The notes under the pieces are model-generated. The model had not been told where the DNA came from. It saw only the letters and a list, made by a program, of their open reading frames with translations, and made no database searches. The translations under genes and the position numbers were made by a program. This document shows, one piece after another, positions 1 through 64,000 of a stretch of DNA of 64,000 nt. The DNA comes from Koleobacter methoxysyntrophicus (lineage in GTDB: Bacteria > Bacillota > Thermosediminibacteria > Koleobacterales > Koleobacteraceae). Where the stretch lies: contig NZ_CP059066.1 of assembly GCF_017301615.1 (NCBI RefSeq), positions 2,554,888 through 2,618,887 of the forward strand, written 5' to 3'. Each line of letters starts with the position of its first letter. Within the stretch, counting starts at the first letter, position 1.

Positions 1-1721
1 TAATTGTAGGTGATCCACTTCATCCGGAAGTTCAGGCTATTAACAGCTGGTGTGAAAATAAAGCTAAAATAGTAAATAATCAAGCAGATTTAAACAACCT
101 TCATTTTTGCGATAAATTAGGAGTAGTATCCCAAACAACCACAAATAAAGATATATGGGCAAAAATTGTTGAAGATTTAAAACAAAAGTTCCCAGAGGCT
201 AAGACCTTTAACACTATTTGCAATGCAACTAGTCAGCGGCAAAAAGCAGCAAAGGAGTTGGCATCTGCAGTCGATTTGATGATTGTTATAGGAGGATATA
301 ATAGTTCAAATACCCGAAAACTTGCGGAGCTTTGCAAGAATATAGGAACAAAAACTTATCACATTGAAGAAGCAAAAGAATTAGACCCTGCATGGCTCAA
401 AAAAGCAAAAAATGTAGGAATTACTGCGGGTGCTTCAACCCCTGATTGGATAATAAAGGAGGTAATAAGCAAAATGAAAGAGATTTCTGAAAAAGACCTT
501 ATGGAGCACGAAACTCCTCAAGGAGGAGAAAATTTAAATAAGGAGGAAGCTGTTACAGGCCAAAACCAGGATTTAAAAGAAAAGTATGAAGAAACTTTTG
601 TTACGCTTAAACCGGGTGAAGTCATAACAGGAACAGTAGTACAGGTAAATGAAAATGAAGTAATGGTAAATGTGGGTTATAAATCAGATGGTATAATTCC
701 CCTTCACGAATTATCCGCCGAAAGTTTTGCCTCACCTGAAGAAATTGTAAAGAACGGCGATAAAATTGATGTCTATGTTTTAAAGATAGAAGATAAAGAG
801 GGCAATTTAATACTATCTAAAAAAAGGGCAGATATTAAAAAGGCTTGGGATGAAATAGAAAATATATATCAAAACAAAGATGAAATAGAAGCGGAAGTGA
901 CAGAACAAGTAAAAGGCGGTCTACTAGCAAATGTAAAAGGTTTAAGAGGCTTTATTCCAGCATCTCACGTTGCCCTGCATTATGTTCCTGACCTTGGTGA
1001 ATATATTGGGAAAAAATTGAAATTTAAGATAATAGAAGTAGATAAAAAGAAAAATAGAATAATACTATCCCATAAAATCGTAATGGAAGAAGAACAGGAA
1101 AGGAAGAGAAAAGAAACATGGGAAAGTATTAAGGAAGGTCAAATTATTAAAGGAAAAGTTCAGCGTTTAACGGATTTTGGAGCCTTTGTTGATGTTGGCG
1201 GAGTAGATGGATTAATTCATATATCCGAATTGTCATGGGGTGTTGTAAAAGAAGGAGATGAAATAGAGGTTAAGGTCCTCGGTGTTGATAGAGAGCGAGG
1301 TAGAATATCCTTAGGCCTTAAACAAATATTGCCTGATCCATGGGAAAATATAGAAGAGAAATACAAGATTGGTACAATTATTACCGGAAAAGTTGTTAAA
1401 TTGGTGAATTTTGGAGCTTTTGTTGAAGTAGAACCGGGGGTTGAAGGTTTGGTTCATATTTCGCAGATATCCCGCGAACATATAGCAAAACCTGAAGATG
1501 TGCTGGCTGTTGGCCAGGAAATCAAAGCAAAGATACTGGATATAACTCCTGAGGAACATAAAATGAGTTTAAGTATTAGAGAAGCAGAAGGTAGCGACTA
1601 TAATAGAAAACAAAACGAAACTGCAATCAACTCCGAAAAAAATGAGAGAAGCGGTGTTACTATTGGAGAAATGTTTGGAGATCTATTTGAAGAAACCCAA
1701 AAGGGTTTCCAGGAAGATTAA
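1..1721 (+). CDS. ispH: 4-hydroxy-3-methylbut-2-enyl diphosphate reductase fused to S1 RNA-binding domains (5' partial)
   Basis: The reading frame is open from base 3, so the true start lies upstream of the window. The first part is the C-terminal portion of IspH, the iron-sulfur enzyme of the last MEP-pathway step that makes IPP and DMAPP. It shows a VGDPxHPEV motif, a conserved Cys in TICNATSQRQ, SSNT and the terminal GASTP motif near base 430. From about base 580 follow four S1 (OB-fold) RNA-binding repeats, two carrying the typical DFGAFV/NFGAFV signature. IspH-ribosomal S1 fusions are well known in Clostridia. The third S1 repeat looks short by about seven residues between its strands, near base 1240. 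A terminator follows directly, and the isoprenoid gene fni lies next, which fits a shared pathway. Confidence 0.95.
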   Translation, partial: IVGDPLHPEVQAINSWCENKAKIVNNQADLNNLHFCDKLGVVSQTTTNKDIWAKIVEDLKQKFPEAKTFNTICNATSQRQKAAKELASAVDLMIVIGGYNSSNTRKLAELCKNIGTKTYHIEEAKELDPAWLKKAKNVGITAGASTPDWIIKEVISKMKEISEKDLMEHETPQGGENLNKEEAVTGQNQDLKEKYEETFVTLKPGEVITGTVVQVNENEVMVNVGYKSDGIIPLHELSAESFASPEEIVKNGDKIDVYVLKIEDKEGNLILSKKRADIKKAWDEIENIYQNKDEIEAEVTEQVKGGLLANVKGLRGFIPASHVALHYVPDLGEYIGKKLKFKIIEVDKKKNRIILSHKIVMEEEQERKRKETWESIKEGQIIKGKVQRLTDFGAFVDVGGVDGLIHISELSWGVVKEGDEIEVKVLGVDRERGRISLGLKQILPDPWENIEEKYKIGTIITGKVVKLVNFGAFVEVEPGVEGLVHISQISREHIAKPEDVLAVGQEIKAKILDITPEEHKMSLSIREAEGSDYNRKQNETAINSEKNERSGVTIGEMFGDLFEETQKGFQED

Positions 1722-1746
1722 AAAGGGAGACGTTTCTCCCTTTTTA
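1721..1746 (+). terminator. Rho-independent terminator after ispH-rpsA
   Basis: Stem AAAAAGGGAGA paired with TTCTCCCTTTTT, beginning at the stop codon and ending in a T run. It separates ispH from fni. Confidence 0.85.
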
Positions 1747-1767
1747 TTTTAGGGGGGTATAAATAGA

Positions 1768-2832
1768 TTGGAAAAAAGAAAGCAAAGAAAATTGCAGCAT
1801 TTAGATCTATTTATTAAATTATTTGATAATAATAGACCGGATGTTTTTCAAAATTATAGTTTTGTTCACAATAGCCTTCCAGAATTATCTTTGTCTGATA
1901 TAGATTTAGGAACTTCCCTTTTTAATAATAAATTAAAAATTAATTCTCCTTTTATAATTAATGCGATAACGGGGGGAATAGAACAGGGGAAAGAAATAAA
2001 TAGAGCCCTGGCCTCAGCAGCAAAAGAGCTTGGGATACCCATGGCTGTTGGTTCTCAATATGTTGCATTAAGAGATACTTCCATAATTGACACATTTAAG
2101 GTAGTTAGAGAAGAAAATCCCAAAGGGATTATTTTCGCAAATTCAGGTGCTATGGTTTCTTTACAGTCTGCTCAAACAATAGTAGATATGATTGAGGCTA
2201 ATGCCCTTCAAATACATTTGAATATACCACAAGAAGTTGTTATGGATGAAGGAGATCGAAGTTTTAAAGGTTACCTTTTCAATATAGAACAAATTGTTAA
2301 AAGATTAGAAGTGCCTGTAATAGTTAAAGAAGTAGGTTTTGGCATTTCAGGAAAGGTTGCTCGAAAATTAGCAGATATTGGAGTATCGGGAATAGATATT
2401 GGAGGAAAAGGCGGGACAAATTTCATTGAGATTGAACAAGAACGTTCAAGAAACACAATAGGAAATTTATTTAAGGATTGGGGCATACCTACTGGGATCA
2501 GTTTGGTTGAATGTATAAAATCAGTTCCTGAACACGTAGATATTATTGCTTCTGGAGGCATACGGGACGGCCTTAACACTGCAAAAGCTCTTGCTTTAGG
2601 AGCTAAATGCGTCGGAATTGCCGGTCTTTTTCTCTACATATTATTAACCAAAGGGCAAAATGAATTAATAAACACTATTAAAAAGCTGGAAAAAGAATTA
2701 AAACTGACAATGTTAATGTTAGGGGCTAAAAATCCAAGAGAACTGACAAGATGTCCTGTAGTTATAACGGGTAAATCTAAAGAATGGCTAGAATTAAGGG
2801 GATATGACGTATCTTTTTTTGCTAAAAGATAA
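1768..2832 (+). CDS. fni: Type 2 isopentenyl-diphosphate delta-isomerase
   Basis: FMN-dependent enzyme interconverting IPP and DMAPP in the cytosol. The 354-residue length is normal for the family. The protein shows the N-terminal KRKxxHL element, the substrate region AITGG, the metal-site motif NIPQE, and flavin/phosphate-binding glycine stretches GGKGGTNF and ASGGIRDG near the C terminus. The start is TTG, preceded by an AGGGGGG Shine-Dalgarno. It follows the IspH fusion gene in the same direction, placing two isoprenoid steps side by side. The type 1 (Nudix) isomerase is excluded because the fold signature is that of an FMN barrel. Confidence 0.94.
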   Translation: MEKRKQRKLQHLDLFIKLFDNNRPDVFQNYSFVHNSLPELSLSDIDLGTSLFNNKLKINSPFIINAITGGIEQGKEINRALASAAKELGIPMAVGSQYVALRDTSIIDTFKVVREENPKGIIFANSGAMVSLQSAQTIVDMIEANALQIHLNIPQEVVMDEGDRSFKGYLFNIEQIVKRLEVPVIVKEVGFGISGKVARKLADIGVSGIDIGGKGGTNFIEIEQERSRNTIGNLFKDWGIPTGISLVECIKSVPEHVDIIASGGIRDGLNTAKALALGAKCVGIAGLFLYILLTKGQNELINTIKKLEKELKLTMLMLGAKNPRELTRCPVVITGKSKEWLELRGYDVSFFAKR

Positions 2833-2865
2833 ACACCCTTTTCAATCTTTTTACCTGGCGCTCAC

Positions 2866-2967
2866 TCAAGCTTCACTGATTGTCATGGATACTATATCAA
2901 TAACTTGTGTAATAACAACAGCCCTACGAGTTTCTTCTTTGCTCGAAATTATTCGCTCCTTACTCAT
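2866..2967 (-). pseudogene. Transposase N-terminal fragment (decayed IS)
   Basis: A 33-codon frame starts MSKERIISSKEETRR and continues VVITQVID before degrading to MTISEA and stopping. This resembles the opening of helix-turn-helix transposases common in Clostridia, in which a SKEE.RR..VI.QVIDG..T..EAA segment leads into the DNA-binding domain. The catalytic part is absent. The two imperfect repeats just upstream (2970-3014) support an insertion-sequence end. The family assignment is from memory of motif patterns and not secure. Confidence 0.45.
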
Positions 2968-2969
2968 AG

Positions 2970-3014
2970 GGACATTTTCTCAGAACAATTTTTATAGTGA
3001 CAATGTCACAGATT
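2970..3014. repeat. Two imperfect direct repeats, probable IS end
   Basis: GACATTTTCTCAGAACAAT and GACAATGTCACAGATTAAT lie in tandem about 28 bases apart. The second contains the palindrome GTGACAATGTCAC. The array abuts the transposase fragment and resembles repeated transposase-binding sites at an IS end. Confidence 0.4.
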
Positions 3015-3039
3015 AATAACAATTTTTTATACAAAAACC

Positions 3040-3067
3040 TTGACAATTCCCGTAAATCTGTTAAAAT
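3040..3067 (+). promoter_or_regulatory. Sigma-A-type promoter of speD
   Basis: TTGACA at 3040-3045, a 16-base spacer and TAAAAT at 3062-3067, about 45 bases before the speD start. Confidence 0.6.
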
Positions 3068-3113
3068 TTTATTGATTACATTGAAAATAACATAGAAGGG
3101 GGCAACGAACTGA

Positions 3114-3488
3114 ATGAACGCTTTGGGCCGTCATATTTTGGCAGAAATTTATGGGTGTAAAGCCGAGATACTAAATGACCGTAAACGTATCGAAGAGATT
3201 ATGGTCAAGGCTGCCCTAGAAGCAGGAGCAGAAGTACGAGAAGTGGCTTTCCATAAATTTAGCCCTCAAGGGGTGAGTGGTGTTGTAGTTATTTCAGAAT
3301 CTCACCTTGCTATCCATACTTGGCCAGAACTTGGATATGCAGCAGTAGATGTATTTACTTGTGGTGAACGGGTTAATCCGTGGGATGCCTGTAACCTTAT
3401 TACCAGTATGTTCAATGCCAAGCATATGACTGCAACCGAGGTGAAACGAGGAATTTTTGAAGAAGAGGTAAAGGTTTCAAATCTTTAA
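3114..3488 (+). CDS. speD: S-adenosylmethionine decarboxylase proenzyme
   Basis: Makes decarboxylated SAM, the aminopropyl donor for spermidine. The 124-residue length matches the short Bacillus-type SpeD. The proenzyme is expected to self-cleave at Glu62-Ser63 in the [12 protein letters not shown] motif, creating the pyruvoyl cofactor on Ser63. His68 and Cys83 (FTCGE) occupy the processing and catalytic positions. The ATG at 3114 has a GAAGGGGG element about ten bases upstream. No speE lies beside it; the gene stands alone between its own promoter and two terminators. Confidence 0.95.
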
Positions 3489-3554
3489 GGAAGGGGATAT
3501 TTTTGTTTATTCAAAATTTCTCAAAACCATTTGTGTATATTTTTATATGAGATG

Positions 3555-3589
3555 AAAAATGCGTGAAAAAAATCGCGCATTTTTCTATT
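3555..3589 (+). terminator. Rho-independent terminator after speD
   Basis: AAAAATGCG pairs with CGCATTTTT, followed by a T-rich stretch. Confidence 0.7.
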
Positions 3590-3667
3590 TTATAATATAG
3601 TTTTTAATGAATAAAATCCAAAAAAATGGTTAATATAATAACGAAGACCCCCTTTACAATTTAGCCC

Positions 3668-3705
3668 CCATGATACAAATTCGTTTTGTATCATGGTCTT
3701 TTTTT
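3668..3705 (+). terminator. Strong hairpin terminator upstream of ndk
   Basis: CCATGATACAAA pairs perfectly with TTTGTATCATGG across a short loop and is followed by TCTTTTTTT. It is the second terminator in the 276-base speD-ndk spacer. No gene was seen between the two terminators, so it may act as attenuator or back-up. Confidence 0.8.
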
Positions 3706-3764
3706 ATGTTCATGCTATAATATAATAAAATAAATTTTTAAACATAATAGCGAGGTGATTTGTA

Positions 3765-4172
3765 TTGGAAACGACCTTTGTTATGATTAAGCCTGATGGA
3801 GTAAAAAGGAGAATAGTAGGAGAAATAATCCATAGGTTAGAGAAAAAGGGACTGGAAATAGTTGACATTAAATTGCTGAATCTTTCTAAAGAACTCGCTG
3901 AAGAACATTATTCAGAACACAAAGGGAAGGAATTTTTTGATCAATTAATAGAATATATTACCTCTGGCCCTGTAATAGCCATGGTTGTAAAAGGCAATAA
4001 TGCAATACAAGCCGTTAGACAATTAATGGGAAATACAGATCCGATAAAAGCAGCTCCGGGGACTATTAGAGGGGATTACGGGTTAACGATAAGAGAAAAC
4101 CTGGTACACGGATCAGATTCTCTTGAAAGCTCAAAACGGGAAATTTCATTATTTTTCAACAAAAATCTTTAA
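3765..4172 (+). CDS. ndk: Nucleoside diphosphate kinase
   Basis: Transfers the gamma phosphate between nucleoside triphosphates and diphosphates through a phosphohistidine. The 135-residue protein opens with [10 protein letters not shown], contains GDYG, and has the active-site His115 in NLVHGSDS. The TTG start is preceded by GAGGTGAT. The gene looks monocistronic, with a terminator upstream and a 66-base gap before the cheR-like gene. Confidence 0.96.
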
Positions 4173-4238
4173 AAAGTGAAGGAGTTTCCCCTTTCTTATA
4201 GAATATAAATTATTATTTACGCATGAAAGGGGAAAAGT

Positions 4239-5015
4239 ATGTCCGCTGATTATGAGTATTTTAAGTTAAAAATAAAACAAAAAACAGGAATTAATCTTAC
4301 ATATTATAAAGAAAAACAGATGAAAAGAAGAATAGATTCCTTGGTTAAACGAAATAATTGTACATCCTATGAAGAATATCTGAAACTTCTCGAAAAGAGC
4401 AAAGAACGCTTCGAAGAATTTATTAATTACCTGACGATAAATGTATCGGAATTCTTTAGAAATAAAGCTCAATGGGTTATACTTGAAAAAAAAATTATTC
4501 CGCTTTTATTAGATTACAGAAAAAAAGATTTAAAAATATGGAGTGCCGCATGTTCTACAGGAGAAGAACCATATTCAGTTGTAATGCTCCTTACTAAATT
4601 TTTGGACCTGTCTTTTATCAGGATTCTTGCCACTGATTTGGATAAAAATGCCCTTATAAAGGCTCAAATAGGTGAATACTCAGCAAAGGCCCTGGAAAAC
4701 CTACCTGTTGAATTCAAAAAATATTTTATTCTAACGGATAATAACACCTACAAAATTGATGAAAAAATAAAACAATGTGTAACCTTTAAACAACATGACC
4801 TTTTGCAGGATGACTTTCCCGCAAACTGTGACCTTATTTTATGCAGAAATGTAATGATTTACTTTACAGAAGATGCAAAAAACCTCCTTTACAGGAAATT
4901 ATATGATGCATTAAGCCCTGAAGGTGTTTTGTTTGTGGGAAGTACTGAACAGATAATCATGTCAAATAAATATGGGTTTTATCCTATAGAAAATTTTTTT
5001 TACAAAAAGGCTTAA
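4239..5015 (+). CDS. cheR: CheR-type protein-glutamate O-methyltransferase
   Basis: SAM-dependent methyltransferase of 258 residues. The N-terminal helical domain (KTGINLTYYKEKQMKRRI) is typical of CheR. The SAM-binding loop is AACSTGEEPYS, followed by ATDLDKNAL and the LCRNVMIYF motif. CheR methylates glutamates of chemoreceptors. No other chemotaxis gene lies nearby, so it may be an orphan CheR; regulation is not evident. The ATG is preceded by AAAGGGG. A terminator follows the stop. Confidence 0.9.
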   Translation: MSADYEYFKLKIKQKTGINLTYYKEKQMKRRIDSLVKRNNCTSYEEYLKLLEKSKERFEEFINYLTINVSEFFRNKAQWVILEKKIIPLLLDYRKKDLKIWSAACSTGEEPYSVVMLLTKFLDLSFIRILATDLDKNALIKAQIGEYSAKALENLPVEFKKYFILTDNNTYKIDEKIKQCVTFKQHDLLQDDFPANCDLILCRNVMIYFTEDAKNLLYRKLYDALSPEGVLFVGSTEQIIMSNKYGFYPIENFFYKKA

Positions 5016-5020
5016 AACTA

Positions 5021-5057
5021 AAAAAGGTGTGCTATCATTTAGCACACTTCTTTTTTT
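5021..5057. terminator. Terminator between cheR and the tRNA cluster
   Basis: GTGTGCTA pairs with TAGCACAC, flanked by an A run and a T run, so it can serve both cheR (plus) and the tRNA operon (minus). Confidence 0.85.
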
Positions 5058-5060
5058 AAT

Positions 5061-5136
5061 TGGTGGGCCATCAGGGACTCGAACCCGGGACACCCTGATT
5101 AAGAGTCAGGTGCTCTACCAACTGAGCTAATGGCCC
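5061..5136 (-). tRNA. tRNA-Lys (CTT)
   Basis: Complete cloverleaf of 76 nt with encoded CCA. Anticodon loop CTCTTAA gives CTT. Last gene of a six-tRNA operon. Confidence 0.93.
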
Positions 5137-5137
5137 A

Positions 5138-5213
5138 TGGCTGGGGCGGCAGGACTCGAACCTACGCATGCGGGAGTCAAAGTCCCGTGCCTTACCGACT
5201 TGGCGACGCCCCA
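5138..5213 (-). tRNA. tRNA-Gln (TTG)
   Basis: 76 nt with encoded CCA; acceptor TGGGGCG pairs with CGCCCCA. Anticodon loop CTTTGAC gives TTG. One base separates it from tRNA-Lys. Confidence 0.93.
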
Positions 5214-5237
5214 ACAATTTCATTTATATCTTTTACT

Positions 5238-5323
5238 TGGTGGAGAGAGGTGGATTCGAACCACCGAAGGCTAAGCCAGCAGATTTACAGTCTGCCCCCT
5301 TTGGCCAACTCGGGAATCTCTCC
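5238..5323 (-). tRNA. tRNA-Tyr (GTA)
   Basis: 86 nt with a long variable arm, as expected for bacterial tRNA-Tyr. Anticodon GTA lies between CAGACT and AATCTG. CCA is encoded. Confidence 0.93.
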
Positions 5324-5326
5324 ACG

Positions 5327-5402
5327 TGGAGCCGATGGTGGGACTTGAACCCGCAACCTGCTGATTACAAGTCAGCTGCTCTGCCAATTGAGCTACATCG
5401 GC
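5327..5402 (-). tRNA. tRNA-Thr (TGT)
   Basis: 76 nt with encoded CCA; acceptor GCCGATG pairs with CATCGGC. Anticodon loop CTTGTAA gives TGT. Confidence 0.93.
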
Positions 5403-5406
5403 TTTT

Positions 5407-5482
5407 TGGTGGGCCCACCTGGACTCGAACCAGGGACCAACCGGTTATGAGCCGGTTGCTCTACCAACTGAGCTATAGGCCC
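5407..5482 (-). tRNA. tRNA-Met (CAT), elongator type
   Basis: 76 nt with encoded CCA; acceptor GGGCCTA. Anticodon loop CTCATAA gives CAT. The anticodon stem lacks the three G-C pairs of initiator tRNA. A lysidine-modified tRNA-Ile2 cannot be excluded from sequence alone. Confidence 0.85.
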
Positions 5483-5486
5483 GTAT

Positions 5487-5561
5487 TGGTGACCCCTAGG
5501 GGATTCGAACCCCTGTTACCGCCGTGAAAGGGCGGTGTCTTAACCACTTGACCAAGGGGCC
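5487..5561 (-). tRNA. tRNA-Glu (TTC)
   Basis: 75 nt with encoded CCA. Anticodon loop CTTTCAC gives TTC. First gene of the operon, about 40 bases downstream of its promoter -10 box. Confidence 0.93.
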
Positions 5562-5599
5562 ATTTAAAAATACCTGTCAGAATTCTTGAGACGTTTATT

Positions 5600-5628
5600 A
5601 GTATACAATAAAAATAAATGTAAGTCAA
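5600..5628 (-). promoter_or_regulatory. Promoter of the six-tRNA operon
   Basis: On the minus strand: TTGACT (5628-5623), a 17-base spacer and TATACT (5605-5600), just upstream of tRNA-Glu. Confidence 0.75.
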
Positions 5629-5847
5629 GGGGATTTAATACAAAAATAATTGATGGTTAAATTGTAAAATTAAACACTGTAGAGCAAAAAAGCTCACGAT
5701 AAAATCCGTTATATAATATTTAACTAAAGAAAAACATATCTAAAGGATGATTACCATGTAGTTAAATCTAATTATATCACAGAATCCGAATAGAATCCTG
5801 ATAAAATAAATATTTTCAAAAAAAGAGTGATGTGACGTCTGATAGAA

Positions 5848-5889
5848 TATTATTATAAATTATTTCCATGGAAATAATTTATAATAATA
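5848..5889. repeat. 42-bp perfect palindrome in the tRNA-TPR spacer
   Basis: Two 20-base arms, TATTATTATAAATTATTTCC and its exact complement, flank a central AT. It has no loop and no T run, so it is not a normal terminator. It sits in an otherwise featureless 471-base A+T-rich spacer (5562-6032) whose only other content is the tRNA promoter. Confidence 0.9.
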
Positions 5890-6032
5890 CAAAAATCTTA
5901 CTGAAAATTTATTTTTAGACAAAAAAATTATAAGTAATTTTCTTAAATTATATAAATTTAAAAAAGGGTATGACATATTAATCTAGAAATAAAAATATAT
6001 GGGTTATATTCCATAAAAAGGGGGTATATGTA

Positions 6033-7205
6033 TTGAATTATTTACGTAGATTTATAAAAAAACCTTTTCCATTTTTTTATTCTTATATTTTAGGAATCTT
6101 TTTTTTGAAATTGAGAAACTACCACAAAGCTAAGATGTATTTAATGAATGCATTAAAAGTAAAACAGCATAAGGATCCTGATATTATATTTTGGTTAGGG
6201 ATAATAAATTATTACCAAAGGAAATTCGATAAAGCTGAATCACTTTTTAAACATGCAATTTCTATAAATCCGGGGAGGGGGTTTTATTTTTATTGGTTGG
6301 GAGAAGTCTATTTGCAAAAGGGAAACTTCGAAGATGCAATTATAAAATTTAAAAAAGCATTGGAGTTTAAAACTTTTCCGCAAGGGGCGCTTTCTAAGAT
6401 TGCCTTTTGCTTTAAAGAATTAAACCGCTTAGACGATGCCCTTGTTTATTATGATAAAGCCTTAAAATTTAATTCAAACAGTCCGGATATACTTAATAAC
6501 AAAGGAATTTGCTTGTTAAAATCGGGAAAAGTTAATCAGGCTATTGAATGTTTCAAAGAAGCATTAAAGATCCTGCCGGGTGATAGTAATATTCTAAAGA
6601 ATCTAGGGTATGCTTTTATAAAAAACTCTAATTTTAGCGATGCTTTGGGTGTTTTTATGAACCTATTCAGATATAATAATAGGGATATTAGTGTAGTAAA
6701 TAATATAGGGTATTGCCTAATAAACTTAAGTAAATTTAAAGAAGCCCTTGATTTTATCGAAAGGGGCTTATGTATAGAACCTAATAATAAAGATTTGTTA
6801 ATCAATAAAATCACATGTCTATATAAATCAGGCAGATATGAAGATGCATTAAGAATTTTGGTTGAAACAACAAAAACTACAGAAAAAGACTATTATATAA
6901 ATTTAATAGGTTTATGTTTAGAGAAATTAGGTAAATTTAATGATGCCTTAATATTTTATAATAAGGCAATAAACTTAAACCCAAAAAATCCGTATTATTT
7001 GATTAATGCTGGTTCCTGTTTGATTAAACTAAACCGTTTGAAAGATGCTCTAAATTTTTTTGATAAAGCCCTTGAAATTGACCCCTTAAACTTGTTAATA
7101 TATCAATATAAAGGTTATTGTCTTGAACATTTAAACCAAACAGAAGAGGCTTTAATATGCTACAATAAAGCAATAGGTTTGGAAGCAAAGGAAGCAAACC
7201 TATAG
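6033..7205 (+). CDS. Tetratricopeptide-repeat protein
   Basis: 390 residues made almost wholly of 34-residue TPR units. A short hydrophobic, aromatic N terminus (KKPFPFFYSYILGIFFLKL) could be a membrane anchor or a first degenerate repeat. Repeats carry the usual pattern, for example YYDKALKFNSNSPDILNNKG and FYNKAINLNPKNPYYLINAG; about ten are countable. TPR arrays are protein-interaction scaffolds and no enzymatic domain is visible, so no function is assigned. The TTG start follows AAGGGGG. Neighbours (tRNAs, surE) give no clue. Confidence 0.85.
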   Translation: MNYLRRFIKKPFPFFYSYILGIFFLKLRNYHKAKMYLMNALKVKQHKDPDIIFWLGIINYYQRKFDKAESLFKHAISINPGRGFYFYWLGEVYLQKGNFEDAIIKFKKALEFKTFPQGALSKIAFCFKELNRLDDALVYYDKALKFNSNSPDILNNKGICLLKSGKVNQAIECFKEALKILPGDSNILKNLGYAFIKNSNFSDALGVFMNLFRYNNRDISVVNNIGYCLINLSKFKEALDFIERGLCIEPNNKDLLINKITCLYKSGRYEDALRILVETTKTTEKDYYINLIGLCLEKLGKFNDALIFYNKAINLNPKNPYYLINAGSCLIKLNRLKDALNFFDKALEIDPLNLLIYQYKGYCLEHLNQTEEALICYNKAIGLEAKEANL

Positions 7206-7303
7206 GTATAATACATACACCTTGAATGGTTTTAATTTTTTTATTCACTAAAATAAAGTTATATGAAATTAATATGTGAAATATGAGGAGGGTTAGTTTT
7301 TAA

Positions 7304-8059
7304 TTGAAGATTTTGATTACAAACGACGATGGTATACATTCAGAGGGGCTAAAAATCCTCGCCAAAGAGTTATGCGCCCTCGGAGATGTTTTTATTTTGG
7401 CTCCGGATAGAGAACGAAGTGCAACAGGACATGCTATAACTGTTCATCACCCATTAAGGGTAGAAAAGATTAAATTATTTAATGAAAAAATAGAAGCTTG
7501 GGCTGTAAATGGTACTCCCTCAGATTGCATAAAATTGGCTTTAGAGGCTATATTACCTCAAAAGCCTGATATTATTTTTTCGGGAATCAACAGAGGGCCT
7601 AATCTTGGAAATGATGTATTATATTCAGGAACAGTTTCGGCTGCCGTAGAAGGGGGGATGTTTGGAATACCTTCTATAGCTGTTTCCCTTGCGGTTAATG
7701 AAATAGAACTACTACCCGATTATAATGATGCTGCACGTTTTTCGAAAAAATTGGCTTTAAAAGTATTGGAAAATCAAATGCCCTCAGAGATTATTTTAAA
7801 TATAAATGTACCGCCTTCAAATATTGCAGGAATTGCTATTACCAAACTGGGAACCAGGAGGTATAAGAATACCTTTGATAAAAGAAAAGACCCCAGAGGA
7901 AAAATATATTATTGGTTGGCCGGGGAAGTTATAGAAGAACCTTTAGAACCTGATTCGGATGTCTGGGCTATTAAAAATAATTTTCTATCCATTACTCCCA
8001 TTAAATTAAACCTTACAAATTTAGAATTCATAGATATACTAAAAAAGTGGGACCTGTAG
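7304..8059 (+). CDS. surE: 5'/3'-nucleotidase SurE
   Basis: Divalent-metal-dependent nucleoside monophosphate phosphatase of stationary-phase survival. The 251-residue protein starts MKILITNDDG with the metal-binding Asp pair, followed by APDRERSATGHAIT, NGTPSDC and SGINRGPNLGNDVLYSGTV, all SurE hallmarks. The TTG start is preceded by GAGGAGGG. It runs in the same direction as the genes downstream. Confidence 0.95.
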   Translation: MKILITNDDGIHSEGLKILAKELCALGDVFILAPDRERSATGHAITVHHPLRVEKIKLFNEKIEAWAVNGTPSDCIKLALEAILPQKPDIIFSGINRGPNLGNDVLYSGTVSAAVEGGMFGIPSIAVSLAVNEIELLPDYNDAARFSKKLALKVLENQMPSEIILNINVPPSNIAGIAITKLGTRRYKNTFDKRKDPRGKIYYWLAGEVIEEPLEPDSDVWAIKNNFLSITPIKLNLTNLEFIDILKKWDL

Positions 8060-8104
8060 AAGAAAAACTGATTCCATAAGAGCATATAGGGAGATGATTA
8101 TAAT

Positions 8105-8272
8105 ATGTCCGACAGTGGAAAATTAGAATTAATCGCAACAAAAGAATTGCCTATTAATAATGATTTATATAAGCTTATCGATTTTTTAAATAAAACCCTA
8201 AAAGATAAGAACCTAATCTTTGGGTTATCGAAAACTAAAGATTCAATGATTATTTCTGTTTATGAAACATAA
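8105..8272 (+). CDS. YpmA-family small protein (DUF4264)
   Basis: A 55-residue protein starting at ATG 8105 with GGGAGATGAT upstream. The sequence has the pattern of Bacillus YpmA: KxELxxxxELYKxxDFLNxxLKDxxLxFGLxxxKD, ending IISVYET. In Bacillus, ypmA lies just upstream of ypmB-aspB; here it lies just upstream of an AspB-type aminotransferase, which supports the call. The function of the family is not established. No signal peptide or membrane segment is seen. Confidence 0.8.
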   Translation: MSDSGKLELIATKELPINNDLYKLIDFLNKTLKDKNLIFGLSKTKDSMIISVYET

Positions 8273-8355
8273 CATAGTTAAGTTAAAAAACGGAAATTAT
8301 TTTTGGGATTTCATTACAGATCCATAAAAAAATATAAGAAGGGGGAATATTATTT

Positions 8356-9549
8356 ATGGAATTATCAAAAAGAGCCCAACAGATAAGTCCATCAATAACA
8401 CTTTCAATAACGGCCAAAGCGAGGGAATTGAAAGACCAAGGTGTCGATGTCATAAGTTTTGGAGCAGGAGAACCCGATTTCGATACACCAAAGCATATAC
8501 AAGATGAGGGAATAAGGGCAATAAAGGAAGGTTTTACCAGATACACAGCAGCTTCAGGAATAAATGAATTGAAAGAAGCAATATGCACAAAATTAAAAAA
8601 AGAAAACGATTTAGAATATGATTTGGGACAAATAGTTATTTCAAATGGAGCCAAACACTCACTATATAATGCTTTCTTAGCTATTATAAACCCTGGAGAC
8701 GAAGTTATTATACCTGTTCCTTACTGGGTCAGTTACCCCGAACTAGTAAAACTAGCAGATGGTGTTCCCGTATATATTAATTTAAAAGAGGATAATGACT
8801 TTAAAATTGATGTAGATGAATTAAGAAATAAAATAACAAGTAAAACTAAAGCCATAATTCTAAATTATCCTAACAATCCAACTGGCAGCATTTATAATAA
8901 AGCTGAACTGACGGAAATAGCCGAAATTGCTGTGGAAAACAATATATATGTAATTTCTGATGAAATATATGAAAAGCTTATATATGATGGAAATGAACAC
9001 GTTAGTATTGCTTCCCTGGGCAAAGAAATAAAGGACCTAACTATATTGATAAATGGTGTTTCGAAGGCATATTCAATGACGGGATGGAGGATAGGATATG
9101 CCGCAGGAAATCATAAGGTAATTAAAGCGATGTCAAGCATTCAGAGTCACAGCACTTCCAATCCAAATTCAATAGCCCAAAAGGCTGCTGTTGCCGCTCT
9201 TACAGGAGATCAGGAACCTATAAAAAATATGGTAAAAGAATTTAGCAGAAGAAGGGACTATATGGTAGATAAGCTGAACAGTATAAGAGGGATTACATGT
9301 AATAAACCTTCAGGTGCCTTTTATGTAATGGCAAATATCTCTAAGTTCTTCGGTTCAACGGTTGATGGCAGGGAAATAACTAATTCCGTTGAATTTGCTG
9401 AAGTCCTTCTTGACAAGGGAGAAGTTGCCGTTATTCCGGGTTCAGCCTTTGGTACTGATAGATTTGTAAGGCTTTCTTATGCAACTTCTATGGAAAATAT
9501 TAAAAGAGGGTTAGACAAAATTGAAGAATTTGTAAAAACTATAGAGTAA
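8356..9549 (+). CDS. aspB: Class I aspartate-type aminotransferase
   Basis: PLP-dependent fold-type I aminotransferase, 397 residues, of the AspB/AspC-Ib subgroup. The N-terminal FGAGEPDFDTP, the NYPNNPTG loop, SDEIYEKL and the Schiff-base Lys237 in NGVSKAYSMTGWRIGY are present, with the carboxylate-binding Arg near the C terminus (FVRLSYATS). It most likely makes aspartate from oxaloacetate and glutamate. The ATG follows AGAAGGGGG. purB follows after 26 bases, and aspartate is its pathway substrate through PurA/PurC, so co-expression is plausible. Confidence 0.92.
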   Translation: MELSKRAQQISPSITLSITAKARELKDQGVDVISFGAGEPDFDTPKHIQDEGIRAIKEGFTRYTAASGINELKEAICTKLKKENDLEYDLGQIVISNGAKHSLYNAFLAIINPGDEVIIPVPYWVSYPELVKLADGVPVYINLKEDNDFKIDVDELRNKITSKTKAIILNYPNNPTGSIYNKAELTEIAEIAVENNIYVISDEIYEKLIYDGNEHVSIASLGKEIKDLTILINGVSKAYSMTGWRIGYAAGNHKVIKAMSSIQSHSTSNPNSIAQKAAVAALTGDQEPIKNMVKEFSRRRDYMVDKLNSIRGITCNKPSGAFYVMANISKFFGSTVDGREITNSVEFAEVLLDKGEVAVIPGSAFGTDRFVRLSYATSMENIKRGLDKIEEFVKTIE

Positions 9550-9575
9550 TAATTTTGCTAAGGAGGCCTATCATT

Positions 9576-11018
9576 TTGAAGGAGTTTTATGAAAACCCTT
9601 TAATTACTAGATATTCAGGTCAAGAAATGTCCAGTTTATTTTCCGCTAAAAAAAAGTTCGAAACCTGGAGGAAAATATGGATTGCATTGGCCGAAGCCCA
9701 AAAGGAACTCGGGTTAAACATTTCAGATGATCAGATTCAGGAAATGAAAAGATATCAGGACAAAATTAACTTCCTAAGGGCTGAAGAGATTGAAAGGGAA
9801 ATTAGACATGATGTAATGGCTCACGTACGTGCATACGGGGAACAGTGTCCTTTGGCTAAACCCATAATACATTTAGGAGCTACGAGTGCTTTTATTGTCG
9901 ATAATGCAGATATTATACTTATGAGAGAAGCATTAATGATCGTACGGTTCAAAGTAATCAAGTGTATAAACTATCTTAAGAATTTTGCAGAAAAATATAA
10001 AGGACTGGCAACTCTAGGTTTTACCCATTTTCAGCCCGCTCAACTGACGACTGTGGGTAAAAGGGCATGTTTATGGATACAAGACCTTTTAATGGACTTA
10101 GAAGATATAAATTTCAGATTAAATAACCTGAAACTGCGGGGTGCCAAAGGCACAACAGGAACTCAGGCAAGTTTTTTAAAGTTATTTGATGGCGACCATG
10201 AAAAAGTTAAGAGGCTCGATAAATTAATAGCAGAAAAATTGGGATTTAGTGATACCTTTCCTGTAACAGGTCAAACATACCCGCGAAAACTGGATAGTAA
10301 TATTATATCCTGCTTAAGGTCTGTAGCCGAGAGTGCTCATAAATTCAGCAATGATATAAGACTGCTTCAGCATTTAAAAGAAATCGAAGAACCCTTTGAG
10401 GAGAAACAAGTAGGTTCTTCTGCCATGGCCTATAAACGAAATCCTATGAGAAGTGAACGGATGGCTTCCCTGGCACGACATTTAATAGTAATAAGTTTGA
10501 ACCCCCCCATTACATCTTCAAATCAATGGCTTGAACGCACACTGGATGACTCGGCCAACAGGAGAATAACAATACCCGAAGCCTTCTTAACCGCAGACGC
10601 AATTTTAAACCTTTACATGAACATTAGCAGGGGTTTAACTGTTTATCCCAAAGTAATTGAAATGCATGTAAAACAAGAACTACCATTTATGGCAACCGAA
10701 CATATAATAATGGAAGCCGTAAAAAGGGGCGCAGACAGACAGGAAATCCATGAAAGAATCAGAATCCACTCTATGGAAGCTTCAAAATTAATAAAAGAAC
10801 AGGGTAGAGAAAATGACCTTTTGATCAGGCTATCAAAGGATCCTGTTATACCTTTAGATGAAGACTATATTTCAAAACTTTTAGATCCCATGAATTTTAC
10901 TGGAAGAAGTGAAAAACAAGTCGAAGAGTTTATAGAGGAGTTTGTTTTACCCGTATTATCAGATTATCTGTCTGAAGAGACTGATACGGAAAAAACTGAA
11001 GATGAAATTATTGTATAA
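9576..11018 (+). CDS. purB: Adenylosuccinate lyase
   Basis: Fumarase/aspartase-superfamily enzyme that removes fumarate from SAICAR and adenylosuccinate in purine synthesis. It carries RHDVMAHV, HLGATSAF, and the signature loop GSSAMAYKRNP with the catalytic Ser. The frame is open from 9555, but AAGGAGG at 9559-9565 points to TTG 9576, giving a 480-residue protein starting MKEFYENPL. It is longer than Bacillus PurB (about 430), owing to an acidic C-terminal tail and a longer N terminus, resembling the clostridial long form. Confidence 0.94.
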   Translation: MKEFYENPLITRYSGQEMSSLFSAKKKFETWRKIWIALAEAQKELGLNISDDQIQEMKRYQDKINFLRAEEIEREIRHDVMAHVRAYGEQCPLAKPIIHLGATSAFIVDNADIILMREALMIVRFKVIKCINYLKNFAEKYKGLATLGFTHFQPAQLTTVGKRACLWIQDLLMDLEDINFRLNNLKLRGAKGTTGTQASFLKLFDGDHEKVKRLDKLIAEKLGFSDTFPVTGQTYPRKLDSNIISCLRSVAESAHKFSNDIRLLQHLKEIEEPFEEKQVGSSAMAYKRNPMRSERMASLARHLIVISLNPPITSSNQWLERTLDDSANRRITIPEAFLTADAILNLYMNISRGLTVYPKVIEMHVKQELPFMATEHIIMEAVKRGADRQEIHERIRIHSMEASKLIKEQGRENDLLIRLSKDPVIPLDEDYISKLLDPMNFTGRSEKQVEEFIEEFVLPVLSDYLSEETDTEKTEDEIIV

Positions 11019-11044
11019 AAAAGGGCTAAAACAGCCCTTTTTTT
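11016..11044 (+). terminator. Terminator after purB
   Basis: AAAAAAGGGCT pairs with AGCCCTTTTTT across a five-base loop, overlapping the stop codon. Confidence 0.9.
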
Positions 11045-11271
11045 GTGGTATGATTTACTCTTTATTTTATGGTCTGCCATTACAACTATTATGGAGCCAT
11101 GATTACCTTTTTTATCTTGAGTAGCAGCGAATTTCTTTTTCTTTTGGGACGCTATAAGAGAAAGCTTTAAATTTTTCATTTGAAATTACTTCCAATCGGA
11201 TTAGTATTCGATTATATCACTAGTTCACTCTGGAATTTGGCTCTCCACCATCCATGGCTTAGAACCAATAA

Positions 11272-11294
11272 AAAAGAGGAAATTAACCTCTTAT
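11272..11294 (-). terminator. Possible orphan terminator in the purB-M23 spacer
   Basis: AAGAGG/CCTCTT hairpin followed on the minus strand by TTTTATT. No minus-strand gene is visible upstream of it. The remainder of the 389-base spacer 11045-11433 is A+T-rich, with a small inverted repeat (ATAATATAA/TTATATTAT near 11365-11388) and no recognisable gene. Confidence 0.35.
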
Positions 11295-11433
11295 TATAAT
11301 ATAATCCCTATTTGTCTGACTTGACGGGAAAAAGCCTTTATTGTCGTTGCAATATGTTGAATATCATAATATAATTTATTATATTATCATGTTATAATTA
11401 ATTACTAATTTTTTTGCAGGAGGTAGGGTTAAG

Positions 11434-12207
11434 ATGTCCCGTTTTATGCTAATCACCAGCAAGTTAAAATATCTGGGACTATTTGGTCTATTGTCCCTCA
11501 TTTTTGATGCGCCGGTTTGGAAACATACGGATGTAAATACCTATCAACCAAAAGTCATATACTCACTACCGTTTAAAGGAAAGTGGACAATTGTAAACGG
11601 CGGCCCTGACAAAAAAACCTCACACTCCTGGAATGTTCTTTCTCAGCGATATGCCTATGATTTCCTGATTCTTGACGAAAACGGCCAAAGCTATACGGGT
11701 GACAAGACCGTTCTGCAGAATTATTATTGTTATGGCAGGGAGGTTCTAGCACCGGCAGATGGAGTTGTCATTGACTACAAAGACGGTTTAAAAGATTCGC
11801 AGATAATTGGTAGCGGTGCAACAGACCCTTGGATAAAAGATATTCGTGGAAATTATATATTGCTCAAACATGCAGAAAAAGAATACAGTCTCATTGCTCA
11901 TCTAATGCCTGGTAGCATCAGGGTAAAAATCGGTCAGTATGTCAGAAGAGGAAAATGTATTGCCCTTTGTGGTAATTCTGGAAATTCTTCGGAACCCCAT
12001 ATTCACTTTCAAATTCAGGACGGCGAGAGTTTTTTTACTTCTGCTGGCCTTCCAGTCAGGTTTAAAAATATTGAAGCAGAACTAGCCGCAAATTATAAAA
12101 AATTTGATTCACGTGGCTATGTGGAGGGTAGAGAATTTGATGGAGCCGTTGTTTGGCGCGGTTTATTCGTCTGGAACAAGCAAGTAGTAGAAGAAAACAC
12201 TGATTGA
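11434..12207 (+). CDS. M23-family metallopeptidase-like protein
   Basis: 257 residues with an N-terminal hydrophobic segment (LKYLGLFGLLSLIF) suggesting export or anchoring. The LytM/M23 core shows SQRYAYDFLI (usual metal-ligand region), then VLAPADGVVIDY, NYILLKHAEKEYSLIAHL, VRRGKCIALCGNSGNSSEPHIHFQI with the terminal HxH zinc ligands. M23 enzymes cut peptidoglycan cross-bridges or, if inactive, act as regulators. The first His of the usual HxxxD element is replaced by an aromatic context, as in a known subgroup, so activity is uncertain. The ATG follows GGAGGTAGGG. Confidence 0.85.
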   Translation: MSRFMLITSKLKYLGLFGLLSLIFDAPVWKHTDVNTYQPKVIYSLPFKGKWTIVNGGPDKKTSHSWNVLSQRYAYDFLILDENGQSYTGDKTVLQNYYCYGREVLAPADGVVIDYKDGLKDSQIIGSGATDPWIKDIRGNYILLKHAEKEYSLIAHLMPGSIRVKIGQYVRRGKCIALCGNSGNSSEPHIHFQIQDGESFFTSAGLPVRFKNIEAELAANYKKFDSRGYVEGREFDGAVVWRGLFVWNKQVVEENTD

Positions 12208-12341
12208 AATATCTAATTTTTCGTAAAAGCTCTCAAGTAAAAAAGTTTCTCTTTATAAAATTTCTGTCAAGCCATTTATAATTTTAGCATTAACATAACA
12301 ATAAGATGCTACCACAGTAGTATACGATGGAGGTGATACAG

Positions 12342-12537
12342 TTGAGACGCATAAGTCTCTCATTTGTTTTAGGATTGATAGTATTCACTCTCGTAGGCTG
12401 TGGGGAAGTTGAAACACGGGGGAAAGACATTACCGAACGGTAGTAAAGTCGCAGTTACAGCTACTGGAGAAATAAGAACAGTTAAACTGATCTTGGTTTT
12501 TTCACAGATCTCACAAATAAAAAAGACCCTCTTCTAG
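12342..12537 (+). pseudogene. Frameshifted small lipoprotein gene
   Basis: A TTG start with GGAGGTGATA upstream opens MRRISLSFVLGLIVFTLVGCG, a lipoprotein signal with lipobox LVGC. The frame stops after 33 codons at 12443. Shifting frame at the run of five G near 12419 gives GKTLPNGSKVAVTATGEIR and continues to 12537, which reads like a genuine protein. A single-base indel in the G run is the simplest explanation. Family not recognised. Confidence 0.5.
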
Positions 12538-12545
12538 TAGGGTTT
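12518..12545 (-). terminator. Terminator of tRNA-Trp
   Basis: On the minus strand ACCCT pairs with AGGGT, followed by CTTTTTT, immediately after the tRNA 3' end. Confidence 0.75.
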
Positions 12546-12547
12546 TA

Positions 12548-12623
12548 TGGCAGGGGAGGCAGGACTTGAACCCGCAACCAACGGTTTTGGAGACCGCTAC
12601 TCTACCAATTGAGCTACTCCCCT
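12548..12623 (-). tRNA. tRNA-Trp (CCA)
   Basis: 76 nt with encoded CCA; acceptor AGGGGAG pairs with CTCCCCT. Anticodon loop CTCCAAA gives CCA. A single-gene transcription unit with its own promoter and terminator. Confidence 0.94.
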
Positions 12624-12634
12624 GTGCATATTTT

Positions 12635-12663
12635 ATTATACAATATAGACTTTAAATTGTCAA
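12635..12663 (-). promoter_or_regulatory. Consensus promoter of tRNA-Trp
   Basis: On the minus strand: TTGACA (12663-12658), a 17-base spacer and TATAAT (12640-12635), a perfect sigma-A consensus 12 bases before the tRNA. Confidence 0.9.
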
Positions 12664-12785
12664 AGGGCTATTAAAAAATCTTAGTTTACATAAGATATCT
12701 TATCGGACGTAAAATAAATTATCAGTTTCCCCTTTCAGGATTACTAAAAACCCTCCTCTATAAAGGCATTTTCACTTGCTAAACA

Positions 12786-13088
12786 TTAAAAACTAGTTGG
12801 GATTTTTATTATCTGACCAGGTTTTATCAAAGCAGATCCTAATTCATTTTCTCTCTTAATTATATAAATCATCTTTCGAATATCAATAGTTTTGGGTTTA
12901 TATTCTGAAGCAATTTCCCATAAAGTTTGTCCCTGCTTAACAATTACTAATATATATTCATCTTCTTGATTGCTCATAGCTTTGGGCTGGAAATATATTA
13001 AATATATACATAAGAAATTCAATGCAATTAGCATTATCAGAATAATTTTACTTAATCTGTTTTTTACAATTTCAATCTTATTTTTCAA
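12786..13088 (-). CDS. YneA-like SOS cell-division suppressor (TM + LysM)
   Basis: 100 residues: a basic N terminus, one membrane segment (IILIMLIALNFLCIYLIYF, about residues 15-34), then a LysM domain (VKQGQTLWEIASEY ... IKPGQIIKIP). This is the architecture of Bacillus YneA, a LexA-controlled inhibitor of division transcribed divergently from lexA. The same arrangement occurs here. TTG start with AAAGGGGG upstream. Its promoter overlaps two LexA boxes. A general LysM wall protein is the alternative. Confidence 0.8.
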   Translation of the reverse strand: MKNKIEIVKNRLSKIILIMLIALNFLCIYLIYFQPKAMSNQEDEYILVIVKQGQTLWEIASEYKPKTIDIRKMIYIIKRENELGSALIKPGQIIKIPTSF

Positions 13089-13112
13089 CCTTTTTCCCCC
13101 TTTCTAAAAAAA

Positions 13113-13124
13113 GAACATATGTTT
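13113..13124. promoter_or_regulatory. LexA box 1
   Basis: GAACATATGTTT, one mismatch from GAACNNNNGTTC, just downstream of the yneA-like -10 box. Confidence 0.8.
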
Positions 13125-13131
13125 TGACTAC

Positions 13132-13160
13132 ATTTTACCAGAACAAAAGTTTGATGTCAA
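13132..13160 (-). promoter_or_regulatory. Promoter of the yneA-like gene
   Basis: On the minus strand: TTGACA (13160-13155), a 17-base spacer and TAAAAT (13137-13132). LexA box 2 lies inside the spacer. Confidence 0.8.
13141..13152. promoter_or_regulatory. LexA box 2
   Basis: GAACAAAAGTTT, one mismatch from GAACNNNNGTTC, within the yneA-like promoter spacer. Confidence 0.7.
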
Positions 13161-13167
13161 TAAAAAA

Positions 13168-13181
13168 CAAACTTCTGTTTG
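13168..13181. promoter_or_regulatory. LexA box 3 at the lexA promoter
   Basis: CAAACTTCTGTTTG is a perfect palindrome around a 4-base core and overlaps the lexA -35 element. Confidence 0.65.
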
Positions 13182-13207
13182 TTTTTTTATGCACTTTGTG
13201 TTATAAT
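13179..13207 (+). promoter_or_regulatory. Promoter of lexA
   Basis: TTGTTT (13179-13184), a 17-base spacer and TATAAT (13202-13207). The overlap with LexA box 3 implies autoregulation. Confidence 0.7.
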
Positions 13208-13245
13208 TTTGTTGAAATGGTAACCGGTAAAGTGAGGTGATTAGA

Positions 13246-13857
13246 ATGTATGAGGATTTATCAGAAAGGCAAAATGCGATTTTAAATTTCATTAAACAGG
13301 AACTAAAACTAAAAGGCTATCCCCCTTCAGTTAGAGAAATTTGTAAAGCTGTAGGTCTAAATTCGACTTCCACTGTTCATAGCCACCTTTCTACTTTAGA
13401 AAAAAAGGGGTATATAAGAAGAGACCCTACTAAACCTAGAGCAATAGAATTGTTAGATTCAAATTATTTTTCATTAAAAGAGATGGTAGAAGTTCCTATA
13501 GTAGGTAGAGTAACAGCAGGTGAACCAATTCTGGCAGTTGAAAATATAGAAGACACATTTCCCCTTCCCTTAAACTTTGTACGTGATGATAATGTTTTTA
13601 TGCTTTCGGTTAAGGGGACTAGTATGATTAATGCAGGGATCTTAGATAATGATTGGGTTCTTGTTAAGCAACAGGATTTTGCCAAAAACGGGGATATAAT
13701 AGTTGCTCTAATTGGTGATGAAGCGACCGTAAAGCGTTTCTATAAAGAACAGGACCATATAAGACTTCAACCCGAAAACCCCGACATGGACCCGATCATA
13801 TTAAAAGAAGTTAAAATTATAGGGAAAGTAATAGGTGTGTTTAGGAAAATTGATTAA
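13246..13857 (+). CDS. lexA: LexA SOS-response repressor
   Basis: 203-residue repressor. N-terminal winged helix ([14 protein letters not shown] ... [23 protein letters not shown]) and C-terminal S24 peptidase domain. The autocleavage Ala-Gly bond is in [10 protein letters not shown]; the catalytic Ser is in [10 protein letters not shown] and the Lys in [15 protein letters not shown] six bases upstream selects ATG 13246 rather than the in-frame GTG at 13237. It is divergent from the yneA-like gene with three LexA boxes between them, so both should be induced by DNA damage through RecA. Confidence 0.96.
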
Positions 13858-13860
13858 AAT

Positions 13861-13910
13861 AAAGCCTATATCTCTAATTCTAGTAATAAATTAGAAATAT
13901 AGGCTTTTTT
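13861..13910. terminator. Bidirectional terminator between lexA and the YnbB-type gene
   Basis: AAAGCCTATAT pairs with ATATAGGCTTT, with an inner CTAATT/AATTAG stem. A T run follows on the plus strand and the convergent gene ends 12 bases away. Confidence 0.85.
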
Positions 13911-13921
13911 GATAGATTCTT

Positions 13922-15226
13922 TTATCTGTTTCCCGCATGTTCATCATCAAGCTTTAATAATTCATTAAGAGCAATCAAAACACCCAACTTTCCGTGGTGC
14001 CAGTTAAATCCTCCCTGAAAATACGCAATATAAGGAGGTCTAATAGGCGCGTCTACACTTAATTCGATGGATGATCCCTGTATAAACGTACCTCCTGCCA
14101 TAATGATCTCATCCTCATAGCCGGGCATCGGCGATGGTTCTGGCATCACATGGGAATCCACTGGAGCAGCCTTTTGAATTCCCCTACAAAATGCCAAGAG
14201 ATTTTCAGGGGTATTTAGTTTTACTGCTTGAATTATATCACCTCTCTTTTCCTGAAATTCAGGCGAAACCTCAAACCCAAATAAGTTTAGTAATCTCGAT
14301 GAAAATACTGCTGTTTTTAGGGCTTCTCCGACTATATGAGGGCTATTAAATAATCCCATATAGAGCAGGTGATTAATTCCTAATGAAGGCCCACATTTAT
14401 CTCCCAACCCGGGTGCCGTCAATCTGTTTGCTATCATATCAACCAATTCTTTTTTCCCTGCTATATATCCTCCTGTAGGTGCTAAACCACCACCAGGATT
14501 TTTAATAAGTGAACCAGCAATAATATCGGCTCCAACTTCAATAGGTTCTTTTTCTTCAACGAACTCGCCATAACAGTTATCCACTAAAACTATAATATCG
14601 TTATTTATAGTTTTTATATTATCTATTATTTCTTTTATACTATTTAGTGTTAATGATGGTCTCCATGAATAGCCTCTTGAACGTTGAATAAGAACCATTT
14701 TTGTTTTATGCGTTATTTCATTAATTATCGTATCTATATTCGGAATTCCATCTGAAGCTAAAGCTGCTTCTTTATATGAAATACCCCAATCACATAACGA
14801 ACCTGATTTATCTTTTTTACCGTTTCCAATTACCGCTTTAAGGGTATCATAAGGTGAACCGGTGGCTGAAATAAGCTCGTCTCCAGGTCTTAAAACCCCA
14901 AAAAGGGCCAATGTAAGAGCATGGGTCCCTGAAATAATTTGTGGCCTTACTAAGGCCTTTTCTGCTCTAAACACCTTTGCATATACGTCTTCCAAAGTAT
15001 CCCTTCCCAGGTCACTGTAACCATAACCAGTAGAAGTATTGAAGTGATAATCACTTACTTTAGCTGCCTGCATAGCATTTAAAACTTTATATTGGTTAAA
15101 TTCTCTAATCTCATCGATTCTATCAAAAATTACCTCGACATCTCTTTGTACATTTTCCAGGGCTTCTAAAATAGTATTACTTATACAATAATGCTTTTTA
15201 AGTAAAATTTCCGTTTCTTTAATCAA
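13922..15226 (-). CDS. YnbB-type PLP enzyme (methionine gamma-lyase family, 'aluminium resistance')
   Basis: 434-residue fold-type I PLP protein. It shows SGTHALTLALFGVLRPGDEL, VLVDNCYGEF and the PLP-Lys region AGSLIKNPGGGLAPTGGYIAG. The family is widespread in Firmicutes next to hfq/hflX/glnR or lexA and is annotated as methionine gamma-lyase or aluminium-resistance protein; its true substrate is not established. It overlaps no neighbour, and the folate S-component gene lies 15 bases upstream on the same strand, so the two probably share a transcript. The common neighbours spoVK-hfq-miaA are found 23 kb away, across the defence-like cassette. Confidence 0.88.
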   Translation of the reverse strand: MIKETEILLKKHYCISNTILEALENVQRDVEVIFDRIDEIREFNQYKVLNAMQAAKVSDYHFNTSTGYGYSDLGRDTLEDVYAKVFRAEKALVRPQIISGTHALTLALFGVLRPGDELISATGSPYDTLKAVIGNGKKDKSGSLCDWGISYKEAALASDGIPNIDTIINEITHKTKMVLIQRSRGYSWRPSLTLNSIKEIIDNIKTINNDIIVLVDNCYGEFVEEKEPIEVGADIIAGSLIKNPGGGLAPTGGYIAGKKELVDMIANRLTAPGLGDKCGPSLGINHLLYMGLFNSPHIVGEALKTAVFSSRLLNLFGFEVSPEFQEKRGDIIQAVKLNTPENLLAFCRGIQKAAPVDSHVMPEPSPMPGYEDEIIMAGGTFIQGSSIELSVDAPIRPPYIAYFQGGFNWHHGKLGVLIALNELLKLDDEHAGNR

Positions 15227-15241
15227 TCTTTATTCTCTCCC

Positions 15242-15784
15242 TTATCGTTCTTGACCGATTAGTTTTAAATTTCTAACTCTGCCAAATAGAATTAGTATGA
15301 ATATTGTATAAATACTAACCTGAATAATTTGCGATATTATCCTTGGGATAATTGTTGCCAGTACAGGTATTCCGAAAGCAGAATAAAGAATTAAAGGCAT
15401 AAGTATAATAGAAGTTACAACAGATTCTACCGTAAGGGCGGTAACTATTGGAAACACTGAAAATCTGATGTTTTTGCCGAACATTCTCAATACAAGAGGA
15501 GGAATAAGGCCCCTAAGAATAGAAACAGCAGTAATCTGAGGCAAAAAAGTGCCTGTTTTTACGGGATCAAGCATAAATCCAAGGACATCTGACACCCCGC
15601 CTACAATTGCCCCTGCTGCAGGCCCGAAAAGTATTCCTGAAAATACGATGGGCAAACCTCCAAATCCTATTCTAATACCTTCAATTGACCCGATAAAAAA
15701 TCGAAAACTTGCAAAACGAGTTAATATTATACTAAGTGATGAAAAAAAAGCCATATAAACCAATTTTTGAGTTGAAATCTTCAA
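15242..15784 (-). CDS. ECF transporter S component, folate (FolT) type
   Basis: 180-residue integral membrane protein with about six hydrophobic segments. The N-terminal STQKLVYMAFFSSLSIILTR and the segment IRIGFGGLPIVFSGILFGP followed by GGVSDVLGF are typical of folate-family S components. It would bind substrate and dock on a shared EcfAA'T module, which is not encoded in the window. AAGGAGG lies too close to the first ATG (15790) and seven bases before TTG 15784, which is chosen as start. A plausible -10 (TAGAAT) lies about 25 bases upstream. Substrate is inferred from family resemblance only. Confidence 0.8.
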   Translation of the reverse strand: MKISTQKLVYMAFFSSLSIILTRFASFRFFIGSIEGIRIGFGGLPIVFSGILFGPAAGAIVGGVSDVLGFMLDPVKTGTFLPQITAVSILRGLIPPLVLRMFGKNIRFSVFPIVTALTVESVVTSIILMPLILYSAFGIPVLATIIPRIISQIIQVSIYTIFILILFGRVRNLKLIGQER

Positions 15785-15790
15785 TCGCAT

Positions 15791-15941
15791 TCCTCCTTAT
15801 GAAATTGTGTTTATTATTCTATCACATAAAAAAAAATTGCACAACAAAGAATTGGCAATTGTCCGTGTCAAGTATTTATTTCGGAAAGGAAAGAGATTTA
15901 AGTGTATATTCTCCAATATTAGGGGGTCAGTTCACTATCTA
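15791..15941. other. Boundary spacer of the defence-like cassette with IS-like end
   Basis: 151 bases between folT and the last cassette gene. The minus strand reads TGAACTGACCCCC near 15936-15924, resembling IS3-family terminal repeats (TGAACTGCACCCC-like). A plausible folT promoter is also present. No gene was found. Confidence 0.4.
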
Positions 15942-18900
15942 TTAAAAAGGTAACCGGAAGTCATACGATGGAAAGTGTTTCTCTAGATAATCTATCAGCT
16001 TTTTCAAGAAAGTTGTTTTGTTTTTATCCGAAAAAGCATCGAACTTGGCAAGTAGGCCATCAACTTCCAGCTCATCTAGGCGTCTATCACAGGCTTCAAT
16101 TTCGTTTTGAATTATCGCCCGCTGTTCAACTGAGAGCACCGCAGGCATTTTCTCAAGTTGCCTTTTGATTTCTAGTAACCGAGCAGCATCTGCCTTTCGA
16201 ATTTCTTCCGTTTTTGGCAAGTTTCTTTCCATCCATTCAGCAGCAATCTGACTTCTTTTATTCTTAATATTTTCCATCATATCCTTGTATATTAACTCAC
16301 TATCCAAGGGTGGTTGATCTTCCGGATACAAAGCTGCTAATTCCTGTTGGCAGTGCTTTAACAGGGCATCTAGCTCAGAGTCAGTTTGGTTTTCATCGCT
16401 GAGAAGAGCATATTGTTTTTCAAACTGTTCAAGTTGTTTCATAACCTGATTAAAGTCTTCGAGATCCTTCTCCTGTCCCGCAAATATTCTAATAAGGTCA
16501 ACCACCTCTGTTTTCCAACTTGTTATATCTGCTAAACAGGTAATCTGCCGATGATTATAAATATCTGCAGCCCTAGAATAATGCTGTTGTAGCTGTTCGC
16601 GACAAGACTGGCTAAACTGCTTCAGTTTAGCAGCAGCTTCATCAATTTCATTTTTGGCAATGTTTGTTTTTTCCCGGGCTGCTTTGAGGTTTTTCCTAAG
16701 AGTTTCTACCTGTTCAAGCCATGCCCTTAAATCTGTTATTGTTGATGCCTCTGATACTGTGTTATGCTCAATTAATTTTTTAACCGCTTCCGTTGACTCT
16801 CTTATCTCAGTTAATACCTGGACATTTTTTTCAACTTCTTCAACGTGAGCTTCTAACTGCTTTATCTCTTCATCTAACCCAATTGTATCTAAATTACCCC
16901 CTATTTTTACATTCATGCGATGCTTAAACTTGCCAAGCTGTTCGATACTTGTTACTCGTTGATTGCTTAGCCAACGCGAGAAAATCTGCTTTACCTTTAA
17001 ACGTGCAGTCGTGTAATGTTTTTCTACTTCTTCAATTTGTTCTGTAGTCCAACAGTCGCGATTCGCCATCATTCTGTGATATTCTTCTGCCAATATAGCC
17101 GCACCCCAAGATAGCAAACCAGCATCCTCTGTTACGTTTCCAGTTTCTATCTTGTCCAGCGCATCATTTAAAAACTGCTCCAACCGGTTCAGTTCCCAGG
17201 CAGCTTTTTTTGTATTTTCCTGCAGCAATTTATATTTATAAAAGAGCTTTTGGGGTATAGGAATACGGTTTTTTAGCTCATTGGCCTTATCACTAAACTG
17301 GACTTTCCCCATATGAGTTGGCTCTAAATCCCATTCCTCAAGCAGAGCATCCCACTCTGAAACCCTTTCGCTAGATACTCTTACTATTTCGGTTACATTT
17401 AAAACCGAAAGGTCAAAAAAGTTGCTAGGCATTGCTTGTGTCAACCAGTTCTCTATCGCCATAACCTCATTATCTTTTAACAGCTCTAGCTCATCTCGTC
17501 GCCGTCCTATATATAGTGCTAAAAGCAAACCCGCAGCAGCCAGATTGCAGCCAAAGGGCGGTGCCGTCCAGAGCTCAACAATTTTGCCTAAGTTTACGCA
17601 CTTGTTTTCTACTCGCTCCCCTTTAGGTTCCAACATTGTATCCAATACTTTTAAAGCTTCCCGAACTTTTGAGTTAGTTGGCAACAGCCTAACCGAACCA
17701 TCATTGTCAAAAATACCCCAGGACTTATCTAAAACTGTATAACCTCGATTCCGCTGTTGTTGGTTTCTTGCCTGCAGCCATTCCCGATCTAAATTGCCCA
17801 GCAGCAACTCTTTGGTAAACACCTGGCTATCTTTTGCCGCATTTCCTCGGATAGTGTAGAAACCATCGAAGGGAAAGGGTATTCTGTCTGGATAGACTAT
17901 GTCAAGCAGCTGCTCAAGCATCTGTTTTAATCGTCTCTGCACTATTTTTTTCTCAGTAGCAAATACTATATTTCGTTCCTTCTCCATTTCAGAAAATTGG
18001 ATCTGCAGCTCTTGCCAGGTGCTGTTCTTTTTGTCCAGGATAAAGTTGGCAAATTTCTGTTTTTCTTCTTCATTAAATCCCAGCTCTAATACCCAGTATT
18101 CAGCAAGTTTCTGCCCAAACGCTCCTTCTGAATCATAAAGGAATATAATTGCCAGCGGGGCGCCTTTTTCCCAATCCAGATTAAGCTTTTGCATTTGCGC
18201 TTTGATTATCTCAGTTGCCTTTTCTGTTAAAAGTCCCAAGTTACTTTCCGGCCCCACATAGCAGTAGATCAATTGACCTTTTTTAACGTCAACATTTCTA
18301 GCATCACACCACGCCCGCAGCGCAAATTGGACCTGGTTTTCAAGCAGGTAAACATCGGTAAAGTATACAGTATACTTCCATTCTTTGGTAAAAATCTCGT
18401 TCTTTTCTCCAAAATCAGTAAGGTATTCTTCCACTTGCGACCAATGCTTATAATTGGTGCTAAAAATCCGCGCCCGCTTTTCAAGGTCGATATCTTCAAC
18501 CTTAACTGCAAGTTTAGCGAGAAAGGATTTCCTTGGAACTGCATCCCCGACAATTTCGTATTGACAGAGCAGGCCGTTCCATTCCAGCACGCCATATTCT
18601 TTTTCTAAAGAATTAATCCCAGCTTCCGCATCATTAGTATTAAGTCCACAAAACATTGCTACGGCATGCAAGTAATCGTCTTTTGATTCTACTTTGATTC
18701 CTATTTTTTGCTGGAGCACAATGGCCTTTAGCAATGCTTTTTCTATTGGCGAAAGCTCAAGCTGATATTTTTGAAGGACACTTTGGTAAGCATAAGTAAC
18801 CGTCCCCTGTGCGCCAAAGCTTTCTGAAGACAAAAATTCAGCAAGCAATCCCTCAGTCAACAAATCGATAGGCCTGATAGTCTGCCCAAGTTCTAATTCT

Positions 18901-20270
18901 TTATTTTGATAAACCTCAAAGGTATCAGCTAAGAGGGATAACGCAGAACGCTGCTGCAAAGATTTACCTATAGTAGTTAGCTTATATAGCACCCAGGTAG
19001 AAAGAGGGTGCAGAGGCCAACAGCCCTGTCCAACAATCTTATGAAAGCTTTCGGTCTCGAACCAGAGTGAGTGATTATTTATCTCAGGGAACCAGCGTTT
19101 CATGAAGGAGTGAACCTGGTCGAGAGGCATATCCAAAACCGAAAGGTGTTCAGTAATAACTTGGGGATTTTTCTTTTCCAAAAGATTGGCTATTACTGTC
19201 TCTAAATTCGTTGACAGCCTGACCTTGCGCACTGTATCAAAACGGGTCAGATAACGGTTTATTTCTTCACGGCGTTCCGGTACTACCCGAGAAGCATAAG
19301 CCTTGAGCTCACTTTGAATAAAAGAAAGTAAAAACACCCTCTCCCCATTTTCTTGGACAGCTTCAAACAGTTGCTGTAAAGCAGCCGGCCCAGCAATATG
19401 GGGCTTTTGGACAGCAAATTCAAGATAACGGCCAAACTCATCAAAGAGCAGCAAAATTCCTGCAAAAGGTTTTCCTGGCCCGCAGTAAACTTCCTTCGCC
19501 ACTCGGATAAAGTCTTGGAGGGATTCCTGGCCTGCAGCCGGCAAGGGAGAACCCATTTTTTGCGCGTAGATTTCATTAACCATCCGAAAAACATTTTCAT
19601 CCTGTGCCTGAAGGCCCTGGATTATATCTTCTACTTGGTAATCAGGCCCAAAGTGCTTTTGAAAATCTTCCTTCAGCGACAAATGAAAAGATACTGTAAA
19701 GTTTTCAGCTAGTTTAAACCGGGGACGAAGGTTTTCCAAAACACTTGTATCTATTCCTTTGTCCTTCAAAGCACTGAGCAGCTGCCGAGAAATTTCACTG
19801 CCCAAGTCAAAGTCTTCCATACCGTTCAAGGTAACAACCAAAAACTGTTGGTCGCTTAAGGAAGATAAAGTATCTTTAACTTGCTTACCTATGCTTGCAT
19901 CAGCAAGAATGAGATTTTCCAATATTTTTCTTGCTACTTCTGACTTGGGCCTAGAGAATAATGTTGCTAGAGTAAGAGCCAGATGAGATTTTCCCGTCCC
20001 GTAACCAGCAATAACTATGACAAACGGTTCATCAGTAATTTTCCCTGTTAACCGCTCTGTAATTTCCTTAGCGAAACTAGCCGTATCCATTAACTGCAAA
20101 CTGGGTTCGGCAAAATCTCCAGTGGCTACACCATGGTAGTCTGGCCCATGGAAAATAAAGTGTGCAGCTGCTTTATCAGACAGCGCCTGGTTTCGTTCAA
20201 ACCAACCTAACTGAACCGCTCCCTGGAACAGCAGGTCTTTGCGGAAAGAAGTAATATCTGCCAGCTTCAA
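15942..20270 (-). CDS. Giant AAA-type ATPase B (BrxC/PglY-like), last gene of the cassette
   Basis: 1442 residues. Walker A AGYGTGKS at residues 88-95 and Walker B LLLFDEFGRYLEF at 273-285 with Asp277-Glu278. The C-terminal third (about 1100-1400) is mostly coiled coil rich in E/K/Q. Size, early P-loop and the DEFG/DELGxxLEY Walker B recall the large ATPases of Pgl/BREX systems (PglY, BrxC), but no direct family name is certain. It opens MKLADIT, like ATPase A (MKLSDVI), and directly follows a DUF4007-like gene by 14 bases, mirroring the ATPase A pair. TTG start with GGGGGGAT upstream. G+C is well above the flanking chromosome. No nuclease motif was seen. Confidence 0.85.
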   Translation of the reverse strand: MKLADITSFRKDLLFQGAVQLGWFERNQALSDKAAAHFIFHGPDYHGVATGDFAEPSLQLMDTASFAKEITERLTGKITDEPFVIVIAGYGTGKSHLALTLATLFSRPKSEVARKILENLILADASIGKQVKDTLSSLSDQQFLVVTLNGMEDFDLGSEISRQLLSALKDKGIDTSVLENLRPRFKLAENFTVSFHLSLKEDFQKHFGPDYQVEDIIQGLQAQDENVFRMVNEIYAQKMGSPLPAAGQESLQDFIRVAKEVYCGPGKPFAGILLLFDEFGRYLEFAVQKPHIAGPAALQQLFEAVQENGERVFLLSFIQSELKAYASRVVPERREEINRYLTRFDTVRKVRLSTNLETVIANLLEKKNPQVITEHLSVLDMPLDQVHSFMKRWFPEINNHSLWFETESFHKIVGQGCWPLHPLSTWVLYKLTTIGKSLQQRSALSLLADTFEVYQNKELELGQTIRPIDLLTEGLLAEFLSSESFGAQGTVTYAYQSVLQKYQLELSPIEKALLKAIVLQQKIGIKVESKDDYLHAVAMFCGLNTNDAEAGINSLEKEYGVLEWNGLLCQYEIVGDAVPRKSFLAKLAVKVEDIDLEKRARIFSTNYKHWSQVEEYLTDFGEKNEIFTKEWKYTVYFTDVYLLENQVQFALRAWCDARNVDVKKGQLIYCYVGPESNLGLLTEKATEIIKAQMQKLNLDWEKGAPLAIIFLYDSEGAFGQKLAEYWVLELGFNEEEKQKFANFILDKKNSTWQELQIQFSEMEKERNIVFATEKKIVQRRLKQMLEQLLDIVYPDRIPFPFDGFYTIRGNAAKDSQVFTKELLLGNLDREWLQARNQQQRNRGYTVLDKSWGIFDNDGSVRLLPTNSKVREALKVLDTMLEPKGERVENKCVNLGKIVELWTAPPFGCNLAAAGLLLALYIGRRRDELELLKDNEVMAIENWLTQAMPSNFFDLSVLNVTEIVRVSSERVSEWDALLEEWDLEPTHMGKVQFSDKANELKNRIPIPQKLFYKYKLLQENTKKAAWELNRLEQFLNDALDKIETGNVTEDAGLLSWGAAILAEEYHRMMANRDCWTTEQIEEVEKHYTTARLKVKQIFSRWLSNQRVTSIEQLGKFKHRMNVKIGGNLDTIGLDEEIKQLEAHVEEVEKNVQVLTEIRESTEAVKKLIEHNTVSEASTITDLRAWLEQVETLRKNLKAAREKTNIAKNEIDEAAAKLKQFSQSCREQLQQHYSRAADIYNHRQITCLADITSWKTEVVDLIRIFAGQEKDLEDFNQVMKQLEQFEKQYALLSDENQTDSELDALLKHCQQELAALYPEDQPPLDSELIYKDMMENIKNKRSQIAAEWMERNLPKTEEIRKADAARLLEIKRQLEKMPAVLSVEQRAIIQNEIEACDRRLDELEVDGLLAKFDAFSDKNKTTFLKKLIDYLEKHFPSYDFRLPF

Positions 20271-20284
20271 AAGTTATCCCCCCA

Positions 20285-21106
20285 TCAGGCAATCTCGTCA
20301 AAGATCCGCAGCCATATTTCCTGAGCCCTGGCTTTCTTTTCAATTAACCATGGCCGGATCTGGCGGTCTATGGTAATAAACCCCTTAGTTTCAACAAAGG
20401 AAAATGTAGTTTGGATATCAACTTCCTGCCAAAGGCATACATCAAACCAAAGGGTTTTCTCCGAAAAATCTGTTAAGGTTATTTGGGTTTCCTTAGGGAA
20501 AAATGCTTCCAACAAACTAAGAATATAGGCAGAGTAGGGCACAGCCCATGAAGCTAAAATAGGAGCCTTGTTCCGCGTTACAAAATCTCCCTCAATAGCC
20601 AAAACTTTTGCCCTTCCCAGAGCTGCATCATCAAAATAAGCAGACAAGAGGGGGCCGGTTCTGTTTTTACCCCTCCCGAAATAGCTGACCAAGTAATCCT
20701 CTAATTGCTGGGTAGAAAAACTTGCTCCTAAGATATTTCTCCCTCTGGCAAAAACTTCGTGCCACACCTTTGCCCCAATATCACCGCGGCAGAGGTGCAT
20801 GTGCACCAGCCACTGGGTTAACGTTTCCCCTAAATATTTATCGTGTAGATAAACAGCTTCGCCAAAGGAAGTAAGAACCGGTTTTTTATGTTGCTTTTGG
20901 CTCCCAGGCCTAACTACTATCAAGCCCATACCTCGGCAGTAGTCAAGTATAGCTGGCATTTTTCCTGTAGATTTACCCGTAGGAATACCTGTATCCTCAG
21001 AGATTTCCTGTAAACTACCCTCTTTCCCCAGCGCTGCATATTCTAGGAGAGCAGCAATCAACCGCCTTTCAGGAATAAATGTTTTATGAAAATTTAGCGG
21101 TAACAT
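20285..21106 (-). CDS. Divergent DUF4007-like protein B
   Basis: 273 residues. The N-terminal half resembles a winged helix: FIPERRLIAALLEYAALGKE, then GIPTGKSTGKMPAILDYCRG, which aligns in spacing with LGVGKNMVSSIRFWC of DUF4007 protein A. A shared pattern TSFGEAVYLHDKYLGETLTQWLVHMHLCR matches TELGDKLL...EASLWLLHWQLF of protein A. DUF4007 proteins occur with phosphorothioation-type and other defence loci, with unknown role. GAGGAGGG precedes the ATG. It sits 14 bases upstream of ATPase B, suggesting the two proteins work as a pair. DNA binding is inference. Confidence 0.65.
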   Translation of the reverse strand: MLPLNFHKTFIPERRLIAALLEYAALGKEGSLQEISEDTGIPTGKSTGKMPAILDYCRGMGLIVVRPGSQKQHKKPVLTSFGEAVYLHDKYLGETLTQWLVHMHLCRGDIGAKVWHEVFARGRNILGASFSTQQLEDYLVSYFGRGKNRTGPLLSAYFDDAALGRAKVLAIEGDFVTRNKAPILASWAVPYSAYILSLLEAFFPKETQITLTDFSEKTLWFDVCLWQEVDIQTTFSFVETKGFITIDRQIRPWLIEKKARAQEIWLRIFDEIA

Positions 21107-21120
21107 TGATACCCTCCTCT

Positions 21121-24100
21121 TTAGAACCTTTCTTCCAGAGGCTTAATTTGAATCTTGAACCACTTATTCACTTCTAGCTTGTCGGTTCCTGGATTATAGG
21201 CATACCCTAAAGAATAGCACTCTCCCCGTTTTAAAGCGGATAGACGTTGGATCCAGTTTTCCTGACGATCATTGGTGGCATCCGCAAGCAACTGGGCAAA
21301 AAACTTAATTTCTGTGTCCGCTGGCTTAAAGAAGAGTTTATGGCTTGCTTGAAAGAGCCGGTCTCTTTCATCTTTACTCAAATTACTCAGAGTTTGAGTG
21401 GCGAGGATCAGAGAAATTCCAAATTTGCGCCCTTCGGTAAGAAATTGCCCTAGCGGACTTTCCAGGCGGTGATCAAGGTTCTGGATTTCATCCAACACAA
21501 TTACCCGAGGATTATCTTTACTGCCCCTGGCCCGGTAATACCAGTAGAGATCTATGAGAGAAAATTCTGTAATCAAGCGGGCCGAATCTTTCATGAAGCC
21601 GGCCAGTTGGAGGACGTGGCACTTGGAACAGGGGTCTAAGAATAACTTTTCCCAGCTCTCAAGATCTTCTTCGCCAAAGGGATTCATATCCACAAAAGGC
21701 TTTATCTTGTTAATTACCGTCGTTGCCGGGTTAGCAGATAATCCGCCTCTTGCCCGAATATCCTCTAATTTGTCCAGAAGCATTGTCAGGTTAAAATTGT
21801 TTCCTACTTCCTCTACCCCAGTTTGGACCGCATTATATAAAACTGATTTTTGCTGTTCTCCGAGTTTATAAACCTCGGCAAATACTCCGCTAACCCGCTG
21901 AGCTATCTGCGTTGGAGTATCTTCCAAAAGCTCATCGTCAATATAATCGCACTGCTTGCGGAAAGGATTGATAGCCAGCGGCTGTTTGCGGATAATGTGC
22001 TGTTTTGGCTGCAATCGTTCCCGGATAATCGGTTCCAATTGCTTGTTCGTAAAACCACTCGTATAGTCTACGATAAGACTGTTAGTTCCGCACTTGCTGA
22101 GTTCTGCCAGCACAGCTTGAATGGTATAAGTTTTACCGGTTCCAGAAGCCCCAAAGATAAGCAAATGCCGGTTAGGCAAGTCGGGATGGCCAAATTCCCA
22201 GTAAACGTCACGGCCACCAGCTGTGCCGCTTCCCAGCAAAATCCGTTCGGGGATACGGATTTCTCTATTCAGGATACCATCTCCAGCTTCGACCGGTTTT
22301 ACTCTAGAAACGCCAGCTTTTCCTTTGTCGTCTTCTTCTTTTTTGGGGCAAGTAGTAGATACTTGTTTCTCGATCTCCTTGGAATCGGTTTGCTCATTAT
22401 CCGTCAATGAACTACTTTCTGGCCGTACATGTTGGTAACGCAACATCGAACGGCCCTCAAAAAGGTTGAATTTTACCCCTTCAAAGCCTGCTTTTTGAAT
22501 AAATTCTTTGCCACATTGAACCGAATAAATATTTATTTCTTGTCCGTTAATACTAAAGCTCCATTGGGGGGTTGGCACTAAGTCCCCATGGGCAACATCA
22601 GTCCAAAAAGCAATTGCTGCAGCTTCCCACTCAATGTTGTAGCATCCCTCACTTAAGCTTTCCAGAGCTTGCAGAGTTTCCCGGTATTTAGCCTTTCGGA
22701 TCTCGCCCCGGCTGGTAATTAGCCGATGGAGTTGCATCCACCAGTACCGTTGATCAGGAGGATAACCTCCCTTATCTTCATCATCTACCCCTACTGGCTT
22801 CGTTGTCACCCGGGGGCGAAACTTGAGCACCAACTGCTTCAGCCCTTCTTCCACCTGCTGCAGGGCTTTTTCTAAATACCCCTCCGACTCTTGGGCTAGC
22901 TTGCATTCGATTATTTGCGCCTTAATATTGAAGCATCCATCTTCTATTTTGGCCTGGAGCCGTAATAGATCAGGACGCATTTCGTTCGGTCCGAAGTCAA
23001 ACCAATGCAGGAATGCATCTAAAGAAATAATCTCATCACAAAATACTTCATCTTCTTTCGGAAGCAGTTTTCTCACCAATGCATAAGCAATAAAATCCCG
23101 AACATATTCGGAAGGACCGGTAGCTTTAACCACAGATAAACCAGATATTGAGAAAGCTTCTTTAATCAGGCTATCTGCAAGCCTTGAGCAAACATTTTCA
23201 TCCCTATTCCCTAATAAAATTGCAAGTTGGTCACTAATTTTTTTGACGATATCAGATAGATAAAACTGTTCGGTAGAAATGGTAAAGTTGTACTCACCAT
23301 GTGGACCCACACCAGTACCAAATCCTATTATCTCCCTTTTGTTATCTTCTTTGCTCAAAAGTTTTTCATCTACGATAGAGTCAATGCAAACTACCCACAC
23401 GCAGTTTTTGTGAGCAACATCAATAACTCGTTCCCAAGGTTGAAAATCGCTGGTGCTTACCACCACATGCTCTACATTTTCATCAAGCTGATAGTGATTA
23501 TGCAGTCGGGCCATCACTTCTGCATGCAACGTACCCAACTTAAACCGCCGGTTGCTTAGCACCAATTCCCTTTCTTTAGCTTTTCCCCCTTCTGTGACCG
23601 CACAGCTTACCTTTTCCAGCACTGGAAACTTTACATAATCCTCAAATCCACACCGGCAATTATCCCCTAGGGGAACAAACTGGCTCTTTTTGGCCCGAGT
23701 AAAATTGTTAAAGAAAATCAGGTCAAGGTCTGTCTGCTGAATTAACTTCTCTAGCTGTTCCCAATCTCCATATGGCGCTACCCGGTAAAAGACCGAAACT
23801 TTGCTGCCAGCATAGTGTTTTCGCCTTGAATTGCCCTCTGCTTCCTGCCAACGTTCCTTCCAAGCGTTTATCCAATGCAACACTCCGGTATCATCAGGGC
23901 TGTCAGAAAAAATAGTTAAGTTTAAGGAGTAAATGTCATCAGCCTTCTCTTTTGTAATTTCAGCCAGAAAAGCATCAATCCCCCCTATTATCTGCTGTAT
24001 AGTGCCGCCACAGTATATTCCCACGCTTAAGCCGTCGTTGGCATAAGGATGCAGCTTACAGTAGTCAAGGAGGACATGCTTAATCAGCTTAACCTCTTGG

Positions 24101-26331
24101 GTTTCCCGAAACAGTCCTGCATCTGATATGTCCTGGTCTTCACTGTCTTCATATTTTACTAACAAGCGGGAGCTTATCGTCGAATAACCCTCCTCGGGGT
24201 TACCCACTAGATGGATATAATCAAAACTCCGCACGCTTGTATCTAACCTTGTGTTTTCATTCAAAACTCCCATAAGCGGCCATTTTATCCGGGCTAAATT
24301 TACTAACCTATGCCAATTTTTCTCAGCCATCCCCCGAGTTCCAACCTCTGCCAACCCTTTCCTAATGTAACTGCAAAAACTGGTACACAAATAAGTATGT
24401 TGATGGTGAATCATTTCTAATAACGCAGGATGTAGTGGGGTAACTACCCCACAATTCAAGAACTCCTTCCACTGCCAATTATTATTTTGGATGTACTTGT
24501 CAGGAATAAGCATAAAAGCCTTCATTAACAGTGGCGCCAGAGGGGTCTCGGAGCTTTTGGACAGATACATTTCAAGAAGCTGCGAGTATTCTCGGCGCAC
24601 AGGAGGATCATACTTTTTAGCCATAGCTGCAAAAAGGCCGACCCGAGAGTATTCATCCAAAAATTCTTGATAACAATCAGAGAGTTTATACAGTTGGTCT
24701 CTAAGTAAATCGTTTTGATCTAATCTAGGCGCCGCAAACAGATCTTCTATAGAACACAAGTTTTTTTCAAGGGCTATATTTAAAATCCGAATTATATCTT
24801 CATCATCTTTAGCCATAAACATCTCATTTACGTAAGGGAAAGCAAAAACTGGCAAAATAATATTTTTCTCATATTTATCTACCACCCAATTAAAAAGGTT
24901 AACAACAAAACGGGCTTGGTTATTTTTCCCTAATGACCATGCAAACTTTTGCTGAAAAGACTTACCTTCTTCCCCATCAACTGTAACTTCGAAAACAAGG
25001 GCTGGTTCAGCCGCCCGTGCCGGTGTATAGTGCAAATTTGAACCCGCATTATCAGGAGAAAGGAAAGATTCAATCTTAATTTCCTTTTTGTCATCACCTA
25101 AAGTTAAATGTTGTTTTAGATATTCATCGATCCCACCTAGCAACTTCTGCAAAAAATCTTGAGCCTTTTCTTTATCTTCATTCCCATACTGATGTCTAAA
25201 CTCCAGACTTCTTAGTGAAATCTGAACGATGTTCTCCAGTGCAAGTGAACTTCCGTTTAACTTTTTGAACTCCGCCAAGGAAAGCCAAAGAGCATGTAAA
25301 AAGACTTCTAAAGTTTGCCCCTTAAGTTTTTTAATCCGTTCCTTGCTTTCCCTGTTGGATTTAAGCTTAAATTCCAATATCTTGTCATAGATGTAAATGA
25401 AGTCTGCCGTAACCAGCTTATCCCGTGCTGTAGAAGAAGCAGTATCAATATATTCCTCTAATGAAGCAAGGAGTTCTTCTAGGTCAGAAAAATCACCCAA
25501 AATTTCTTCCTCTGGGGTCTCTGAAATGCGTTCTCTGAACTGGCCTATTTTTTTCTTTGCTTTTTTCTTTTTATCTACATCAAGGAAGCTGCTGTAGCTT
25601 GTAAATCTCTGGGCAGCCGCAATATAGTTGGCAAAGGTTCTCTTGCCGAATTTTTCAAACCCAATCATATTGGGCAAGCCAAATGGTTTAAGGTCAGCTA
25701 GGATGAGTTTGAACACATCCCTAGCATCTAACGCTCTGCTGAAGTCCCTGCTTTCCAAATACCGGCTTACCTCAAGGGGATCGGTTAAGCCATACTGATA
25801 AAGATCTTTAAAAATGGCAGCTATTTTTTCAATTGTATCTTCGTTCCCATCGGGATTTACATATTTTTGCAAAGCCTGCCTAACCCAGCTCTCAAAGCTT
25901 TGCTTAAGACATATTTCCCAAAGAGACTTCTGGTCTAGATGAAAAAAATCTTGTAAGCTGGCTTGGTCGTTAATATCTTCATAACCAGCTAGCAAAACTA
26001 CTAGACAATTAACGTCAGGTCCCTTGACAAGGTGGCGTAAACTCGTTAGATTATCTGTTTGGTTATACCATCCCCGCTCCTGGATTTGATCAAATATGTT
26101 TCTTTCCTTCTGCATGCCGTTGAGCCATTTTTGCCCTAACTGATAGGCAATCCCATATTCAAATTGGATCCTCTGGTTTACAATCCTGGTTATCTCTTCC
26201 TCCACCCTCCTGCCGATTTCAAATAGGAGTTCTGGAGGATATGATGGCAAGACAAACCGAAGAATACGGCCTGTGCTCTTTTGGCTTTCATCAACTATGT
26301 ACTTGACGATAGTATCAGCCATATACTTCAT
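21121..26331 (-). CDS. DptH-like HerA/FtsK-family ATPase
   Basis: 1736 residues from the chosen start. A long helical N-terminal two-thirds without recognised domains is followed by a HerA-type motor: Walker A FGASGTGKT ending near Lys1400, the element LIVDYTSGF, Walker B VIVLDEIQNL (Asp1614-Glu1615) and ILATQTLSNL. Length and the DYT-GF motif resemble DptH of phosphorothioation-dependent restriction systems, which uses ATP-driven translocation in a restriction complex. The reading frame is open to 26406, but GGGAGG ahead of ATG 26331 makes that the start and leaves a 19-base gap from the preceding gene. No nuclease signature was recognised; the NERD protein of the operon may supply it. Confidence 0.8.
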   Translation of the reverse strand: MKYMADTIVKYIVDESQKSTGRILRFVLPSYPPELLFEIGRRVEEEITRIVNQRIQFEYGIAYQLGQKWLNGMQKERNIFDQIQERGWYNQTDNLTSLRHLVKGPDVNCLVVLLAGYEDINDQASLQDFFHLDQKSLWEICLKQSFESWVRQALQKYVNPDGNEDTIEKIAAIFKDLYQYGLTDPLEVSRYLESRDFSRALDARDVFKLILADLKPFGLPNMIGFEKFGKRTFANYIAAAQRFTSYSSFLDVDKKKKAKKKIGQFRERISETPEEEILGDFSDLEELLASLEEYIDTASSTARDKLVTADFIYIYDKILEFKLKSNRESKERIKKLKGQTLEVFLHALWLSLAEFKKLNGSSLALENIVQISLRSLEFRHQYGNEDKEKAQDFLQKLLGGIDEYLKQHLTLGDDKKEIKIESFLSPDNAGSNLHYTPARAAEPALVFEVTVDGEEGKSFQQKFAWSLGKNNQARFVVNLFNWVVDKYEKNIILPVFAFPYVNEMFMAKDDEDIIRILNIALEKNLCSIEDLFAAPRLDQNDLLRDQLYKLSDCYQEFLDEYSRVGLFAAMAKKYDPPVRREYSQLLEMYLSKSSETPLAPLLMKAFMLIPDKYIQNNNWQWKEFLNCGVVTPLHPALLEMIHHQHTYLCTSFCSYIRKGLAEVGTRGMAEKNWHRLVNLARIKWPLMGVLNENTRLDTSVRSFDYIHLVGNPEEGYSTISSRLLVKYEDSEDQDISDAGLFRETQEVKLIKHVLLDYCKLHPYANDGLSVGIYCGGTIQQIIGGIDAFLAEITKEKADDIYSLNLTIFSDSPDDTGVLHWINAWKERWQEAEGNSRRKHYAGSKVSVFYRVAPYGDWEQLEKLIQQTDLDLIFFNNFTRAKKSQFVPLGDNCRCGFEDYVKFPVLEKVSCAVTEGGKAKERELVLSNRRFKLGTLHAEVMARLHNHYQLDENVEHVVVSTSDFQPWERVIDVAHKNCVWVVCIDSIVDEKLLSKEDNKREIIGFGTGVGPHGEYNFTISTEQFYLSDIVKKISDQLAILLGNRDENVCSRLADSLIKEAFSISGLSVVKATGPSEYVRDFIAYALVRKLLPKEDEVFCDEIISLDAFLHWFDFGPNEMRPDLLRLQAKIEDGCFNIKAQIIECKLAQESEGYLEKALQQVEEGLKQLVLKFRPRVTTKPVGVDDEDKGGYPPDQRYWWMQLHRLITSRGEIRKAKYRETLQALESLSEGCYNIEWEAAAIAFWTDVAHGDLVPTPQWSFSINGQEINIYSVQCGKEFIQKAGFEGVKFNLFEGRSMLRYQHVRPESSSLTDNEQTDSKEIEKQVSTTCPKKEEDDKGKAGVSRVKPVEAGDGILNREIRIPERILLGSGTAGGRDVYWEFGHPDLPNRHLLIFGASGTGKTYTIQAVLAELSKCGTNSLIVDYTSGFTNKQLEPIIRERLQPKQHIIRKQPLAINPFRKQCDYIDDELLEDTPTQIAQRVSGVFAEVYKLGEQQKSVLYNAVQTGVEEVGNNFNLTMLLDKLEDIRARGGLSANPATTVINKIKPFVDMNPFGEEDLESWEKLFLDPCSKCHVLQLAGFMKDSARLITEFSLIDLYWYYRARGSKDNPRVIVLDEIQNLDHRLESPLGQFLTEGRKFGISLILATQTLSNLSKDERDRLFQASHKLFFKPADTEIKFFAQLLADATNDRQENWIQRLSALKRGECYSLGYAYNPGTDKLEVNKWFKIQIKPLEERF

Positions 26332-26350
26332 ACCGATAACCTCCCATTTT

Positions 26351-27976
26351 CTAGAACTGCGAGCTGAAGGGATTATGGACGATGGAACACCCATCAGAAA
26401 GTTCAATCAAAAATCCGCCAGCCCTCAGCATCTGGGTAAGCCAAGAACCCTTTTCCGGTTGCACCGAACTATTGGCAGGCAACCCACTCCAAACCACTGC
26501 ATCCAGGAGTTCTTCGCCCTCAACAGCAATACCGTACTGGCAGTAGAGCCTGTGTCTAAACTGGTGATATTGGTAGCGTTCCCCTGGTGCCAGTACAGAC
26601 AGAACTAAATAGCGGAGCAATTTATCCGTTAAAATAAATCTGGGTTCCGCCCCTCTCCACGGGCCAATAATACCCAATCGCTTGCCCAGAGTGCGGAATA
26701 ATTTATGTCCATATTTGTTTTCAGCTTCCCTTAACAACCAATCTGGCCCACTACTCTGACTTTCGCGATGCTTTGCTGCATGTTTTACTAAATCTTCGTT
26801 ATGGATAGCGCGTTGTATTAACCTAAAGACCATTTGGAGGTTGTGGCAGGTAGCCAATCGCTGCTGGCGGGTAAATCCCTCCAACGGAGAGAATACCCAG
26901 GCATAACCCAGCACACTGCCCTTGCCCTCTGTTATGGGTAAGTCAGCATACCTAATACTTTGGGCGCATAGGCTCCGCATTACCTGCAAAGCACAGCCTA
27001 TCTGCAACAGCTCTAACCGTTCAACTGGATCCAAAGCCGCCCTTAATACTCGACTTATTTCTACTGCAAAAAGGTACGCTTCTTGCCAGCTATCTTCTGG
27101 ACACCATTCGCACGATAATTTATCATCCTCCTTATTAGTTTTCCAGTGAGTTTCTGGATCAAGGTTTTCTATATAATCCACCAACTTGTCCAAGGCAACA
27201 AACTGTTCATTCTGCAACCCCTGCAACCCCTTTTGCAAAGACAAATGCAGCAAGTTAAGATCAGCTTCCGCAGGGGAAGCATCTATCGCTTTGGCAAGAG
27301 AGGCGATATCTCGGCCTTTACCAGCAAAGAGGTTGCATAGTTGAAGATACAGCAGTTCACCACCGCGGGCGAGAAAGCGATGTTTTGAAACGCTATAATA
27401 CGTATGAAATTTGTGAACCCCCTCAAGCCAATTTGTTAAAGGCGAATTTTTTGCTACAGTATTATTCCATAACGTCTCCTGAACAAGAAAACTTGTTGTA
27501 ACCGGATAAAAAGTCTGTGCACACCAAGTTCTCTCAAAACCTGCCCCCTGGAATCCCATTAAAAAGTCCTCAACCCATTCCTTTACTTCTTCAGGTTTTT
27601 TGCTCCATGTCCGAACTTTCTCAGTAAATGTTTTCATTAACTTTTCATAATGATCTTCATGCACCTTGTGCCGGGAATCAAGGGGTGAAGCACATAATAG
27701 GGCAAATAGTTTTAGGTTTAGTTTTATCGGGGGCTTGTATTTTAACTTTTCGCCCTGAACAGACGCCCAGCGGTACAACTCAGGTAAAGGTGGTAAAGGA
27801 TTTTTAATCGGTCCATTAGAGCCAATCCACTTCTCTGAAAAAGCAACAGACATAAATTCTGCCAGCAGCTCCACTACCGTCTGATCTGTAAAGAATCGCG
27901 AGCCAAACAATCGGATAGCGGGGTTAAATGCTTGATTTGCCTCATCTATCTTGGGGAAGGGATTTGGTAAACCCAT
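26351..27976 (-). CDS. Unrecognised cassette protein (541 aa)
   Basis: I do not recognise the family. 541 residues, probably soluble and largely helical. A CEWC motif in KLSCEWCPEDSW (about residue 287) could bind metal. The C-terminal 120 residues (KLFRTLGKRLGIIGPWRG, then FILTDKLLRYLVLSVLAPGE) look like a winged-helix or wHTH-containing region. The start ATG shares its A with the stop TGA of the kinase gene, a translational coupling signal, and AGAGGTGA lies just upstream. It occupies the position that DptG takes between DptF and DptH in dpt operons, but no sequence resemblance to DptG was noticed. Confidence 0.75.
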   Translation of the reverse strand: MGLPNPFPKIDEANQAFNPAIRLFGSRFFTDQTVVELLAEFMSVAFSEKWIGSNGPIKNPLPPLPELYRWASVQGEKLKYKPPIKLNLKLFALLCASPLDSRHKVHEDHYEKLMKTFTEKVRTWSKKPEEVKEWVEDFLMGFQGAGFERTWCAQTFYPVTTSFLVQETLWNNTVAKNSPLTNWLEGVHKFHTYYSVSKHRFLARGGELLYLQLCNLFAGKGRDIASLAKAIDASPAEADLNLLHLSLQKGLQGLQNEQFVALDKLVDYIENLDPETHWKTNKEDDKLSCEWCPEDSWQEAYLFAVEISRVLRAALDPVERLELLQIGCALQVMRSLCAQSIRYADLPITEGKGSVLGYAWVFSPLEGFTRQQRLATCHNLQMVFRLIQRAIHNEDLVKHAAKHRESQSSGPDWLLREAENKYGHKLFRTLGKRLGIIGPWRGAEPRFILTDKLLRYLVLSVLAPGERYQYHQFRHRLYCQYGIAVEGEELLDAVVWSGLPANSSVQPEKGSWLTQMLRAGGFLIELSDGCSIVHNPFSSQF

Positions 27977-30900
27977 CAAATCACCTCTAATCCATCTTCA
28001 CTTACCTGCAAATTCAGTTCTTCAAACCTGCGGTCAGGACGGATTCGCAGCAGGTATAAGGTATCGCTTTTATCCTCTTGAAAGTTTTTGCTGCATTCCT
28101 TCAACAATTTGCCCTTAAAGTCTTCCAGCCGGTTACTATAGTAGGCTGACAATTCTTGAGCTATTTCACCTTCGTAACGGCGGGCAACGTAGTCAAAGAA
28201 AGGAAGGTCAAGCTCCAACTCTACTGGTTCTGCTGCTGCTTTGTAGATAAGAGAGAAAACTTTATTGCTACCTCCATCAGTTTTATATTGATAGCGGGGC
28301 TTCACCACGAGCTCAAAGTCATCTTGGCGCAATCTCGCCAGTATCATCTGAGTTCCCACATTATTGCCAGGTGATTTTAAGGTAATGTATATATCTTTCC
28401 CTTCCTTCCACGTTTCTTCTGGTAAACGCAATCCGGTAAAGTGCTCTTGCAAGACATGTAAAACCTTAATGCAAAACCTGCGCAGGTGAGAACGCAAGGG
28501 CGCATTCTCACGCGTAACTTTTAAGTAATCCAGGAGCATAGGCGAATCTAAAAAGGTAGAAATAAATTTTTCCCGTTCATCACCTTCAAACCTGCCGCAA
28601 AAGTAGGCCAAACGTCTAATTTGACGGCGTAGTACCGATTTGTCTATTGCCTGGGGAGAATGATTTTTAATCAAAAGCTTGTATGCCTCTCTAGCTTCGG
28701 AATTTAACACAGTATATGCCTCTTCCTTCAGCCAGGTCTTCCTCTCAAATTTAGGCACAAGAGTTGAGCCAAACTTAATCTCTTGGATAACCTTTACCGG
28801 CACTAACTTCATCGCCTCAGGAACAACCTTGCTTCCGTCATCTCCGAAAAACCGATTAAAAAATCCCAAGCGGCACAAGAGCTGCCGCCTAGCCAGCAGG
28901 GACATATTTGCCACATCAGAACAATTTAGTCCACCGGTAAGAGCATAGGCTAGATGTCCTGTCATCTGGCGCATCGTAAGCCGCTGGCCATATTCATAAA
29001 GACGTTTGTAAAGGAGATACACCCGCTCCAAAACCAGCTCCAAGTTGCTTTGCAGCAACTTAACATTGCTTAAAATTGGACAATCTCCATAGAACTTACA
29101 TTGAGAGCAACCAGTCCAGTTTTCGGGCTCTAACATTCGTTTGAATACATCACAGGCAATGTTGATACTGTCCAATTGACCGATGTTTAGTAAACGAAAG
29201 CGATTATCCATTATTTCAGTAGGTTCACTGGCTTCTAGTGCGCTAAGTAAAATAGTTTCGCTAACATCTTCTCCCATCACTGCCTTTAGCTTTCCAAAGG
29301 CCTCCAATAAGGTTCCGGTGTTGGATACAATTAGGTATGTTTTCAACTCATTTTCCAAAGCTTCTTTAAGAACATAGGCGCGATCCTTTTCTGGCAACTC
29401 GCTCATATCTTTTATGATAACGAGATTTTGATCTGGAACTTCTTGTCGAGGATTAAGCTCCCGAAAATTATCACCCATAACTTTTTGCAGAATATCAACA
29501 GCAATGGTAGTTTTACCATCCCCGGCATTGCCGGTTAAAATAACATTTTTCCCTTCTTCTAGCCATTGATGTATTGTATCGGTTAGCGGGTTGCGTATAT
29601 AAATCTTGGCGAAATGTTCATTTCTAATTTGACACTCTGCAATGGCGTTTTCGTTACCGGCTGAGGCACAAGAAAGAGAGTTGAGGTAGGCAACAAATGA
29701 GTTATATTCATCAAGGTCGAGTGCAGGTTCTCTGGCTGCGTCTTTAGTATCAGCAGGCAGAGTTTCTACTTCATCTGCTTCCTCAAGTGATGTTTCCTCT
29801 TCAATAGGTGCACCCTTTACAAACATATCCCACATTTCTGTAATAGTAGCAAAACCTTCCCTAGGCTCAGTAGCAACGGCCTTTAGCAACCAGGGGTACA
29901 AATCCCGGAATTCTGGCAAGTCCTCAGGCAGCATCGGCTTATCACCAACAGCTGGATTTGCATAAGGTTTTTGACCAAATAGCCATTCCCATAGGGTTAC
30001 CCCTAAGGCAAAGAGATCTCCCCTAGGTGAAAAATCCCGATCCGCTCCCCTAATAGTATCAGGAGGAATGTAACCGCTGGTTCCCTGAAAGACATCTACC
30101 CTGGGTTCACCAGCAAGGCCAAAATCGATTATGACCGGTTTCTGTTTAGAGGTAATTATTATATTTTCAGGTTTTATATCACCGTGAACAATTTGCTTCC
30201 CTTCTCCGTTCTCATCTTTATGTTCATGGAACGCTCGAATGCCTTCCATTAGCGAGCGGGCAACGCTGTTAAAAGTATTCCTGTCTGGTCTTTCCTTGCG
30301 GCCAATTAGTTCCCGAAGGGTTTGTCCCGGAATATAATCCATGACAATAAAGTAGCGTTTGCCATGCCAGTGCCCGGGTCTGCGCTCACAGCGAACCACA
30401 TAGGGCGAGCGAATTTCGCAACCTACATCCAACTCTCTGAAAACTCTGTCTAGTGACGTTTCGTAGTTAAAAACTTTTAGGACAACTATCTGCCCTCGGG
30501 GGGCCTTCGCCTTGTATATTTGTGTTTCTGCCCCCTTGCCAATAAACTCAACTATCTCATACATATTATATATATCCCCTGGCTGCAGCTTGGAGTTCTC
30601 AGGCAATACTTCAACGTCCCTGTCCTTTTTCGCATTGTAGCGAGTCAAAACAGAAAGAACAGTATCAATATCCTTTACGCGCTTTGTCCGATCAGCCGTA
30701 ATCATTTTCTCAATGACTCGAACTTTAGCTTCCGGAACACCTGCTTTCACCAATCTCTGCCTATTTTCGGTAGACAATGCTCCCCCCCGAGCCACAAACT
30801 CCCGCGTAGACTTAAAAGGCTTTTCACCTGTCAACAGATGATAAGCGATTACGCCTAGACTGAAATAGTCAGTGCTTTCATCAATATCTTCGCCGAAAAG

Positions 30901-32505
30901 AAGCTCCGGTGCTACATAACCGTCATCTTTAATTTTGGCAGCATCGGGGATTACAGTAAGGCGGTTGTCTTCTAGTTGAAAAGAGAGATCGAAATTCATC
31001 AGTTTAGGTATTCCGTTCTTAATTAGAATGTTTTCCGGTTTAACCGCACGGTGAATTATATTTTCTTGGTGGGCCTTATTCAATGCCAAAGCTATATTTC
31101 TGCATATTGTTAACCCCTGCTCTAAAGGCAATCTGCCTTCAGACTCATAAATTAAATCTTGCAACGTCCCCGTTTCGGACCATTCTGAAATTTCAATAAT
31201 ATCGCCTTCCTCTGTCTGACTCACAGATACTTTATGAATATAGGGATGTTCGCCGATTTGTTGCACCGCATCCAATGTATTTAAAGCTATTTTTCTAAAA
31301 CGTTCTCTTTCCTGTTCCGATTCTTGCACAAAACGAAACACTCTTAGTCGGTGCAAACCCTTGGCCTTTACACCAATTGGTCGGGCCAATAATTCTATAT
31401 ACTCTGGCTTTTGAGAAAGATATTCCACAGTTTCATAACCTGGTACCGTATATTCCTTCTGCTGTTTTGGCCTATTTAGATCAGCCAAAAAATCTGCAAT
31501 TGCACACACTTGGTTCTCTTCCAATATTTGCATCTTCTTATCTCTTCTCTTTAAGTAGGATATAAAATCTGCTATAGATGCGAAGGTTAAATTGTGCCGA
31601 CCTTTTATGTCCGCAACCTCAGGTGAATCAGCTCTTTCTACTATGGCTTCTGGATTTGTCAATACGACAACAGACTCTACCCATACATCGGGATACGTAA
31701 CAAATCTATGTTGATAAATTCCCTTCAAAACTTTACATTTAAAGCTGTTGTTTTTGTGGGGATCAACCCGATACCGGTTTTTATTAATACGCCATTGATA
31801 ACCTTCAATCTCTATATGCCCAGACCAATGCTTTAGCTCAACAACATAGATTCCAGAACGAGCTATTATAATAAGATCATACTCATAGTAATTGTTCGTT
31901 TGTACATCAAAAATGTAAACATTTGCTAACGTTTTAATTATTTTTTTATCTAATAAACGTATAATACAATCGATTGCGCTTTTTTCATAATCAAATAAAG
32001 ACCCGTGAAGATAATATTTACTTGTATTCTCCTTTAGTAGCATCGGGTCATCATCTGTGTTTTCCGGTTGAGTATCAGCAAACTTGTTTAATATAGAAAT
32101 AAGTTTTTTTTTAATTATTTCTCTTGTATCTTTATTTGTAAAAAATTGAAATACATCATCACTTAAAAAAGCGTAATCTACATTTCGATTTAGATCACCG
32201 GGCCCTCCCACTGTTGACATTTCAGCTAAAAAATTATCCCGACCAGATTTTGGTTTTAAGTGCCAGAAGTTATCACTTTTCAAATGAAAAAAAGGAATAT
32301 ATGGCCTATTGGAAGCATGATATTTATATTTATTTAAATATTTAGAAAAAATCTTTTTAAGCTGTTGATCGAAGCATATTTTATTTGCTGGCTCGGCCTG
32401 TTCACCTAGTAAATCAATGACAGTTAACAGCAAAATAAATTTATGGGGCTTATGAAACTTTTTTGCCATTGCATCAAGGTGTGCCAAAAAATTTTCAAAA
32501 GTCAT
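27976..32505 (-). CDS. Multidomain protein: reader-like N terminus, NERD nuclease-like, pseudokinase, Ser/Thr kinase, P-loop NTPase
   Basis: 1509 residues. (1) 1-140: HKFILLLTVIDLL and PYIPFFHLKSDNFWHL, a pattern like the N-terminal sulfur-binding domains of ScoMcrA-type endonucleases (inference). (2) About 165-340: NERD domain with PD-(D/E)xK-like Asp210, Glu223, Lys225 (VVELKHWSG). (3) 360-620: pseudokinase, HRD changed to HRA (485-487) and DFG to NFD (504-506). (4) 645-900: complete kinase, Lys677, Glu691, HGDIKPEN with Asp776, DFG 794-796. (5) 930-1509: P-loop GNAGDGKTT (992-1000) and a Cys cluster GCSQCKFYGDC. NERD-kinase layout recalls PglW of Pgl/BREX type 2. DNA for residues 1 to about 215 is far more A+T-rich than the rest. 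GAAGGAT precedes the ATG. Confidence 0.85.
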   Translation of the reverse strand: MTFENFLAHLDAMAKKFHKPHKFILLLTVIDLLGEQAEPANKICFDQQLKKIFSKYLNKYKYHASNRPYIPFFHLKSDNFWHLKPKSGRDNFLAEMSTVGGPGDLNRNVDYAFLSDDVFQFFTNKDTREIIKKKLISILNKFADTQPENTDDDPMLLKENTSKYYLHGSLFDYEKSAIDCIIRLLDKKIIKTLANVYIFDVQTNNYYEYDLIIIARSGIYVVELKHWSGHIEIEGYQWRINKNRYRVDPHKNNSFKCKVLKGIYQHRFVTYPDVWVESVVVLTNPEAIVERADSPEVADIKGRHNLTFASIADFISYLKRRDKKMQILEENQVCAIADFLADLNRPKQQKEYTVPGYETVEYLSQKPEYIELLARPIGVKAKGLHRLRVFRFVQESEQERERFRKIALNTLDAVQQIGEHPYIHKVSVSQTEEGDIIEISEWSETGTLQDLIYESEGRLPLEQGLTICRNIALALNKAHQENIIHRAVKPENILIKNGIPKLMNFDLSFQLEDNRLTVIPDAAKIKDDGYVAPELLFGEDIDESTDYFSLGVIAYHLLTGEKPFKSTREFVARGGALSTENRQRLVKAGVPEAKVRVIEKMITADRTKRVKDIDTVLSVLTRYNAKKDRDVEVLPENSKLQPGDIYNMYEIVEFIGKGAETQIYKAKAPRGQIVVLKVFNYETSLDRVFRELDVGCEIRSPYVVRCERRPGHWHGKRYFIVMDYIPGQTLRELIGRKERPDRNTFNSVARSLMEGIRAFHEHKDENGEGKQIVHGDIKPENIIITSKQKPVIIDFGLAGEPRVDVFQGTSGYIPPDTIRGADRDFSPRGDLFALGVTLWEWLFGQKPYANPAVGDKPMLPEDLPEFRDLYPWLLKAVATEPREGFATITEMWDMFVKGAPIEEETSLEEADEVETLPADTKDAAREPALDLDEYNSFVAYLNSLSCASAGNENAIAECQIRNEHFAKIYIRNPLTDTIHQWLEEGKNVILTGNAGDGKTTIAVDILQKVMGDNFRELNPRQEVPDQNLVIIKDMSELPEKDRAYVLKEALENELKTYLIVSNTGTLLEAFGKLKAVMGEDVSETILLSALEASEPTEIMDNRFRLLNIGQLDSINIACDVFKRMLEPENWTGCSQCKFYGDCPILSNVKLLQSNLELVLERVYLLYKRLYEYGQRLTMRQMTGHLAYALTGGLNCSDVANMSLLARRQLLCRLGFFNRFFGDDGSKVVPEAMKLVPVKVIQEIKFGSTLVPKFERKTWLKEEAYTVLNSEAREAYKLLIKNHSPQAIDKSVLRRQIRRLAYFCGRFEGDEREKFISTFLDSPMLLDYLKVTRENAPLRSHLRRFCIKVLHVLQEHFTGLRLPEETWKEGKDIYITLKSPGNNVGTQMILARLRQDDFELVVKPRYQYKTDGGSNKVFSLIYKAAAEPVELELDLPFFDYVARRYEGEIAQELSAYYSNRLEDFKGKLLKECSKNFQEDKSDTLYLLRIRPDRRFEELNLQVSEDGLEVI

Positions 32506-32520
32506 TTTACTATCCTTCTT

Positions 32521-33333
32521 TCAAGTTAAAAATCTTAAGGTCTTAAGCAGTTTACACGTAGTATACTCTGTTTTTAAGTCCCTATTTTCAACACCGTTTT
32601 TACCTGAATGCTGAAATTGTTCTTTTTTATTAAGTAGCTCACCTAAGCTAATATCTTGACACCAAGTAAACCTGATTCCCTTCTCAGGAAGATAAGTTTC
32701 ATATTTCATCGCTTTATAATAAAGACTTGGATGATGTTCATAAAGTCCTAACCACTCCTTCTTTGTTTGATAGAAACAAAAGTAGCAGCCAGACCTTTTA
32801 CGCCAAGAATAATAAGCAGGGAATCCTAAACCTGAACCAACAAGAAGATCTCGGATATCTTTATAAACTAAGCCATCCTCAATAAACGGAAAATGAACTT
32901 TTAGGTAAGGGTTTCGCGCAATTAACCCTTTACGTTCTCGCGCCTCATCCGCTCGTAGGCCTACATAGCTATGTACTATACATCCTGGAAATCTTTCATT
33001 AATCCATTTTTCATAAGGTATAAGTTTCAAGACCTCTGTACACCATCTGTTCTTAGGGGAAGGCAGGTAAGTAAAAGTTCCATAAGGAGTTTTTTTTACT
33101 TTTGTTAAAGCCCAATAATCATCCCAACCCTTTTCGGGCTTTACAACAGTTATATCAATATTTAATACTGCCCTTATTCTATCCAAATACTCATAAGTTT
33201 CAGGCAGCTCGCAACCACTGTCAGTAAAAACATACTCTAGGTCCAAATGCGGGTATTTTTCTCTTAAATACACTGCTAAGGCTGCACTATCCTTGCCTCC
33301 TGACAATGCAAGAATATGTCGCTCTTGTTTCAC
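32521..33333 (-). CDS. DndC/CysH-like PP-loop sulfurtransferase
   Basis: 270 residues from GTG 33333, chosen because AGGTGG lies eight bases upstream; the longer GTG start at 33345 overlaps that signal. The PP-loop SGGKDS (11-16) adenylates substrates in the PAPS-reductase/N-type ATPase fold. RWCTEVLKLIP (Cys98) and GCYFC (Cys183, Cys186) are the expected iron-sulfur ligands of DndC-like enzymes; YVGLRADEARE is the conserved superfamily arginine motif. In Dnd and Ssp systems such a protein inserts sulfur into the DNA backbone with a cysteine desulfurase. It is shorter than DndC (about 500). No desulfurase is in the operon. A sulfate-assimilation role is unlikely given the context. A+T-rich relative to neighbours. 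Confidence 0.85.
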   Translation of the reverse strand: MKQERHILALSGGKDSAALAVYLREKYPHLDLEYVFTDSGCELPETYEYLDRIRAVLNIDITVVKPEKGWDDYWALTKVKKTPYGTFTYLPSPKNRWCTEVLKLIPYEKWINERFPGCIVHSYVGLRADEARERKGLIARNPYLKVHFPFIEDGLVYKDIRDLLVGSGLGFPAYYSWRKRSGCYFCFYQTKKEWLGLYEHHPSLYYKAMKYETYLPEKGIRFTWCQDISLGELLNKKEQFQHSGKNGVENRDLKTEYTTCKLLKTLRFLT

Positions 33334-33337
33334 GGTA

Positions 33338-36300
33338 TCAACCACCTAACATGATTTTGTCAGCCAAAAGTGCCAATACTGCTCTAGATTTTTCCTGAGG
33401 CAGAGCTAATATTTGCTCCAGGATCCGCTCTACCTCAGGGTCACTATTGTCAATTCTTACAACTTCCCTTTTTATATTACCATCAGATTTCATCACGCTG
33501 ATCATCTGAACATTCTCTATGGGCAAGTCATGAGCAGTTGCCAACGTCTCTAACTGCTTAATACGCTCGGCATAATCAGCTAGCTTAGCTTCAAATACTG
33601 CAAGGTCCTGATCCTTCCAGGCATCTACCGGCTTCTTCACTACTGCTCCAGCTATGCCCCTTACCCAATCCTCCACATTGGATTCATCTCTAGCCATAGC
33701 TTGAAGGACAGGTTTTAGATCAGTAGCATCACAAATTGTTATTAAATTCTGGGCAATCGTTCTTTGGGAAGAACATAACTGTTCAAGACTTAAGCTGGGA
33801 AAACTTTTCAGCAGCGTTTCTTGTATTCTCTTGTTTAACCGCTCATATGCCTGGCCAAGCTCACTTAGTGTAGATCGTAAACTGTTCTCCAAGTCCTCAA
33901 CCCATGTATCTGCGCTCTTTCCGTCAATATCTATTCCTAATGCTTTGGGCAGGTCCTCGAATAAAAAGCTTAGAGGATCGACAGCATTTGCAATAACTGA
34001 TCGCACTCGCTGGGACCTCATTGATATGTTCCGCGTCTGCTTTGAATAACGCGGCAATTGATCAACAAACTTCATTAAAGGCCCTAGAACCCCCAACATA
34101 GTCGCGTTTCTCAAGTTTGGATCTGTTTTTATCTGAGATTTTTTTAAAACAGCCTTGTATGCAGCGAAAACTTTTTCCTGCATACCGTTAGTGATAAATT
34201 TCTTGACAGTAAATAACTCAGGGCGTTTAAGGAGTAAGGCCATATCTGCGGCAGACAAATATGGGTGGTAAGCACCCTCGCGAAATACAGTTAAGTTTTC
34301 CGCATTTACAAGCAAGTAAAGCGATATGTAAATAAGGGCAGGACCTTGCTTCAAACCAAAGGGAATCTCCCGCAGCCTATCTAACATGGCAGCAACGCTG
34401 ACCCCTTGGTCATCAGTCTTTTCTAAGAGTTGGTCAAGTTCTTCCCATGCTTTATTCAAATTAGGATCAGTTCCTTCTAGGGTTAACTGCCAAGTGCCGG
34501 TCTTTTTATTCTTTATGTGCAGTCCCTTAGCAAGAAGAAGAGATTTATATATAGCCACTTCTGGCCCCCAGCCAGTAAAACCCAGGTTTTCTTCCTCTGC
34601 CCTAGTTGCCATTGCCTCAACAAGTTTCCGGCGGGCCCTCACAGCAGCACTCGATAGCTTTTCACTGCTGATAATCTCGTTTTTAATGGTAGGTGCATAT
34701 TTGTAATAAGCTTGACAAAGTTCAGATATCTTTACTGATAACTCTCTACGGCTTAGAATTTGGCACTTTTCTCCTTCAGTATACCAGAGCAGACCAGCTG
34801 CCCCTGGGGCAAAAGCCCTTGCTAGATACTCTCGAAATCTGTCCTGGGACACCCGAAGTCTAAAATTCACCTCTTTACGTGCAACCTTATCATGGGTAAG
34901 TTGGTGATAATTTTCCAAGACACGCTGACAGGCAACAATCTCTAAGGCTATCTCTGATAAGGTTTCCTTTACAGGGGCATGAGCCACTAGAATCGGGCGC
35001 CCATCACTGCAAACTTTGGGAACCTTCCCTGGCTCTTTTTGGGTCCCATAACAGTAAATCAAAAGACCATCAAACCCTTTTTGGGGAGCTAGCTTATCCG
35101 ACAGAGATTCTACATCAAGCCAACGCCGCTCAAACCGGCGCATAATTCCCTTTTGATGGGCATAACGGGCAGCAATTATAGGGGATAAAGGTAAGTTTGC
35201 TTCTAGAATTTCTTCCAGAGAACCTAAAGATAGTTTAGACTTCTCTTTGTCAATTGCCCCACTTACGTCAAAATCTGAACCTTCCCACAGGCGGAATTCA
35301 CCAGCATAATCCCTATAAAAAATTACCCCTCGCTGGTCAAGAAAATCTAAGATTTTTTTTACCTTTTCTGGTGCCCAGAGGTAGGAGTATTCCATAATTG
35401 AAGCGATAACTTCAAAGCTTGCCTTTAGTCCCAATGACCCTGCCAACAAATTAAGAATCCCAATGTTTTTTAATAAAACAGATTCTTCCTCGCTAAATTG
35501 ATCTGCAGATTGAATAATATCGTTAATCTCGACCCACCGCTGAGTTGCAGGTCTATTTGCTAATGACGTATGGCTAAACTGAAAGAAATAATCATACAGA
35601 CAATCTAGACCCACAGCAGGCAGTCTTTTGTCAGGATCAAAGTACATTCTTTCAATTTGAGCAGGAAGAGCGTACATGTGCCCACTAGATAAGAAGGAAA
35701 CCAACGTTCTTTCGTTTTGCGCAAACCGACGGCAGAGTTCAATTAAAGCTAAACTTGTAAGTGGATGCAATGGATATAGTCTGACCATGGAGTCAACGTC
35801 TAAATATTCTTTTCCTGCCACGCTGATATTCTCTAAGGATTCTTTAATCCTCATTTCCCATTCTTTAACTCGTTTTTGCAAATCTTCCTTAAAATTATGA
35901 TTAAGAATAGTTTTAATTAAATTAAGCATCTGAGCAGTGGACTCGATAAACGATATTTCTTCAAAGCGCCCTTGGACTTTATTCCATTCTTGTTGTTGGA
36001 CTGCAGAAAATCCAGACATATATTCATCAAAAGCCTGATGCAAACAAACCCACAAATAGACATTATTCATCTCTGCTAACTGCTGGAGAATAAAAAGATC
36101 TCCATTATGGCAATGGTACGATAAGTATTCTAAATTTTTGCCTAGTTCGTCTATCACAATAACAAGAGGGGTTTCGGCTAACTTCGCTACAGCTTTAAAT
36201 AAAGTTAAAAGCTCGTTGGGTTCAATTGAACCATTTTGCAACATCTCGTCTATATTAGTACGAATTTTATCTTTATTTTTTAGTTCAGATTGGGAAACAG

Positions 36301-36718
36301 CACTTTGTAAACCTCGGGCTAAAGTAGTATTCATTGACTCAAAGGAAGCAACAATAGGAACCCGGAAAAATCCCGCTTCCCCAGTTATTTGCTCTTTTTT
36401 TTCTAAAAACCTGTCGTATAGTTCTTGATTGGACAGCTTTAACTTATGCAAAGCCGTTTGTGTTAAACTACTAGTTTGTGGACCAGTAACAGCAAGAAGA
36501 AAGTTGAGGAAGGCAGATTTACCCATGCCATACGGCCCAACCAAAGACCAAGCAGTTACCTTTTCATCACCCAGAGCCGCTATAAAGCGCTCCATAACTT
36601 CCTGGGCTTTTGCAGTAACTTGGTAATTATTTAAAACATCAAGCTCGGATTTGTCTCGCTCTAGATTAATAGACCGGGCGAATTTCTTATTCAGGACAAT
36701 AACATCTGATAGCTTCAT
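33338..36718 (-). CDS. Giant AAA-type ATPase A
   Basis: 1126 residues, starting MKLSDVIVLNKKFARSINLERD. Walker A GPYGMGKS at 61-68, Walker B VIVIDELGKNLEYL around 187-200 (Asp190, Glu191), then a sensor-like segment VYLWVCLHQAFDEY. The rest is helical with no recognised enzyme domain. The ATPase type resembles the large ATPases of Pgl/BREX loci and of other DUF4007-associated loci. It begins three bases after the DUF4007 A stop, with GGGGAGAT upstream, and ends four bases before the sulfurtransferase start, so the three are probably co-translated. Resemblance to ATPase B in start sequence, P-loop position and Walker B suggests an ancient duplication. Confidence 0.85.
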   Translation of the reverse strand: MKLSDVIVLNKKFARSINLERDKSELDVLNNYQVTAKAQEVMERFIAALGDEKVTAWSLVGPYGMGKSAFLNFLLAVTGPQTSSLTQTALHKLKLSNQELYDRFLEKKEQITGEAGFFRVPIVASFESMNTTLARGLQSAVSQSELKNKDKIRTNIDEMLQNGSIEPNELLTLFKAVAKLAETPLVIVIDELGKNLEYLSYHCHNGDLFILQQLAEMNNVYLWVCLHQAFDEYMSGFSAVQQQEWNKVQGRFEEISFIESTAQMLNLIKTILNHNFKEDLQKRVKEWEMRIKESLENISVAGKEYLDVDSMVRLYPLHPLTSLALIELCRRFAQNERTLVSFLSSGHMYALPAQIERMYFDPDKRLPAVGLDCLYDYFFQFSHTSLANRPATQRWVEINDIIQSADQFSEEESVLLKNIGILNLLAGSLGLKASFEVIASIMEYSYLWAPEKVKKILDFLDQRGVIFYRDYAGEFRLWEGSDFDVSGAIDKEKSKLSLGSLEEILEANLPLSPIIAARYAHQKGIMRRFERRWLDVESLSDKLAPQKGFDGLLIYCYGTQKEPGKVPKVCSDGRPILVAHAPVKETLSEIALEIVACQRVLENYHQLTHDKVARKEVNFRLRVSQDRFREYLARAFAPGAAGLLWYTEGEKCQILSRRELSVKISELCQAYYKYAPTIKNEIISSEKLSSAAVRARRKLVEAMATRAEEENLGFTGWGPEVAIYKSLLLAKGLHIKNKKTGTWQLTLEGTDPNLNKAWEELDQLLEKTDDQGVSVAAMLDRLREIPFGLKQGPALIYISLYLLVNAENLTVFREGAYHPYLSAADMALLLKRPELFTVKKFITNGMQEKVFAAYKAVLKKSQIKTDPNLRNATMLGVLGPLMKFVDQLPRYSKQTRNISMRSQRVRSVIANAVDPLSFLFEDLPKALGIDIDGKSADTWVEDLENSLRSTLSELGQAYERLNKRIQETLLKSFPSLSLEQLCSSQRTIAQNLITICDATDLKPVLQAMARDESNVEDWVRGIAGAVVKKPVDAWKDQDLAVFEAKLADYAERIKQLETLATAHDLPIENVQMISVMKSDGNIKREVVRIDNSDPEVERILEQILALPQEKSRAVLALLADKIMLGG

Positions 36719-36721
36719 TCT

Positions 36722-37642
36722 TCATCTCCCCGAATAGTATTTATTCAATGCTTCAAAGTATAGCTCTTCTGGAGACTCATTAAAATGTAACTGCAAGCTT
36801 CCTAAAACATTAACCAACGAAAAACCTTTTAGGTCCTTATTTGCTTCGCTCAAATAATGTCCCACCGCGGTTTCAGGTAACTTAAAAACAACGCCTGGAG
36901 AGTTAATCCCAAAAGCTAAACGCTGAAGCGATATGGTTTTTTGCCTCGACGATAAATAGGAAGCTACATAAGAAAAGCAGGCAGCAGCAAAAATCAGCGG
37001 CGGAAGATTTGGTTTAGGTGCAGTATTAAAACTAACGTGGTATTTCTCTCCTGCCCTGTGCATAAGTCCTAATTGGGTAAAAGGACATTCAATTTCCGAA
37101 TCTTTTTCTTCCATATCTTCATACATTCTAATTATACAAGAAGCATCCCGTCTAAAAGTATTGAGGGACATCTTTGCCAAATTCGGATATGCTTGAGCAG
37201 CACTATAAATTATCCTGCTCAACTCCTTACTATCGAAACTCCACAGATTACAACGGTTAAAGGCTAAAGGCCAACTTACAGCTTCAAAGGGAGGAACAAA
37301 CAGTTGCCAGTGCAACAACCATAAAGAGGCTTCGTCCTCGAGATAAGGATCCCAGCCATTGTTATCGCTAAGTAGCTTATCGCCCAATTCAGTTGGAACA
37401 ATCTCATTTCTATTATCTACCGTGATTAACTTAAATGCTAGACACCAAAAACGTATAGAGCTGACCATGTTTTTGCCAACCCCAAGTTTTTCAATGGCAT
37501 CCGGCTCTTTAAAGATATTGTTATTTTCTATAACGGCATCAAATCCTTTTTTAAGCCAGCCATATCTCGGTGTAAAGGTTTCATGTCTTCCTAATTTACC
37601 CTGCGCTATCCATTCTTCAACATTAAATTCTTGCTTATTCAT
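36722..37642 (-). CDS. DUF4007 family protein A, first gene of the cassette
   Basis: 306 residues from ATG 37642. A clear DUF4007 signature: ETFTPRYGWLKKGFD, DAIEKLGVGKNMVSSIRFWC and EASLWLLHWQLF. The family is associated with phosphorothioation-like and other defence loci; its biochemical role is unknown, but the N-terminal part looks like a winged helix, so DNA binding or transcriptional control is possible. The frame is open to TTG 37663; GGAGG overlaps that TTG, so the first downstream ATG is preferred although the spacing is long. The start is therefore uncertain by seven residues. It heads the eight-gene operon. Confidence 0.8.
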   Translation of the reverse strand: MNKQEFNVEEWIAQGKLGRHETFTPRYGWLKKGFDAVIENNNIFKEPDAIEKLGVGKNMVSSIRFWCLAFKLITVDNRNEIVPTELGDKLLSDNNGWDPYLEDEASLWLLHWQLFVPPFEAVSWPLAFNRCNLWSFDSKELSRIIYSAAQAYPNLAKMSLNTFRRDASCIIRMYEDMEEKDSEIECPFTQLGLMHRAGEKYHVSFNTAPKPNLPPLIFAAACFSYVASYLSSRQKTISLQRLAFGINSPGVVFKLPETAVGHYLSEANKDLKGFSLVNVLGSLQLHFNESPEELYFEALNKYYSGR

Positions 37643-37716
37643 TTCAGCGTCCACATCCTCCAATGTTTTGAGGCGCTCCCCTAAAAAATAAGCCGAACAG
37701 CACGCTCAAATCTAAT

Positions 37717-37722
37717 ATTATA
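37717..37722 (-). promoter_or_regulatory. Possible -10 box of the cassette promoter
   Basis: TATAAT on the minus strand, about 75 bases before the DUF4007 A start. No good -35 element was found at the right distance. Confidence 0.35.
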
Positions 37723-37770
37723 AAGTAAGCTAGTGTCTTTGCTTATAACTACCAAACGTATAAGTTGCTT

Positions 37771-37784
37771 CCCCCTCCCTCCCC
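37771..37784 (-). promoter_or_regulatory. G-rich tract upstream of the cassette
   Basis: GGGGAGGGAGGGGG on the minus strand, about 130 bases upstream of the first cassette gene. A quadruplex is possible if the last run splits, but untested. Confidence 0.4.
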
Positions 37785-37840
37785 GAACTGTGCAAAACAC
37801 TCCGACTTTTCTTAAAAAGAGTTATCTAAAATAAAATTTT

Positions 37841-38080
37841 CTACTTACAGGACAAAAATTCCTGCTTTATCTGAGAAAATTTTTGTAATTCTTTCGGATA
37901 ACGTTTATTATGCGAAAACTTTCTAGCAGCAAAATCAAACTCCTTTTTGTGCATCAACATACTTCACCTTACTATAAAGCTCACTATTTTTTTCAAACCA
38001 GCTTTTTATTTCATCCCAAGCACTCAATTCGTCAAAGTACTTTTTGGTTTTTAGAACAGCTGCCACAAAGTTTTGATCGA
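37841..38080 (-). pseudogene. Decayed, frameshifted gene relic
   Basis: One frame reads FVAAVLKTKKYFDELSAW ... SELYSKVKYVDAQ, then stops at KGV; the adjacent frame continues as HKKEFDFAARKFSHNKRYPK ... QEFLSCK and stops at 37841. The two halves join naturally with one shift near 37960. No start codon or family is recognised. It occupies most of the 559-base spacer 37664-38222. Confidence 0.45.
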
Positions 38081-38155
38081 GTTATTAAGAGATTACGGAG
38101 TTTCTGTTTTTAATTATTTATTGACCTAACCTAGGAAGCCAATACCAACTAACAT

Positions 38156-38204
38156 AAGGCCGGCCTGCCAGGCTCCGGCCCCCGGGGTAGCCGGACTAAT
38201 ACCA
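38156..38204. repeat. G+C-rich nested hairpins
   Basis: GGCCGGCCTGCCAGGCTCCGG followed by GGCT...AGCC and CCGG elements forms overlapping stems (for example GCCTG/CAGGC). It lies in an A+T-rich spacer just beyond the stop of the 61-aa gene, with no T run. Confidence 0.6.
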
Positions 38205-38222
38205 CCATCTAGGCAATTACTT

Positions 38223-38408
38223 TTAAACAGCTTCATCTCTGAAGCCGCAAATAGGGCATCTGCCATGTTCAAAGTATTCTCTTTTAATTTCTATAGGGGC
38301 ATAAGCCATACCTTCATTGTAACCTTCCTTAATACCTGTACGGCGCCCTATGCTATAACCGACCAAAAATATTAACAGGGCTATAATTATAAACCATCCT
38401 GCTGCCAA
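38223..38408 (-). CDS. Small membrane protein with C-terminal CxxC
   Basis: 61 residues: an N-terminal membrane segment (WFIIIALLIFLVGYSIG), then a charged stretch and a terminal RCPICGF motif that may bind zinc. TTG start with AAGGGGG upstream, overlapping the end of the preceding gene by 22 bases, so translationally coupled. Family not recognised. Confidence 0.65.
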   Translation of the reverse strand: MAAGWFIIIALLIFLVGYSIGRRTGIKEGYNEGMAYAPIEIKREYFEHGRCPICGFRDEAV

Positions 38409-38974
38409 TTGATTATTACCCCCTTCAATTTATCGAATATAGTATTTACCAACGGTGCTACAACTAGAATTATTGCACCTTTTACTGGGTTTAGCATCAG
38501 CGAAAAAACAAAAAATATCATTGAGACAATAAATATTTCTACTTTACCGTATCTCATTGCCATATTACGCTGCCCTGAATTCCTATCAATACTCACATCT
38601 ATAACATCATCTATTAGCTGAATTCCGATAATAATCGTTAAACTAAATATGAATTCTTTCCAGCCTAAAAATACTGTTCCTAAACCAAAAATTATTAGAG
38701 ATTCCTGATACCCCTTTAAACCCGTCAATAATGTTTCATTGATATCAGAAAACATTCCCACAATATAACTTGACATAAAAAGGCTGATAGCAGTTTTATG
38801 CTCTATCAATGTAGAAATGACAAATATGATTATTGCATATGGAAGGGCTGCTTTATAAAGGTATTCAGGATAATTTTCATCAATTATATCATCCATAATT
38901 TTTATTACAAGTCCAACTAGCAAAATAGAAGAAAACTGCCGAAATAAATATATATCAAACATTTCTAACAACAA
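38387..38974 (-). CDS. Polytopic membrane protein, UbiA-like motif
   Basis: 195 residues with about six membrane segments. Two acidic motifs, KIMDDIIDE near the N terminus and LIDDVIDVSIDRNSGQRNMA in the middle, resemble the Asp-rich diphosphate-binding motifs of UbiA-type prenyltransferases, but the protein is shorter (UbiA about 290). TTG start with GAGGTGA upstream, overlapping the GTPase gene. Conserved hypothetical; activity not assigned. Confidence 0.6.
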   Translation of the reverse strand: MLLEMFDIYLFRQFSSILLVGLVIKIMDDIIDENYPEYLYKAALPYAIIIFVISTLIEHKTAISLFMSSYIVGMFSDINETLLTGLKGYQESLIIFGLGTVFLGWKEFIFSLTIIIGIQLIDDVIDVSIDRNSGQRNMAMRYGKVEIFIVSMIFFVFSLMLNPVKGAIILVVAPLVNTIFDKLKGVIINWQQDGL

Positions 38975-39569
38975 AATCTTTCACCTCTTTAAATCCCCTT
39001 TTATACAAAGCAGATATCGGGATTATATAGTTAGCCGGAAACTCTCCTTTTAGTTTATTTAAACCATTTTTACTCTCAAGGAGATCCATTTTATTTGCCA
39101 AAATTGCATAACCTGACCTCAATTGAGCGAATTGGGCAATCTGATAATCAACTTCCCCAAGGGAATTAAGTGTTCCCTTTTTTTCTACGGCAGATGCATC
39201 TATCATATGTAAAATTATCTTTGAATCCCTTACTAAAGCAAGGGTTTGAGAAATTGCTTTTCTTATTTCCTCTTCTGGGTGAATCCCTTCAATTAAGCCA
39301 CATGAATCGATTATAAGCACCTTTTTTTTCTTTTTCCCTACCGGTATGGTTACATTTATTTTATGTAAACATTTTGTTTTGTGAGGGTTTGAATCGGTTA
39401 ATTTTAAAGTAGCCTCTTTAATTGAAAAAAGCCTTTCAAATTGGCGTCCATCGGGATAAACAGATTCTACCTTGAGTATTTTACAGCCCAAATATTCAGC
39501 AAAATTTATAACAAAAAGGGTTTTGCCTACATTAGTTTTACCTATGATGACACATTCGTTTTCTTTCAT
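38955..39569 (-). CDS. Era-like small GTPase
   Basis: 204 residues with G1 GKTNVGKT, G3 DSCG, G4 NKMD and G5 ISAL. No C-terminal KH domain, so not Era itself. ATGA overlap with spoVK suggests a shared transcript and related use, possibly in sporulation, which is inference. Confidence 0.8.
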   Translation of the reverse strand: MKENECVIIGKTNVGKTLFVINFAEYLGCKILKVESVYPDGRQFERLFSIKEATLKLTDSNPHKTKCLHKINVTIPVGKKKKKVLIIDSCGLIEGIHPEEEIRKAISQTLALVRDSKIILHMIDASAVEKKGTLNSLGEVDYQIAQFAQLRSGYAILANKMDLLESKNGLNKLKGEFPANYIIPISALYKRGFKEVKDFVVRNV

Positions 39570-40549
39570 TCCTCTTCTACCCCCCTTATGTCATCTTCAG
39601 TTATTAACATTAAATCTTCCCTCGTAACCCCTTTTTGTTGAACCAATCTAACTGCCTGCCTTCTTATTGCTTTTTCTATTAGATTCCTAACCAATCTGGC
39701 ATTTCCTAATTTATCCTGGTTTTTATATTTCTGTTTGAGGAGAATTTCTTTTAATATATTGAAGGCCGTATCGGATAACTTATACTCCCGTTTGTCTAAC
39801 ATTAGTTTTGCTATTTCCATTAATTCATCAATGGAATAATCGGTAAAATCGATATGAATTGGAAACCTAGACTTTAAACCGGGATTGCTTTTTAAAAAAT
39901 CTTCCATTTCTTTTTCATAACCAGCTAAAATTAATATTAAATTATCTTTATAATCTTCCATTGCTTTTACAAGGGTGTCAATAGCTTCTTTCCCGAAATC
40001 TTTTTCCCCTCCTCTGGCTAATGAATATGCTTCATCTATAAAAAGAATTCCACCCAGGGCTTTTTTTATTTGTTCCCTTGTCTTTTGGGCAGTATGTCCT
40101 ATATATTCTCCTACCAGGTCAGCCCTTTCGACTTCAACCAAATGACCTTTTTGAAGAAGGCCCATCTCCTTAAATATATTACCTAATATTCTGGCCACAG
40201 TAGTTTTCCCGGTCCCTGGATTTCCCTTAAATATCATATGCATGACCAGAGGCTCTGTAGTTAAACCCTCTTTTTCTCTGCATTTCTGTATTTCAATAAA
40301 TGCCCGAAGCTCTTTTACAAGTTTTTTTACTTTTGTAAGCCCTATTAGGGAATCTAATTCTTTCATAATCTCATCAATGGAGACCGGCTTATCTTTTGAA
40401 TTCGCCGGGAAGGGTAAATTATCTTTGCATTCTTCAAATTTTATAAATAGGGCAACAGCCTCCGAAGGTGTTATCTGCCCCCTTTCTAAAAGATCGTATA
40501 TATCCTGGGGTCCGGTAAGATTATCATTAAATACTGTGTGTAATCCCAT
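39566..40549 (-). CDS. spoVK: Stage V sporulation protein K, AAA+ ATPase
   Basis: 327 residues of the CbxX/CfxQ AAA+ family. Walker A GNPGTGKT, Walker B ILFIDEAYSLARGG, sensor and arginine-finger region KSRFPIHIDF. SpoVK is needed for spore maturation in Bacillus. GGGGTGGGG before ATG 40549 fixes the start (MGLHTVF), not the longer frame from 40579. The hfq-spoVK neighbourhood matches Firmicutes. Confidence 0.9.
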   Translation of the reverse strand: MGLHTVFNDNLTGPQDIYDLLERGQITPSEAVALFIKFEECKDNLPFPANSKDKPVSIDEIMKELDSLIGLTKVKKLVKELRAFIEIQKCREKEGLTTEPLVMHMIFKGNPGTGKTTVARILGNIFKEMGLLQKGHLVEVERADLVGEYIGHTAQKTREQIKKALGGILFIDEAYSLARGGEKDFGKEAIDTLVKAMEDYKDNLILILAGYEKEMEDFLKSNPGLKSRFPIHIDFTDYSIDELMEIAKLMLDKREYKLSDTAFNILKEILLKQKYKNQDKLGNARLVRNLIEKAIRRQAVRLVQQKGVTREDLMLITEDDIRGVEEE

Positions 40550-40609
40550 AATCCCCACCCCATTAAAAATTATTATCATAATATTATATTCAATAATAGA
40601 AGAAATGTT

Positions 40610-40657
40610 AAAATATTAAATCCCGAGAGATTTTTCTCTCTCGGGATTTAATATTTT
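40610..40657 (-). terminator. Terminator-like hairpin between hfq and spoVK
   Basis: Perfect 21-base arms (AAAATATTAAATCCCGAGAG... and complement) around a 6-base loop. It ends transcription of mutSL-miaA-hfq or acts as an attenuator before spoVK. Confidence 0.8.
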
Positions 40658-40689
40658 AAATATTTTTAAACAAAATTATGTATTTTTCA

Positions 40690-40947
40690 TTATGTTAATT
40701 CTTCGGTATTTTTCTTTAAATCAGGAAAAGAAAAACTCAGGTTTTTAAAAGGGGTTATAGTTGATATGGCATGCTTATATATAAGATGCTGTTTGCCATC
40801 TGCTTCTAAAATTACTGTAAAATTATCAAAACCCTTAACTATGCCTTTTAACTGAAACCCATTGATGAGATAGATAGTAACTGATACGTTTTCTTTCCTG
40901 ACTTGATTTAAAAAGCTGTCCTGAAGATTAATTTGTTGTTTGCTCAT
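40690..40947 (-). CDS. hfq: RNA chaperone Hfq
   Basis: 85 residues with Sm1 ([23 protein letters not shown]) and Sm2 (IYKHAISTI) motifs. Forms a hexameric ring binding small RNAs and mRNAs. It lies 18 bases after miaA, the standard pair. Confidence 0.96.
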
Positions 40948-40965
40948 TCATTTACCCCCCAAACA

Positions 40966-41934
40966 TCATATTTCTATACTAATTCTAGGAAATTTTTGAT
41001 TTTCCTGCAAAATTGAATTAAAATTTTTTAGCAAATAATCTTTCAAAGAAATTTCTTCAACATTAATCCATTTAATCCTTTTATCCCTTTTAAACCAGGT
41101 AAACTGCCGTTTAGCAAATCTCCTTGTATCGCGTTTTAATATTTCTATAGCCTTTTCTAAATTATACCCTCCTTCCAGATAACCTATAATCTGTTTATAA
41201 CCCAATCCTTTCAGAGCATTTAATTCCTTATTATATCCTCTTTCCAACAAACCTTTAACTTCATCAACAAGTCCCTTTGCGATCATATCATCGACTCGTT
41301 GATTAATTAAATTATATAATCGTTCTCTACTCATCGTTAAGCCAAAATATGATAAATTATAGGGTGTTGATCCTTTTTGGGTTTCTTTTTCAAAATATGA
41401 AATAGGTTTTCCTGTTTGATAATAGACTTCAAGGGCACGAATAATCCTCTTGATATCATTAGGGTGGATTCTTGAGGCAGCTGCAGGGTCTTTCTTGTTC
41501 AGAATATCATGTAAATAATCCCCTCCTTTTTCAAGGGCTATTTGTTTTAGAGTTTCCCTATATTCTTTATCAATACTCGCATCTGAAAAAAAATAATTAT
41601 CTATAACTGCCTTTACATATAATCCCGTTCCGCCTACGAGTAAAGGTATTTTGCCTTTTTCAAAGATACTCTTTATTTTTTCCTCGGCTAATTCTTTATA
41701 ATCTGCAACACTAAATTCTTCATCAGGTTCCACTATATCTATCATATGATGGGGAATCCTTTGTCTTTCTTCCGGTGTAGGTTTTGCAGTACCGATATCC
41801 ATGTATTTATAAATTTGCATAGAATCTGCTGAAATTATTTCCGAGTCAAGCATTTTTGCCACTTCTATAGCATGTTTGGTTTTACCTACAGCGGTAGGGC
41901 CGACAATAACCAATAATGGTGGTTTATCAAACAT
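40966..41934 (-). CDS. miaA: tRNA dimethylallyltransferase
   Basis: 322 residues; P-loop GPTAVGKT, DSMQIYKYMDIGTAKP, GGTGLYVKA, and KRQFTWF near the C terminus. Transfers a dimethylallyl group from DMAPP to A37 of tRNAs reading UNN codons. The product is the substrate of MiaB, encoded upstream in the same cluster. Confidence 0.96.
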   Translation of the reverse strand: MFDKPPLLVIVGPTAVGKTKHAIEVAKMLDSEIISADSMQIYKYMDIGTAKPTPEERQRIPHHMIDIVEPDEEFSVADYKELAEEKIKSIFEKGKIPLLVGGTGLYVKAVIDNYFFSDASIDKEYRETLKQIALEKGGDYLHDILNKKDPAAASRIHPNDIKRIIRALEVYYQTGKPISYFEKETQKGSTPYNLSYFGLTMSRERLYNLINQRVDDMIAKGLVDEVKGLLERGYNKELNALKGLGYKQIIGYLEGGYNLEKAIEILKRDTRRFAKRQFTWFKRDKRIKWINVEEISLKDYLLKNFNSILQENQKFPRISIEI

Positions 41935-41952
41935 CCCATTCCCCCTTTTGTT

Positions 41953-43737
41953 CTATTTCCTTTTAAACCTTTTTTCTATTTCATACAGCGACATTGAAAT
42001 TATAGTGGGCCGACCATGGGGACAGGTAAACGGATATTTGGTTTTCTTTAATTCTCGTATAAGGGCCTCCATCTCTGGATGGCTTAATTTATCATGGGCC
42101 TTTATAGCAGATTTACAGGCTATCATTACTAATATTTTTTCCTGTTCCTTTTCTTTCTCATTGCTTACTGATTCCAATTGGTTAGCAATATCTATAAAAA
42201 GCTGTTTGTTAACTTCATCGATCAACATATAGGGAACTGATCTTATTAATATTGTATTTGAACCGAATTCTTCTATTTCAAATCCAAGTTCGTCAATAAG
42301 ATCAATATTTTCAATTATTATATTTTTTTCCTTGTGAGTTAAATCGATCATTATAGGAGTAATTAACTCCTGTTTATAATTCCTTTTTTCATTACGTTTT
42401 TCTAATAGTTCTTCATAAATAATTCGCTCATGGGCCGCATGCTGATCTATTATAAAGAAGGCCCCGGAACTTTGAGCTAGAATGTACGTTGAAAATAGCT
42501 GACCGATAGGAATTAAATCGGGTAATACCTCTTCCTGAATTAAGCTATCTTCATCCGTTTCTTTTATTTCTTTCTTTTCACCTCCTCCTATTATTTTATC
42601 ACCACTTTCTGGATAATATTCCCTAATATCGACAAAAGAATCATCTTTTTTTTCATCCTCAATATTAATCGTTAGCTGTTCTTTAATTTTATATTCTCTT
42701 ACATCCTTATCCTTAAAATAATCCGCTTTTACCCTGGGAATATAGGTAACCTCTTTTAAAATCCTAGAAATTCCCTCACTTATGAAACCGTATATCTGTT
42801 TCTCATCGTTGAACCTTATTTCGGTTTTTGAAGGGTGAACATTGACATCTACCTGGTTTGGAGGAAGGTCTAAATTTAATATTACAACAGGATATCTATT
42901 AACCGGTAACAATGTTTTATAACCATCTTCTACAGCTTTTGATATTATATTATCTTTAATAATTCTGCGGTTTATCGAATATGTTTGGTAATTTCTATTT
43001 GAACGGGTTAATTGAGGATTAGAAATATACCCTGAAAGACAATATTCTCCTTCAGAAATATAAACTTTAACGAGGTTTTTAGCAGTATCCTTCCCATATA
43101 TATTTGCAATTGTATGTATAAGGTCATTATTTCCGGGACTATTTAAAACGATTTTATCATTGTTTATAAATTTAAAATGAATTGAAGGGTTTGCCAATGC
43201 CAATCTGTTAATAACATCACTGATATATCCTGATTCTAAGGTCTCTTTTTTTAAAAATTTCTTTCTTGCAGGGACATTGTGAAATAATTTTGTTACAATA
43301 ATGGTTGTCCCATCAGGACTACCGGTTTCTTCTTTTGTTGTTACAATACCATTTAATAGCTTTATCCTTGTCCCGAGCAAATCTTCCCTTCTTTTCGTAA
43401 TCATTTCCACTTCTGAAACCGCAGCAATACTCGGTAATGCCTCTCCTCTAAACCCTAAAGTTTTAACAAAAAAAAGGTCTTCAGCACCTTTTATCTTACT
43501 GGTAGCATGACGTTCAAAGGCCAGTTCTGCATCTATTGAGCTCATTCCAATACCATCATCTGTTACTTTAATAAGATCTTTACCACCATTTCTTATTTCT
43601 ATGAATATCCTGGAACTGCCTGCATCTATCGAATTTTCAATTAATTCTTTGACTATTGAAGCTGGCCTTTCTATAACTTCTCCAGCTGCAATCTTATTTA
43701 TTGTACTCCCATCCAAGATTATAACCTTATTGCCCAA
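41953..43737 (-). CDS. mutL: DNA mismatch repair protein MutL (endonuclease type)
   Basis: 594 residues. GHKL ATPase N terminus (IAAGEVIERP, VTDDGIGM, TKGFRGEAL-like GFRGEALPSI). The C-terminal domain has DQHAAHERIIYEE, matching the metal-binding DQHA(x)2E(x)4E nicking motif, and CPHGRPT. TTG start six bases after mutS. Confidence 0.96.
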   Translation of the reverse strand: MGNKVIILDGSTINKIAAGEVIERPASIVKELIENSIDAGSSRIFIEIRNGGKDLIKVTDDGIGMSSIDAELAFERHATSKIKGAEDLFFVKTLGFRGEALPSIAAVSEVEMITKRREDLLGTRIKLLNGIVTTKEETGSPDGTTIIVTKLFHNVPARKKFLKKETLESGYISDVINRLALANPSIHFKFINNDKIVLNSPGNNDLIHTIANIYGKDTAKNLVKVYISEGEYCLSGYISNPQLTRSNRNYQTYSINRRIIKDNIISKAVEDGYKTLLPVNRYPVVILNLDLPPNQVDVNVHPSKTEIRFNDEKQIYGFISEGISRILKEVTYIPRVKADYFKDKDVREYKIKEQLTINIEDEKKDDSFVDIREYYPESGDKIIGGGEKKEIKETDEDSLIQEEVLPDLIPIGQLFSTYILAQSSGAFFIIDQHAAHERIIYEELLEKRNEKRNYKQELITPIMIDLTHKEKNIIIENIDLIDELGFEIEEFGSNTILIRSVPYMLIDEVNKQLFIDIANQLESVSNEKEKEQEKILVMIACKSAIKAHDKLSHPEMEALIRELKKTKYPFTCPHGRPTIISMSLYEIEKRFKRK

Positions 43738-43743
43738 TTTTAA

Positions 43744-46398
43744 TCACCCCTCAAAGCTCTGCAGTTTTTTCTTGACAGAATAAAGATAGTTTAGGGCCTC
43801 AATTGGGGTCATTGTCATTATATCCAGACTCTTTATATCTTCGATAATACTCTCACAGACATAGTTGTATAAACCCATCTGTTTGTTATCAAATGAAGTT
43901 GCAGCAGAATCTTTTAACTTATTGTTATCATCAGGCTCTATTATCTTGTTAGTAGCTGCTGCTTCGACTTTTTCTAGATTTCCTAAAATTTCCTTGGCTC
44001 TTTTTATTACTCTATATGGCAAACCTGCCAAACTTGCCACATGAATACCATAACTTTTATCTGCTCCGCCCTGAACTATTTTCCTAAGAAATATTATATC
44101 ATTTCCTTTTTCCTTTACTGAAATTTTGTAATTTTTTACCCTATCGAGCTTACCTTCCAATTGAGTTAATTCATGATAATGGGTTGCAAAAAGGGTTTTT
44201 GCTCCTATGTGCTTGTGTATATATTCGATTACAGCCCACGCTATACTTAATCCATCATATGTACTTGTACCCCTTCCTACCTCATCTAAAATTAATAAGC
44301 TTCTCTTTGTAGCATTTTTTAAAATATATGAAACTTCCTTCATCTCTACCATAAATGTGCTATCACCAGATGCTAAATCATCAGATGCTCCCACCCTTGT
44401 AAAAATCCTGTCAACTATAGAAATTTCAGCATGATCTGCTGGAACAAAACACCCTATCTGGGCCATTAGAACTATAAGGGCAACCTGTCTCATATATGTT
44501 GATTTGCCTGCCATATTGGGGCCCGTTATTATTACCAGCTGATTTCTGTTACAGTCCAAATTCACATCATTTGGAACAAATAGTTCTTCTTTCAACACCC
44601 GTTCTATAACAGGATGTCTTGAATTTTTGATCTTTATTTCATCACTATTAGTAATCAAGGGTTTTATATAATTATATAATGATGCAACCTCTGCAAAGGA
44701 CGATAGTACATCTAATTCCGCTATTATTTTTGCACATTCCTGTATTCTTTTCATCTGGGAAGATATCTGTTCACGGATATCAACAAATAGATTGTATTCT
44801 AATTCTTTAACCCGTTCTTCGGCCCCTAAAATTTTAGTTTCAAATTCCTTTAATTCAGGGGTTATATAACGTTCTCCATTAACAAGGGTCTGTTTTCTTA
44901 TATATCGATCAGGTACTAACGAAAGATTTGACTTTGTTACCTCTATATAGTAGCCAAACACTTTATTGAAGCCGATTTTTAAAGATTTTATTCCTGTCTT
45001 CTCCTTTTCTTCCTCTTCTAATGACGCGATCAAGTTTTTCCCTTCTCTTGTGATCTTTTTCAATTCGTCCACTTCTTCATTATACCCTGGTTTTATAATA
45101 CCGCCATCTTTAACCGTTATAGGAGGATCATTTTCAATTGAAAGGTCTATAAGAGCACAAATATCCTCTAAAACATCCAGGTTATTTTTCAGCTGTAATA
45201 ATTTTGTACTCTGGCATGAAGTCAAGCTTTTTCTTATATTAGGCAACACCTTAAGGGATTTTTTTAAAGCAATTAAATCCCTCGCATTTGCACTTCCATA
45301 TGTAATCCTGCCCATCAATCTTTCTAAATCATATATTTCTTTAAGCTGTTCTCTCAGTTCTTCTCTCATTATAACATTATTGAGAAGGTTTTCAACGGCA
45401 TCTAGTCTTTCTTCGATCTTATTTTTCTGTAAGAGGGGTTGTTCTATCCAAGCCCTTAACATACGCCCTCCCATAGCCGTTAGAGTTTTATCTAGTATCC
45501 ATAATAAGGTCCCCGATTTCGAACCATCCCTGATGGATTTTACTAATTCTAGGTTTCTCCTTGTTGCCATATCTAAGTTCATGAATTCCTGTGGAATAAG
45601 GGTCTTTAAGTTATTTATATTTTTTAATGCAGTCTTTTGAGTTTGATATAAATATTCTAATATAGCGCCTGCAGCTTGCACAGCTAAAGGGAGACTCTCA
45701 CACCCAAATTTTTCTAAGCTGTTTACCTTAAAATGCGTTATTAACTTTGAATAGGCATTTTTATAAATAAAAGCAGAATCATCGAAAGAATCTACCGATA
45801 GATAATTGAATTTCTTTTTCACCAAATTGATGAATTTTTTATTTTGAAGTAAATCACTTGATGTAATGCATTCTACCGGGTCGATCCTTGAAATTTCTTC
45901 TATTATTCTCGTATATTCTTTATCACTGGTGAATTGGGTAACTCCGAATTCTCCCGTAGATATATCAACAAACGCTAACCCTGCTTCTATTTCTCTTGGA
46001 TTTTCTTCGAGTAATACGGATATCAAAAAATTATTCTTCTTTTCTTCCAATGCATTATTATCTGTGATCGTTCCAGGGGTAATAACCCTTATTACCTCTC
46101 TCTTAACAATTCCTTTAGCTTCTTTAGGGTCTTCAACCTGTTCACATATAGCTACCTTATATCCCCTATTAATCAATCTTGATATATAACTCTCTGCTGA
46201 ATGATGGGGTACACCCGCCATAGGTATTTCATTTTTCGCATCTCTGGAAGTTAATGCTATTTCTAATTCCCTGGAAGCCGTTATAGCATCATCAAAAAAC
46301 ATTTCGTAGAAATCACCCATTCTAAAAAAAAGGATAGCATCTTTATATTTATCCTTAATTTCTTTATACTGCTGCATCATTGGAGTTATTTTGCACAT
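43744..46398 (-). CDS. mutS: DNA mismatch repair protein MutS
   Basis: 884 residues. Mismatch-binding FFRMGDFYEMF near the N terminus, Walker A GPNMAGKSTYMRQ, Walker B LLILDEVGRGTSTYDG. Recognises mispairs and recruits MutL. GGGGGATATT precedes the ATG. A terminator separates it from miaB upstream. Confidence 0.97.
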   Translation of the reverse strand: MCKITPMMQQYKEIKDKYKDAILFFRMGDFYEMFFDDAITASRELEIALTSRDAKNEIPMAGVPHHSAESYISRLINRGYKVAICEQVEDPKEAKGIVKREVIRVITPGTITDNNALEEKKNNFLISVLLEENPREIEAGLAFVDISTGEFGVTQFTSDKEYTRIIEEISRIDPVECITSSDLLQNKKFINLVKKKFNYLSVDSFDDSAFIYKNAYSKLITHFKVNSLEKFGCESLPLAVQAAGAILEYLYQTQKTALKNINNLKTLIPQEFMNLDMATRRNLELVKSIRDGSKSGTLLWILDKTLTAMGGRMLRAWIEQPLLQKNKIEERLDAVENLLNNVIMREELREQLKEIYDLERLMGRITYGSANARDLIALKKSLKVLPNIRKSLTSCQSTKLLQLKNNLDVLEDICALIDLSIENDPPITVKDGGIIKPGYNEEVDELKKITREGKNLIASLEEEEKEKTGIKSLKIGFNKVFGYYIEVTKSNLSLVPDRYIRKQTLVNGERYITPELKEFETKILGAEERVKELEYNLFVDIREQISSQMKRIQECAKIIAELDVLSSFAEVASLYNYIKPLITNSDEIKIKNSRHPVIERVLKEELFVPNDVNLDCNRNQLVIITGPNMAGKSTYMRQVALIVLMAQIGCFVPADHAEISIVDRIFTRVGASDDLASGDSTFMVEMKEVSYILKNATKRSLLILDEVGRGTSTYDGLSIAWAVIEYIHKHIGAKTLFATHYHELTQLEGKLDRVKNYKISVKEKGNDIIFLRKIVQGGADKSYGIHVASLAGLPYRVIKRAKEILGNLEKVEAAATNKIIEPDDNNKLKDSAATSFDNKQMGLYNYVCESIIEDIKSLDIMTMTPIEALNYLYSVKKKLQSFEG

Positions 46399-46421
46399 AA
46401 TATCCCCCTTCTCGATTACCT

Positions 46422-46452
46422 AAAAAACCAAGACAAAAAGTCTTGGTTTTTT
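46422..46452 (-). terminator. Terminator after miaB
   Basis: AAAAAACCAAGAC pairs with GTCTTGGTTTTTT, overlapping the miaB stop codon. Confidence 0.92.
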
Positions 46453-47797
46453 ACTTTTCATCTCCACAGAATTCTCCTATCAATGTCCAGGTTCGGGGCT
46501 CTATTATTCTAACATTTATAATTTGACCTATCATATCCCTATTGCCTTCAAAATAAACGATTTTATTGGTGCGCGTCCTTCCTATTAATTTACCGTTTTT
46601 AGTTTCATTTATCCCTTCAACTAAAACATCTAGAATTTTATTTTTTAATTCCTGGTTCTTCTTATAAGTAATCTCTTTTTGTAATGTCATTAATTGGTGA
46701 AGCCTGTCTTTTTTTGTGTCACTGTCTATTTGGCCCGGCATATCTGCTGCCGGTGTTCCTTTTCTTTTAGAGAACATAAATGTAAATGCAGAATCAAACT
46801 CTATCCTCTTTACTATATCAAGGGTATCAAGGAAATCCTCATGGGTTTCACCCGGAAACCCTACAATTATATCTGTGGTAATACTGCATGACGGAATGTG
46901 CTCCCTGATTTTGTTAACAAGTCTTTCAAAATGCTCCCTTGTATAATTCCTGTTCATCAATTTTAGGATTTTATTGCTTCCGGACTGAAGGGGAAGATGA
47001 ATATGTTCACATACAGAAGGACATTTTTGGATAGCTTCAATTAAGGAATCAGATAAATCTTTCGGATGGGAAGTCATAAACCTAATCCTATAAATGCCTT
47101 CTATGCTGTCAAGGGCATATAGCAAATCAGCAAATTCAAGCTTTTCTTTGAGGTCTTTCCCATAAGAATTCACATTTTGCCCTAGTAACGTTATTTCTCT
47201 GTATCCCTCAGATGCAAGACTTTTAACTTCTCTAAGAATATCCTCTAATGCCCTGCTCCTTTCCCTTCCCCGCACATATGGCACAATGCAATATGAACAA
47301 AAGTTATTACAGCCATAAGTTATGGGTACCCATGCCTTAACATTGTCAGCCCTTTTTATAGGCAAGTTTTCTATAATCTTACCTTCCCTATCCCATATAT
47401 CTATAACAGTCTCCCTGCTATTCATAACATCTTCAATCATTTGGGGCAAATTATGAATATTATGTGTTCCAAAAAGAATATCGACATAGGGGAAACGTTC
47501 TGCAATCTCTCGGGCCATGCCTTTTTGCTGAACCATACAGCCTCCTACGGCAATGATAAGATTCGGGTTTTTGGCTTTTAATTTTTTCAACTGACCGATG
47601 CGGCCGAAAACCCTTTCTTCAGCATGTTGCCTGACACAACAGGTATTAAAAATTATAATATCTGCACTATCTACATCATCAGTTTCTTTAATTCCCAATT
47701 TATTTAACATACCTGCAATAACTTCTGAATCATGTTCATTCATCTGACAACCATAGGTGAATGTTAGATAGGTTAAAGGTTTCTTTTTATTATTCAT
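46451..47797 (-). CDS. miaB: tRNA-2-methylthio-N6-dimethylallyladenosine synthase MiaB
   Basis: 448 residues. N-terminal UPF0004 domain with three Cys (YGCQMNEHD, NTCCVRQHAEE, GGCMVQQ), radical-SAM CNNFCSYC motif, C-terminal TRAM domain. Two 4Fe-4S clusters; adds a methylthio group to i6A37. Confidence 0.95.
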   Translation of the reverse strand: MNNKKKPLTYLTFTYGCQMNEHDSEVIAGMLNKLGIKETDDVDSADIIIFNTCCVRQHAEERVFGRIGQLKKLKAKNPNLIIAVGGCMVQQKGMAREIAERFPYVDILFGTHNIHNLPQMIEDVMNSRETVIDIWDREGKIIENLPIKRADNVKAWVPITYGCNNFCSYCIVPYVRGRERSRALEDILREVKSLASEGYREITLLGQNVNSYGKDLKEKLEFADLLYALDSIEGIYRIRFMTSHPKDLSDSLIEAIQKCPSVCEHIHLPLQSGSNKILKLMNRNYTREHFERLVNKIREHIPSCSITTDIIVGFPGETHEDFLDTLDIVKRIEFDSAFTFMFSKRKGTPAADMPGQIDSDTKKDRLHQLMTLQKEITYKKNQELKNKILDVLVEGINETKNGKLIGRTRTNKIVYFEGNRDMIGQIINVRIIEPRTWTLIGEFCGDEK

Positions 47798-47812
47798 GCT
47801 CTCAACATCCTC

Positions 47813-48601
47813 TCATGCATCACACTGGATATCATTTTCATTGATAAAGAACGGATAATTTGGTTCTAATTCCTTACATCTTTGGATTGCTGCCTGAAAA
47901 TCCTCCCATACTTCCCATTTTGTTCTAACTAAATGTTTGCCCTGTTGTCTTAACAAATAAGCTGGATGGAAGGTCGGCATTACAGGTATCTTATCTTTAT
48001 ATAGCAACCATTTTCCCCTATCTCTTGTTATACTGCCCCCCTCTTTAAAGAACTTTAAAGCAGTAGCCCCCAAAGCAATTATGACTTTGGGTTTTATTAA
48101 CTCTATCTCCATTTCAATTATATCCTTACAAGCTGATATTTCTTTAGGGAAAGGGTTTCTGTTATTAGGTGGTCTGCATTTAATAATGTTTGTTATGTAC
48201 ACTCTTTTACGGTCTATTTTTGATTTATTAAGGACTCTAGTAAGCAATTGCCCGGCTTTACCAACAAAAGGTCTCCCCAAACGGTCTTCGTCAAATCCAG
48301 GTGCTTCACCAATTAACATCAGCGGAGTTAGTAAACAACCTTCACCCGGAACTTTATTTGTATGGCAGTCAGCAAAAACCAAACTGCAGTTTTTACATGC
48401 TTCGACCTTTTCTCTGATCTTTTTTTGAAGGAATTCCTGCTTTATAATATCTTCAGTTTCCTTAGGTATTATTCTGTTTTCAAATTCCTTTGACCGGTCT
48501 TTTAATACTGATCTCAATTCGAACAAAATTTCAACTTCCGGTTCTATTTTTTCTTCTGTATCACCAAAAAATTTTTTTATATCTTCAATGGTTAGAGACA
48601 A
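47813..48601 (-). CDS. Family 4-type uracil-DNA glycosylase (Fe-S)
   Basis: 262 residues. CKNCSLVFADC gives cluster Cys, GEAPGFDEDRLGRPFVGKAG is motif 1, NIIKCRPP follows, and HPAYLLRQ is motif 2. Removes uracil from DNA. About 55 extra N-terminal residues beyond the usual core. TTG start after GGAAGAA, 15 bases upstream of miaB. Confidence 0.9.
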   Translation of the reverse strand: MSLTIEDIKKFFGDTEEKIEPEVEILFELRSVLKDRSKEFENRIIPKETEDIIKQEFLQKKIREKVEACKNCSLVFADCHTNKVPGEGCLLTPLMLIGEAPGFDEDRLGRPFVGKAGQLLTRVLNKSKIDRKRVYITNIIKCRPPNNRNPFPKEISACKDIIEMEIELIKPKVIIALGATALKFFKEGGSITRDRGKWLLYKDKIPVMPTFHPAYLLRQQGKHLVRTKWEVWEDFQAAIQRCKELEPNYPFFINENDIQCDA

Positions 48602-48684
48602 TTCTTCCAGCCCCTTTTATACCCAATTTATCATTATTATAGCATAAATCTCTAAAAATATAAAAGTTGATTAATGACTTATAT

Positions 48685-48713
48685 AAAAAACCTCTCTTAT
48701 TGAGAGGTTTTTT
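48685..48713 (-). terminator. Terminator after the PycB-like gene
   Basis: AAAAAACCTCTC pairs with GAGAGGTTTTTT just after the stop; ends the propionate cluster. Confidence 0.92.
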
Positions 48714-48714
48714 A

Positions 48715-50112
48715 TTAAGCAGGATATGTTGAAAAGCTGTTTTCATCTTGGTTTAACAAATCTGGATCAATTCTATACTTTTCTATCATTCTCTTCTGAA
48801 AGAAATTCATTGCTACTTGAGGGAATAGGGCATAAGTCAATAGATCTTCTTCTTTTTCTATATATGTCGAAATCTCTTTTTTAATTTTTTCTAGTTGTGG
48901 TTCTAAAAGATCTGCTGGTCTACAGGTAATAGGTTCTTCATCTCCTATTATCTTTTTACGTATTTCGTCTTTAATAGGAACCGTTGGCCTTCCGTAAAAA
49001 CCCTTTACATAGGACTTTATTTCATTTAAAACCATTTTATATCTTTCACCGGACAACACATTTAAAACAGCCTGGGTTCCAATTATTTGACTGGTTGGAG
49101 TAACCAGAGGGGGATATCCCATTTCTTCCCTTACCTTTGGAACCTCTTTGATGACATCTTCAAATTTGTCAAGGGCATTCTGTTGCTGTAATTGGGATGT
49201 TAGATTAGATAACATTCCCCCCGGTATCTGGTAGTTAATTACCCTTGTATCTACTCCTGTTAACATTATATCAGGATTGTGTTTTTCTTTTACTTTTTTA
49301 AAGTGCTGTGCTATGTTTGACAATAAGGTTAAATTCAAACCTGTATCATAGGGTGTATTTCTCAATGCAGCTACTATACTTTCGGTAGCAGGTTGTGATG
49401 TGCCTAAAGCAAGTGATGAAATTGCGGTATCAATTATATCTGCTCCAGCTTCAATAGCTTTAAGGCACGTCATTGAACCCATCCCACTAGTATAATGGGT
49501 ATGCAGCTGTATGGGGACATCTATTTTCTCTTTCATTTTTGTAACTAATTCATAGGCATCATATGGAGCCAAAATCCCTGCCATGTCTTTTATGCATATT
49601 GAATCAGACCCCATATCGACTAATTCTTTTGCAGTATCTATAAATTTCTGTACATTATGGACAGGGCTTATGGTATAAACAACCGTTCCCTGTACGTGAG
49701 CTCCTTCCCTTTTGGCAACCTTAATGGCCATTTCCATGTTCCGCGTATCGTTTAAAGCGTCAAATACCCGTATGATATCTAAACCATTTTCTATAGCTTT
49801 GCATACAAATAGCTCGACTACATCATCAGGGTAATGTTTGTAACCTACTAAATTTTGTCCCCGCAGCAACATTTGCAGCTTTGTTTGTTTAATTTTTTCC
49901 CTGATTTTCCTTAGTCTTATCCATGGATCTTCATTCAGAAATCTTATACATGAATCAAAGGTCGCACCACCCCATACTTCTAACGAATGGTAGCCAACCT
50001 GATCTAGTTTTTCCAAAACCGGTTCCATTTCTTCAAAAGACATCCTCGTAGCTAACAGGGACTGATGGGCGTCCCTTAATATGGTATCAGTTATTTTAAT
50101 TTTTCTGTTCAA
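48715..50112 (-). CDS. PycB/5S-type carboxyltransferase (oxaloacetate decarboxylase alpha-like)
   Basis: 465 residues with the alpha-carboxyltransferase TIM barrel: DTILRDAHQSLLATRM, EVWGGATFDSC, RGQN, IRVFDALND and the carbamylated Lys region SICIKDMAG. There is no biotin domain at the C terminus; the separate carrier MmdC nearby can serve. In transcarboxylase, a 5S subunit of this type moves carboxyl between biotin and pyruvate/oxaloacetate. TTG start with AAGGAGG. Last gene of the cluster, A+T-rich again after the G+C-rich mmd genes. Confidence 0.9.
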   Translation of the reverse strand: MNRKIKITDTILRDAHQSLLATRMSFEEMEPVLEKLDQVGYHSLEVWGGATFDSCIRFLNEDPWIRLRKIREKIKQTKLQMLLRGQNLVGYKHYPDDVVELFVCKAIENGLDIIRVFDALNDTRNMEMAIKVAKREGAHVQGTVVYTISPVHNVQKFIDTAKELVDMGSDSICIKDMAGILAPYDAYELVTKMKEKIDVPIQLHTHYTSGMGSMTCLKAIEAGADIIDTAISSLALGTSQPATESIVAALRNTPYDTGLNLTLLSNIAQHFKKVKEKHNPDIMLTGVDTRVINYQIPGGMLSNLTSQLQQQNALDKFEDVIKEVPKVREEMGYPPLVTPTSQIIGTQAVLNVLSGERYKMVLNEIKSYVKGFYGRPTVPIKDEIRKKIIGDEEPITCRPADLLEPQLEKIKKEISTYIEKEEDLLTYALFPQVAMNFFQKRMIEKYRIDPDLLNQDENSFSTYPA

Positions 50113-50129
50113 GAGAATTCCTCCTTTTT

Positions 50130-51287
50130 TTACCCCAGAATCGAGAGCAGGATACCAGCGGCCACGGCAGAGCCGATAACACCGGCCACATTAGGCCCCA
50201 TAGCGTGCATCAGGAGGAAATTGCCTGGGTTTTCCTTCTGGCCTACCACCTGAGAGACCCTGGCAGCCATAGGAACCGCGGATACCCCTGCAGAACCTAT
50301 AAGGGGGTTTACCTTTCCGCCGGACAGCCTATACATAATCTTGCCGAGTATCACACCGCCGGCTGTGCCCACAGCAAAGGCGAGCATCCCCAGTACGAAA
50401 ATGCCGATGGTCTTCAGGTTTAAGAAGGCCTCTGCACTGGCTGTCGCACCGACTGTTGTACCTAGGAATATGGTTACTATGTTTATCAGTGCATTCTGTG
50501 CTGTATCCGATAATCTGTTGGTTACACCGCATTCCCTGAAGAGGTTGCCCAGCATGAGCATCCCAATAAGCGGTGATGCGGAGGGCAGGAACAGGGTTAC
50601 AAGGAGCGTTACTATTATGGGGAATACTATCTTTTCGGTTTTGGATACGGGTCTGAGCTGTTCCATTACGGTCATCCGCTCTTTTTTGGTGGTGAGTGCC
50701 TTCATTATGGGCGGCTGGATTATGGGCACCAGTGCCATATATGAGTAGGCTGCTACTGCTATCGGGCCTAAAAGGTGCGGTGCCAGTTTGGTTGCAAGGA
50801 ATATGGATGTGGGCCCATCGGCTCCACCTATTATGCCTATTGCCCCGGCTTCCTGTAGTGTGTAATCGAGCAGTATTGCTCCTATGAATGTGGTGAATAT
50901 CCCTAACTGGGCTGCTGCTCCTAACAGGACGCTTTTGGGGTTGGCTATCATGGGGCCGAAGTCGGTCATGGCTCCTACTCCCATGAATATTAAAGGCGGG
51001 AATATGCCCAGTTTGTTGCCCTGATAGAGGTAATACAGAAGACCCCCTACCTGTTTTAGTTTGTAGCCTTCGTTTGTGAGTTCGTAGACGGGTTCTGCCA
51101 TGAGCCCTGTTAGGGGTATGTTGGCAAGCAGCATGCCGAACCCTATGGGTACTAAAAGCAGGGGTTCGTATTTTTTTACTATGGCAAGATACAGGAGGGT
51201 GCAGGCTATGATTATCATTATTATGTGACCCGGTGTTATGTTTGCAAAGGCTGTGGTCCTGGCAAAGAGTATTATTTTTTCTATCAT
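50130..51287 (-). CDS. mmdB: Na+-translocating decarboxylase beta subunit
   Basis: 385 residues, about nine or more membrane segments. [29 protein letters not shown] and [12 protein letters not shown] are hallmarks of OadB/MmdB/GcdB. Decarboxylates carboxybiotin and exports Na+. Naming follows the MmdA context. Very high G+C compared with flanking genes. Confidence 0.92.
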
Positions 51288-51306
51288 TTTTCGGGCCTCC
51301 TTTTTT

Positions 51307-51687
51307 TCAGCCTAATACTATGAGTACGTCCCCTGAGTTTACTGATGCGCCTTCGGTTATGTTTACTGCTGTTACTTTACCGGATACGGGTGCCATTATT
51401 TCGTTTTCCATTTTCATTGCTTCTAGTACTAAGAGCACGTCTCCCTGGTTTACCTGGTCTCCGGGTTTTACTTTTATTGAAAGCACTGTCCCGGGCATGG
51501 GCGCTGTTACGGTTGAACCTCCCTGGGGTGCAGGCTGCTGTTGTTTGGGCTGCTCGGGTTTTGCTGCTGGAGGCGGTGTGGCTGATGGTGCAGGCCGGGG
51601 TGCCGGTGTTTCTACTGGTTCGGCTCCTATTTCTTCTACTTCTACTTCATAGGTCTGACCGTTTACGGTTATTTTGTATTTTTTCAT
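51307..51687 (-). CDS. mmdC: Biotin carboxyl carrier subunit
   Basis: 126 residues: N-terminal [18 protein letters not shown], a Pro/Ala linker, and a biotinyl domain with the EAMKMENEI motif whose Lys carries biotin. Shuttles carboxyl between MmdA and MmdB, and possibly the PycB-like protein. Confidence 0.94.
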
Positions 51688-51703
51688 GGGCTTTTTCTCC
51701 TTT

Positions 51704-52048
51704 CTATTGTTTTGTCGGCCTTGAGGCCATCCCCCATATGGGGGTGGTCTGAGGCTGTCTTGTTATTTTGGTTACTCTGAACCGGGCTGCGGGTTTTTTG
51801 ATGGTGTGGGCTATGCCTGCTGTTATTACGGCTATAAGCTGGGTGTCGTCTTGTTTTTTTACTGTTGGTTCAGGTATTATCTCTTTCTTGATTTGGCTCG
51901 GCTCAGAGATGGGGCTCGGTTTTTGTTTTTTTTGGAATATGTGTTTCATCATGTCTAATACTACTGATATGATGTAGAGGATTAAAAATACTATCCCCAT
52001 CCCTACTACTGTTACCTGTAATCCGTATATGAGTTTGTCTGATACCAA
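51704..52048 (-). CDS. mmdD: OadG/MmdD-type small membrane subunit
   Basis: 114 residues: one N-terminal membrane segment ([22 protein letters not shown]) followed by a Lys/Pro-rich tail. This subunit assembles the decarboxylase. TTG start. Confidence 0.85.
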
Positions 52049-52063
52049 GGGAATATCCCTCCT

Positions 52064-53614
52064 TTACATGGGTATGTTCCCGTGTTTTTTTGATGGCAGT
52101 GTCTCTCGCTTTGTTATGAGCATCTCGAGGGCGCTTATGAGCCTCGGCCTTGTCTCTGACGGCTCTATTACGTCATCTATATACCCCCTGGCTGCCGCCT
52201 GATAGGGTGTTGCAAACTGCTCGCGGTATTCACGGATCTTTTCCTGACGGGTTGCCTGTGGGTTCGATGATTCTTCGATCTCTTTTCTGAATATGATGTT
52301 GGCTGCTCCTTCGGGACCCATGACGGCTATCTCGGCTGTTGGCCATGCCAGGACGTGGTCTCCTCCCAGGTGTCTTGAGCACATGGCTATGTATGCCCCT
52401 CCGTACGCTTTCCGGGTTATTACGGTGAGCTTGGGTACGGTGGCTTCGGAGTAGGCATATAATAGTTTTGCTCCGTGTCTTATGATGCCCCCGTGTTCCT
52501 GGGATACGCCGGGCAGGTAACCGGGTACGTCGGATATTGTGAGAATCGGTATGTTGAAGGCATCACAGAATCTTATGAACCTGCAGGCTTTGTCTGATGC
52601 GTTTATGTCTAAACAGCCGGCTAATACTCTGGGCTGGTTGGCTATTATGCCTATGCTCCTGCCGTTTAGCCGCGCAAAGGCTGTTATTATGTTCTGGGCA
52701 TAGTGGGCTGATACTTCGAGCATCTGACCCTGGTCTACTATCTCTCGGATTACTTGTTTCATGTCATAGGGTTTGTTGGGGTCTGTCGGCACTATCCGGT
52801 TGAGCTCTTCGCTTGTCCTGTTGGGGTCGTCCTGGGTCTTGTATACCGGCGCATCTTCGAGGTTGTTGGATGGTATGTGGCTTATTAATTGTCTTATCTG
52901 TGCAAAACACTGGTCTTCTGTGGGGCTCATGAACTGCGCTACTCCGCTTATCTGGTTGTGGGTTACGGCCCCGCCCAGCTCTTCGGGGGTTACGTCTTCG
53001 CCTGTTACGGCTTTTATTACCTGCGGGCCGGTTATGAACATTTTGCTTATGCCTTCTACCATGAATACGAAGTCGGTGAGTGCCGGCGAGTATACGGCTC
53101 CCCCTGCACAGGGACCGAGTATTACTGATATCTGCGGGATTACTCCTGAGGCCCTGGTGTTCCTGTAGAATATCTCTCCGTAGCCTTTTAGTGCGTCTAC
53201 TCCTTCCTGGATTCGCGCTCCTCCTGAGTCGTTCAGCCCTATTAGCGGTGCTCCCATCTTGACTGCCATGTCCATTATTTTGCAGATCTTGGCTGCGTGC
53301 ATCTCGCCCAGTGAACCGCCTATTACGGTGAAGTCCTGGGCAAAGATGTATATGAGCCTGCCGTCTATTGTCCCGTATCCGGTTACTACTCCTTCGCCGG
53401 GGGCCTGCACTTTTTCCATGCCGAACTGGATGCAGCGGTGCTCTACGAAGGGGTCGATCTCTACGAAACTGCCGGGGTCTAATAGCTTCTGGATCCTCTC
53501 TCTTGCTGTGTTTTTGCCCAGGCTGTGCTGCTTCTCTATCCGCTTGCTGCCGCCCCCTGCCTGCACCCTCGCCCGGCGGGCCGCAAGCTCTTCTAGCTTC
53601 TTGTCCATTGTCAT
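52064..53614 (-). CDS. mmdA: Methylmalonyl-CoA decarboxylase/carboxyltransferase alpha subunit
   Basis: 516 residues from ATG 53614, selected by GGAGG upstream (longest frame starts at 53629). Crotonase-like carboxyltransferase: [47 protein letters not shown] and [16 protein letters not shown]. Moves the carboxyl of methylmalonyl-CoA to biotin; equivalent to the 12S subunit of transcarboxylase. Markedly G+C-rich. Confidence 0.94.
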
Positions 53615-53646
53615 AAATTCAACCTCCAATCCTTAGTTGCTTAGTA

Positions 53647-54048
53647 TTAATCCCTTTCACATAGTTCTATTAATATCCCATTTGTGCTTTTCGGATGCAA
53701 AAAAGCTATTTTTGCTTTTCCTGCACCGTACCTTGGTTGTTCATCAATGAGCTTAACACCTTTTTCTTTTAGAGTTTCCAAAGCCTTTTCTATATTTTTT
53801 ACCCTAAAGGCAATATGCTGTATTCCTTCCCCCTTTTTTTCAATATATTTCGATATAGGGCCTTCAGGATCTGTTGATTCAAGGAGTTCGATTTCACTTT
53901 CTCCTATAGGTAAAAAAGCGACTTTAACTTTTTGGTCTTCAACAATCTCTGTTCCTTCCATTTCAAGGCCCAGGATATCTTCATAGAAGCTCAAAACATC
54001 TTCGATGCTTTTTACCGCTATACCTATATGATCGATTTTTGTTAACAT
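53647..54048 (-). CDS. mce: Methylmalonyl-CoA epimerase
   Basis: 133-residue VOC-fold protein: [31 protein letters not shown] and ILIELCE supply metal ligands. Interconverts (R)- and (S)-methylmalonyl-CoA. Overlaps meaB by seven bases. Confidence 0.95.
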
Positions 54049-54998
54049 AAACCTACCCCTTTCCTGTTAAAATTATTGAGAATTATATCAACTGCAGAAT
54101 ACAGATCCAGTTTCTTTTCATAAATTTCTTTTGAAAGTTCTCTTATACTTACGCTTGTATCAGGGTTATTATAAATAATATCAATGAATCTCTCTTTAGA
54201 AATAGATATTATTTCGGATTCTATTCTATCTATACGTTTCGATTTCAGCAAGGAAGACGATATTAAAAAATCGAAATGTTCGGCAGCTTTGCTTAAGAGT
54301 TCTTCAATACCTATATTGTTAGAAGCAATAGTTTTAATTACTGGTGGTCTCCATGTAGTATCACCCTGTTTTAAATCCAACATCATTTCAATTTCAGTAA
54401 CCAGTCTATCGGAATCTTCCCTATCCGATTTATTAACCACAAAAATGTCACCTATTTCCATAATACCTGCTTTAAGTGCCTGTATATCATCCCCCAATCC
54501 CGGAACAAGAACCAGGATTGTCGTATCAGCAGTTTTTACTATATCTACTTCTGATTGACCAACTCCAACGGTCTCAACAAAAATATAATCCATTCCATAT
54601 ATATCTAAAATCTTAATAGCCGCATGGGTGGCCTTAGACAGCCCTCCCAGATGGCCCCTTGTCCCCATGCTCCTGATAAAAACCCCTTCATCAAGGGTAA
54701 GGTCCTGCATTCTTATTCTATCGCCGAGTATTGCTCCTCCTGTGAAAGGGCTCGTAGGGTCAACCGCTATAATCCCGACAGTGTTACCCCGTTTCCTTAG
54801 TTCTTTTGCAAGTTTATCCGTTAACGTACTTTTTCCAGAACCTGGAGGGCCTGTTATACCAATAATTTGTGCTCTCCCCGTTAAATGAAATAACTCTTTA
54901 ATTACTTTAAACGCTTCAGGATCTCCATTTTCAGCTAAACTTATTAACCTGGCAACAGCTCGTTTATCACCATCTAAGATTCCTTGTTTTAAATTCAA
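54042..54998 (-). CDS. meaB: Methylmalonyl-CoA mutase-associated GTPase MeaB
   Basis: 318 residues of the MeaB/ArgK family. P-loop [46 protein letters not shown]. Protects and reloads the B12-dependent mutase. TTG start after GGTGAAG. Confidence 0.95.
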
Positions 54999-55023
54999 TT
55001 ACTTCACCGCCTGTTATTATCGA

Positions 55024-55422
55024 TCACAATACCTTTGATTTTATAAAATCTATTATATCTTTTGTTGATGTACCTGGAGTAAATACTTCAGCAATACCCA
55101 TTTTCTTCAATTCAGGAATATCTTCCTCAGGTATAACCCCTCCGCCGATAACGATAATATTGTCGGCTTTTTTTTCTCTTAGAAGCTCAATGACCTTGGA
55201 AAATAAATGTAAATGGGCACCTGATAAACTACTTAAACCAATTACATCAGCATCCTCTTGAATAGCAGTTTCAACAATTTGTTCGGGGGTTTGACGAAGC
55301 CCTGTATATATTACTTCCATTCCCGCATCCCTTAAGGCGCGAGCAATAACCTTTGCACCTCTATCATGGCCGTCAAGCCCTGGTTTTGCTATTATAACTC
55401 TTATTCGTTTAGTAGTATTCAT
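55024..55422 (-). CDS. Methylmalonyl-CoA mutase small (B12-binding) subunit
   Basis: 132 residues, cobalamin-binding domain: [13 protein letters not shown] contains the DxHxxG axial-His motif, with SSLSGAH and GGGVIPEED later. Split from the catalytic subunit, as in archaea and many Firmicutes. Confidence 0.94.
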
Positions 55423-55442
55423 TCTTACCCAACCTCCTCACA

Positions 55443-57122
55443 TTATAAAATTACTGCCTGTTTGTATTCGCCAAAAACTTCCCTAAGGATTCCGCATATC
55501 TCTCCGAGGGTAGCATATGATTTAACACAATCTATTATAGCCGGCATCAAATTCTCTTTCGTTTTAGCCATCTTCTTCAAATTATTCAATGTCCGTTCAA
55601 CTTCATCATTATTTCTATTTTTCTTCAACTGAATGAGTTTTTGTTCCTGACGTCTTCCTACCTCCGGGTCTACTTTTAAAAGGTCCTTTGGAGGAGCTTC
55701 TTCAATCCTAAATTTGTTGACACCAACAATTATTCTTTGATTGTTTTCAACTTCCTTCTGGTAATTATAGGCACTATCCTGAATCTCCTGTTGTATAAAG
55801 CCTTTTTCTATTGCTTTTGATGCTCCTCCCAGCCTATCGATTTTATCTATATATTCCTGGGCTTCCTTTTCTATTTTATCTGTAAGGTATTCAATGTAAT
55901 ATGAACCTGCCAGGGGGTCTACAGTCTCTGCTACCCCGCTTTCGTAAGCAATTATCTGTTGGGTCCTCAAGGCTATTCTTACAGAGTCTTCTGTAGGTAA
56001 AGCTAATGCCTCATCCCTAGAATTAGTATGCAGGGATTGTGTTCCACCTAAAACTGCAGCTAATGCTTGAAGTGTGACTCTTATAATGTTATTATCTGGT
56101 TGCTGTGCAGTCAAAGTTGAACCTCCCGTTTGGGTATGAAATCTCAACATCATTGACTTCTTGTTGGTAGCATTGAACCTATCTTTCATGATTTTTGCCC
56201 ATAACCTGCGGGCAGCTCTGAATTTGGCTACTTCTTCCAAAATATCATTATGAGCATTAAAGAAGAAGGACAATCTTGGAGCAAAATCATCTACATTCAA
56301 ACCGGCTTTTATTGCAGCGTCCACATATGCAATACCATTTGCGAGGGTAAATGCAACTTCCTGAACGGCAGTAGCTCCAGCTTCCCTAATATGATAACCG
56401 CTGATACTTATGGTATTCCAGTTAGGTATATTTTTAGAACAATATTCGAATATATCAGTAATTAAACGCATAGAAGGCTCGGGCGGGAATATATATGTCC
56501 CCCTGGCAATATATTCTTTTAGGATGTCATTTTGAATAGTACCTGACAGTTTTTCTAATGGGACATTTTGTTTCTCAGCAATTGCAATGTACATCGCCAA
56601 GAGGATAGCTGCCGGAGCATTAATTGTCATAGAAGTGCTAACTCTATCCAACGGGATTCCATCAAAGAGAATTTCCATATCCTCTAGGGAGTCTATCGCC
56701 ACTCCTACCTTTCCCACTTCTCCTTGGGCTAAAGGGTGGTCTGAATCATAACCTATTTGAGTTGGTAGGTCGAATGCAACACTAAGCCCTGTTTGACCTT
56801 GTTCTAGCAGAAATTTGTATCTTTTATTCGATTCTTCTGCAGTACCAAATCCTGCATACTGCCTCATCGTCCAGAAGCGTCCCCTGTACATAGTCGGTTG
56901 GACACCCCTAGTAAAAGGATATTCTCCGGGGAAACCTAAATCTTCAATGTAATCTAAATCTTTAATATCGAGGGGTGTATAAAGATTCTTAACCTCTATG
57001 TTTGAACCTGTTTTAAAGGCTGTTTTTCTTTCAGGAAATCTCTGAACAGTCTTTTTTACTGATTTTTCTTCCCATTCATTATACTTCTGTTCTATAGCAT
57101 TGATTTTGTCATTGTCAAACAT
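55443..57122 (-). CDS. Methylmalonyl-CoA mutase large (catalytic) subunit
   Basis: 559 residues. Contains [36 protein letters not shown] and [19 protein letters not shown], typical of the substrate barrel. Converts succinyl-CoA to (R)-methylmalonyl-CoA with the small subunit. GGAGG precedes the ATG. A relative such as isobutyryl-CoA mutase is possible, but Mce/MeaB/Mmd context favours methylmalonyl-CoA. Confidence 0.93.
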
Positions 57123-57172
57123 TATTCCAACCTCCTTTTTAATCTTTATTATAATAAAGCAAGAAGATTATG

Positions 57173-57211
57173 TTTAACCCCTCTTTGGAAAATAACCAAA
57201 GAGGGGTTAAA
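57173..57211 (-). terminator. Hairpin between gdhA and the mutase genes
   Basis: Perfect 16-base arms TTTAACCCCTCTTTGG / complement; 7-base loop. Probably terminates or attenuates gdhA transcription before mcm. Confidence 0.88.
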
Positions 57212-57222
57212 CATTTTATATT

Positions 57223-58470
57223 TTAAATCCAGCCTCTAAGCTTCATTGCTTCAGCAACCCTCTGTATTGATACCATATATGCAGCATCGCGCATATTAAC
57301 TTTATGTTCTTTATGCATCTGATAAACTTCCTTAAAGGCCCTCACCATAATACCTTCTAACCTGCTATTAACCTCTTCTTCGGTCCAGTAGAAATTCATC
57401 AAATTCTGAACCCATTCGAAATATGATACCGTTACACCACCAGCATTTGCTAGAATATCAGGTATTACCAGGATTCCTTTCTCATACAATATCTTGTCGG
57501 CTTCTGGGGTAGTAGGGCCATTTGCACCTTCTCCGATTATTTTTGCCTTTATATTGGCTGCATTTTTGCTGGTTATAACATTTTCTAAAGCAGCAGGAAC
57601 CAGAATATCTACATCTAATTCAAGCAGTTCATCATTGGATATTTCTTGGCTTCCTGGGAATCCGAGAACACTACCCGTTTTGGCTTTATGTTCTAAAACA
57701 GCATCGGGATCAATACCGTCAGGATTATATACACCACCTTTTGAATCACTCATAGCAACAATCTTAGACCCTAATTCTGCTATTAATTTTGCAGCAATAC
57801 CTCCTACATTACCGGAACCCTGAACAGCTACAGTGGCCCCTTTCATATCAAGACCTATTTCCTTAGCTGCTTCCCTTATGGTGAACATACAGCCCCTTCC
57901 GGTAGCTTCGGTTCTTCCGGCAGATCCGCCCAGTCTAATAGGTTTACCGGTGACAACTCCAGGAGAATAATATCCTTTTAAGGAACTATATTCATCTACA
58001 AACCATGCCATTACCTGAGCATTAGTATAGACATCAGGAGCGGGTATATCCTTTTCCGGCCCTATTATAGGATATATGGCTCTAAAGAAGCCTCTGCTCA
58101 ACCTCTCTAATTCGCCCCTGGATAGTTCTTTGGGATTGCAAACTACACCACCTTTACCGCCACCATACGGTATACCAACTACACCACACTTAAATGTCAT
58201 CCAAGTTGAAAGGGCCTTTACTTCATCAAGGGTGACATCCGGATGGAACCTAACTCCCCCTTTAGCAGGGCCTAAAGCTGTGCTGTGTTGGGATCTATAA
58301 CCGATAAAGGTTTTAATACTGCCATCATCCATCTTAACAGGAATTGAAACCACGAGTACCTTTTCCGGTTCTTTTAATATCTCATAAACAGAATCCTCAT
58401 ATCCTAATTTATCACATACCATTTTAACCTGCTGTTGAACGATCTTAAACGGGTTTAAAACCTCTGTCAT
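57223..58470 (-). CDS. gdhA: Glutamate dehydrogenase (Glu/Leu/Phe/Val family)
   Basis: 415 residues: GPAKGGVRFHPDVTLDEV, GIPYGGGKGGV with catalytic Lys, PAPDVYTNAQVM, dinucleotide fold VAVQGSGNVGG. Deaminates glutamate to 2-oxoglutarate, which the neighbouring Kor enzyme would oxidise. Leucine dehydrogenase is less likely by sequence length and motif. Confidence 0.94.
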   Translation of the reverse strand: MTEVLNPFKIVQQQVKMVCDKLGYEDSVYEILKEPEKVLVVSIPVKMDDGSIKTFIGYRSQHSTALGPAKGGVRFHPDVTLDEVKALSTWMTFKCGVVGIPYGGGKGGVVCNPKELSRGELERLSRGFFRAIYPIIGPEKDIPAPDVYTNAQVMAWFVDEYSSLKGYYSPGVVTGKPIRLGGSAGRTEATGRGCMFTIREAAKEIGLDMKGATVAVQGSGNVGGIAAKLIAELGSKIVAMSDSKGGVYNPDGIDPDAVLEHKAKTGSVLGFPGSQEISNDELLELDVDILVPAALENVITSKNAANIKAKIIGEGANGPTTPEADKILYEKGILVIPDILANAGGVTVSYFEWVQNLMNFYWTEEEVNSRLEGIMVRAFKEVYQMHKEHKVNMRDAAYMVSIQRVAEAMKLRGWI

Positions 58471-58610
58471 TTTGAAAACACCCTCCTTAAAAATTTTAAA
58501 TTGTTTAAACAGCTTTTCTCTTTCTCTTTTAAAGCTATTAAAACTTAATTACTGTTTAATCCTGCCCTCCTTCCCTTTATTTATTTGCTGCCCTAAAATA
58601 ACTTTTGATT

Positions 58611-59150
58611 TTAAAGGCTTTTCTGGGCTAATTCAAAACCTGCATATAAAGCCTTCCGGTTTAATTCTACAGTCCCTTTCGGAACCCTGTCAAGTACAGC
58701 TTTTTCTACCGATTCCTTAGAAACTATTTCGGTAATGCCTGTAATTACTCCTAAAGCAACAATATTGGCTACAATTTCTCTTCCGATTTTTTCCCTGGCT
58801 GTTTCGATAATAGGAACTTGATAGCACTTTGTATTTATATTTTTAGGCACCTCAATTGAAGAATCTGTAATTAAGATCCCACTTTTTTTCAAATCCTTAA
58901 TATATTTATTTACAGCCTCGCTGGTTAATGCAAGAAAAACATCAGGAGAAACAACCTTAGGATAATCTATATAATTTTGACTTATTATTACTTCAGCCTT
59001 GCTAGCTCCACCCCTTGCTTCCGGTCCATAGGATTGAGTCTGAACGGAATTCTTACCATCAAGTATAGCGGCTTCTGCTAGAATTATTCCTGCCAAAATC
59101 AATCCTTGACCACCAGAACCGCTCAACCTTATTTCCACCCTGTCCTGCAC
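58611..59150 (-). CDS. korC: 2-oxoacid:ferredoxin oxidoreductase gamma subunit
   Basis: 179 residues with RLSGSGGQGLILAG and SYGPEARGGASKAEV. GTG start directly after korB. Forms the heterotetramer with KorABD. Confidence 0.92.
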   Translation of the reverse strand: MQDRVEIRLSGSGGQGLILAGIILAEAAILDGKNSVQTQSYGPEARGGASKAEVIISQNYIDYPKVVSPDVFLALTSEAVNKYIKDLKKSGILITDSSIEVPKNINTKCYQVPIIETAREKIGREIVANIVALGVITGITEIVSKESVEKAVLDRVPKGTVELNRKALYAGFELAQKSL

Positions 59151-59151
59151 A

Positions 59152-59973
59152 TTATTTCCTCCCCTCTTGAGCTTTTTTAATTATCTTATCATATTCTTCA
59201 ACGTATTCAGGCTCTTCGCTTTTATGAAATTTCCCTATTAAAAATTTGCCTTCCAGTTTTTCGGGAGGAAGCTTTTCAGCAACACTTACTGAAACTGCGT
59301 GATCCTTCTGCCATTTTAACATGTTAATAGCGTTTCCTAACTTATTCTTTCTTCCAAAATATGTCGGACAAATACTTACCGCATCAACTAAAGAAAATCC
59401 TTTATGGTTCAGGGCATCTTCGATAAATTTAATTAATTGGTTTGTATGATATGCTGTTCCCCGTGCTACATATGTAGCCCCTGCAGCCATAGCTAATTTA
59501 CATAAATCGAAATTTCTATCTACATTACCGTAAGGAGCTGTAGTTGCATATGCCCCTTTAGGTGTCATGGGCGAATATTGGCCACTGGTCATACCATAAA
59601 TATTGTTATTAAATACTATAGTTGTAATATCAATATTTCTTCTTGCTGCGTGAATTAAATGATTCCCTCCTATAGCAGCACAATCACCATCACCTGTTAC
59701 AACTATTACTTTTAACTCCGGTTTTGCAAGTTTTATTCCCGTTGCAAAGGCTAATGCCCTACCATGGGTAGTGTGCAGGGTATCAAAATTCATATAGCCG
59801 GGTGCTCTTGATGAACAACCGATACCGGAAACCACACATATCTTGTCCTGTTCTAATTTCAGATTATCTATTGCCCTAACAACAGCACCCATTAATATCC
59901 CGTGCCCACAACCCGGGCACCAAATATGGGGAAGTTTATCCATCCTAAAATATTTCTCCAAATGATGCTGCAT
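59152..59973 (-). CDS. korB: 2-oxoacid:ferredoxin oxidoreductase beta subunit
   Basis: 273 residues; TPP-binding GDGDCAAIGGNHLIHAARRN ... NNNIYGMTSGQ. WCPGCGHG gives Cys ligands for a cluster. AAGGAGGTGA precedes the ATG. Confidence 0.94.
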   Translation of the reverse strand: MQHHLEKYFRMDKLPHIWCPGCGHGILMGAVVRAIDNLKLEQDKICVVSGIGCSSRAPGYMNFDTLHTTHGRALAFATGIKLAKPELKVIVVTGDGDCAAIGGNHLIHAARRNIDITTIVFNNNIYGMTSGQYSPMTPKGAYATTAPYGNVDRNFDLCKLAMAAGATYVARGTAYHTNQLIKFIEDALNHKGFSLVDAVSICPTYFGRKNKLGNAINMLKWQKDHAVSVSVAEKLPPEKLEGKFLIGKFHKSEEPEYVEEYDKIIKKAQEGRK

Positions 59974-61110
59974 TTATTTCACCTCCTTGATTTTCTGAAG
60001 GACTTCATCCGGGGTTATCATTTCGCCATCTACCCTGTTTACCTTTTCGATTTTTAACCTTCCTGCAGCAACCCGCTCTACCTCTAAAACCAGCTGCCCC
60101 AGATTCATTTCAGGTACAATTATTGTTCTAGCTTTACCGCAAACTTTATCAACAACTTCAGACGGAAACGGCCATATAGTAACGGTCTGAACCCATCCTG
60201 CTTTTATACCTTCCTCCCTGGCCATTCTAACAGCCCTCTGGGCTGAACGGGCTGTTGAACCATAAGAAAGTACAATTATTTCAGCATCATCCAATGATTC
60301 TTCTTTATATTCAATAATATCGTATTTATTACATTCAATTTTATTTATTAATCTCCTTATCAACCTATCTGTTATTTGAGGGTCTCTGGTAGGAAATCCT
60401 GTTTTATCATGTATTAGACCCGTTACATGGAATCTATAACCTTCACCATATGATGCCATGGGTGGTACACCATCATCTGAATCCACTTCGTACGGATAAT
60501 AGTCTTTTTTCCCCGGCTCCGGTTTCACCCTATCCACTACTTCCAGTTCGGAAAGGTCTGGTAATTTAACCCTTTCCCTCATGTGTCCTATAACCTCATC
60601 CATTAAAACAATTACAGGAACTCGATATTTTTCTGCAAAATTAAAGGCCTTTACTGTTACGTAATACGTTTCTTCCACGGAAGAAGGGCTAAGCACTATT
60701 ACGGGGTGATCACCATGGGTTCCCCATCGGGCCTGCATAACATCTCCCTGGGCTGGAGAAGTCGGCAATCCGGTACTGGGCCCCCCCCGCTGGACATTAA
60801 CAATAACGCATGGCACTTCTGTTAAGGCGGCAAAACCTATATTTTCCTGTTTTAAAGAAAACCCCGGTCCGCTAGTGGCGGTCATTGCTTTAACACCTGT
60901 TAAAGAAGCACCTATAATAGCAGCCATGCTGGCAATTTCATCTTCCATTTGTATAAATTTACCGCCTACTAAAGGTAGTTTTTCAGCACAAAGCTCTGCT
61001 ATTTCAGTAGAGGGAGTTATAGGATATCCTGCATAAAATCTCATGCCTGCTGCTATAGCTCCTTCAACACATGCTTCATTTCCCTGCATCAGCTTCACAT
61101 TATTCTCCAT
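59974..61110 (-). CDS. korA: 2-oxoacid:ferredoxin oxidoreductase alpha subunit
   Basis: 378 residues from ATG 61110, chosen because GGAGGTGA is five bases upstream (frame open to 61137). GNEACVEGAIAAGMRFYAGYPITPSTEIAE and TSGPGFSLKQENIGFA are typical. Binds substrate and CoA. Confidence 0.93.
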   Translation of the reverse strand: MENNVKLMQGNEACVEGAIAAGMRFYAGYPITPSTEIAELCAEKLPLVGGKFIQMEDEIASMAAIIGASLTGVKAMTATSGPGFSLKQENIGFAALTEVPCVIVNVQRGGPSTGLPTSPAQGDVMQARWGTHGDHPVIVLSPSSVEETYYVTVKAFNFAEKYRVPVIVLMDEVIGHMRERVKLPDLSELEVVDRVKPEPGKKDYYPYEVDSDDGVPPMASYGEGYRFHVTGLIHDKTGFPTRDPQITDRLIRRLINKIECNKYDIIEYKEESLDDAEIIVLSYGSTARSAQRAVRMAREEGIKAGWVQTVTIWPFPSEVVDKVCGKARTIIVPEMNLGQLVLEVERVAAGRLKIEKVNRVDGEMITPDEVLQKIKEVK

Positions 61111-61321
61111 CTTCATCACCTCCGACAGTAATTGCATAATCAGGACATCTTATTTCACAAAGCATACATCTCGTGCATTTTTCACTATTAACTGGATCCG
61201 GTTTCCCGTTTTTCATAACAAATACCTTTTGATGGCAGAACTCTACACATATCCCACATCCCTTACACCATTTAGTATTGATCTTAATTTCAGTTATTTT
61301 TTTGTTGTTTTGTTCTTTCAC
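61100..61321 (-). CDS. korD: 2-oxoacid:ferredoxin oxidoreductase delta (2[4Fe-4S]) subunit
   Basis: 73-residue ferredoxin: CKGCGICVEFC and CTRCMLCEIRC. GTG start after AAGGAG; overlaps korA by 11 bases. Confidence 0.94.
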   Translation of the reverse strand: MKEQNNKKITEIKINTKWCKGCGICVEFCHQKVFVMKNGKPDPVNSEKCTRCMLCEIRCPDYAITVGGDEDGE

Positions 61322-61369
61322 ATTACCACTCCTTTTTAATGAAAATTATGGAAATACACCTCCCAAAAA

Positions 61370-62344
61370 CTATTTCTTTCTTAAATGGAAAATGGCAGTT
61401 TTAAGCATGTTTATGGAACCTAAATCCGGCAGATAAATAAACTCGATTATTTCTTTTTCTGGATTAACCAATTCAATTAACTCCTTCTTTCTGCTTGGGG
61501 AAGCGATAATCACATCTAAGTCTTTTACAAATTCCATAAGCTCTTCTATCTTTTTTGAGATACTTATTTTGATATCAGGTAATTCAATTCCAGCATTTTC
61601 GATAGACTGTAAGACTTTTTGGGCAAAGTTATTTGAAATACATACTACCCCAATTCTTTTATTCTTGGGTATTCTGGCAATTTTAACCAATGTTTCCACT
61701 TGAGGATCTAATGCTATCCCTAGAATTTCTTTATTTCCATCAGCTAGGAGAGACCTAACCTCTTCAATGTGAAAGAAAGTTGTAACAATAATATCTACAT
61801 CTTTAAAGTTAACATTAAATGCTTTAGGGTCTTTTCTTAAGTCCTCCAACAGTACCGGTAAAATCGAAATTCCGGCCCCTAACTCAATTTCTTTTGAAAA
61901 ATAATCCAGTTGTTCATGATTACATTCAATAAAGGCCACTTTAAGGTTACTAAGAACGTTTTTCTTTTCTTGAGCTCGTGTATGACACATAACAATAAAT
62001 TCGTCTAAATCAAACCCATTTTGCAGTGTCTCTTCCATTGCTTTATCAATTATTTTAATAAGTTTGTCTTTGCTGGGGTGTCTTTGAAAACGGTTATTCG
62101 TACATGCAACAAAGGTACCTCTCCCCTGCTGGGATGATAGGTATCCTTCTATTTCAAGCTCTTTATATGCTGCACTTATTGTATTCCGACTGACCTTTAA
62201 TTTTTCTGCAAGTTGTCTTTCGGGAGGGAGTTTATGCCCTTTTTCCCAGATTCCCTGCTGAATAAAATTTTTTATCTGCTGTTTTACCTGTATATATATG
62301 GGAATACCGCTCCTCCGATCAAGATTAAAGTAAATATTTAACAT
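61370..62344 (-). CDS. GntR-family regulator, probable regulator of the kor-gdh-propionate cluster
   Basis: 324 residues. N-terminal GntR winged helix: IPIYIQVKQQIKNFIQQGIW, LPPERQLAEKLKVSRNTI, GYLSSQQGRGTFV. The C-terminal 230 residues are not an aminotransferase and look like alternating alpha/beta (IGVVCISNNFAQKVL, DVIIASPSRKKEL), perhaps periplasmic-binding-protein-like. It lies 48 bases upstream of korD on the same strand, so it may regulate this cluster. Confidence 0.85.
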   Translation of the reverse strand: MLNIYFNLDRRSGIPIYIQVKQQIKNFIQQGIWEKGHKLPPERQLAEKLKVSRNTISAAYKELEIEGYLSSQQGRGTFVACTNNRFQRHPSKDKLIKIIDKAMEETLQNGFDLDEFIVMCHTRAQEKKNVLSNLKVAFIECNHEQLDYFSKEIELGAGISILPVLLEDLRKDPKAFNVNFKDVDIIVTTFFHIEEVRSLLADGNKEILGIALDPQVETLVKIARIPKNKRIGVVCISNNFAQKVLQSIENAGIELPDIKISISKKIEELMEFVKDLDVIIASPSRKKELIELVNPEKEIIEFIYLPDLGSINMLKTAIFHLRKK

Positions 62345-62480
62345 GATATCACATCCCTAAAAATTGGATTAATTTTCAGTTAAATTTGGACTATTGCAAC
62401 CATCCATATTGGCTCTTTATCTGTTTATATTCTACATCTATTCAATAATTCCTGCCTTTTAATAAAAAAATTTTTTAATA

Positions 62481-62502
62481 AAAAAAGAGCCTTTTTGGCT
62501 CT
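62481..62502 (-). terminator. Terminator after spoVS
   Basis: AGAGCC pairs with GGCTCT; T run follows on the minus strand. The rest of the 204-base spacer holds only A+T-rich sequence. Confidence 0.8.
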
Positions 62503-62548
62503 AAAATTTATGTCTAATTTATTTAATACCCCTACAGGCAAAAATCCA

Positions 62549-62809
62549 TTACCTGGGTTCAACAATCAACTTAATAGCCGTCCTTTCTTCACCATCAATT
62601 TCAATATCTGTAAAGGCCGGAATACAAATTAAATCAACCCCACTTGGTGCTACAAATCCCCTTGCTATGGCTACAGCCTTAACCGCTTGATTAAGAGCTC
62701 CTGCACCAATAGCCTGAATTTCAGCTCCACCCCTTTCTCTTAAAACGCCTGCTAATGCCCCTGCTACCGAATTTGGATTTGATTTTGCTGATACCTTTAA
62801 TACTTCCAT
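62549..62809 (-). CDS. spoVS: Stage V sporulation protein S
   Basis: 86 residues, MEVLKVSAKSNPNSVAGALAG and the ALBA-like core GAGALNQAVKAVAIARGFVA. Very conserved; affects spore coat assembly and septation. It sits downstream of ymdB as in Bacillus. Confidence 0.96.
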   Translation of the reverse strand: MEVLKVSAKSNPNSVAGALAGVLRERGGAEIQAIGAGALNQAVKAVAIARGFVAPSGVDLICIPAFTDIEIDGEERTAIKLIVEPR

Positions 62810-62921
62810 TTATAGAATACCTCCTTATGAATTTAGTATTATTTCTAACTTTTATATTATTCTATATATAACTTTAAAATCCTCTTTTTAGTTCCCCAAA
62901 AAAAGGTTTTTTTTAAAAAAT

Positions 62922-63719
62922 TCATTCTTTTTCTTCATCGGATTTTATTAGCAAATTTATCCTTTTTATTTCTCGGGCTTTACCTGTTTTGTCATCTACA
63001 TTCAATACTACTCCATTAAAAATCTTATCACCTGCAGCTAATTTAAATGAAACAGGTAATTGTGTAATGAACTTTTTTAGCACCAAGTCCGCTTTTATTC
63101 CTAAAACCGAATTATATGGTCCGGTCATACCTACGTCGGTTATATACGCAGTATCACGGGGTAAGATCCTTTCATCTGCTGTCTGTACATGGGTATGGGT
63201 ACCCAAAACCGCAGTTACTTTTCCATCTAAAAACCATGCCATAGCTACCTTTTCAGAAGTAGCTTCTGCATGGAAATCTACTATAATAATATTTGTATGT
63301 TTTTTTATATTAATTAGTTCCCGTTCTACAGTTTTGAAAGGACAATCCAAAGTATCCATAAAAACCCTTCCGGATACATTAATTATACCTATTTTCTTAT
63401 TATTTTTTAACAAGATAGTAGAACCGCATCCCGGAGTTCCTTCTGGATAATTCCCGGGTCTTACTATTCTATGTTCTTCATTTATAAAATCAAATATCTC
63501 TTTTTTATCCCATACATGGTTACCCATCGTCAAACAGTCTATACCCATATTAAATAACTCAATAGCGACCTTTTTGGTTAGACCTGTTCCTCCAGCTGCA
63601 TTTTCCCCATTTGCAATTACGAAATCGATTTTATAATTACTTTTAAGGTCATTCAAAACTCCTTTAACAGCCTTTCTTCCTGGCCTACCAACTATATCCC
63701 CTATAAAAAGTATATCCAA
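62922..63719 (-). CDS. ymdB: YmdB-type metallophosphoesterase (2',3'-cyclic nucleotide phosphodiesterase)
   Basis: 265 residues from TTG 63719, selected by GGGGAG upstream (frame open to 63743). Metal ligands in FIGDIVGRPGRKAV, NGENAAGG, MGNHVWDKKEI, DFHAEATSEK and GTHTHVQTADE. In Bacillus it controls sporulation/biofilm fate. Lies between rny and spoVS. Confidence 0.94.
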   Translation of the reverse strand: MDILFIGDIVGRPGRKAVKGVLNDLKSNYKIDFVIANGENAAGGTGLTKKVAIELFNMGIDCLTMGNHVWDKKEIFDFINEEHRIVRPGNYPEGTPGCGSTILLKNNKKIGIINVSGRVFMDTLDCPFKTVERELINIKKHTNIIIVDFHAEATSEKVAMAWFLDGKVTAVLGTHTHVQTADERILPRDTAYITDVGMTGPYNSVLGIKADLVLKKFITQLPVSFKLAAGDKIFNGVVLNVDDKTGKAREIKRINLLIKSDEEKE

Positions 63720-63836
63720 ATAGGTCACTCCCCTTATTATCATTATCTACAGTATTTTTAAAAAGTAAAAATAAGTTCATTTTCCAAAAAACTATTTTAT
63801 TTTCACTGTTATTTATAACATGGGGATTATTTAAAT

Positions 63837-63864
63837 TTTTAGCGCGCCTTTAAGCGCGCTAAAA
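63837..63864 (-). terminator. Terminator of rny
   Basis: TTTTAGCGCGC pairs with GCGCGCTAAAA, 22 bases after the rny stop. Confidence 0.75.
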
Positions 63865-63885
63865 TGTAACTAACTATTGGCCGAT

Positions 63886-64000
63886 TTATTTTGCATACTC
63901 AACGGCTCTGGTTTCCCGTATAACATTTACTTTTATCTGACCTGGATATTCTAAATCCTGTTCAATTTTTTTAGCTATTTCTCTAGCAATCTGCGAAGCC
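63886..64000 (-). CDS. rny: Ribonuclease Y, C-terminal end (partial)
   Basis: The minus strand reads [20 protein letters not shown] then [16 protein letters not shown] and stop, the invariant C terminus of RNase Y, the membrane-anchored endoribonuclease that initiates mRNA decay. The rest lies beyond the window. Confidence 0.94.

Follow-up and report, generated by a model that had tools for sequence, protein, structure and literature searches.

An eight-gene variant of the Ssp phage-defence systems with a composite SspF protein in Koleobacter methoxysyntrophicus

An eight-gene cassette (A–H, positions 15942-37663) in the window, the whole stretch of 64,000 nucleotides analysed here, is a variant of the Ssp phage-defence systems. 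Three features distinguish it: an SspF protein that carries a sulfur-binding domain (SBD), a NERD domain and kinases, a further gene pair G-H, and a five-gene exchange unit formed by genes D to H. The cassette family is well supported as a variant of SspBCD-SspFGH, and it probably marks the DNA of its host cell with sulfur and destroys invading DNA that lacks the tag. An initial annotation had recognised DndC-like, DptH-like and PglW-like parts in a cassette for sulfur modification, with which the family matches agree, and had proposed a role in phage defence, which is very probable. It had also held that no standard set matched; a search of defence profiles matched SspBCD and SspFGH, so that six genes belong to a named system and two, G and H, fall outside it. 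Ssp systems do without PglX, PglZ, DndD and DndE, and their SspA can be replaced by IscS; the cassette is therefore an Ssp variant and not, as had been suggested, a system in which sulfur replaces PglX methylation.

All eight open reading frames lie on the minus strand, to which every coordinate below refers, with gene A farthest 5' in the direction of transcription and gene H last. From A to H the neighbours are spaced by 3, -8, 15, -4, 19, 14 and 14 bp, which bears out the description of same-strand genes with gaps under 20 bases or overlaps. The coordinates first given stand except for two gene starts, that of A being more likely the ATG at 37642 than the TTG at 37663, and that of F the ATG at 26331. 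The complete order A–H is found in ten genomes including this one, from at least three phylum-level groups. The neighbourhood search that the initial annotation had suggested thus finds the gene set conserved in nine other genomes. The cassette is inserted between housekeeping genes, in an interval of 24.3 kb here that measures 1.40-1.50 kb in six relatives. A chance origin is rejected, because nine further genomes share the gene order and a housekeeping interval is interrupted. The distribution is patchy (7/399 and 5/297 sampled genomes).

Genes A to C encode a modification module. Gene A (36722..37642) is SspB, the DNA-recognition and nicking subunit of phosphorothioate (PT) modification; it matches the PADLOC SspB profile (6.3e-98), Pfam DUF4007 (3.4e-86, as called before) and the solved SspB structures 6juf and 6lb9 (7.4e-41). 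Gene B (33338..36718) is SspC, a BrxC/PglY-type AAA+ ATPase matched over its full length by PADLOC SspC (E=0, 1091 bits); a PDB sequence search with gene B gave no match. Gene C (32521..33345) is SspD, a sulfur transfer enzyme of the PP-loop/PAPS-reductase type (PADLOC SspD 1.5e-87, Pfam PAPS_reduct 4.6e-11), in line with the earlier PP-loop call. The three genes stand side by side as an SspBCD module. As noted before, the cassette contains no cysteine desulfurase gene, nor PglX, PglZ, DndB, DndD or DndE; the SspE GTPase-nuclease likewise has no match among its eight proteins. A NifS/IscS-type cysteine desulfurase is encoded elsewhere in the genome (G000:C1:2451852-2452937). SspA can be replaced by the housekeeping IscS (PMC8092258), and to judge from the sequences the available NifS/IscS enzyme could supply sulfur to A–C in place of SspA. 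One relative (G158) encodes SspA in its own locus. The SspABCD-SspFGH system of Vibrio anguillarum FF-93 (PMC8092258) is similar to the cassette in that SspB, SspC and SspD adjoin SspF, SspG and SspH and the desulfurase, IscS, comes from elsewhere.

Gene D (27976..32505) encodes an SspF protein of 1509 aa, whereas canonical SspF has about 560 aa and lacks the SBD, NERD and kinase domains. PADLOC SspF matches residues 935-1479 (5.6e-42) and PglW matches residues 169-987 (5.6e-69); the resemblance to PglW reported earlier is therefore real and limited to the latter part. From the N-terminus the protein comprises a predicted DNA sulfur-binding domain (residues 1-145, 32071..32505), a NERD-family nuclease domain with the motif D...ELKHW (residues 181-283, 31657..31965; Pfam NERD 3e-14), a pseudokinase with HRA for HRD and NFD for DFG (residues ~396-630, 30616..31320; Pfam kinase match), a kinase with the K, HGDIKPEN and DFG motifs intact (residues ~645-850, 29956..30573; Pfam Pkinase 8.1e-61) and the SspF core with the Walker A motif TGNAGDGKT (residues 935-1479, 28069..29703; assigned by PADLOC, hhalign and motif). 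The hhalign probability is 99.7% against the SspF of comparator G080, a genome of the same phylum with the canonical form of SspFGH. The NERD, the two kinases and the NTPase had been called correctly in the initial annotation, which overlooked the sulfur-binding domain in front of them.

The SBD assignment comes from a sequence profile and from the fold of an AF2 model. The profile (A4) has a sole match in the PDB, SBDHga1 (8h0l, 7.2e-35), and the top 13 PDB fold matches of the model (pLDDT 85) are all sulfur-binding domains. The residues of the sulfur cavity, H21, K22 and P71, are present and satisfy the H/(R,K)/P pattern; cavity residues of this kind are needed for PT binding by ScoMcrA (PMC6224610). 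They are intact in 13/16 readable loci. In the other three SspF copies a usable SBD is missing, two relatives (G158 and G553) being without the domain and one (G414) having lost the cavity, so the SBD is dispensable in some versions of SspF. A rule linking BrxP-type modification to loss of the SBD fits G158 and G414 and is broken by G553. The pairing of the first two with BrxP could mean a different mark or a different reader there, yet G553 is of the SspD type. Canonical SspFGH has no sequence similarity to a sulfur-binding domain (PMC8092258) and must therefore read PT in some other way.

Genes E and F complete the SspFGH part. Gene E (26351..27979), listed at first as an unknown protein of 541 aa, is SspG (PADLOC 2.3e-17), and it aligns nearly over its full length with the SspG of G080 (hhalign 99.4%). 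Gene F (21121..26331) encodes an SspH/DndH-type protein with a REase and a HerA translocase, the latter as previously called. Its middle part matches PADLOC SspH (5.2e-20) and its C-terminus matches DndH (7.6e-59); the alignment with the SspH of G080 is confined to the middle part, and the DndH-like HerA end is unlike canonical SspH. The REase active-site motif RPD...IECK (22882..22992) is of the PD-(D/E)xK type and is conserved in all readable copies. The C-terminal HerA/FtsK-type ATPase (21190..22182; Pfam DUF87 1.6e-9) has intact Walker A and B motifs, which are invariant in the readable copies, and HerA (4d2i) is the sole match to gene F in a PDB sequence search. SspF, SspG and SspH thus adjoin SspBCD as in SspFGH systems, the match of F to SspH being to its middle part only.

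We consider it rather probable that the cassette is a PT-based restriction-modification system, a variant of SspBCD-SspFGH in which PT on self DNA is read by SspF and unmarked DNA is attacked by SspH, assisted by G-H. SspB, SspC and SspD, using sulfur from the housekeeping NifS/IscS, would place sulfur in the backbone at short sites of the host DNA, and the products of genes D to F would assemble as a restriction complex. Binding of self PT by the SBD at the front of SspF would restrain this complex; PT-free DNA would be attacked, the HerA motor of SspH translocating and its PD-(D/E)xK nuclease cutting. The opposite logic, in which the SBD on host PT switches the SspF complex on, perhaps with the kinase or NERD, and the system is silent without PT, as with SspE, would agree with the best-studied SBDs, which belong to enzymes acting on PT-DNA such as ScoMcrA (PMC6224610), and with the PT requirement of SspE (PMC8092258). 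We regard it as unlikely, because PT is protective in the SspF/G/H family and its absence toxic (PMC8092258), and because the three SspF copies without a usable SBD keep the remainder of D-H.

NERD and an intact-motif kinase are present in 14/16 SspF copies judgeable in that part. Wherever the domains occur the NERD motif is invariant and the degenerate pseudokinase motifs are shared, and the motifs of the second, active-looking kinase are conserved. These intact catalytic motifs, and a PglW-like part common to Type-2 BREX (PMC12839542), are what might be expected if the kinase were the main effector, phage infection causing it to phosphorylate proteins of the host or the phage (abortive infection), with the PT part serving only as its gate. 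However, NERD and the kinases have been lost in two independent lineages (G199 and G631), in which the SBD is fused to the SspF core and everything else is kept. The kinase is therefore dispensable for the system and is improbable as its main effector; under the favoured restriction-modification reading, the NERD-kinase part of SspF may be an optional back-up or signalling effector.

Gene G (20285..21106) encodes a second, divergent SspB-like protein (B2). Its match to DUF4007 is weak (3.8e-7), as the initial annotation had seen; the best PDB folds for its AF2 model (pLDDT 92) are SspB 6juf/6lb9 (3e-5, TM 0.63). Gene H (15942..20270) encodes a second SspC-like AAA+ ATPase (C2) with intact Walker A and B motifs and a long helical C-terminus (PADLOC SspC 8.6e-20); its residues 36-979 align with the SspC family at 99.8% (hhalign). 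For genes A, B, E, G and H, NCBIfam yielded no informative name. Relatives of gene H were sought through genome contigs, in which a single-sequence query found no match and a small alignment did. A plasmid search with gene H returned three weak SspC-like matches, and hence no plasmid copy.

Canonical SspFGH has no second SspB/SspC pair, whereas G-H lies directly downstream of SspH in 21/21 readable loci. The SspB fold of G and the intact Walker motifs of H might suggest a second modification scaffold, which would share SspD with the first and direct PT to another target sequence, with no part in restriction. This we think decidedly unlikely. In identity matrices and trees the pair follows D-F and not SspBCD (matrix correlations of 0.71-0.92 vs 0.35-0.61), a second SspD is never present, only 14/42 SspB-conserved positions are kept in G, and G-H is retained where a BrxP-type module replaces SspBCD. 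In the favoured reading G-H would act on the restriction side, scanning, or helping the complex to load, at target sequences that are the same or related.

Genes D to H are one evolutionary unit, which is combined with varying modification modules, including the BrxP type. The module has these five genes in all readable relatives and thus differs from the three-gene form of SspFGH with an SspF of about 560 aa. Where flanks are readable D-H is always accompanied by a modification module (12 loci on a single contig, 4 split over contigs), and two relatives (G158 and G414) have a modification enzyme of the BrxP type. Constant pairing would follow from toxicity of the restriction part in the absence of PT, such as was demonstrated for SspFGH and DndFGH (PMC8092258), although PT-dependent activation would predict it too. 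Solitary PT-modification genes influence gene expression and redox balance (PMC8092258), which could point to a housekeeping epigenetic system with no defence role; the five genes conserved on the restriction side, with their nuclease and translocase motifs, the patchy distribution, the insertion into a housekeeping interval and the exchange of modules make this extremely improbable.

The cassette shares parts with several other systems. Type-4 BREX (BrxP, BrxC, PglZ, BrxL and DUF4007; PMC12839542) has homologues of SspB, SspC and SspD but differs in having PglZ and BrxL. A BREX reading was rejected, as PglZ, BrxL and PglX are all absent from the cassette. A PglZ encoded in the same genome, at a distance of about 0.8 Mb, belongs to a BREX locus distinct from it. 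The NERD-pseudokinase-kinase half of gene D is like that of PglW from Type-2 BREX/Pgl, whereas its C-terminal half is SspF, and the partners PglX, PglZ, BrxD and BrxHI are absent from the cassette. HerA/FtsK BRC systems (PMC12839542) similarly combine a HerA translocase, DUF4007 and a BrxC-like ATPase, but are built on PglZ, a STAND NTPase, GNAT and TGT, all absent from the cassette. A Dnd reading was rejected, DndD and DndE being unmatched in the cassette; genome-wide the sole full-coverage match to the DndD profile falls below the cut-off and is PbeC. In a MADS reading the kinase and HerA parts alone match.

The fusion of NERD with two kinases is already reported for DndF: the order wHTH-NERD-pseudokinase-kinase-P-loop is known from some DndF proteins (PMC10853773), and the same source equates the SBD with the wHTH. 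These variants have a DndF core, whereas the core of gene D matches SspF. Linkage to SspBCD, the G-H pair and a fused wHTH as PT reader are absent from the main text of PMC10853773 on DndF. No earlier description of a sulfur reader in an SspF context, or of the G-H pair, was found in the portion of the literature consulted.

We tentatively suggest that D-H (SBD-SspF, SspG, SspH, SspB2 and SspC2) might be a pluggable PT-reading restriction module for different PT-modification modules. The SBD would be a direct reader of self and non-self, SspB2-SspC2 a captured copy of the modification targeting unit by which both halves inspect the same sites, and the kinase a second line of defence that responds when PT recognition fails. 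How FGH-type complexes recognise self PT when only a small fraction of sites carries the modification is an open question in the field (PMC8092258); an SBD of known structural type within a restriction protein makes it accessible to point mutation. No known restriction partner accompanies 83.9% of sspBCD loci (PMC8092258), and D-H is a candidate partner at some of these loci. That SspD-type and BrxP-type modification modules are exchanged under one restriction module directly links Ssp with Type-4 BREX.

The cassette consists of eight open reading frames at the coordinates given by the initial annotation (window 15942–37663), all on the minus strand, and Pfam agrees with the domains named there. 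Adjacent genes are spaced by 3, -8, 15, -4, 19, 14 and 14 bp. In transcription order, A to H, the genes encode SspB, SspC, SspD, an extended SspF, SspG, SspH, an SspB-like protein and an SspC-like protein. PADLOC profile matches are full-length or nearly so for SspB, SspC and SspD (A–C), and partial for SspF, SspG and SspH (D, E and F). Residues 935–1479 of D match SspF and residues 169–987 match PglW. In E the SspG profile matches the C-terminal part only; profile comparison of E with SspG of a canonical SspFGH locus from the same phylum (G080) gives 99.4% probability across nearly the full length. The middle of F aligns to SspH and includes the nuclease motif, the HerA end of this protein is nearer to DndH than to SspH. 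The G080 locus has the order BrxP-type SspD, SspB, SspC, a 404-aa gene, SspF (571 aa), SspG and SspH; unlike the cassette, it has neither genes G and H nor a kinase.

Residues 1–145 of D have no Pfam match. A profile built from ten homologues has a single sequence match in the PDB, the sulfur-binding domain SBDHga1 (8h0l, 7.2e-35), and 8h0l is also the top fold match (2.8e-9) of the predicted structure (pLDDT 85). Sulfur-binding domains, SprMcrA and ScoMcrA among them, make up the first thirteen fold matches, with E-values >0.01 after the top two. In ScoMcrA the cavity residues that contact sulfur are H116, R117 or K, and P165 (PMC6224610), their counterparts in D are H21, K22 and P71. Of the 16 readable loci, 13 retain them; the domain is missing from G158 and G553, and in G414 the cavity is lost. 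The domain would offer the restriction complex a direct means of sensing phosphorothioate (PT).

The D NERD motif (D...ELKHW), the pseudokinase motifs HR(A/N) and NFD, and the intact catalytic motifs of the second kinase are conserved where these domains are present. The same is true of the SspF Walker A, the SspH nuclease motif RPD...ECK, and Walker A and B of both HerA and gene H. In G199 and G631, NERD and kinase are absent and the sulfur-binding domain runs straight into the SspF core. As these two genomes sit apart in the restriction-module tree, loss of the kinase part, or failure to acquire it, probably occurred more than once.

PMC10853773 describes the sulfur-binding domain as a wHTH, and a NERD-pseudokinase-kinase joined to a DndF-type core, at times preceded by a wHTH; this fusion is mentioned again in PMC12839542. 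In searches of an open-access library, which leaves most subscription papers and preprints outside, we found no report of a sulfur reader in SspBCD-linked SspF, of the G–H pair or of modification-module exchange.

The model of G (pLDDT 92) has an SspB fold, its top PDB matches are SspB 6juf and 6lb9 (E 3e-5, TM 0.63). Of the 42 conserved SspB positions, only 14 are kept in G. Residues 36–979 of H match the SspC family with 99.8% probability. G directly follows F in all 21 readable loci, one further copy (G420) being a remnant.

There are ten genomes in which the full A–H order is present on a single contig: the window's own, G094, G199, G383, Syntrophomonas palmitatica (G417), an Armatimonadetes MAG (G412), and G553, G717, G631 and G607, which were sampled from the phylum to which a deltaproteobacterial MAG belongs. 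Four further cassettes, in Desulfofundulus thermosubterraneus (G410), a Dethiobacter MAG (G411), G421 and G413, are spread across contigs and are consistent with this order. Among the genomes sampled, relatives of G of this type were found in 7 of 399 from the window's phylum, its own included, and in 5 of 297 from the second phylum; a close F is found in the identical seven of the 399. The frameshifts in G417 (L058–L059) affect SspC, SspD, D, E, F and H, and reflect either decay or errors in the draft sequence. G412 has breaks in SspC and D. In G631, SspC (L095 2999–4194) is divided into two ORFs with opposite-strand ORFs in between, possibly an insertion element.

Pairwise-identity matrices correlate at 0.98 for A and B, at about 0.8 for either with C, and at 0.71–0.92 within D–H, whereas the A–C set correlates weakly with the D–H set (0.17–0.61). 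The tree of E, F, G and H shares three well supported splits with that of A and B, but many others conflict. G383, G412 and G631 have similar SspBC, yet occupy three positions in the restriction tree. Downstream of H, G158 and G414 carry SspB and SspC together with a BrxP-type modification enzyme, and these two genomes likewise separate in the restriction tree. We take these sequence relationships to mean that the modification module has been exchanged repeatedly; FastTree support values, unequal rates and the splitting of loci across contigs make the number of events somewhat uncertain. In G199 (L053–L054), identity to the window's genes is 75% for SspD but only 37–54% for SspB, SspC and the genes of the restriction side, which suggests that SspD was exchanged by itself.

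Published SspFGH causes damage to DNA without PT and is harmful to cells that have none (PMC8092258). On the basis of this behaviour, A–C would mark self DNA and D–F would act against DNA that has no mark, SspH supplying both the nuclease and the motor. By analogy with the family, our guess is that the sulfur-binding domain would inhibit, not activate, the restriction complex. Since G–H moves with the restriction side, we infer that it works for that side. Kinase and NERD would be optional effectors, in line with a suggestion made for DndF in PMC10853773. A NifS/IscS-type sulfur donor is encoded outside the cassette in the window genome.

The interval between the ynbB-type methionine-gamma-lyase gene and the AAA ATPase gene is 24.3 kb in the window genome and 1.40–1.50 kb in six relatives. 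The surroundings are housekeeping genes, including mutS, mutL, miaA and lexA, and G+C is 41.8% in the cassette versus 36.5% in the remaining window. The enlarged interval, the neighbours and the G+C difference fit gain by horizontal transfer. Window 37700–38380, between A and the next upstream gene, contains no long ORF; it resembles decayed coding DNA and is perhaps an insertion remnant.

A separate BREX locus (L122, G000:C1 about 1748052–1763957) lies in the same genome, about 0.8 Mb from the window. It contains BrxC, a 1241-aa gene, a Ppl/mad3-like 881-aa protein, a pAgo-like 387-aa protein, PglZ and BrxL; the pAgo-like match is unusual within such a locus. Homologues of PbeA (5e-235) and PbeC (3e-178), parts of another PT-linked restriction system, are also encoded in this genome, at L123 (G000:C1 about 2736471–2740741). 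No Dnd modification gene was recognised among the four neighbours scanned, and these proteins might use PT produced by the Ssp cassette.

Follow-up and report, generated by a model that had tools for sequence, protein, structure and literature searches.

The N-terminal 146 residues of an SspF restriction protein from Koleobacter methoxysyntrophicus are almost certainly a phosphorothioate (PT) sulfur-binding domain (SBD), and the gene for this protein lies directly behind the genes that write the PT mark. The window, that is the whole stretch of 64,000 nucleotides that was analysed, contains an sspBCD-sspFGH PT restriction system of known kind with a reader-bearing SspF variant. The host open reading frame of the SBD (27976-32505, minus strand) begins with ATG, is preceded by an AGAAGGA Shine-Dalgarno-like stretch and encodes 1509 aa, in which the computed domain order is SBD, NERD nuclease, pseudokinase, kinase and SspF core:

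32068..32505, minus strand: SBD of the SspF fusion, residues 1-146 (phmmer, family profile, AlphaFold2 model, Foldseek/VIA-align, pocket counts)
31657..31965, minus strand: NERD nuclease domain, residues 181-283 (Pfam NERD, 3e-14)
30679..31296, minus strand: pseudokinase, residues 404-609 (Pfam kinase stretch and motifs)
29956..30561, minus strand: kinase, residues 649-850 (Pfam Pkinase, 8.1e-61)
28069..29703, minus strand: SspF core, a P-loop NTPase, residues 935-1479 (PADLOC SspF, 5.6e-42)

A sequence-only reading had placed a putative sulfur reader at 32086-32505, correctly as to position but leaving the minus strand unstated; the plus-strand translation of this interval is full of stops. 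The stretches it quoted are present in the protein, HKFILLLTVIDLL at residues 21-33 and PYIPFFHLKSDNFWHL at residues 68-83.

Three agreeing routes establish the identity of the SBD. When residues 1-146 were compared with all PDB chains by phmmer, the best chain was SBDHga (8h0l, E 6.2e-19) and the runner-up reached only E 0.38. A profile built from 29 relatives matched seven SBD chains in the PDB, of which 8h0l scored 4.6e-39 and the six chains of ScoMcrA and SprMcrA lay between 2.7e-4 and 3.9e-3; one unrelated chain stood at 0.44. The third route was the one proposed beforehand, structure prediction followed by superposition, and it returned the SBD fold: for the AlphaFold2 model (mean pLDDT 94.4) the top Foldseek match was chain B of 8h0l (E 3.6e-9, TM 0.78/0.80, rmsd 2.5; 31% Foldseek identity with chain A), and rows 1-12 of the PDB list were all SBD or SBD-containing chains. 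VIA-align gave Z 18.9 against 8h0l (rmsd 2.6, 145 aligned) and Z 11.2-12.0 against the SprMcrA and ScoMcrA SBDs, with Cdc6/ORC winged helices ranking below the SBDs at Z 9.9 and under. This ranking agrees with a winged-helix nature of the SBD, the view taken in the available text of PMC10853773, where the SBD of SBD-SRA-HNH enzymes is termed wHTH. Pfam placed zero families in residues 1-146, even at E 10, and the NCBIfam model for PT-DNA enzymes matched weakly (E 2e-5, 23.9 bits vs a cut-off of 180). The likeness to ScoMcrA that had been noticed by eye holds for SBD fold and sequence; the nearest solved relative, however, is not ScoMcrA but SBDHga, which was solved as a separate domain and crystallised with PT DNA.

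The residues that contact the sulfur in ScoMcrA are H116, R117 (most homologues have K here), Y164, P165 and A168; substitutions at P165 or R117 abolish or strongly reduce binding (PMC6224610, available text). The counterparts by alignment are H21, K22, I70, P71 and H74 in the window and H28, K29, L78, P79 and H82 in SBDHga, so that H, K and P are common to both. The three pocket codons are:

32443-32445, minus strand: codon of H21
32440-32442, minus strand: codon of K22
32293-32295, minus strand: codon of P71

A pocket of H, K/R and P is also that of the PT-dependent HNH enzymes ScoMcrA and EcoWI, in which the SBD directs an HNH nuclease to PT DNA, whereas the window SBD is fused to SspF beside a PT writer. 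An SBD fold and the residues that receive the sulfur were the two points on which the sequence-only reading had staked its assignment, and both were found. In order to place H21, K22 and P71 in their family, we drew on an SspF-core scan of genome contigs, which is no census and from which the best 80 of at least 264 relatives (at least 591 stretches) were taken. In 56 SBDs, from 50 of these 80 loci, the window, four other genomes and one SBD-HNH protein, H21 is kept in 50/54, K22 in 53/54 and P71 in 53/56 of the rows with letters, and these three belong to the best-kept positions of a family with a median column conservation of 32%. Altered pockets read D-N-A in L026, Y-K-A in L065 and L086, and N-K-P in L071. 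The SspF of L026 (910-5358) has an SBD-like N terminus that retains the sequence pattern of the fold with all three pocket residues gone. Alignment A3, composed of 22 of the 29 extracted SBDs and 7 others, lacks L026, L050, L071, L080, L086, L087 and L092, three of them with an altered pocket, and its invariant columns are biased for that reason; alignment A4 comprises seven gamma-type SBDs, with L071 and L086 omitted.

The resemblance to Cdc6/ORC winged helices (Z up to 9.9), the proof from L026 that the pocket can be lost and the I70 that aligns with the lid tyrosine of ScoMcrA would all suit a plain winged helix that contacts DNA or protein and has lost its PT selectivity in this lineage. 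We hold this to be quite improbable, as the window retains H21, K22 and P71, as SBDHga, with the same H/K/P and crystallised with PT DNA, has L at the I70 position, and as Y164 is itself variable, being poorly conserved across SBDs according to the available text of PMC6224610. Judging by sequence and model, the SBD of SspF probably binds PT.

Behind the SBD, the NERD domain has the PD-(D/E)XK residues D210, E223 and K225, which are kept in 25/25 aligned relatives with letters; this and the kinase counts refer to an alignment of 26 related proteins. Active kinases have HRD and DFG motifs. The first kinase-like domain has HRA (485-487) instead of the former and NFD (504-506) instead of the latter, and the catalytic Asp of HRD is replaced in 23/25 relatives. 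The motifs of the second are intact (K677, HGD 774-776, DFG 794-796), with K, H, D and D kept in 26/26 relatives. The SspF core displays a Walker A motif, GNAGDGKT, at residue 992 and matches nSTAND3 (2.5e-6). With the core of a known restriction subunit as its C-terminal part, this protein is a fusion form of SspF. The description of a kinase protein with a NERD nuclease was borne out (Pfam 3e-14 for NERD and 8e-61 for the kinase), although it had missed both the 545-residue SspF core (5.6e-42) and the flanking sspB, sspC, sspG and sspH.

Parts of this architecture have precedents. PglW of type 2 BREX unites NERD, pseudokinase and kinase in one protein like the window SspF, the NERD-kinase combination being described again in PMC12839542, and the PADLOC PglW model matches residues 169-987 of the window protein at 5.6e-69. 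The available text of PMC12839542 does not mention an SBD on PglW, and the C-terminal half of the window protein is SspF instead. Membership in BREX was rejected on account of this SspF half; in addition, PglX and PglZ were called in 0/8 cluster proteins scanned. DndF consists of an N-terminal wHTH, NERD, an inactive kinase, an active kinase and a core (PMC10853773), which is the order of the window SspF. The available text of that paper does not name the DndF wHTH an SBD and proposes DndG as the PT discriminator; unlike in this description, the wHTH of the window is an SBD with a pocket and stands in an sspBCD context. No report of an SBD on SspF or DndF was found in the literature searched, with supplements and most subscription journals lying outside the search. 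As far as these sources go, the wHTH-NERD-kinase order is already known, while the interpretation of that wHTH as a sulfur reader is apparently new.

The genes around sspF identify the system:

36722..37663, minus strand: sspB, DUF4007 (Pfam DUF4007 3.4e-86; PADLOC SspB 6.3e-98)
33338..36718, minus strand: sspC, large P-loop ATPase of the writer (PADLOC SspC, best bit score 1091)
32521..33345, minus strand: sspD, PAPS-reductase-like sulfur-transfer enzyme with SGGKDS at residue 15 (PADLOC SspD 1.5e-87)
26351..27979, minus strand: sspG (PADLOC SspG 2.3e-17, C-terminal part only)
21121..26406, minus strand: sspH/dndH-like gene (PADLOC DndH 7.8e-59, SspH 5.4e-20; Pfam HerA)
20285..21106, minus strand: B2, a second, divergent DUF4007 gene (Pfam DUF4007 3.8e-7)
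15942..20270, minus strand: C2, a second SspC-like gene (PADLOC SspC 8.6e-20)

The gene for the SspF fusion sits directly downstream of sspBCD and is followed by sspG and sspH, and it is this arrangement that makes the system one of a known kind. Writer and candidate reader are adjacent, as had been noticed, with sspD directly upstream of the SBD-bearing sspF. That upstream gene, which had been labelled DndC-like, encodes a PAPS-reductase-family protein whose better match is SspD (1.5e-87): as DndC it reaches only 3.4e-5 in PADLOC, and 13.7 bits vs the 290.4 of the TIGR03183 equivalog. The sspH/dndH-like product has a nuclease-like ECK motif at 1167 and a C-terminal HerA/FtsK ATPase. Three strong cysteine desulfurase candidates, recognised by class-V aminotransferase matches, are encoded in the same genome and could, by their sequence, be the sulfur suppliers. 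Elsewhere in the window, six tRNA genes stand in tandem at 5061-5561 on the minus strand, and a plus-strand open reading frame at 5168-5527 is most likely no gene because it overlaps this array.

According to the available text of PMC8092258, the SspABCD-SspFGH system of Vibrio anguillarum FF-93 has in common with the window sspBCD followed by sspF with a Walker A motif, sspG, and sspH with an FtsK-like end. The FF-93 SspF is set apart by its description there, which gives a Walker A motif only, whereas in the window the SspF core is preceded by an SBD, NERD and two kinase domains, and B2 and C2 follow past sspH. Among the 59 of the best 80 loci that extend at least 1.5 kb past sspH, B2 comes after sspH in 55 and C2 in 53. 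The published cassette comprises three genes, yet B2 and C2 commonly trail sspH, and many SspFGH systems therefore look like five-gene restriction sets with their own SspB/SspC-like pair. On three alphaproteobacterial plasmid sspABCD-FGH operons (L109, L110, L111), a gene annotated as 'DNA phosphorothioation-associated putative methyltransferase' comes next, with no DUF4007/SspC-like pair.

How widely the SBD accompanies SspF was assessed in two samples. A phylum survey of 398 genomes yielded 15 with a match; the SBD was covered in 7 of these, window included, and in 7/7 its gene is directly downstream of sspBCD. Within the 80 best-matching loci the SBD is present in 50 (in 4 as a separate or split open reading frame) and absent in 26 where the SspF start lies away from the contig end, 4 being not judgeable. 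Fusion to the SspF core occurs both with NERD-kinase and without it, as in L021, one of the seven genomes of the phylum survey, where SBD and core are joined directly; in L083 the SBD forms a stand-alone gene located between sspD and sspF. The NERD-kinase part is present or absent independently of the SBD among these loci. A gammaproteobacterial SspF group has a different SBD, nearest to ScoMcrA (5zmo, E 3.5e-15). No match was obtained when E. coli was scanned with a gammaproteobacterial sspF gene, no relative when viral contigs were scanned with the SBD, and a plasmid tblastn with the window SBD gave only HNH-type or hypothetical relatives in 12 records. Three alphaproteobacterial plasmid operons, which run cysteine desulfurase, DUF4007, sspC-like, PAPS reductase, sspF, sspG and sspH, encode in the same operon place an SspF of 603-626 residues with no SBD. 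In the Bacillota SspFGH loci L090, L091, L094, L097, L098 and L100-L102, a long SspD (about 570-620 aa) is found together with a cysteine-desulfurase-like gene between sspC and an SBD-less sspF. Finally, L022, another of the seven genomes of the phylum survey, has directly behind sspBCD, in place of sspF, a gene (6641-7513) for an SBD-HNH protein, the HNH being called by eye. This is the type of a PT-dependent restriction enzyme and should cleave the marked DNA of its host unless the sequence context differs; fewer than 3.6% of PT-dependent enzymes of the SBD-HNH type adjoin a dnd cluster (PMC7461809, available text).

We then asked if the SBD goes together with the writer, using the 58 loci that remain of the best 80 after removal of 22 whose SspF begins at a contig end or which have less than 5 kb upstream. 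The locus contains sspD in 35/35 cases with the SBD and, by HMM, in 13/23 without it, a count that rises to 15/23 when the PP-loop sspD of L091 and L098 is added (Fisher p 2.6e-4). However, a wider genome search for the 8 writer-less loci without the SBD revealed a strong sspB-type DUF4007 gene in 7/8 genomes, so that most of the 'no writer' calls stem from short flanks, and an independent-pairs test of SBD against writer on the SspF tree did not reach significance (4 starred pairs, median p 1). Co-occurrence was accordingly dropped as support. L026, considered as a natural experiment in which writer and pocket were lost together, fails as well: upstream there is a transposase-like fragment (label by eye) and no sspBCD, but a strong sspB-type DUF4007 gene is present on the same contig about 6.6 kb past B2. 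As its pocket is lost though this gene is on the contig, L026 speaks against PT reading as a universal role. Apparently SspFGH can also function when the SBD is missing, given the SBD-less SspF proteins on plasmids and the 15/58 loci with sspD and an SspF lacking the domain.

Distances between proteins were also compared. In 28 loci and given the SspF core, the partial Mantel r of the SBD is 0.28 with SspB, 0.20 with SspC and 0.23 with SspD, and 0.20 with SspG and 0.21 with SspH; this mirror-tree test does not single out the writer as partner of the SBD. The slight tracking of SspB beyond the SspF core (partial r 0.28, 28 loci), the position of the SBD beside sspD and the presence of PT at only part of its sites (PMC8092258, available text) might be taken to mean that the domain serves the writer, reading existing marks and helping to place or count PT with no direct control of attack. 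Such a role is very unlikely in our view: the values for SspG (0.20) and SspH (0.21) are nearly equal, and the SBD is fused to a restriction subunit and not to SspB, SspC or SspD.

We rather favour a role of the SBD in restraining the restriction complex. According to the available text of PMC8092258, SspFGH damages PT-free DNA and harms PT-free cells, which sspBCD rescues, and PT reduces the ATPase of the related DndFGH (PMC11662687, available text); it is on this toxicity without PT and this lowered ATPase that restraint by self PT is proposed. The insertion of sulfur into host DNA would be the work of SspB, SspC and SspD, aided by a housekeeping cysteine desulfurase, and the H21/K22/P71 pocket of SspF would receive the sulfur of the PT link. 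Bound PT would be a self signal by which the SspFGH motor and nuclease are held back, while DNA without PT would be open to attack by SspFGH; the NERD nuclease and the kinase on the SspF chain may be further or last-resort effectors. We lean towards this whole chain, from reading of self PT by the SBD through restraint of SspFGH to NERD and kinase as added effectors; three of its steps are inferred, namely the binding of PT, the restraining and not activating effect of PT, and the targets of NERD and the kinase.

The opposite sign has also to be considered, with the SBD as an activating sensor through which PT on host or other-strain DNA switches on NERD or the kinase. PT stimulates the NTPases of SspE and DndI (PMC11662687), ScoMcrA and SprMcrA carry their SBDs as enzymes that cut PT DNA (PMC6224610, PMC7470945), and in L022 an SBD-HNH enzyme replaces sspF behind sspBCD. 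We nevertheless consider activation unlikely, because the toxicity of SspFGH arises without PT and is relieved by it (PMC8092258; for all these papers, the available text) and because a nuclease that PT switches on, encoded next to its own writer, requires a further signal to spare the host.

A wider version of the restraint proposal, which we find possible but doubtful, is that SspF is the missing PT reader of many SspFGH systems, and that SBD, NERD and kinase form a guard within one chain whose firing in the absence of PT provides a suicide layer. Such a guard would rest while PT is felt, and its NERD and kinase would fire when PT is missing or when a phage blocks the writer; the PT-less DNA that triggers it could come from an invader or be newly replicated.

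Which subunit reads the PT mark was left open in the available text of the 2021 SspFGH report (PMC8092258). The SBD of SspF with its intact pocket, a type of domain present in 50/80 best-matching loci, is a small and concrete candidate for this reader, an interpretation that is tempered by the SspF proteins without an SBD. It links the writer of a mark and its candidate reader to a nuclease and a kinase within one operon, and it suggests how such anti-phage systems could distinguish their own DNA from viral DNA.

Follow-up and report, generated by a model that had tools for sequence, protein, structure and literature searches.

In the SspBCD-SspFGH system of Vibrio anguillarum FF-93, a single cassette holds SspB, SspC, SspD, SspF, SspG, and a large gene of HerA/FtsK-like type; SspE is absent, the desulfurase lies outside the cassette, and SspFGH damages DNA that lacks the phosphorothioate (PT) mark (PMC8092258). 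A domain order of wHTH, NERD, inactive kinase, active kinase, and P-loop core has already been described for some DndF proteins (PMC10853773), and the sulfur-binding domain (SBD) has been equated with the wHTH in the literature on DndF/PglW-type proteins (PMC10853773, PMC12839542). The known SBDs, among them those of ScoMcrA, SprMcrA, and Hga (PMC6224610, PMC7470945, PDB 8h0l), occur for the most part as fusions with HNH, in type IV enzymes directed against PT-DNA. According to one review, DNA recognition in Ssp falls to SspB, and doubts have been raised about whether PT restriction and modification evolve in concert (PMC12707154); the recognition domains of PT systems have also been described as undemonstrated, with DndC/SspD as a guess (PMC7464106).

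The stretch of DNA analysed here (the window; 64,000 nucleotides from Koleobacter methoxysyntrophicus) carried on its minus strand, at about 15.9-37.7 kb, a cassette which, judged by its genes, is an Ssp phosphorothioation defence system with SspB-C-D and SspF/G/H-like genes. These stood in the order sspB, sspC, sspD, effector, an sspG-like gene, and a gene in the position of sspH, and the cassette ended with two further genes, one of them again DUF4007 and the other large, with a stretch resembling SspC. The genes around the effector were the following (related loci are given as L numbers):

36722..37663, minus strand: sspB, DUF4007 (PF13182, 3.4e-86; PADLOC SspB, 6.3e-98)
33338..36718, minus strand: sspC, AAA-type ATPase (PADLOC SspC, E 0)
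32521..33345, minus strand: sspD, PAPS-reductase-like sulfur transferase, the writer (PF01507, 4.6e-11; PADLOC SspD, 1.5e-87)
26351..27979, minus strand: sspG-like gene (PADLOC SspG, 2.3e-17)
21121..26406, minus strand: sspH-position gene, HerA/FtsK-like ATPase (PF01935, 1.6e-9; same place in L041-L046)

The sspB, sspC, and sspD writer trio was complete by PADLOC, and the sspF/sspG/sspH set was present as well, with SspF contained in the effector, an SspG-like protein, and sspH assigned from its HerA/FtsK-like sequence and its place. The cassette shares this gene content with the Vibrio system, including the absence of SspE and of an internal desulfurase gene: candidates for the cysteine desulfurase (SspA or IscS) were found only elsewhere in the genome, as three full-length genes of the class V aminotransferase/desulfurase family. 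Unlike in Vibrio, the SspF-like core was fused behind an SBD, NERD, and two kinases, related cassettes swap a writer-reader module in one block, and further genes resembling SspB and SspC come afterwards. A Type 2 BREX (PglW) identity was rejected, as only the PglW-like part was present while PglX and PglZ had no match among the scanned cassette proteins, and was further opposed by the SspD and SspF-like core standing in the cassette instead.

Behind the sspH-position gene, at 15942-21106, lay the second DUF4007/SspB-like gene (20285-21106) and then the gene with the SspC-like stretch, of 1442 aa; L041, L042, and L045 also had this pair, or its start, and its beginning is present in L043 and L046. 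As listed, 56 bases (26351-26406) are shared by the sspG-like gene and the sspH-position gene, whose annotated start may therefore lie too far upstream; homologues of the sspH-position gene align only from residue 23-26 onward.

The effector is a protein of 1509 aa whose SBD, NERD, two kinases, and SspF-like core follow one another in that order:

32071..32505, minus strand: sulfur-binding domain (SBD), the predicted reader, about residues 1-145 (8h0l match, profile, invariant pocket columns)
31657..31965, minus strand: NERD nuclease domain, residues 181-283 (PF08378, 3e-14; alignment)
29806..31365, minus strand: tandem protein kinase domains (PF00069, 8.1e-61, two stretches)
27976..29715, minus strand: SspF-like P-loop core, residues 931-1509 (PADLOC SspF, 5.6e-42 at residues 935-1479)

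The NERD residues D210, E223, and K225 were invariant in the alignment, and of the kinases the first (about residues 381-630, HRAVKPEN) is likely inactive, while the second (641-900) has HGDIKPEN. Pfam gave no name to the N-terminal domain; it matched the solved sulfur-binding domain SBDHga1 (PDB 8h0l) at E 6.2e-19, as did the corresponding domain of L044 (5.6e-16) and the profile (3e-34). In ScoMcrA, the sulfur pocket is formed by H116, R117 (a lysine in most homologues), and P165 (PMC6224610), and these were paired by motif and spacing with H21, K22, and P71 of the SBD, which were invariant in 12/12 sequences of both types described below. The SBD is predicted to read the sulfur mark, so that the reader domain of the module proposed in the earlier note on this DNA would be this SBD, at residues ~15-140, rather than the NERD nuclease of the same protein. 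It shares the sequence match and the H, K, and P pocket with the known SBDs, but fronts an Ssp effector beside the writer. Likewise, the effector has the domain order of the DndF/PglW-type fusions (PMC10853773, PMC12839542), but its gene adjoins sspD in an Ssp cassette and its first domain changes along with SspD; a literature search found no report of an N-terminal domain exchanging jointly with SspD.

From hand counts, the earlier note had described an A+T-rich block between 31,850 and 33,340, and computed sliding G+C showed that the block is real. In 300-base windows, G+C dropped from about 0.38-0.48 at 28,000-31,700 to 0.26-0.33 at 31,700-32,750, and beyond that rose to 0.35-0.39 through sspD and 0.42-0.44 in sspC. 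GC3 was 0.27 in the C-terminal part of SspD (SspD-C) and 0.23 in the SBD, whereas SspC, SspG, and the remainder of the effector had 0.37-0.44. Unsupervised GC3 segmentation returned 31,780-33,204 as the best low block (GC3 of 0.22 versus 0.37 outside, with 0.34 predicted by the amino acids), or 31,621-33,171 with a log-likelihood ratio (LLR) of 24.0 if sspH was included. This LLR was reached by 0/500 amino-acid-preserving shuffles (maximum 13.4) and by none of 300 block shuffles (maximum 16.0). The G+C of 45-53% given earlier for the remainder was somewhat high (mostly 0.37-0.51 in 40-codon windows), and the block did not end at the start of the sulfurtransferase gene but inside it, at about codon 48-66. 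On the other side, a change had been placed near effector residue 215: it does lie by the NERD region, but as an edge softer than that in sspD, at residue about 190-295. At its start, the effector contributes ~190-240 residues to the segmented block.

Low G+C of this kind could be intrinsic or selected, through expression, regulation, or domain composition, and would then be no trace of exchange. The block was indeed present in most members regardless of their backbone: segmentation recovered it at the same place in L041, L042, L043, L044, and L026, and in a wider form in L045. It also persisted in L041 and L042 despite strong synonymous divergence, where amelioration might be expected, with a fourfold-site G+C of 0.33-0.39 in SspD-C and SBD compared with 0.73-0.80 in SspC and 0.71-0.74 in the rest of the effector. 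Amino-acid content was ruled out as the cause, because the drop shows in GC3 and at fourfold sites after allowing for amino acids, and the block held no excess of internal promoters (8 found against 8.3 expected). Moreover, 5/6 plasmid Ssp loci with other downstream genes, in which sspD has no SBD neighbour, showed little or no step (L051 a mild one), and segmentation found none in L021 or L027; L021 argues against an intrinsic cause, but the lack of a step in both loci also counts against the exchange reading. An intrinsic cause is considered unlikely. Between L041 and L042, dS was 1.68 and saturated in the module and 0.84 in the SspB/SspC backbone, which fits separate acquisition, although selection for low G+C could also fit; the low module G+C in most backbones suggests an origin in an A+T-rich pool.

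Relatives were collected by SspD and effector searches in a sample of genomes, 752 counted, and yielded one clean swap pair, L043 and L044. These belong to two species of one genus, and their cassettes are about 98% identical over ~15.6 kb, from sspB into sspH, apart from one ~1.2-kb block that is wholly replaced (L043:7309-8496) and runs from SspD codon 76 to about effector residue 187. The edge in sspD was sharp, with full identity until codon 76 and then an abrupt loss, and on the effector side identity returned near residue 187, at QSNNYYEYD, just ahead of the NERD catalytic residues. Amino-acid identity inside the block was 47% for SspD-C and 36% for the SBD, and outside it was.99 for SspB,.98 for SspC, 1.00 for the N-terminal part of SspD,.99 for SspF, and.96 for SspG. 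Between these two cassettes, alike almost everywhere else, the module was replaced as a unit. AU tests on the module data rejected L043 and L044 as sisters (p 0.0014; SspD-C alone 1e-5), whereas the backbone data rejected the split by type (SspB+C 4e-9, SspF+G 0.003); with L043 left out, the SspB+C tree did not significantly reject this split (p 0.09).

As each genome of the swap pair had one SspD match at E 1e-30, a local shufflon or a silent second copy was dismissed, and so was a chimeric MAG, the L043 genome being one contig and the genes being open in both L043 and L044. Further class searches for swap pairs added one more type II locus, L056, and nothing else, the viral contigs searched held no SspD relative, and the plasmids searched held no close effector copy, their SBD matches being mostly HNH enzymes. 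A second small stretch of about 100 bases in sspG (L043 ~13,010-13,110) was also replaced relative to L044.

Carried over by protein alignments, the edges of the swap pair define the following stretch of the window:

31941..33150, minus strand: projected exchange module, SspD codon 66 to end and effector residues 1-189

Both projected edges fall within the originally noted 31,850-33,340, and the SspD PP-loop (SGGKDS) sits in the conserved N-terminal part that is not exchanged (33,151-33,345). By homology, the block in the window belongs to this module. I consider it fairly likely that the block is the writer-reader module of the Ssp defence, made up of SspD after the PP-loop and the SBD of the adjacent effector, and exchanged as one piece. 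Co-exchange of writer and reader, as proposed in the earlier note, was directly visible in L043 and L044; in the window, composition and matching homologous edges indicate that its copy has probably been exchanged too. The separate phylogeny foreseen for the block likewise appeared in the swap pair and not for the window, whose module groups with L021 as its backbone does; because module and backbone trees do not conflict here, composition is what speaks for exchange in this lineage.

Two types of module were found overall, and the type of SspD equalled the type of SBD in 14/14 loci carrying both parts. Across 11 taxa, SBD distance followed SspD-C distance after SspC was removed (partial r 0.85, p 5e-5) but did not follow SspB distance (r 0.02), and SspB, SspC, and the rest of the effector did not track module type. 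The same module type preceded four effector architectures: NERD-kinase-kinase-SspF, NERD-one kinase-SspF (L023), SspF without NERD or kinases (L041, L042, and the type II locus L045), and HNH (L022). At L022:5790-9822, the place of the kinase effector behind a type I SspD is taken by two proteins, an SBD-HNH protein of 290 aa and a PLD/SF2 helicase protein.

Such pairing might also come about by passive linkage, with SspD-C and SBD travelling together as neighbours between conserved recombination starts and no functional matching between them. The parts are adjacent, the exchange edges fall in the nearest conserved sequence, and crossovers between SspD-C and SBD would be unlikely because of the little homology between types noted above. 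The SBD nevertheless accompanied SspD across all four architectures, with no mixed pair among the 14 loci. Passive linkage, which could account for joint exchange by itself, is compatible with this but considered improbable.

In DndC, motif reading is predicted for a loop whose sequence in E. coli B7A is GYPAPTRSFRW, and a three-residue change in it abolishes modification (PMC12193691). Its counterpart in the window lies inside the module:

33043..33069, minus strand: SspD residues 93-101, YLPSPKNRW, counterpart of the DndC specificity loop (by-eye alignment)

The core of this loop, which matches the DndC specificity triplet, was nearly alike in both SspD types, so that any change of motif would have to come from the residues that flank it. 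On the reader side, ScoMcrA Y164 also contacts bases and varies with the motif (PMC6224610), and at the corresponding SBD residue 70 the alignment showed an I/T/N/H-P pattern for type I sequences and Y/F/H for type II, with the clear contrast between types around it (NRPYxPF versus LExPF settings). The similar triplet, and the replaced stretch in sspG, which is not known as a reader, could be taken to mean that the swap leaves the motif unchanged and instead helps SspD or the effector evade inhibitors encoded by phages, or diversifies a surface on which the two make contact. This has a rather small chance of being right, given that the base-reading position of the SBD was type-specific and the sulfur-pocket residues were not.

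Under the preferred reading of a matched writer-reader exchange, homologous recombination at the conserved ends, the N-terminal part of SspD and the start of the NERD core, would renew the recognition part of SspD and, in the same event, the SBD reading the resulting mark. The cell would change its self-label, keep self-recognition, and avoid self-attack, with the SBD controlling the NERD/kinase/SspF-G-H effector by the presence or absence of the mark on DNA. As SspFGH of Vibrio damages unmarked DNA, a mismatched reader would be costly. I infer that the swap alters the DNA motif, and one recombination event may change both self-label and reader. The chances seem about even that C-terminal SspD, and not SspB, sets the sequence that receives the single-stranded phosphorothioate, that the SBD is its matched reader, and that replacing the module rewrites the entire self-label at once, whatever the effector and the other writer parts may be.

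In type I restriction, the specificity part of hsdS is replaced by recombination between conserved flanks. Module exchange works like this exchange of recognition domains and, if the matched reading is true, PT systems have a counterpart of it; hsdS is one shared subunit, however, whereas here the writer and reader parts belong to two neighbouring genes and are exchanged jointly. Since L043 and L044 differ mainly in SspD-C and SBD, they offer a ready-made natural experiment on where PT specificity lies, and they also bear on whether the restriction side must match it.

Outside the cassette, G+C was 0.46-0.51 at 50001-54000 amid about 0.34-0.38, and this stretch is possibly an rRNA operon.
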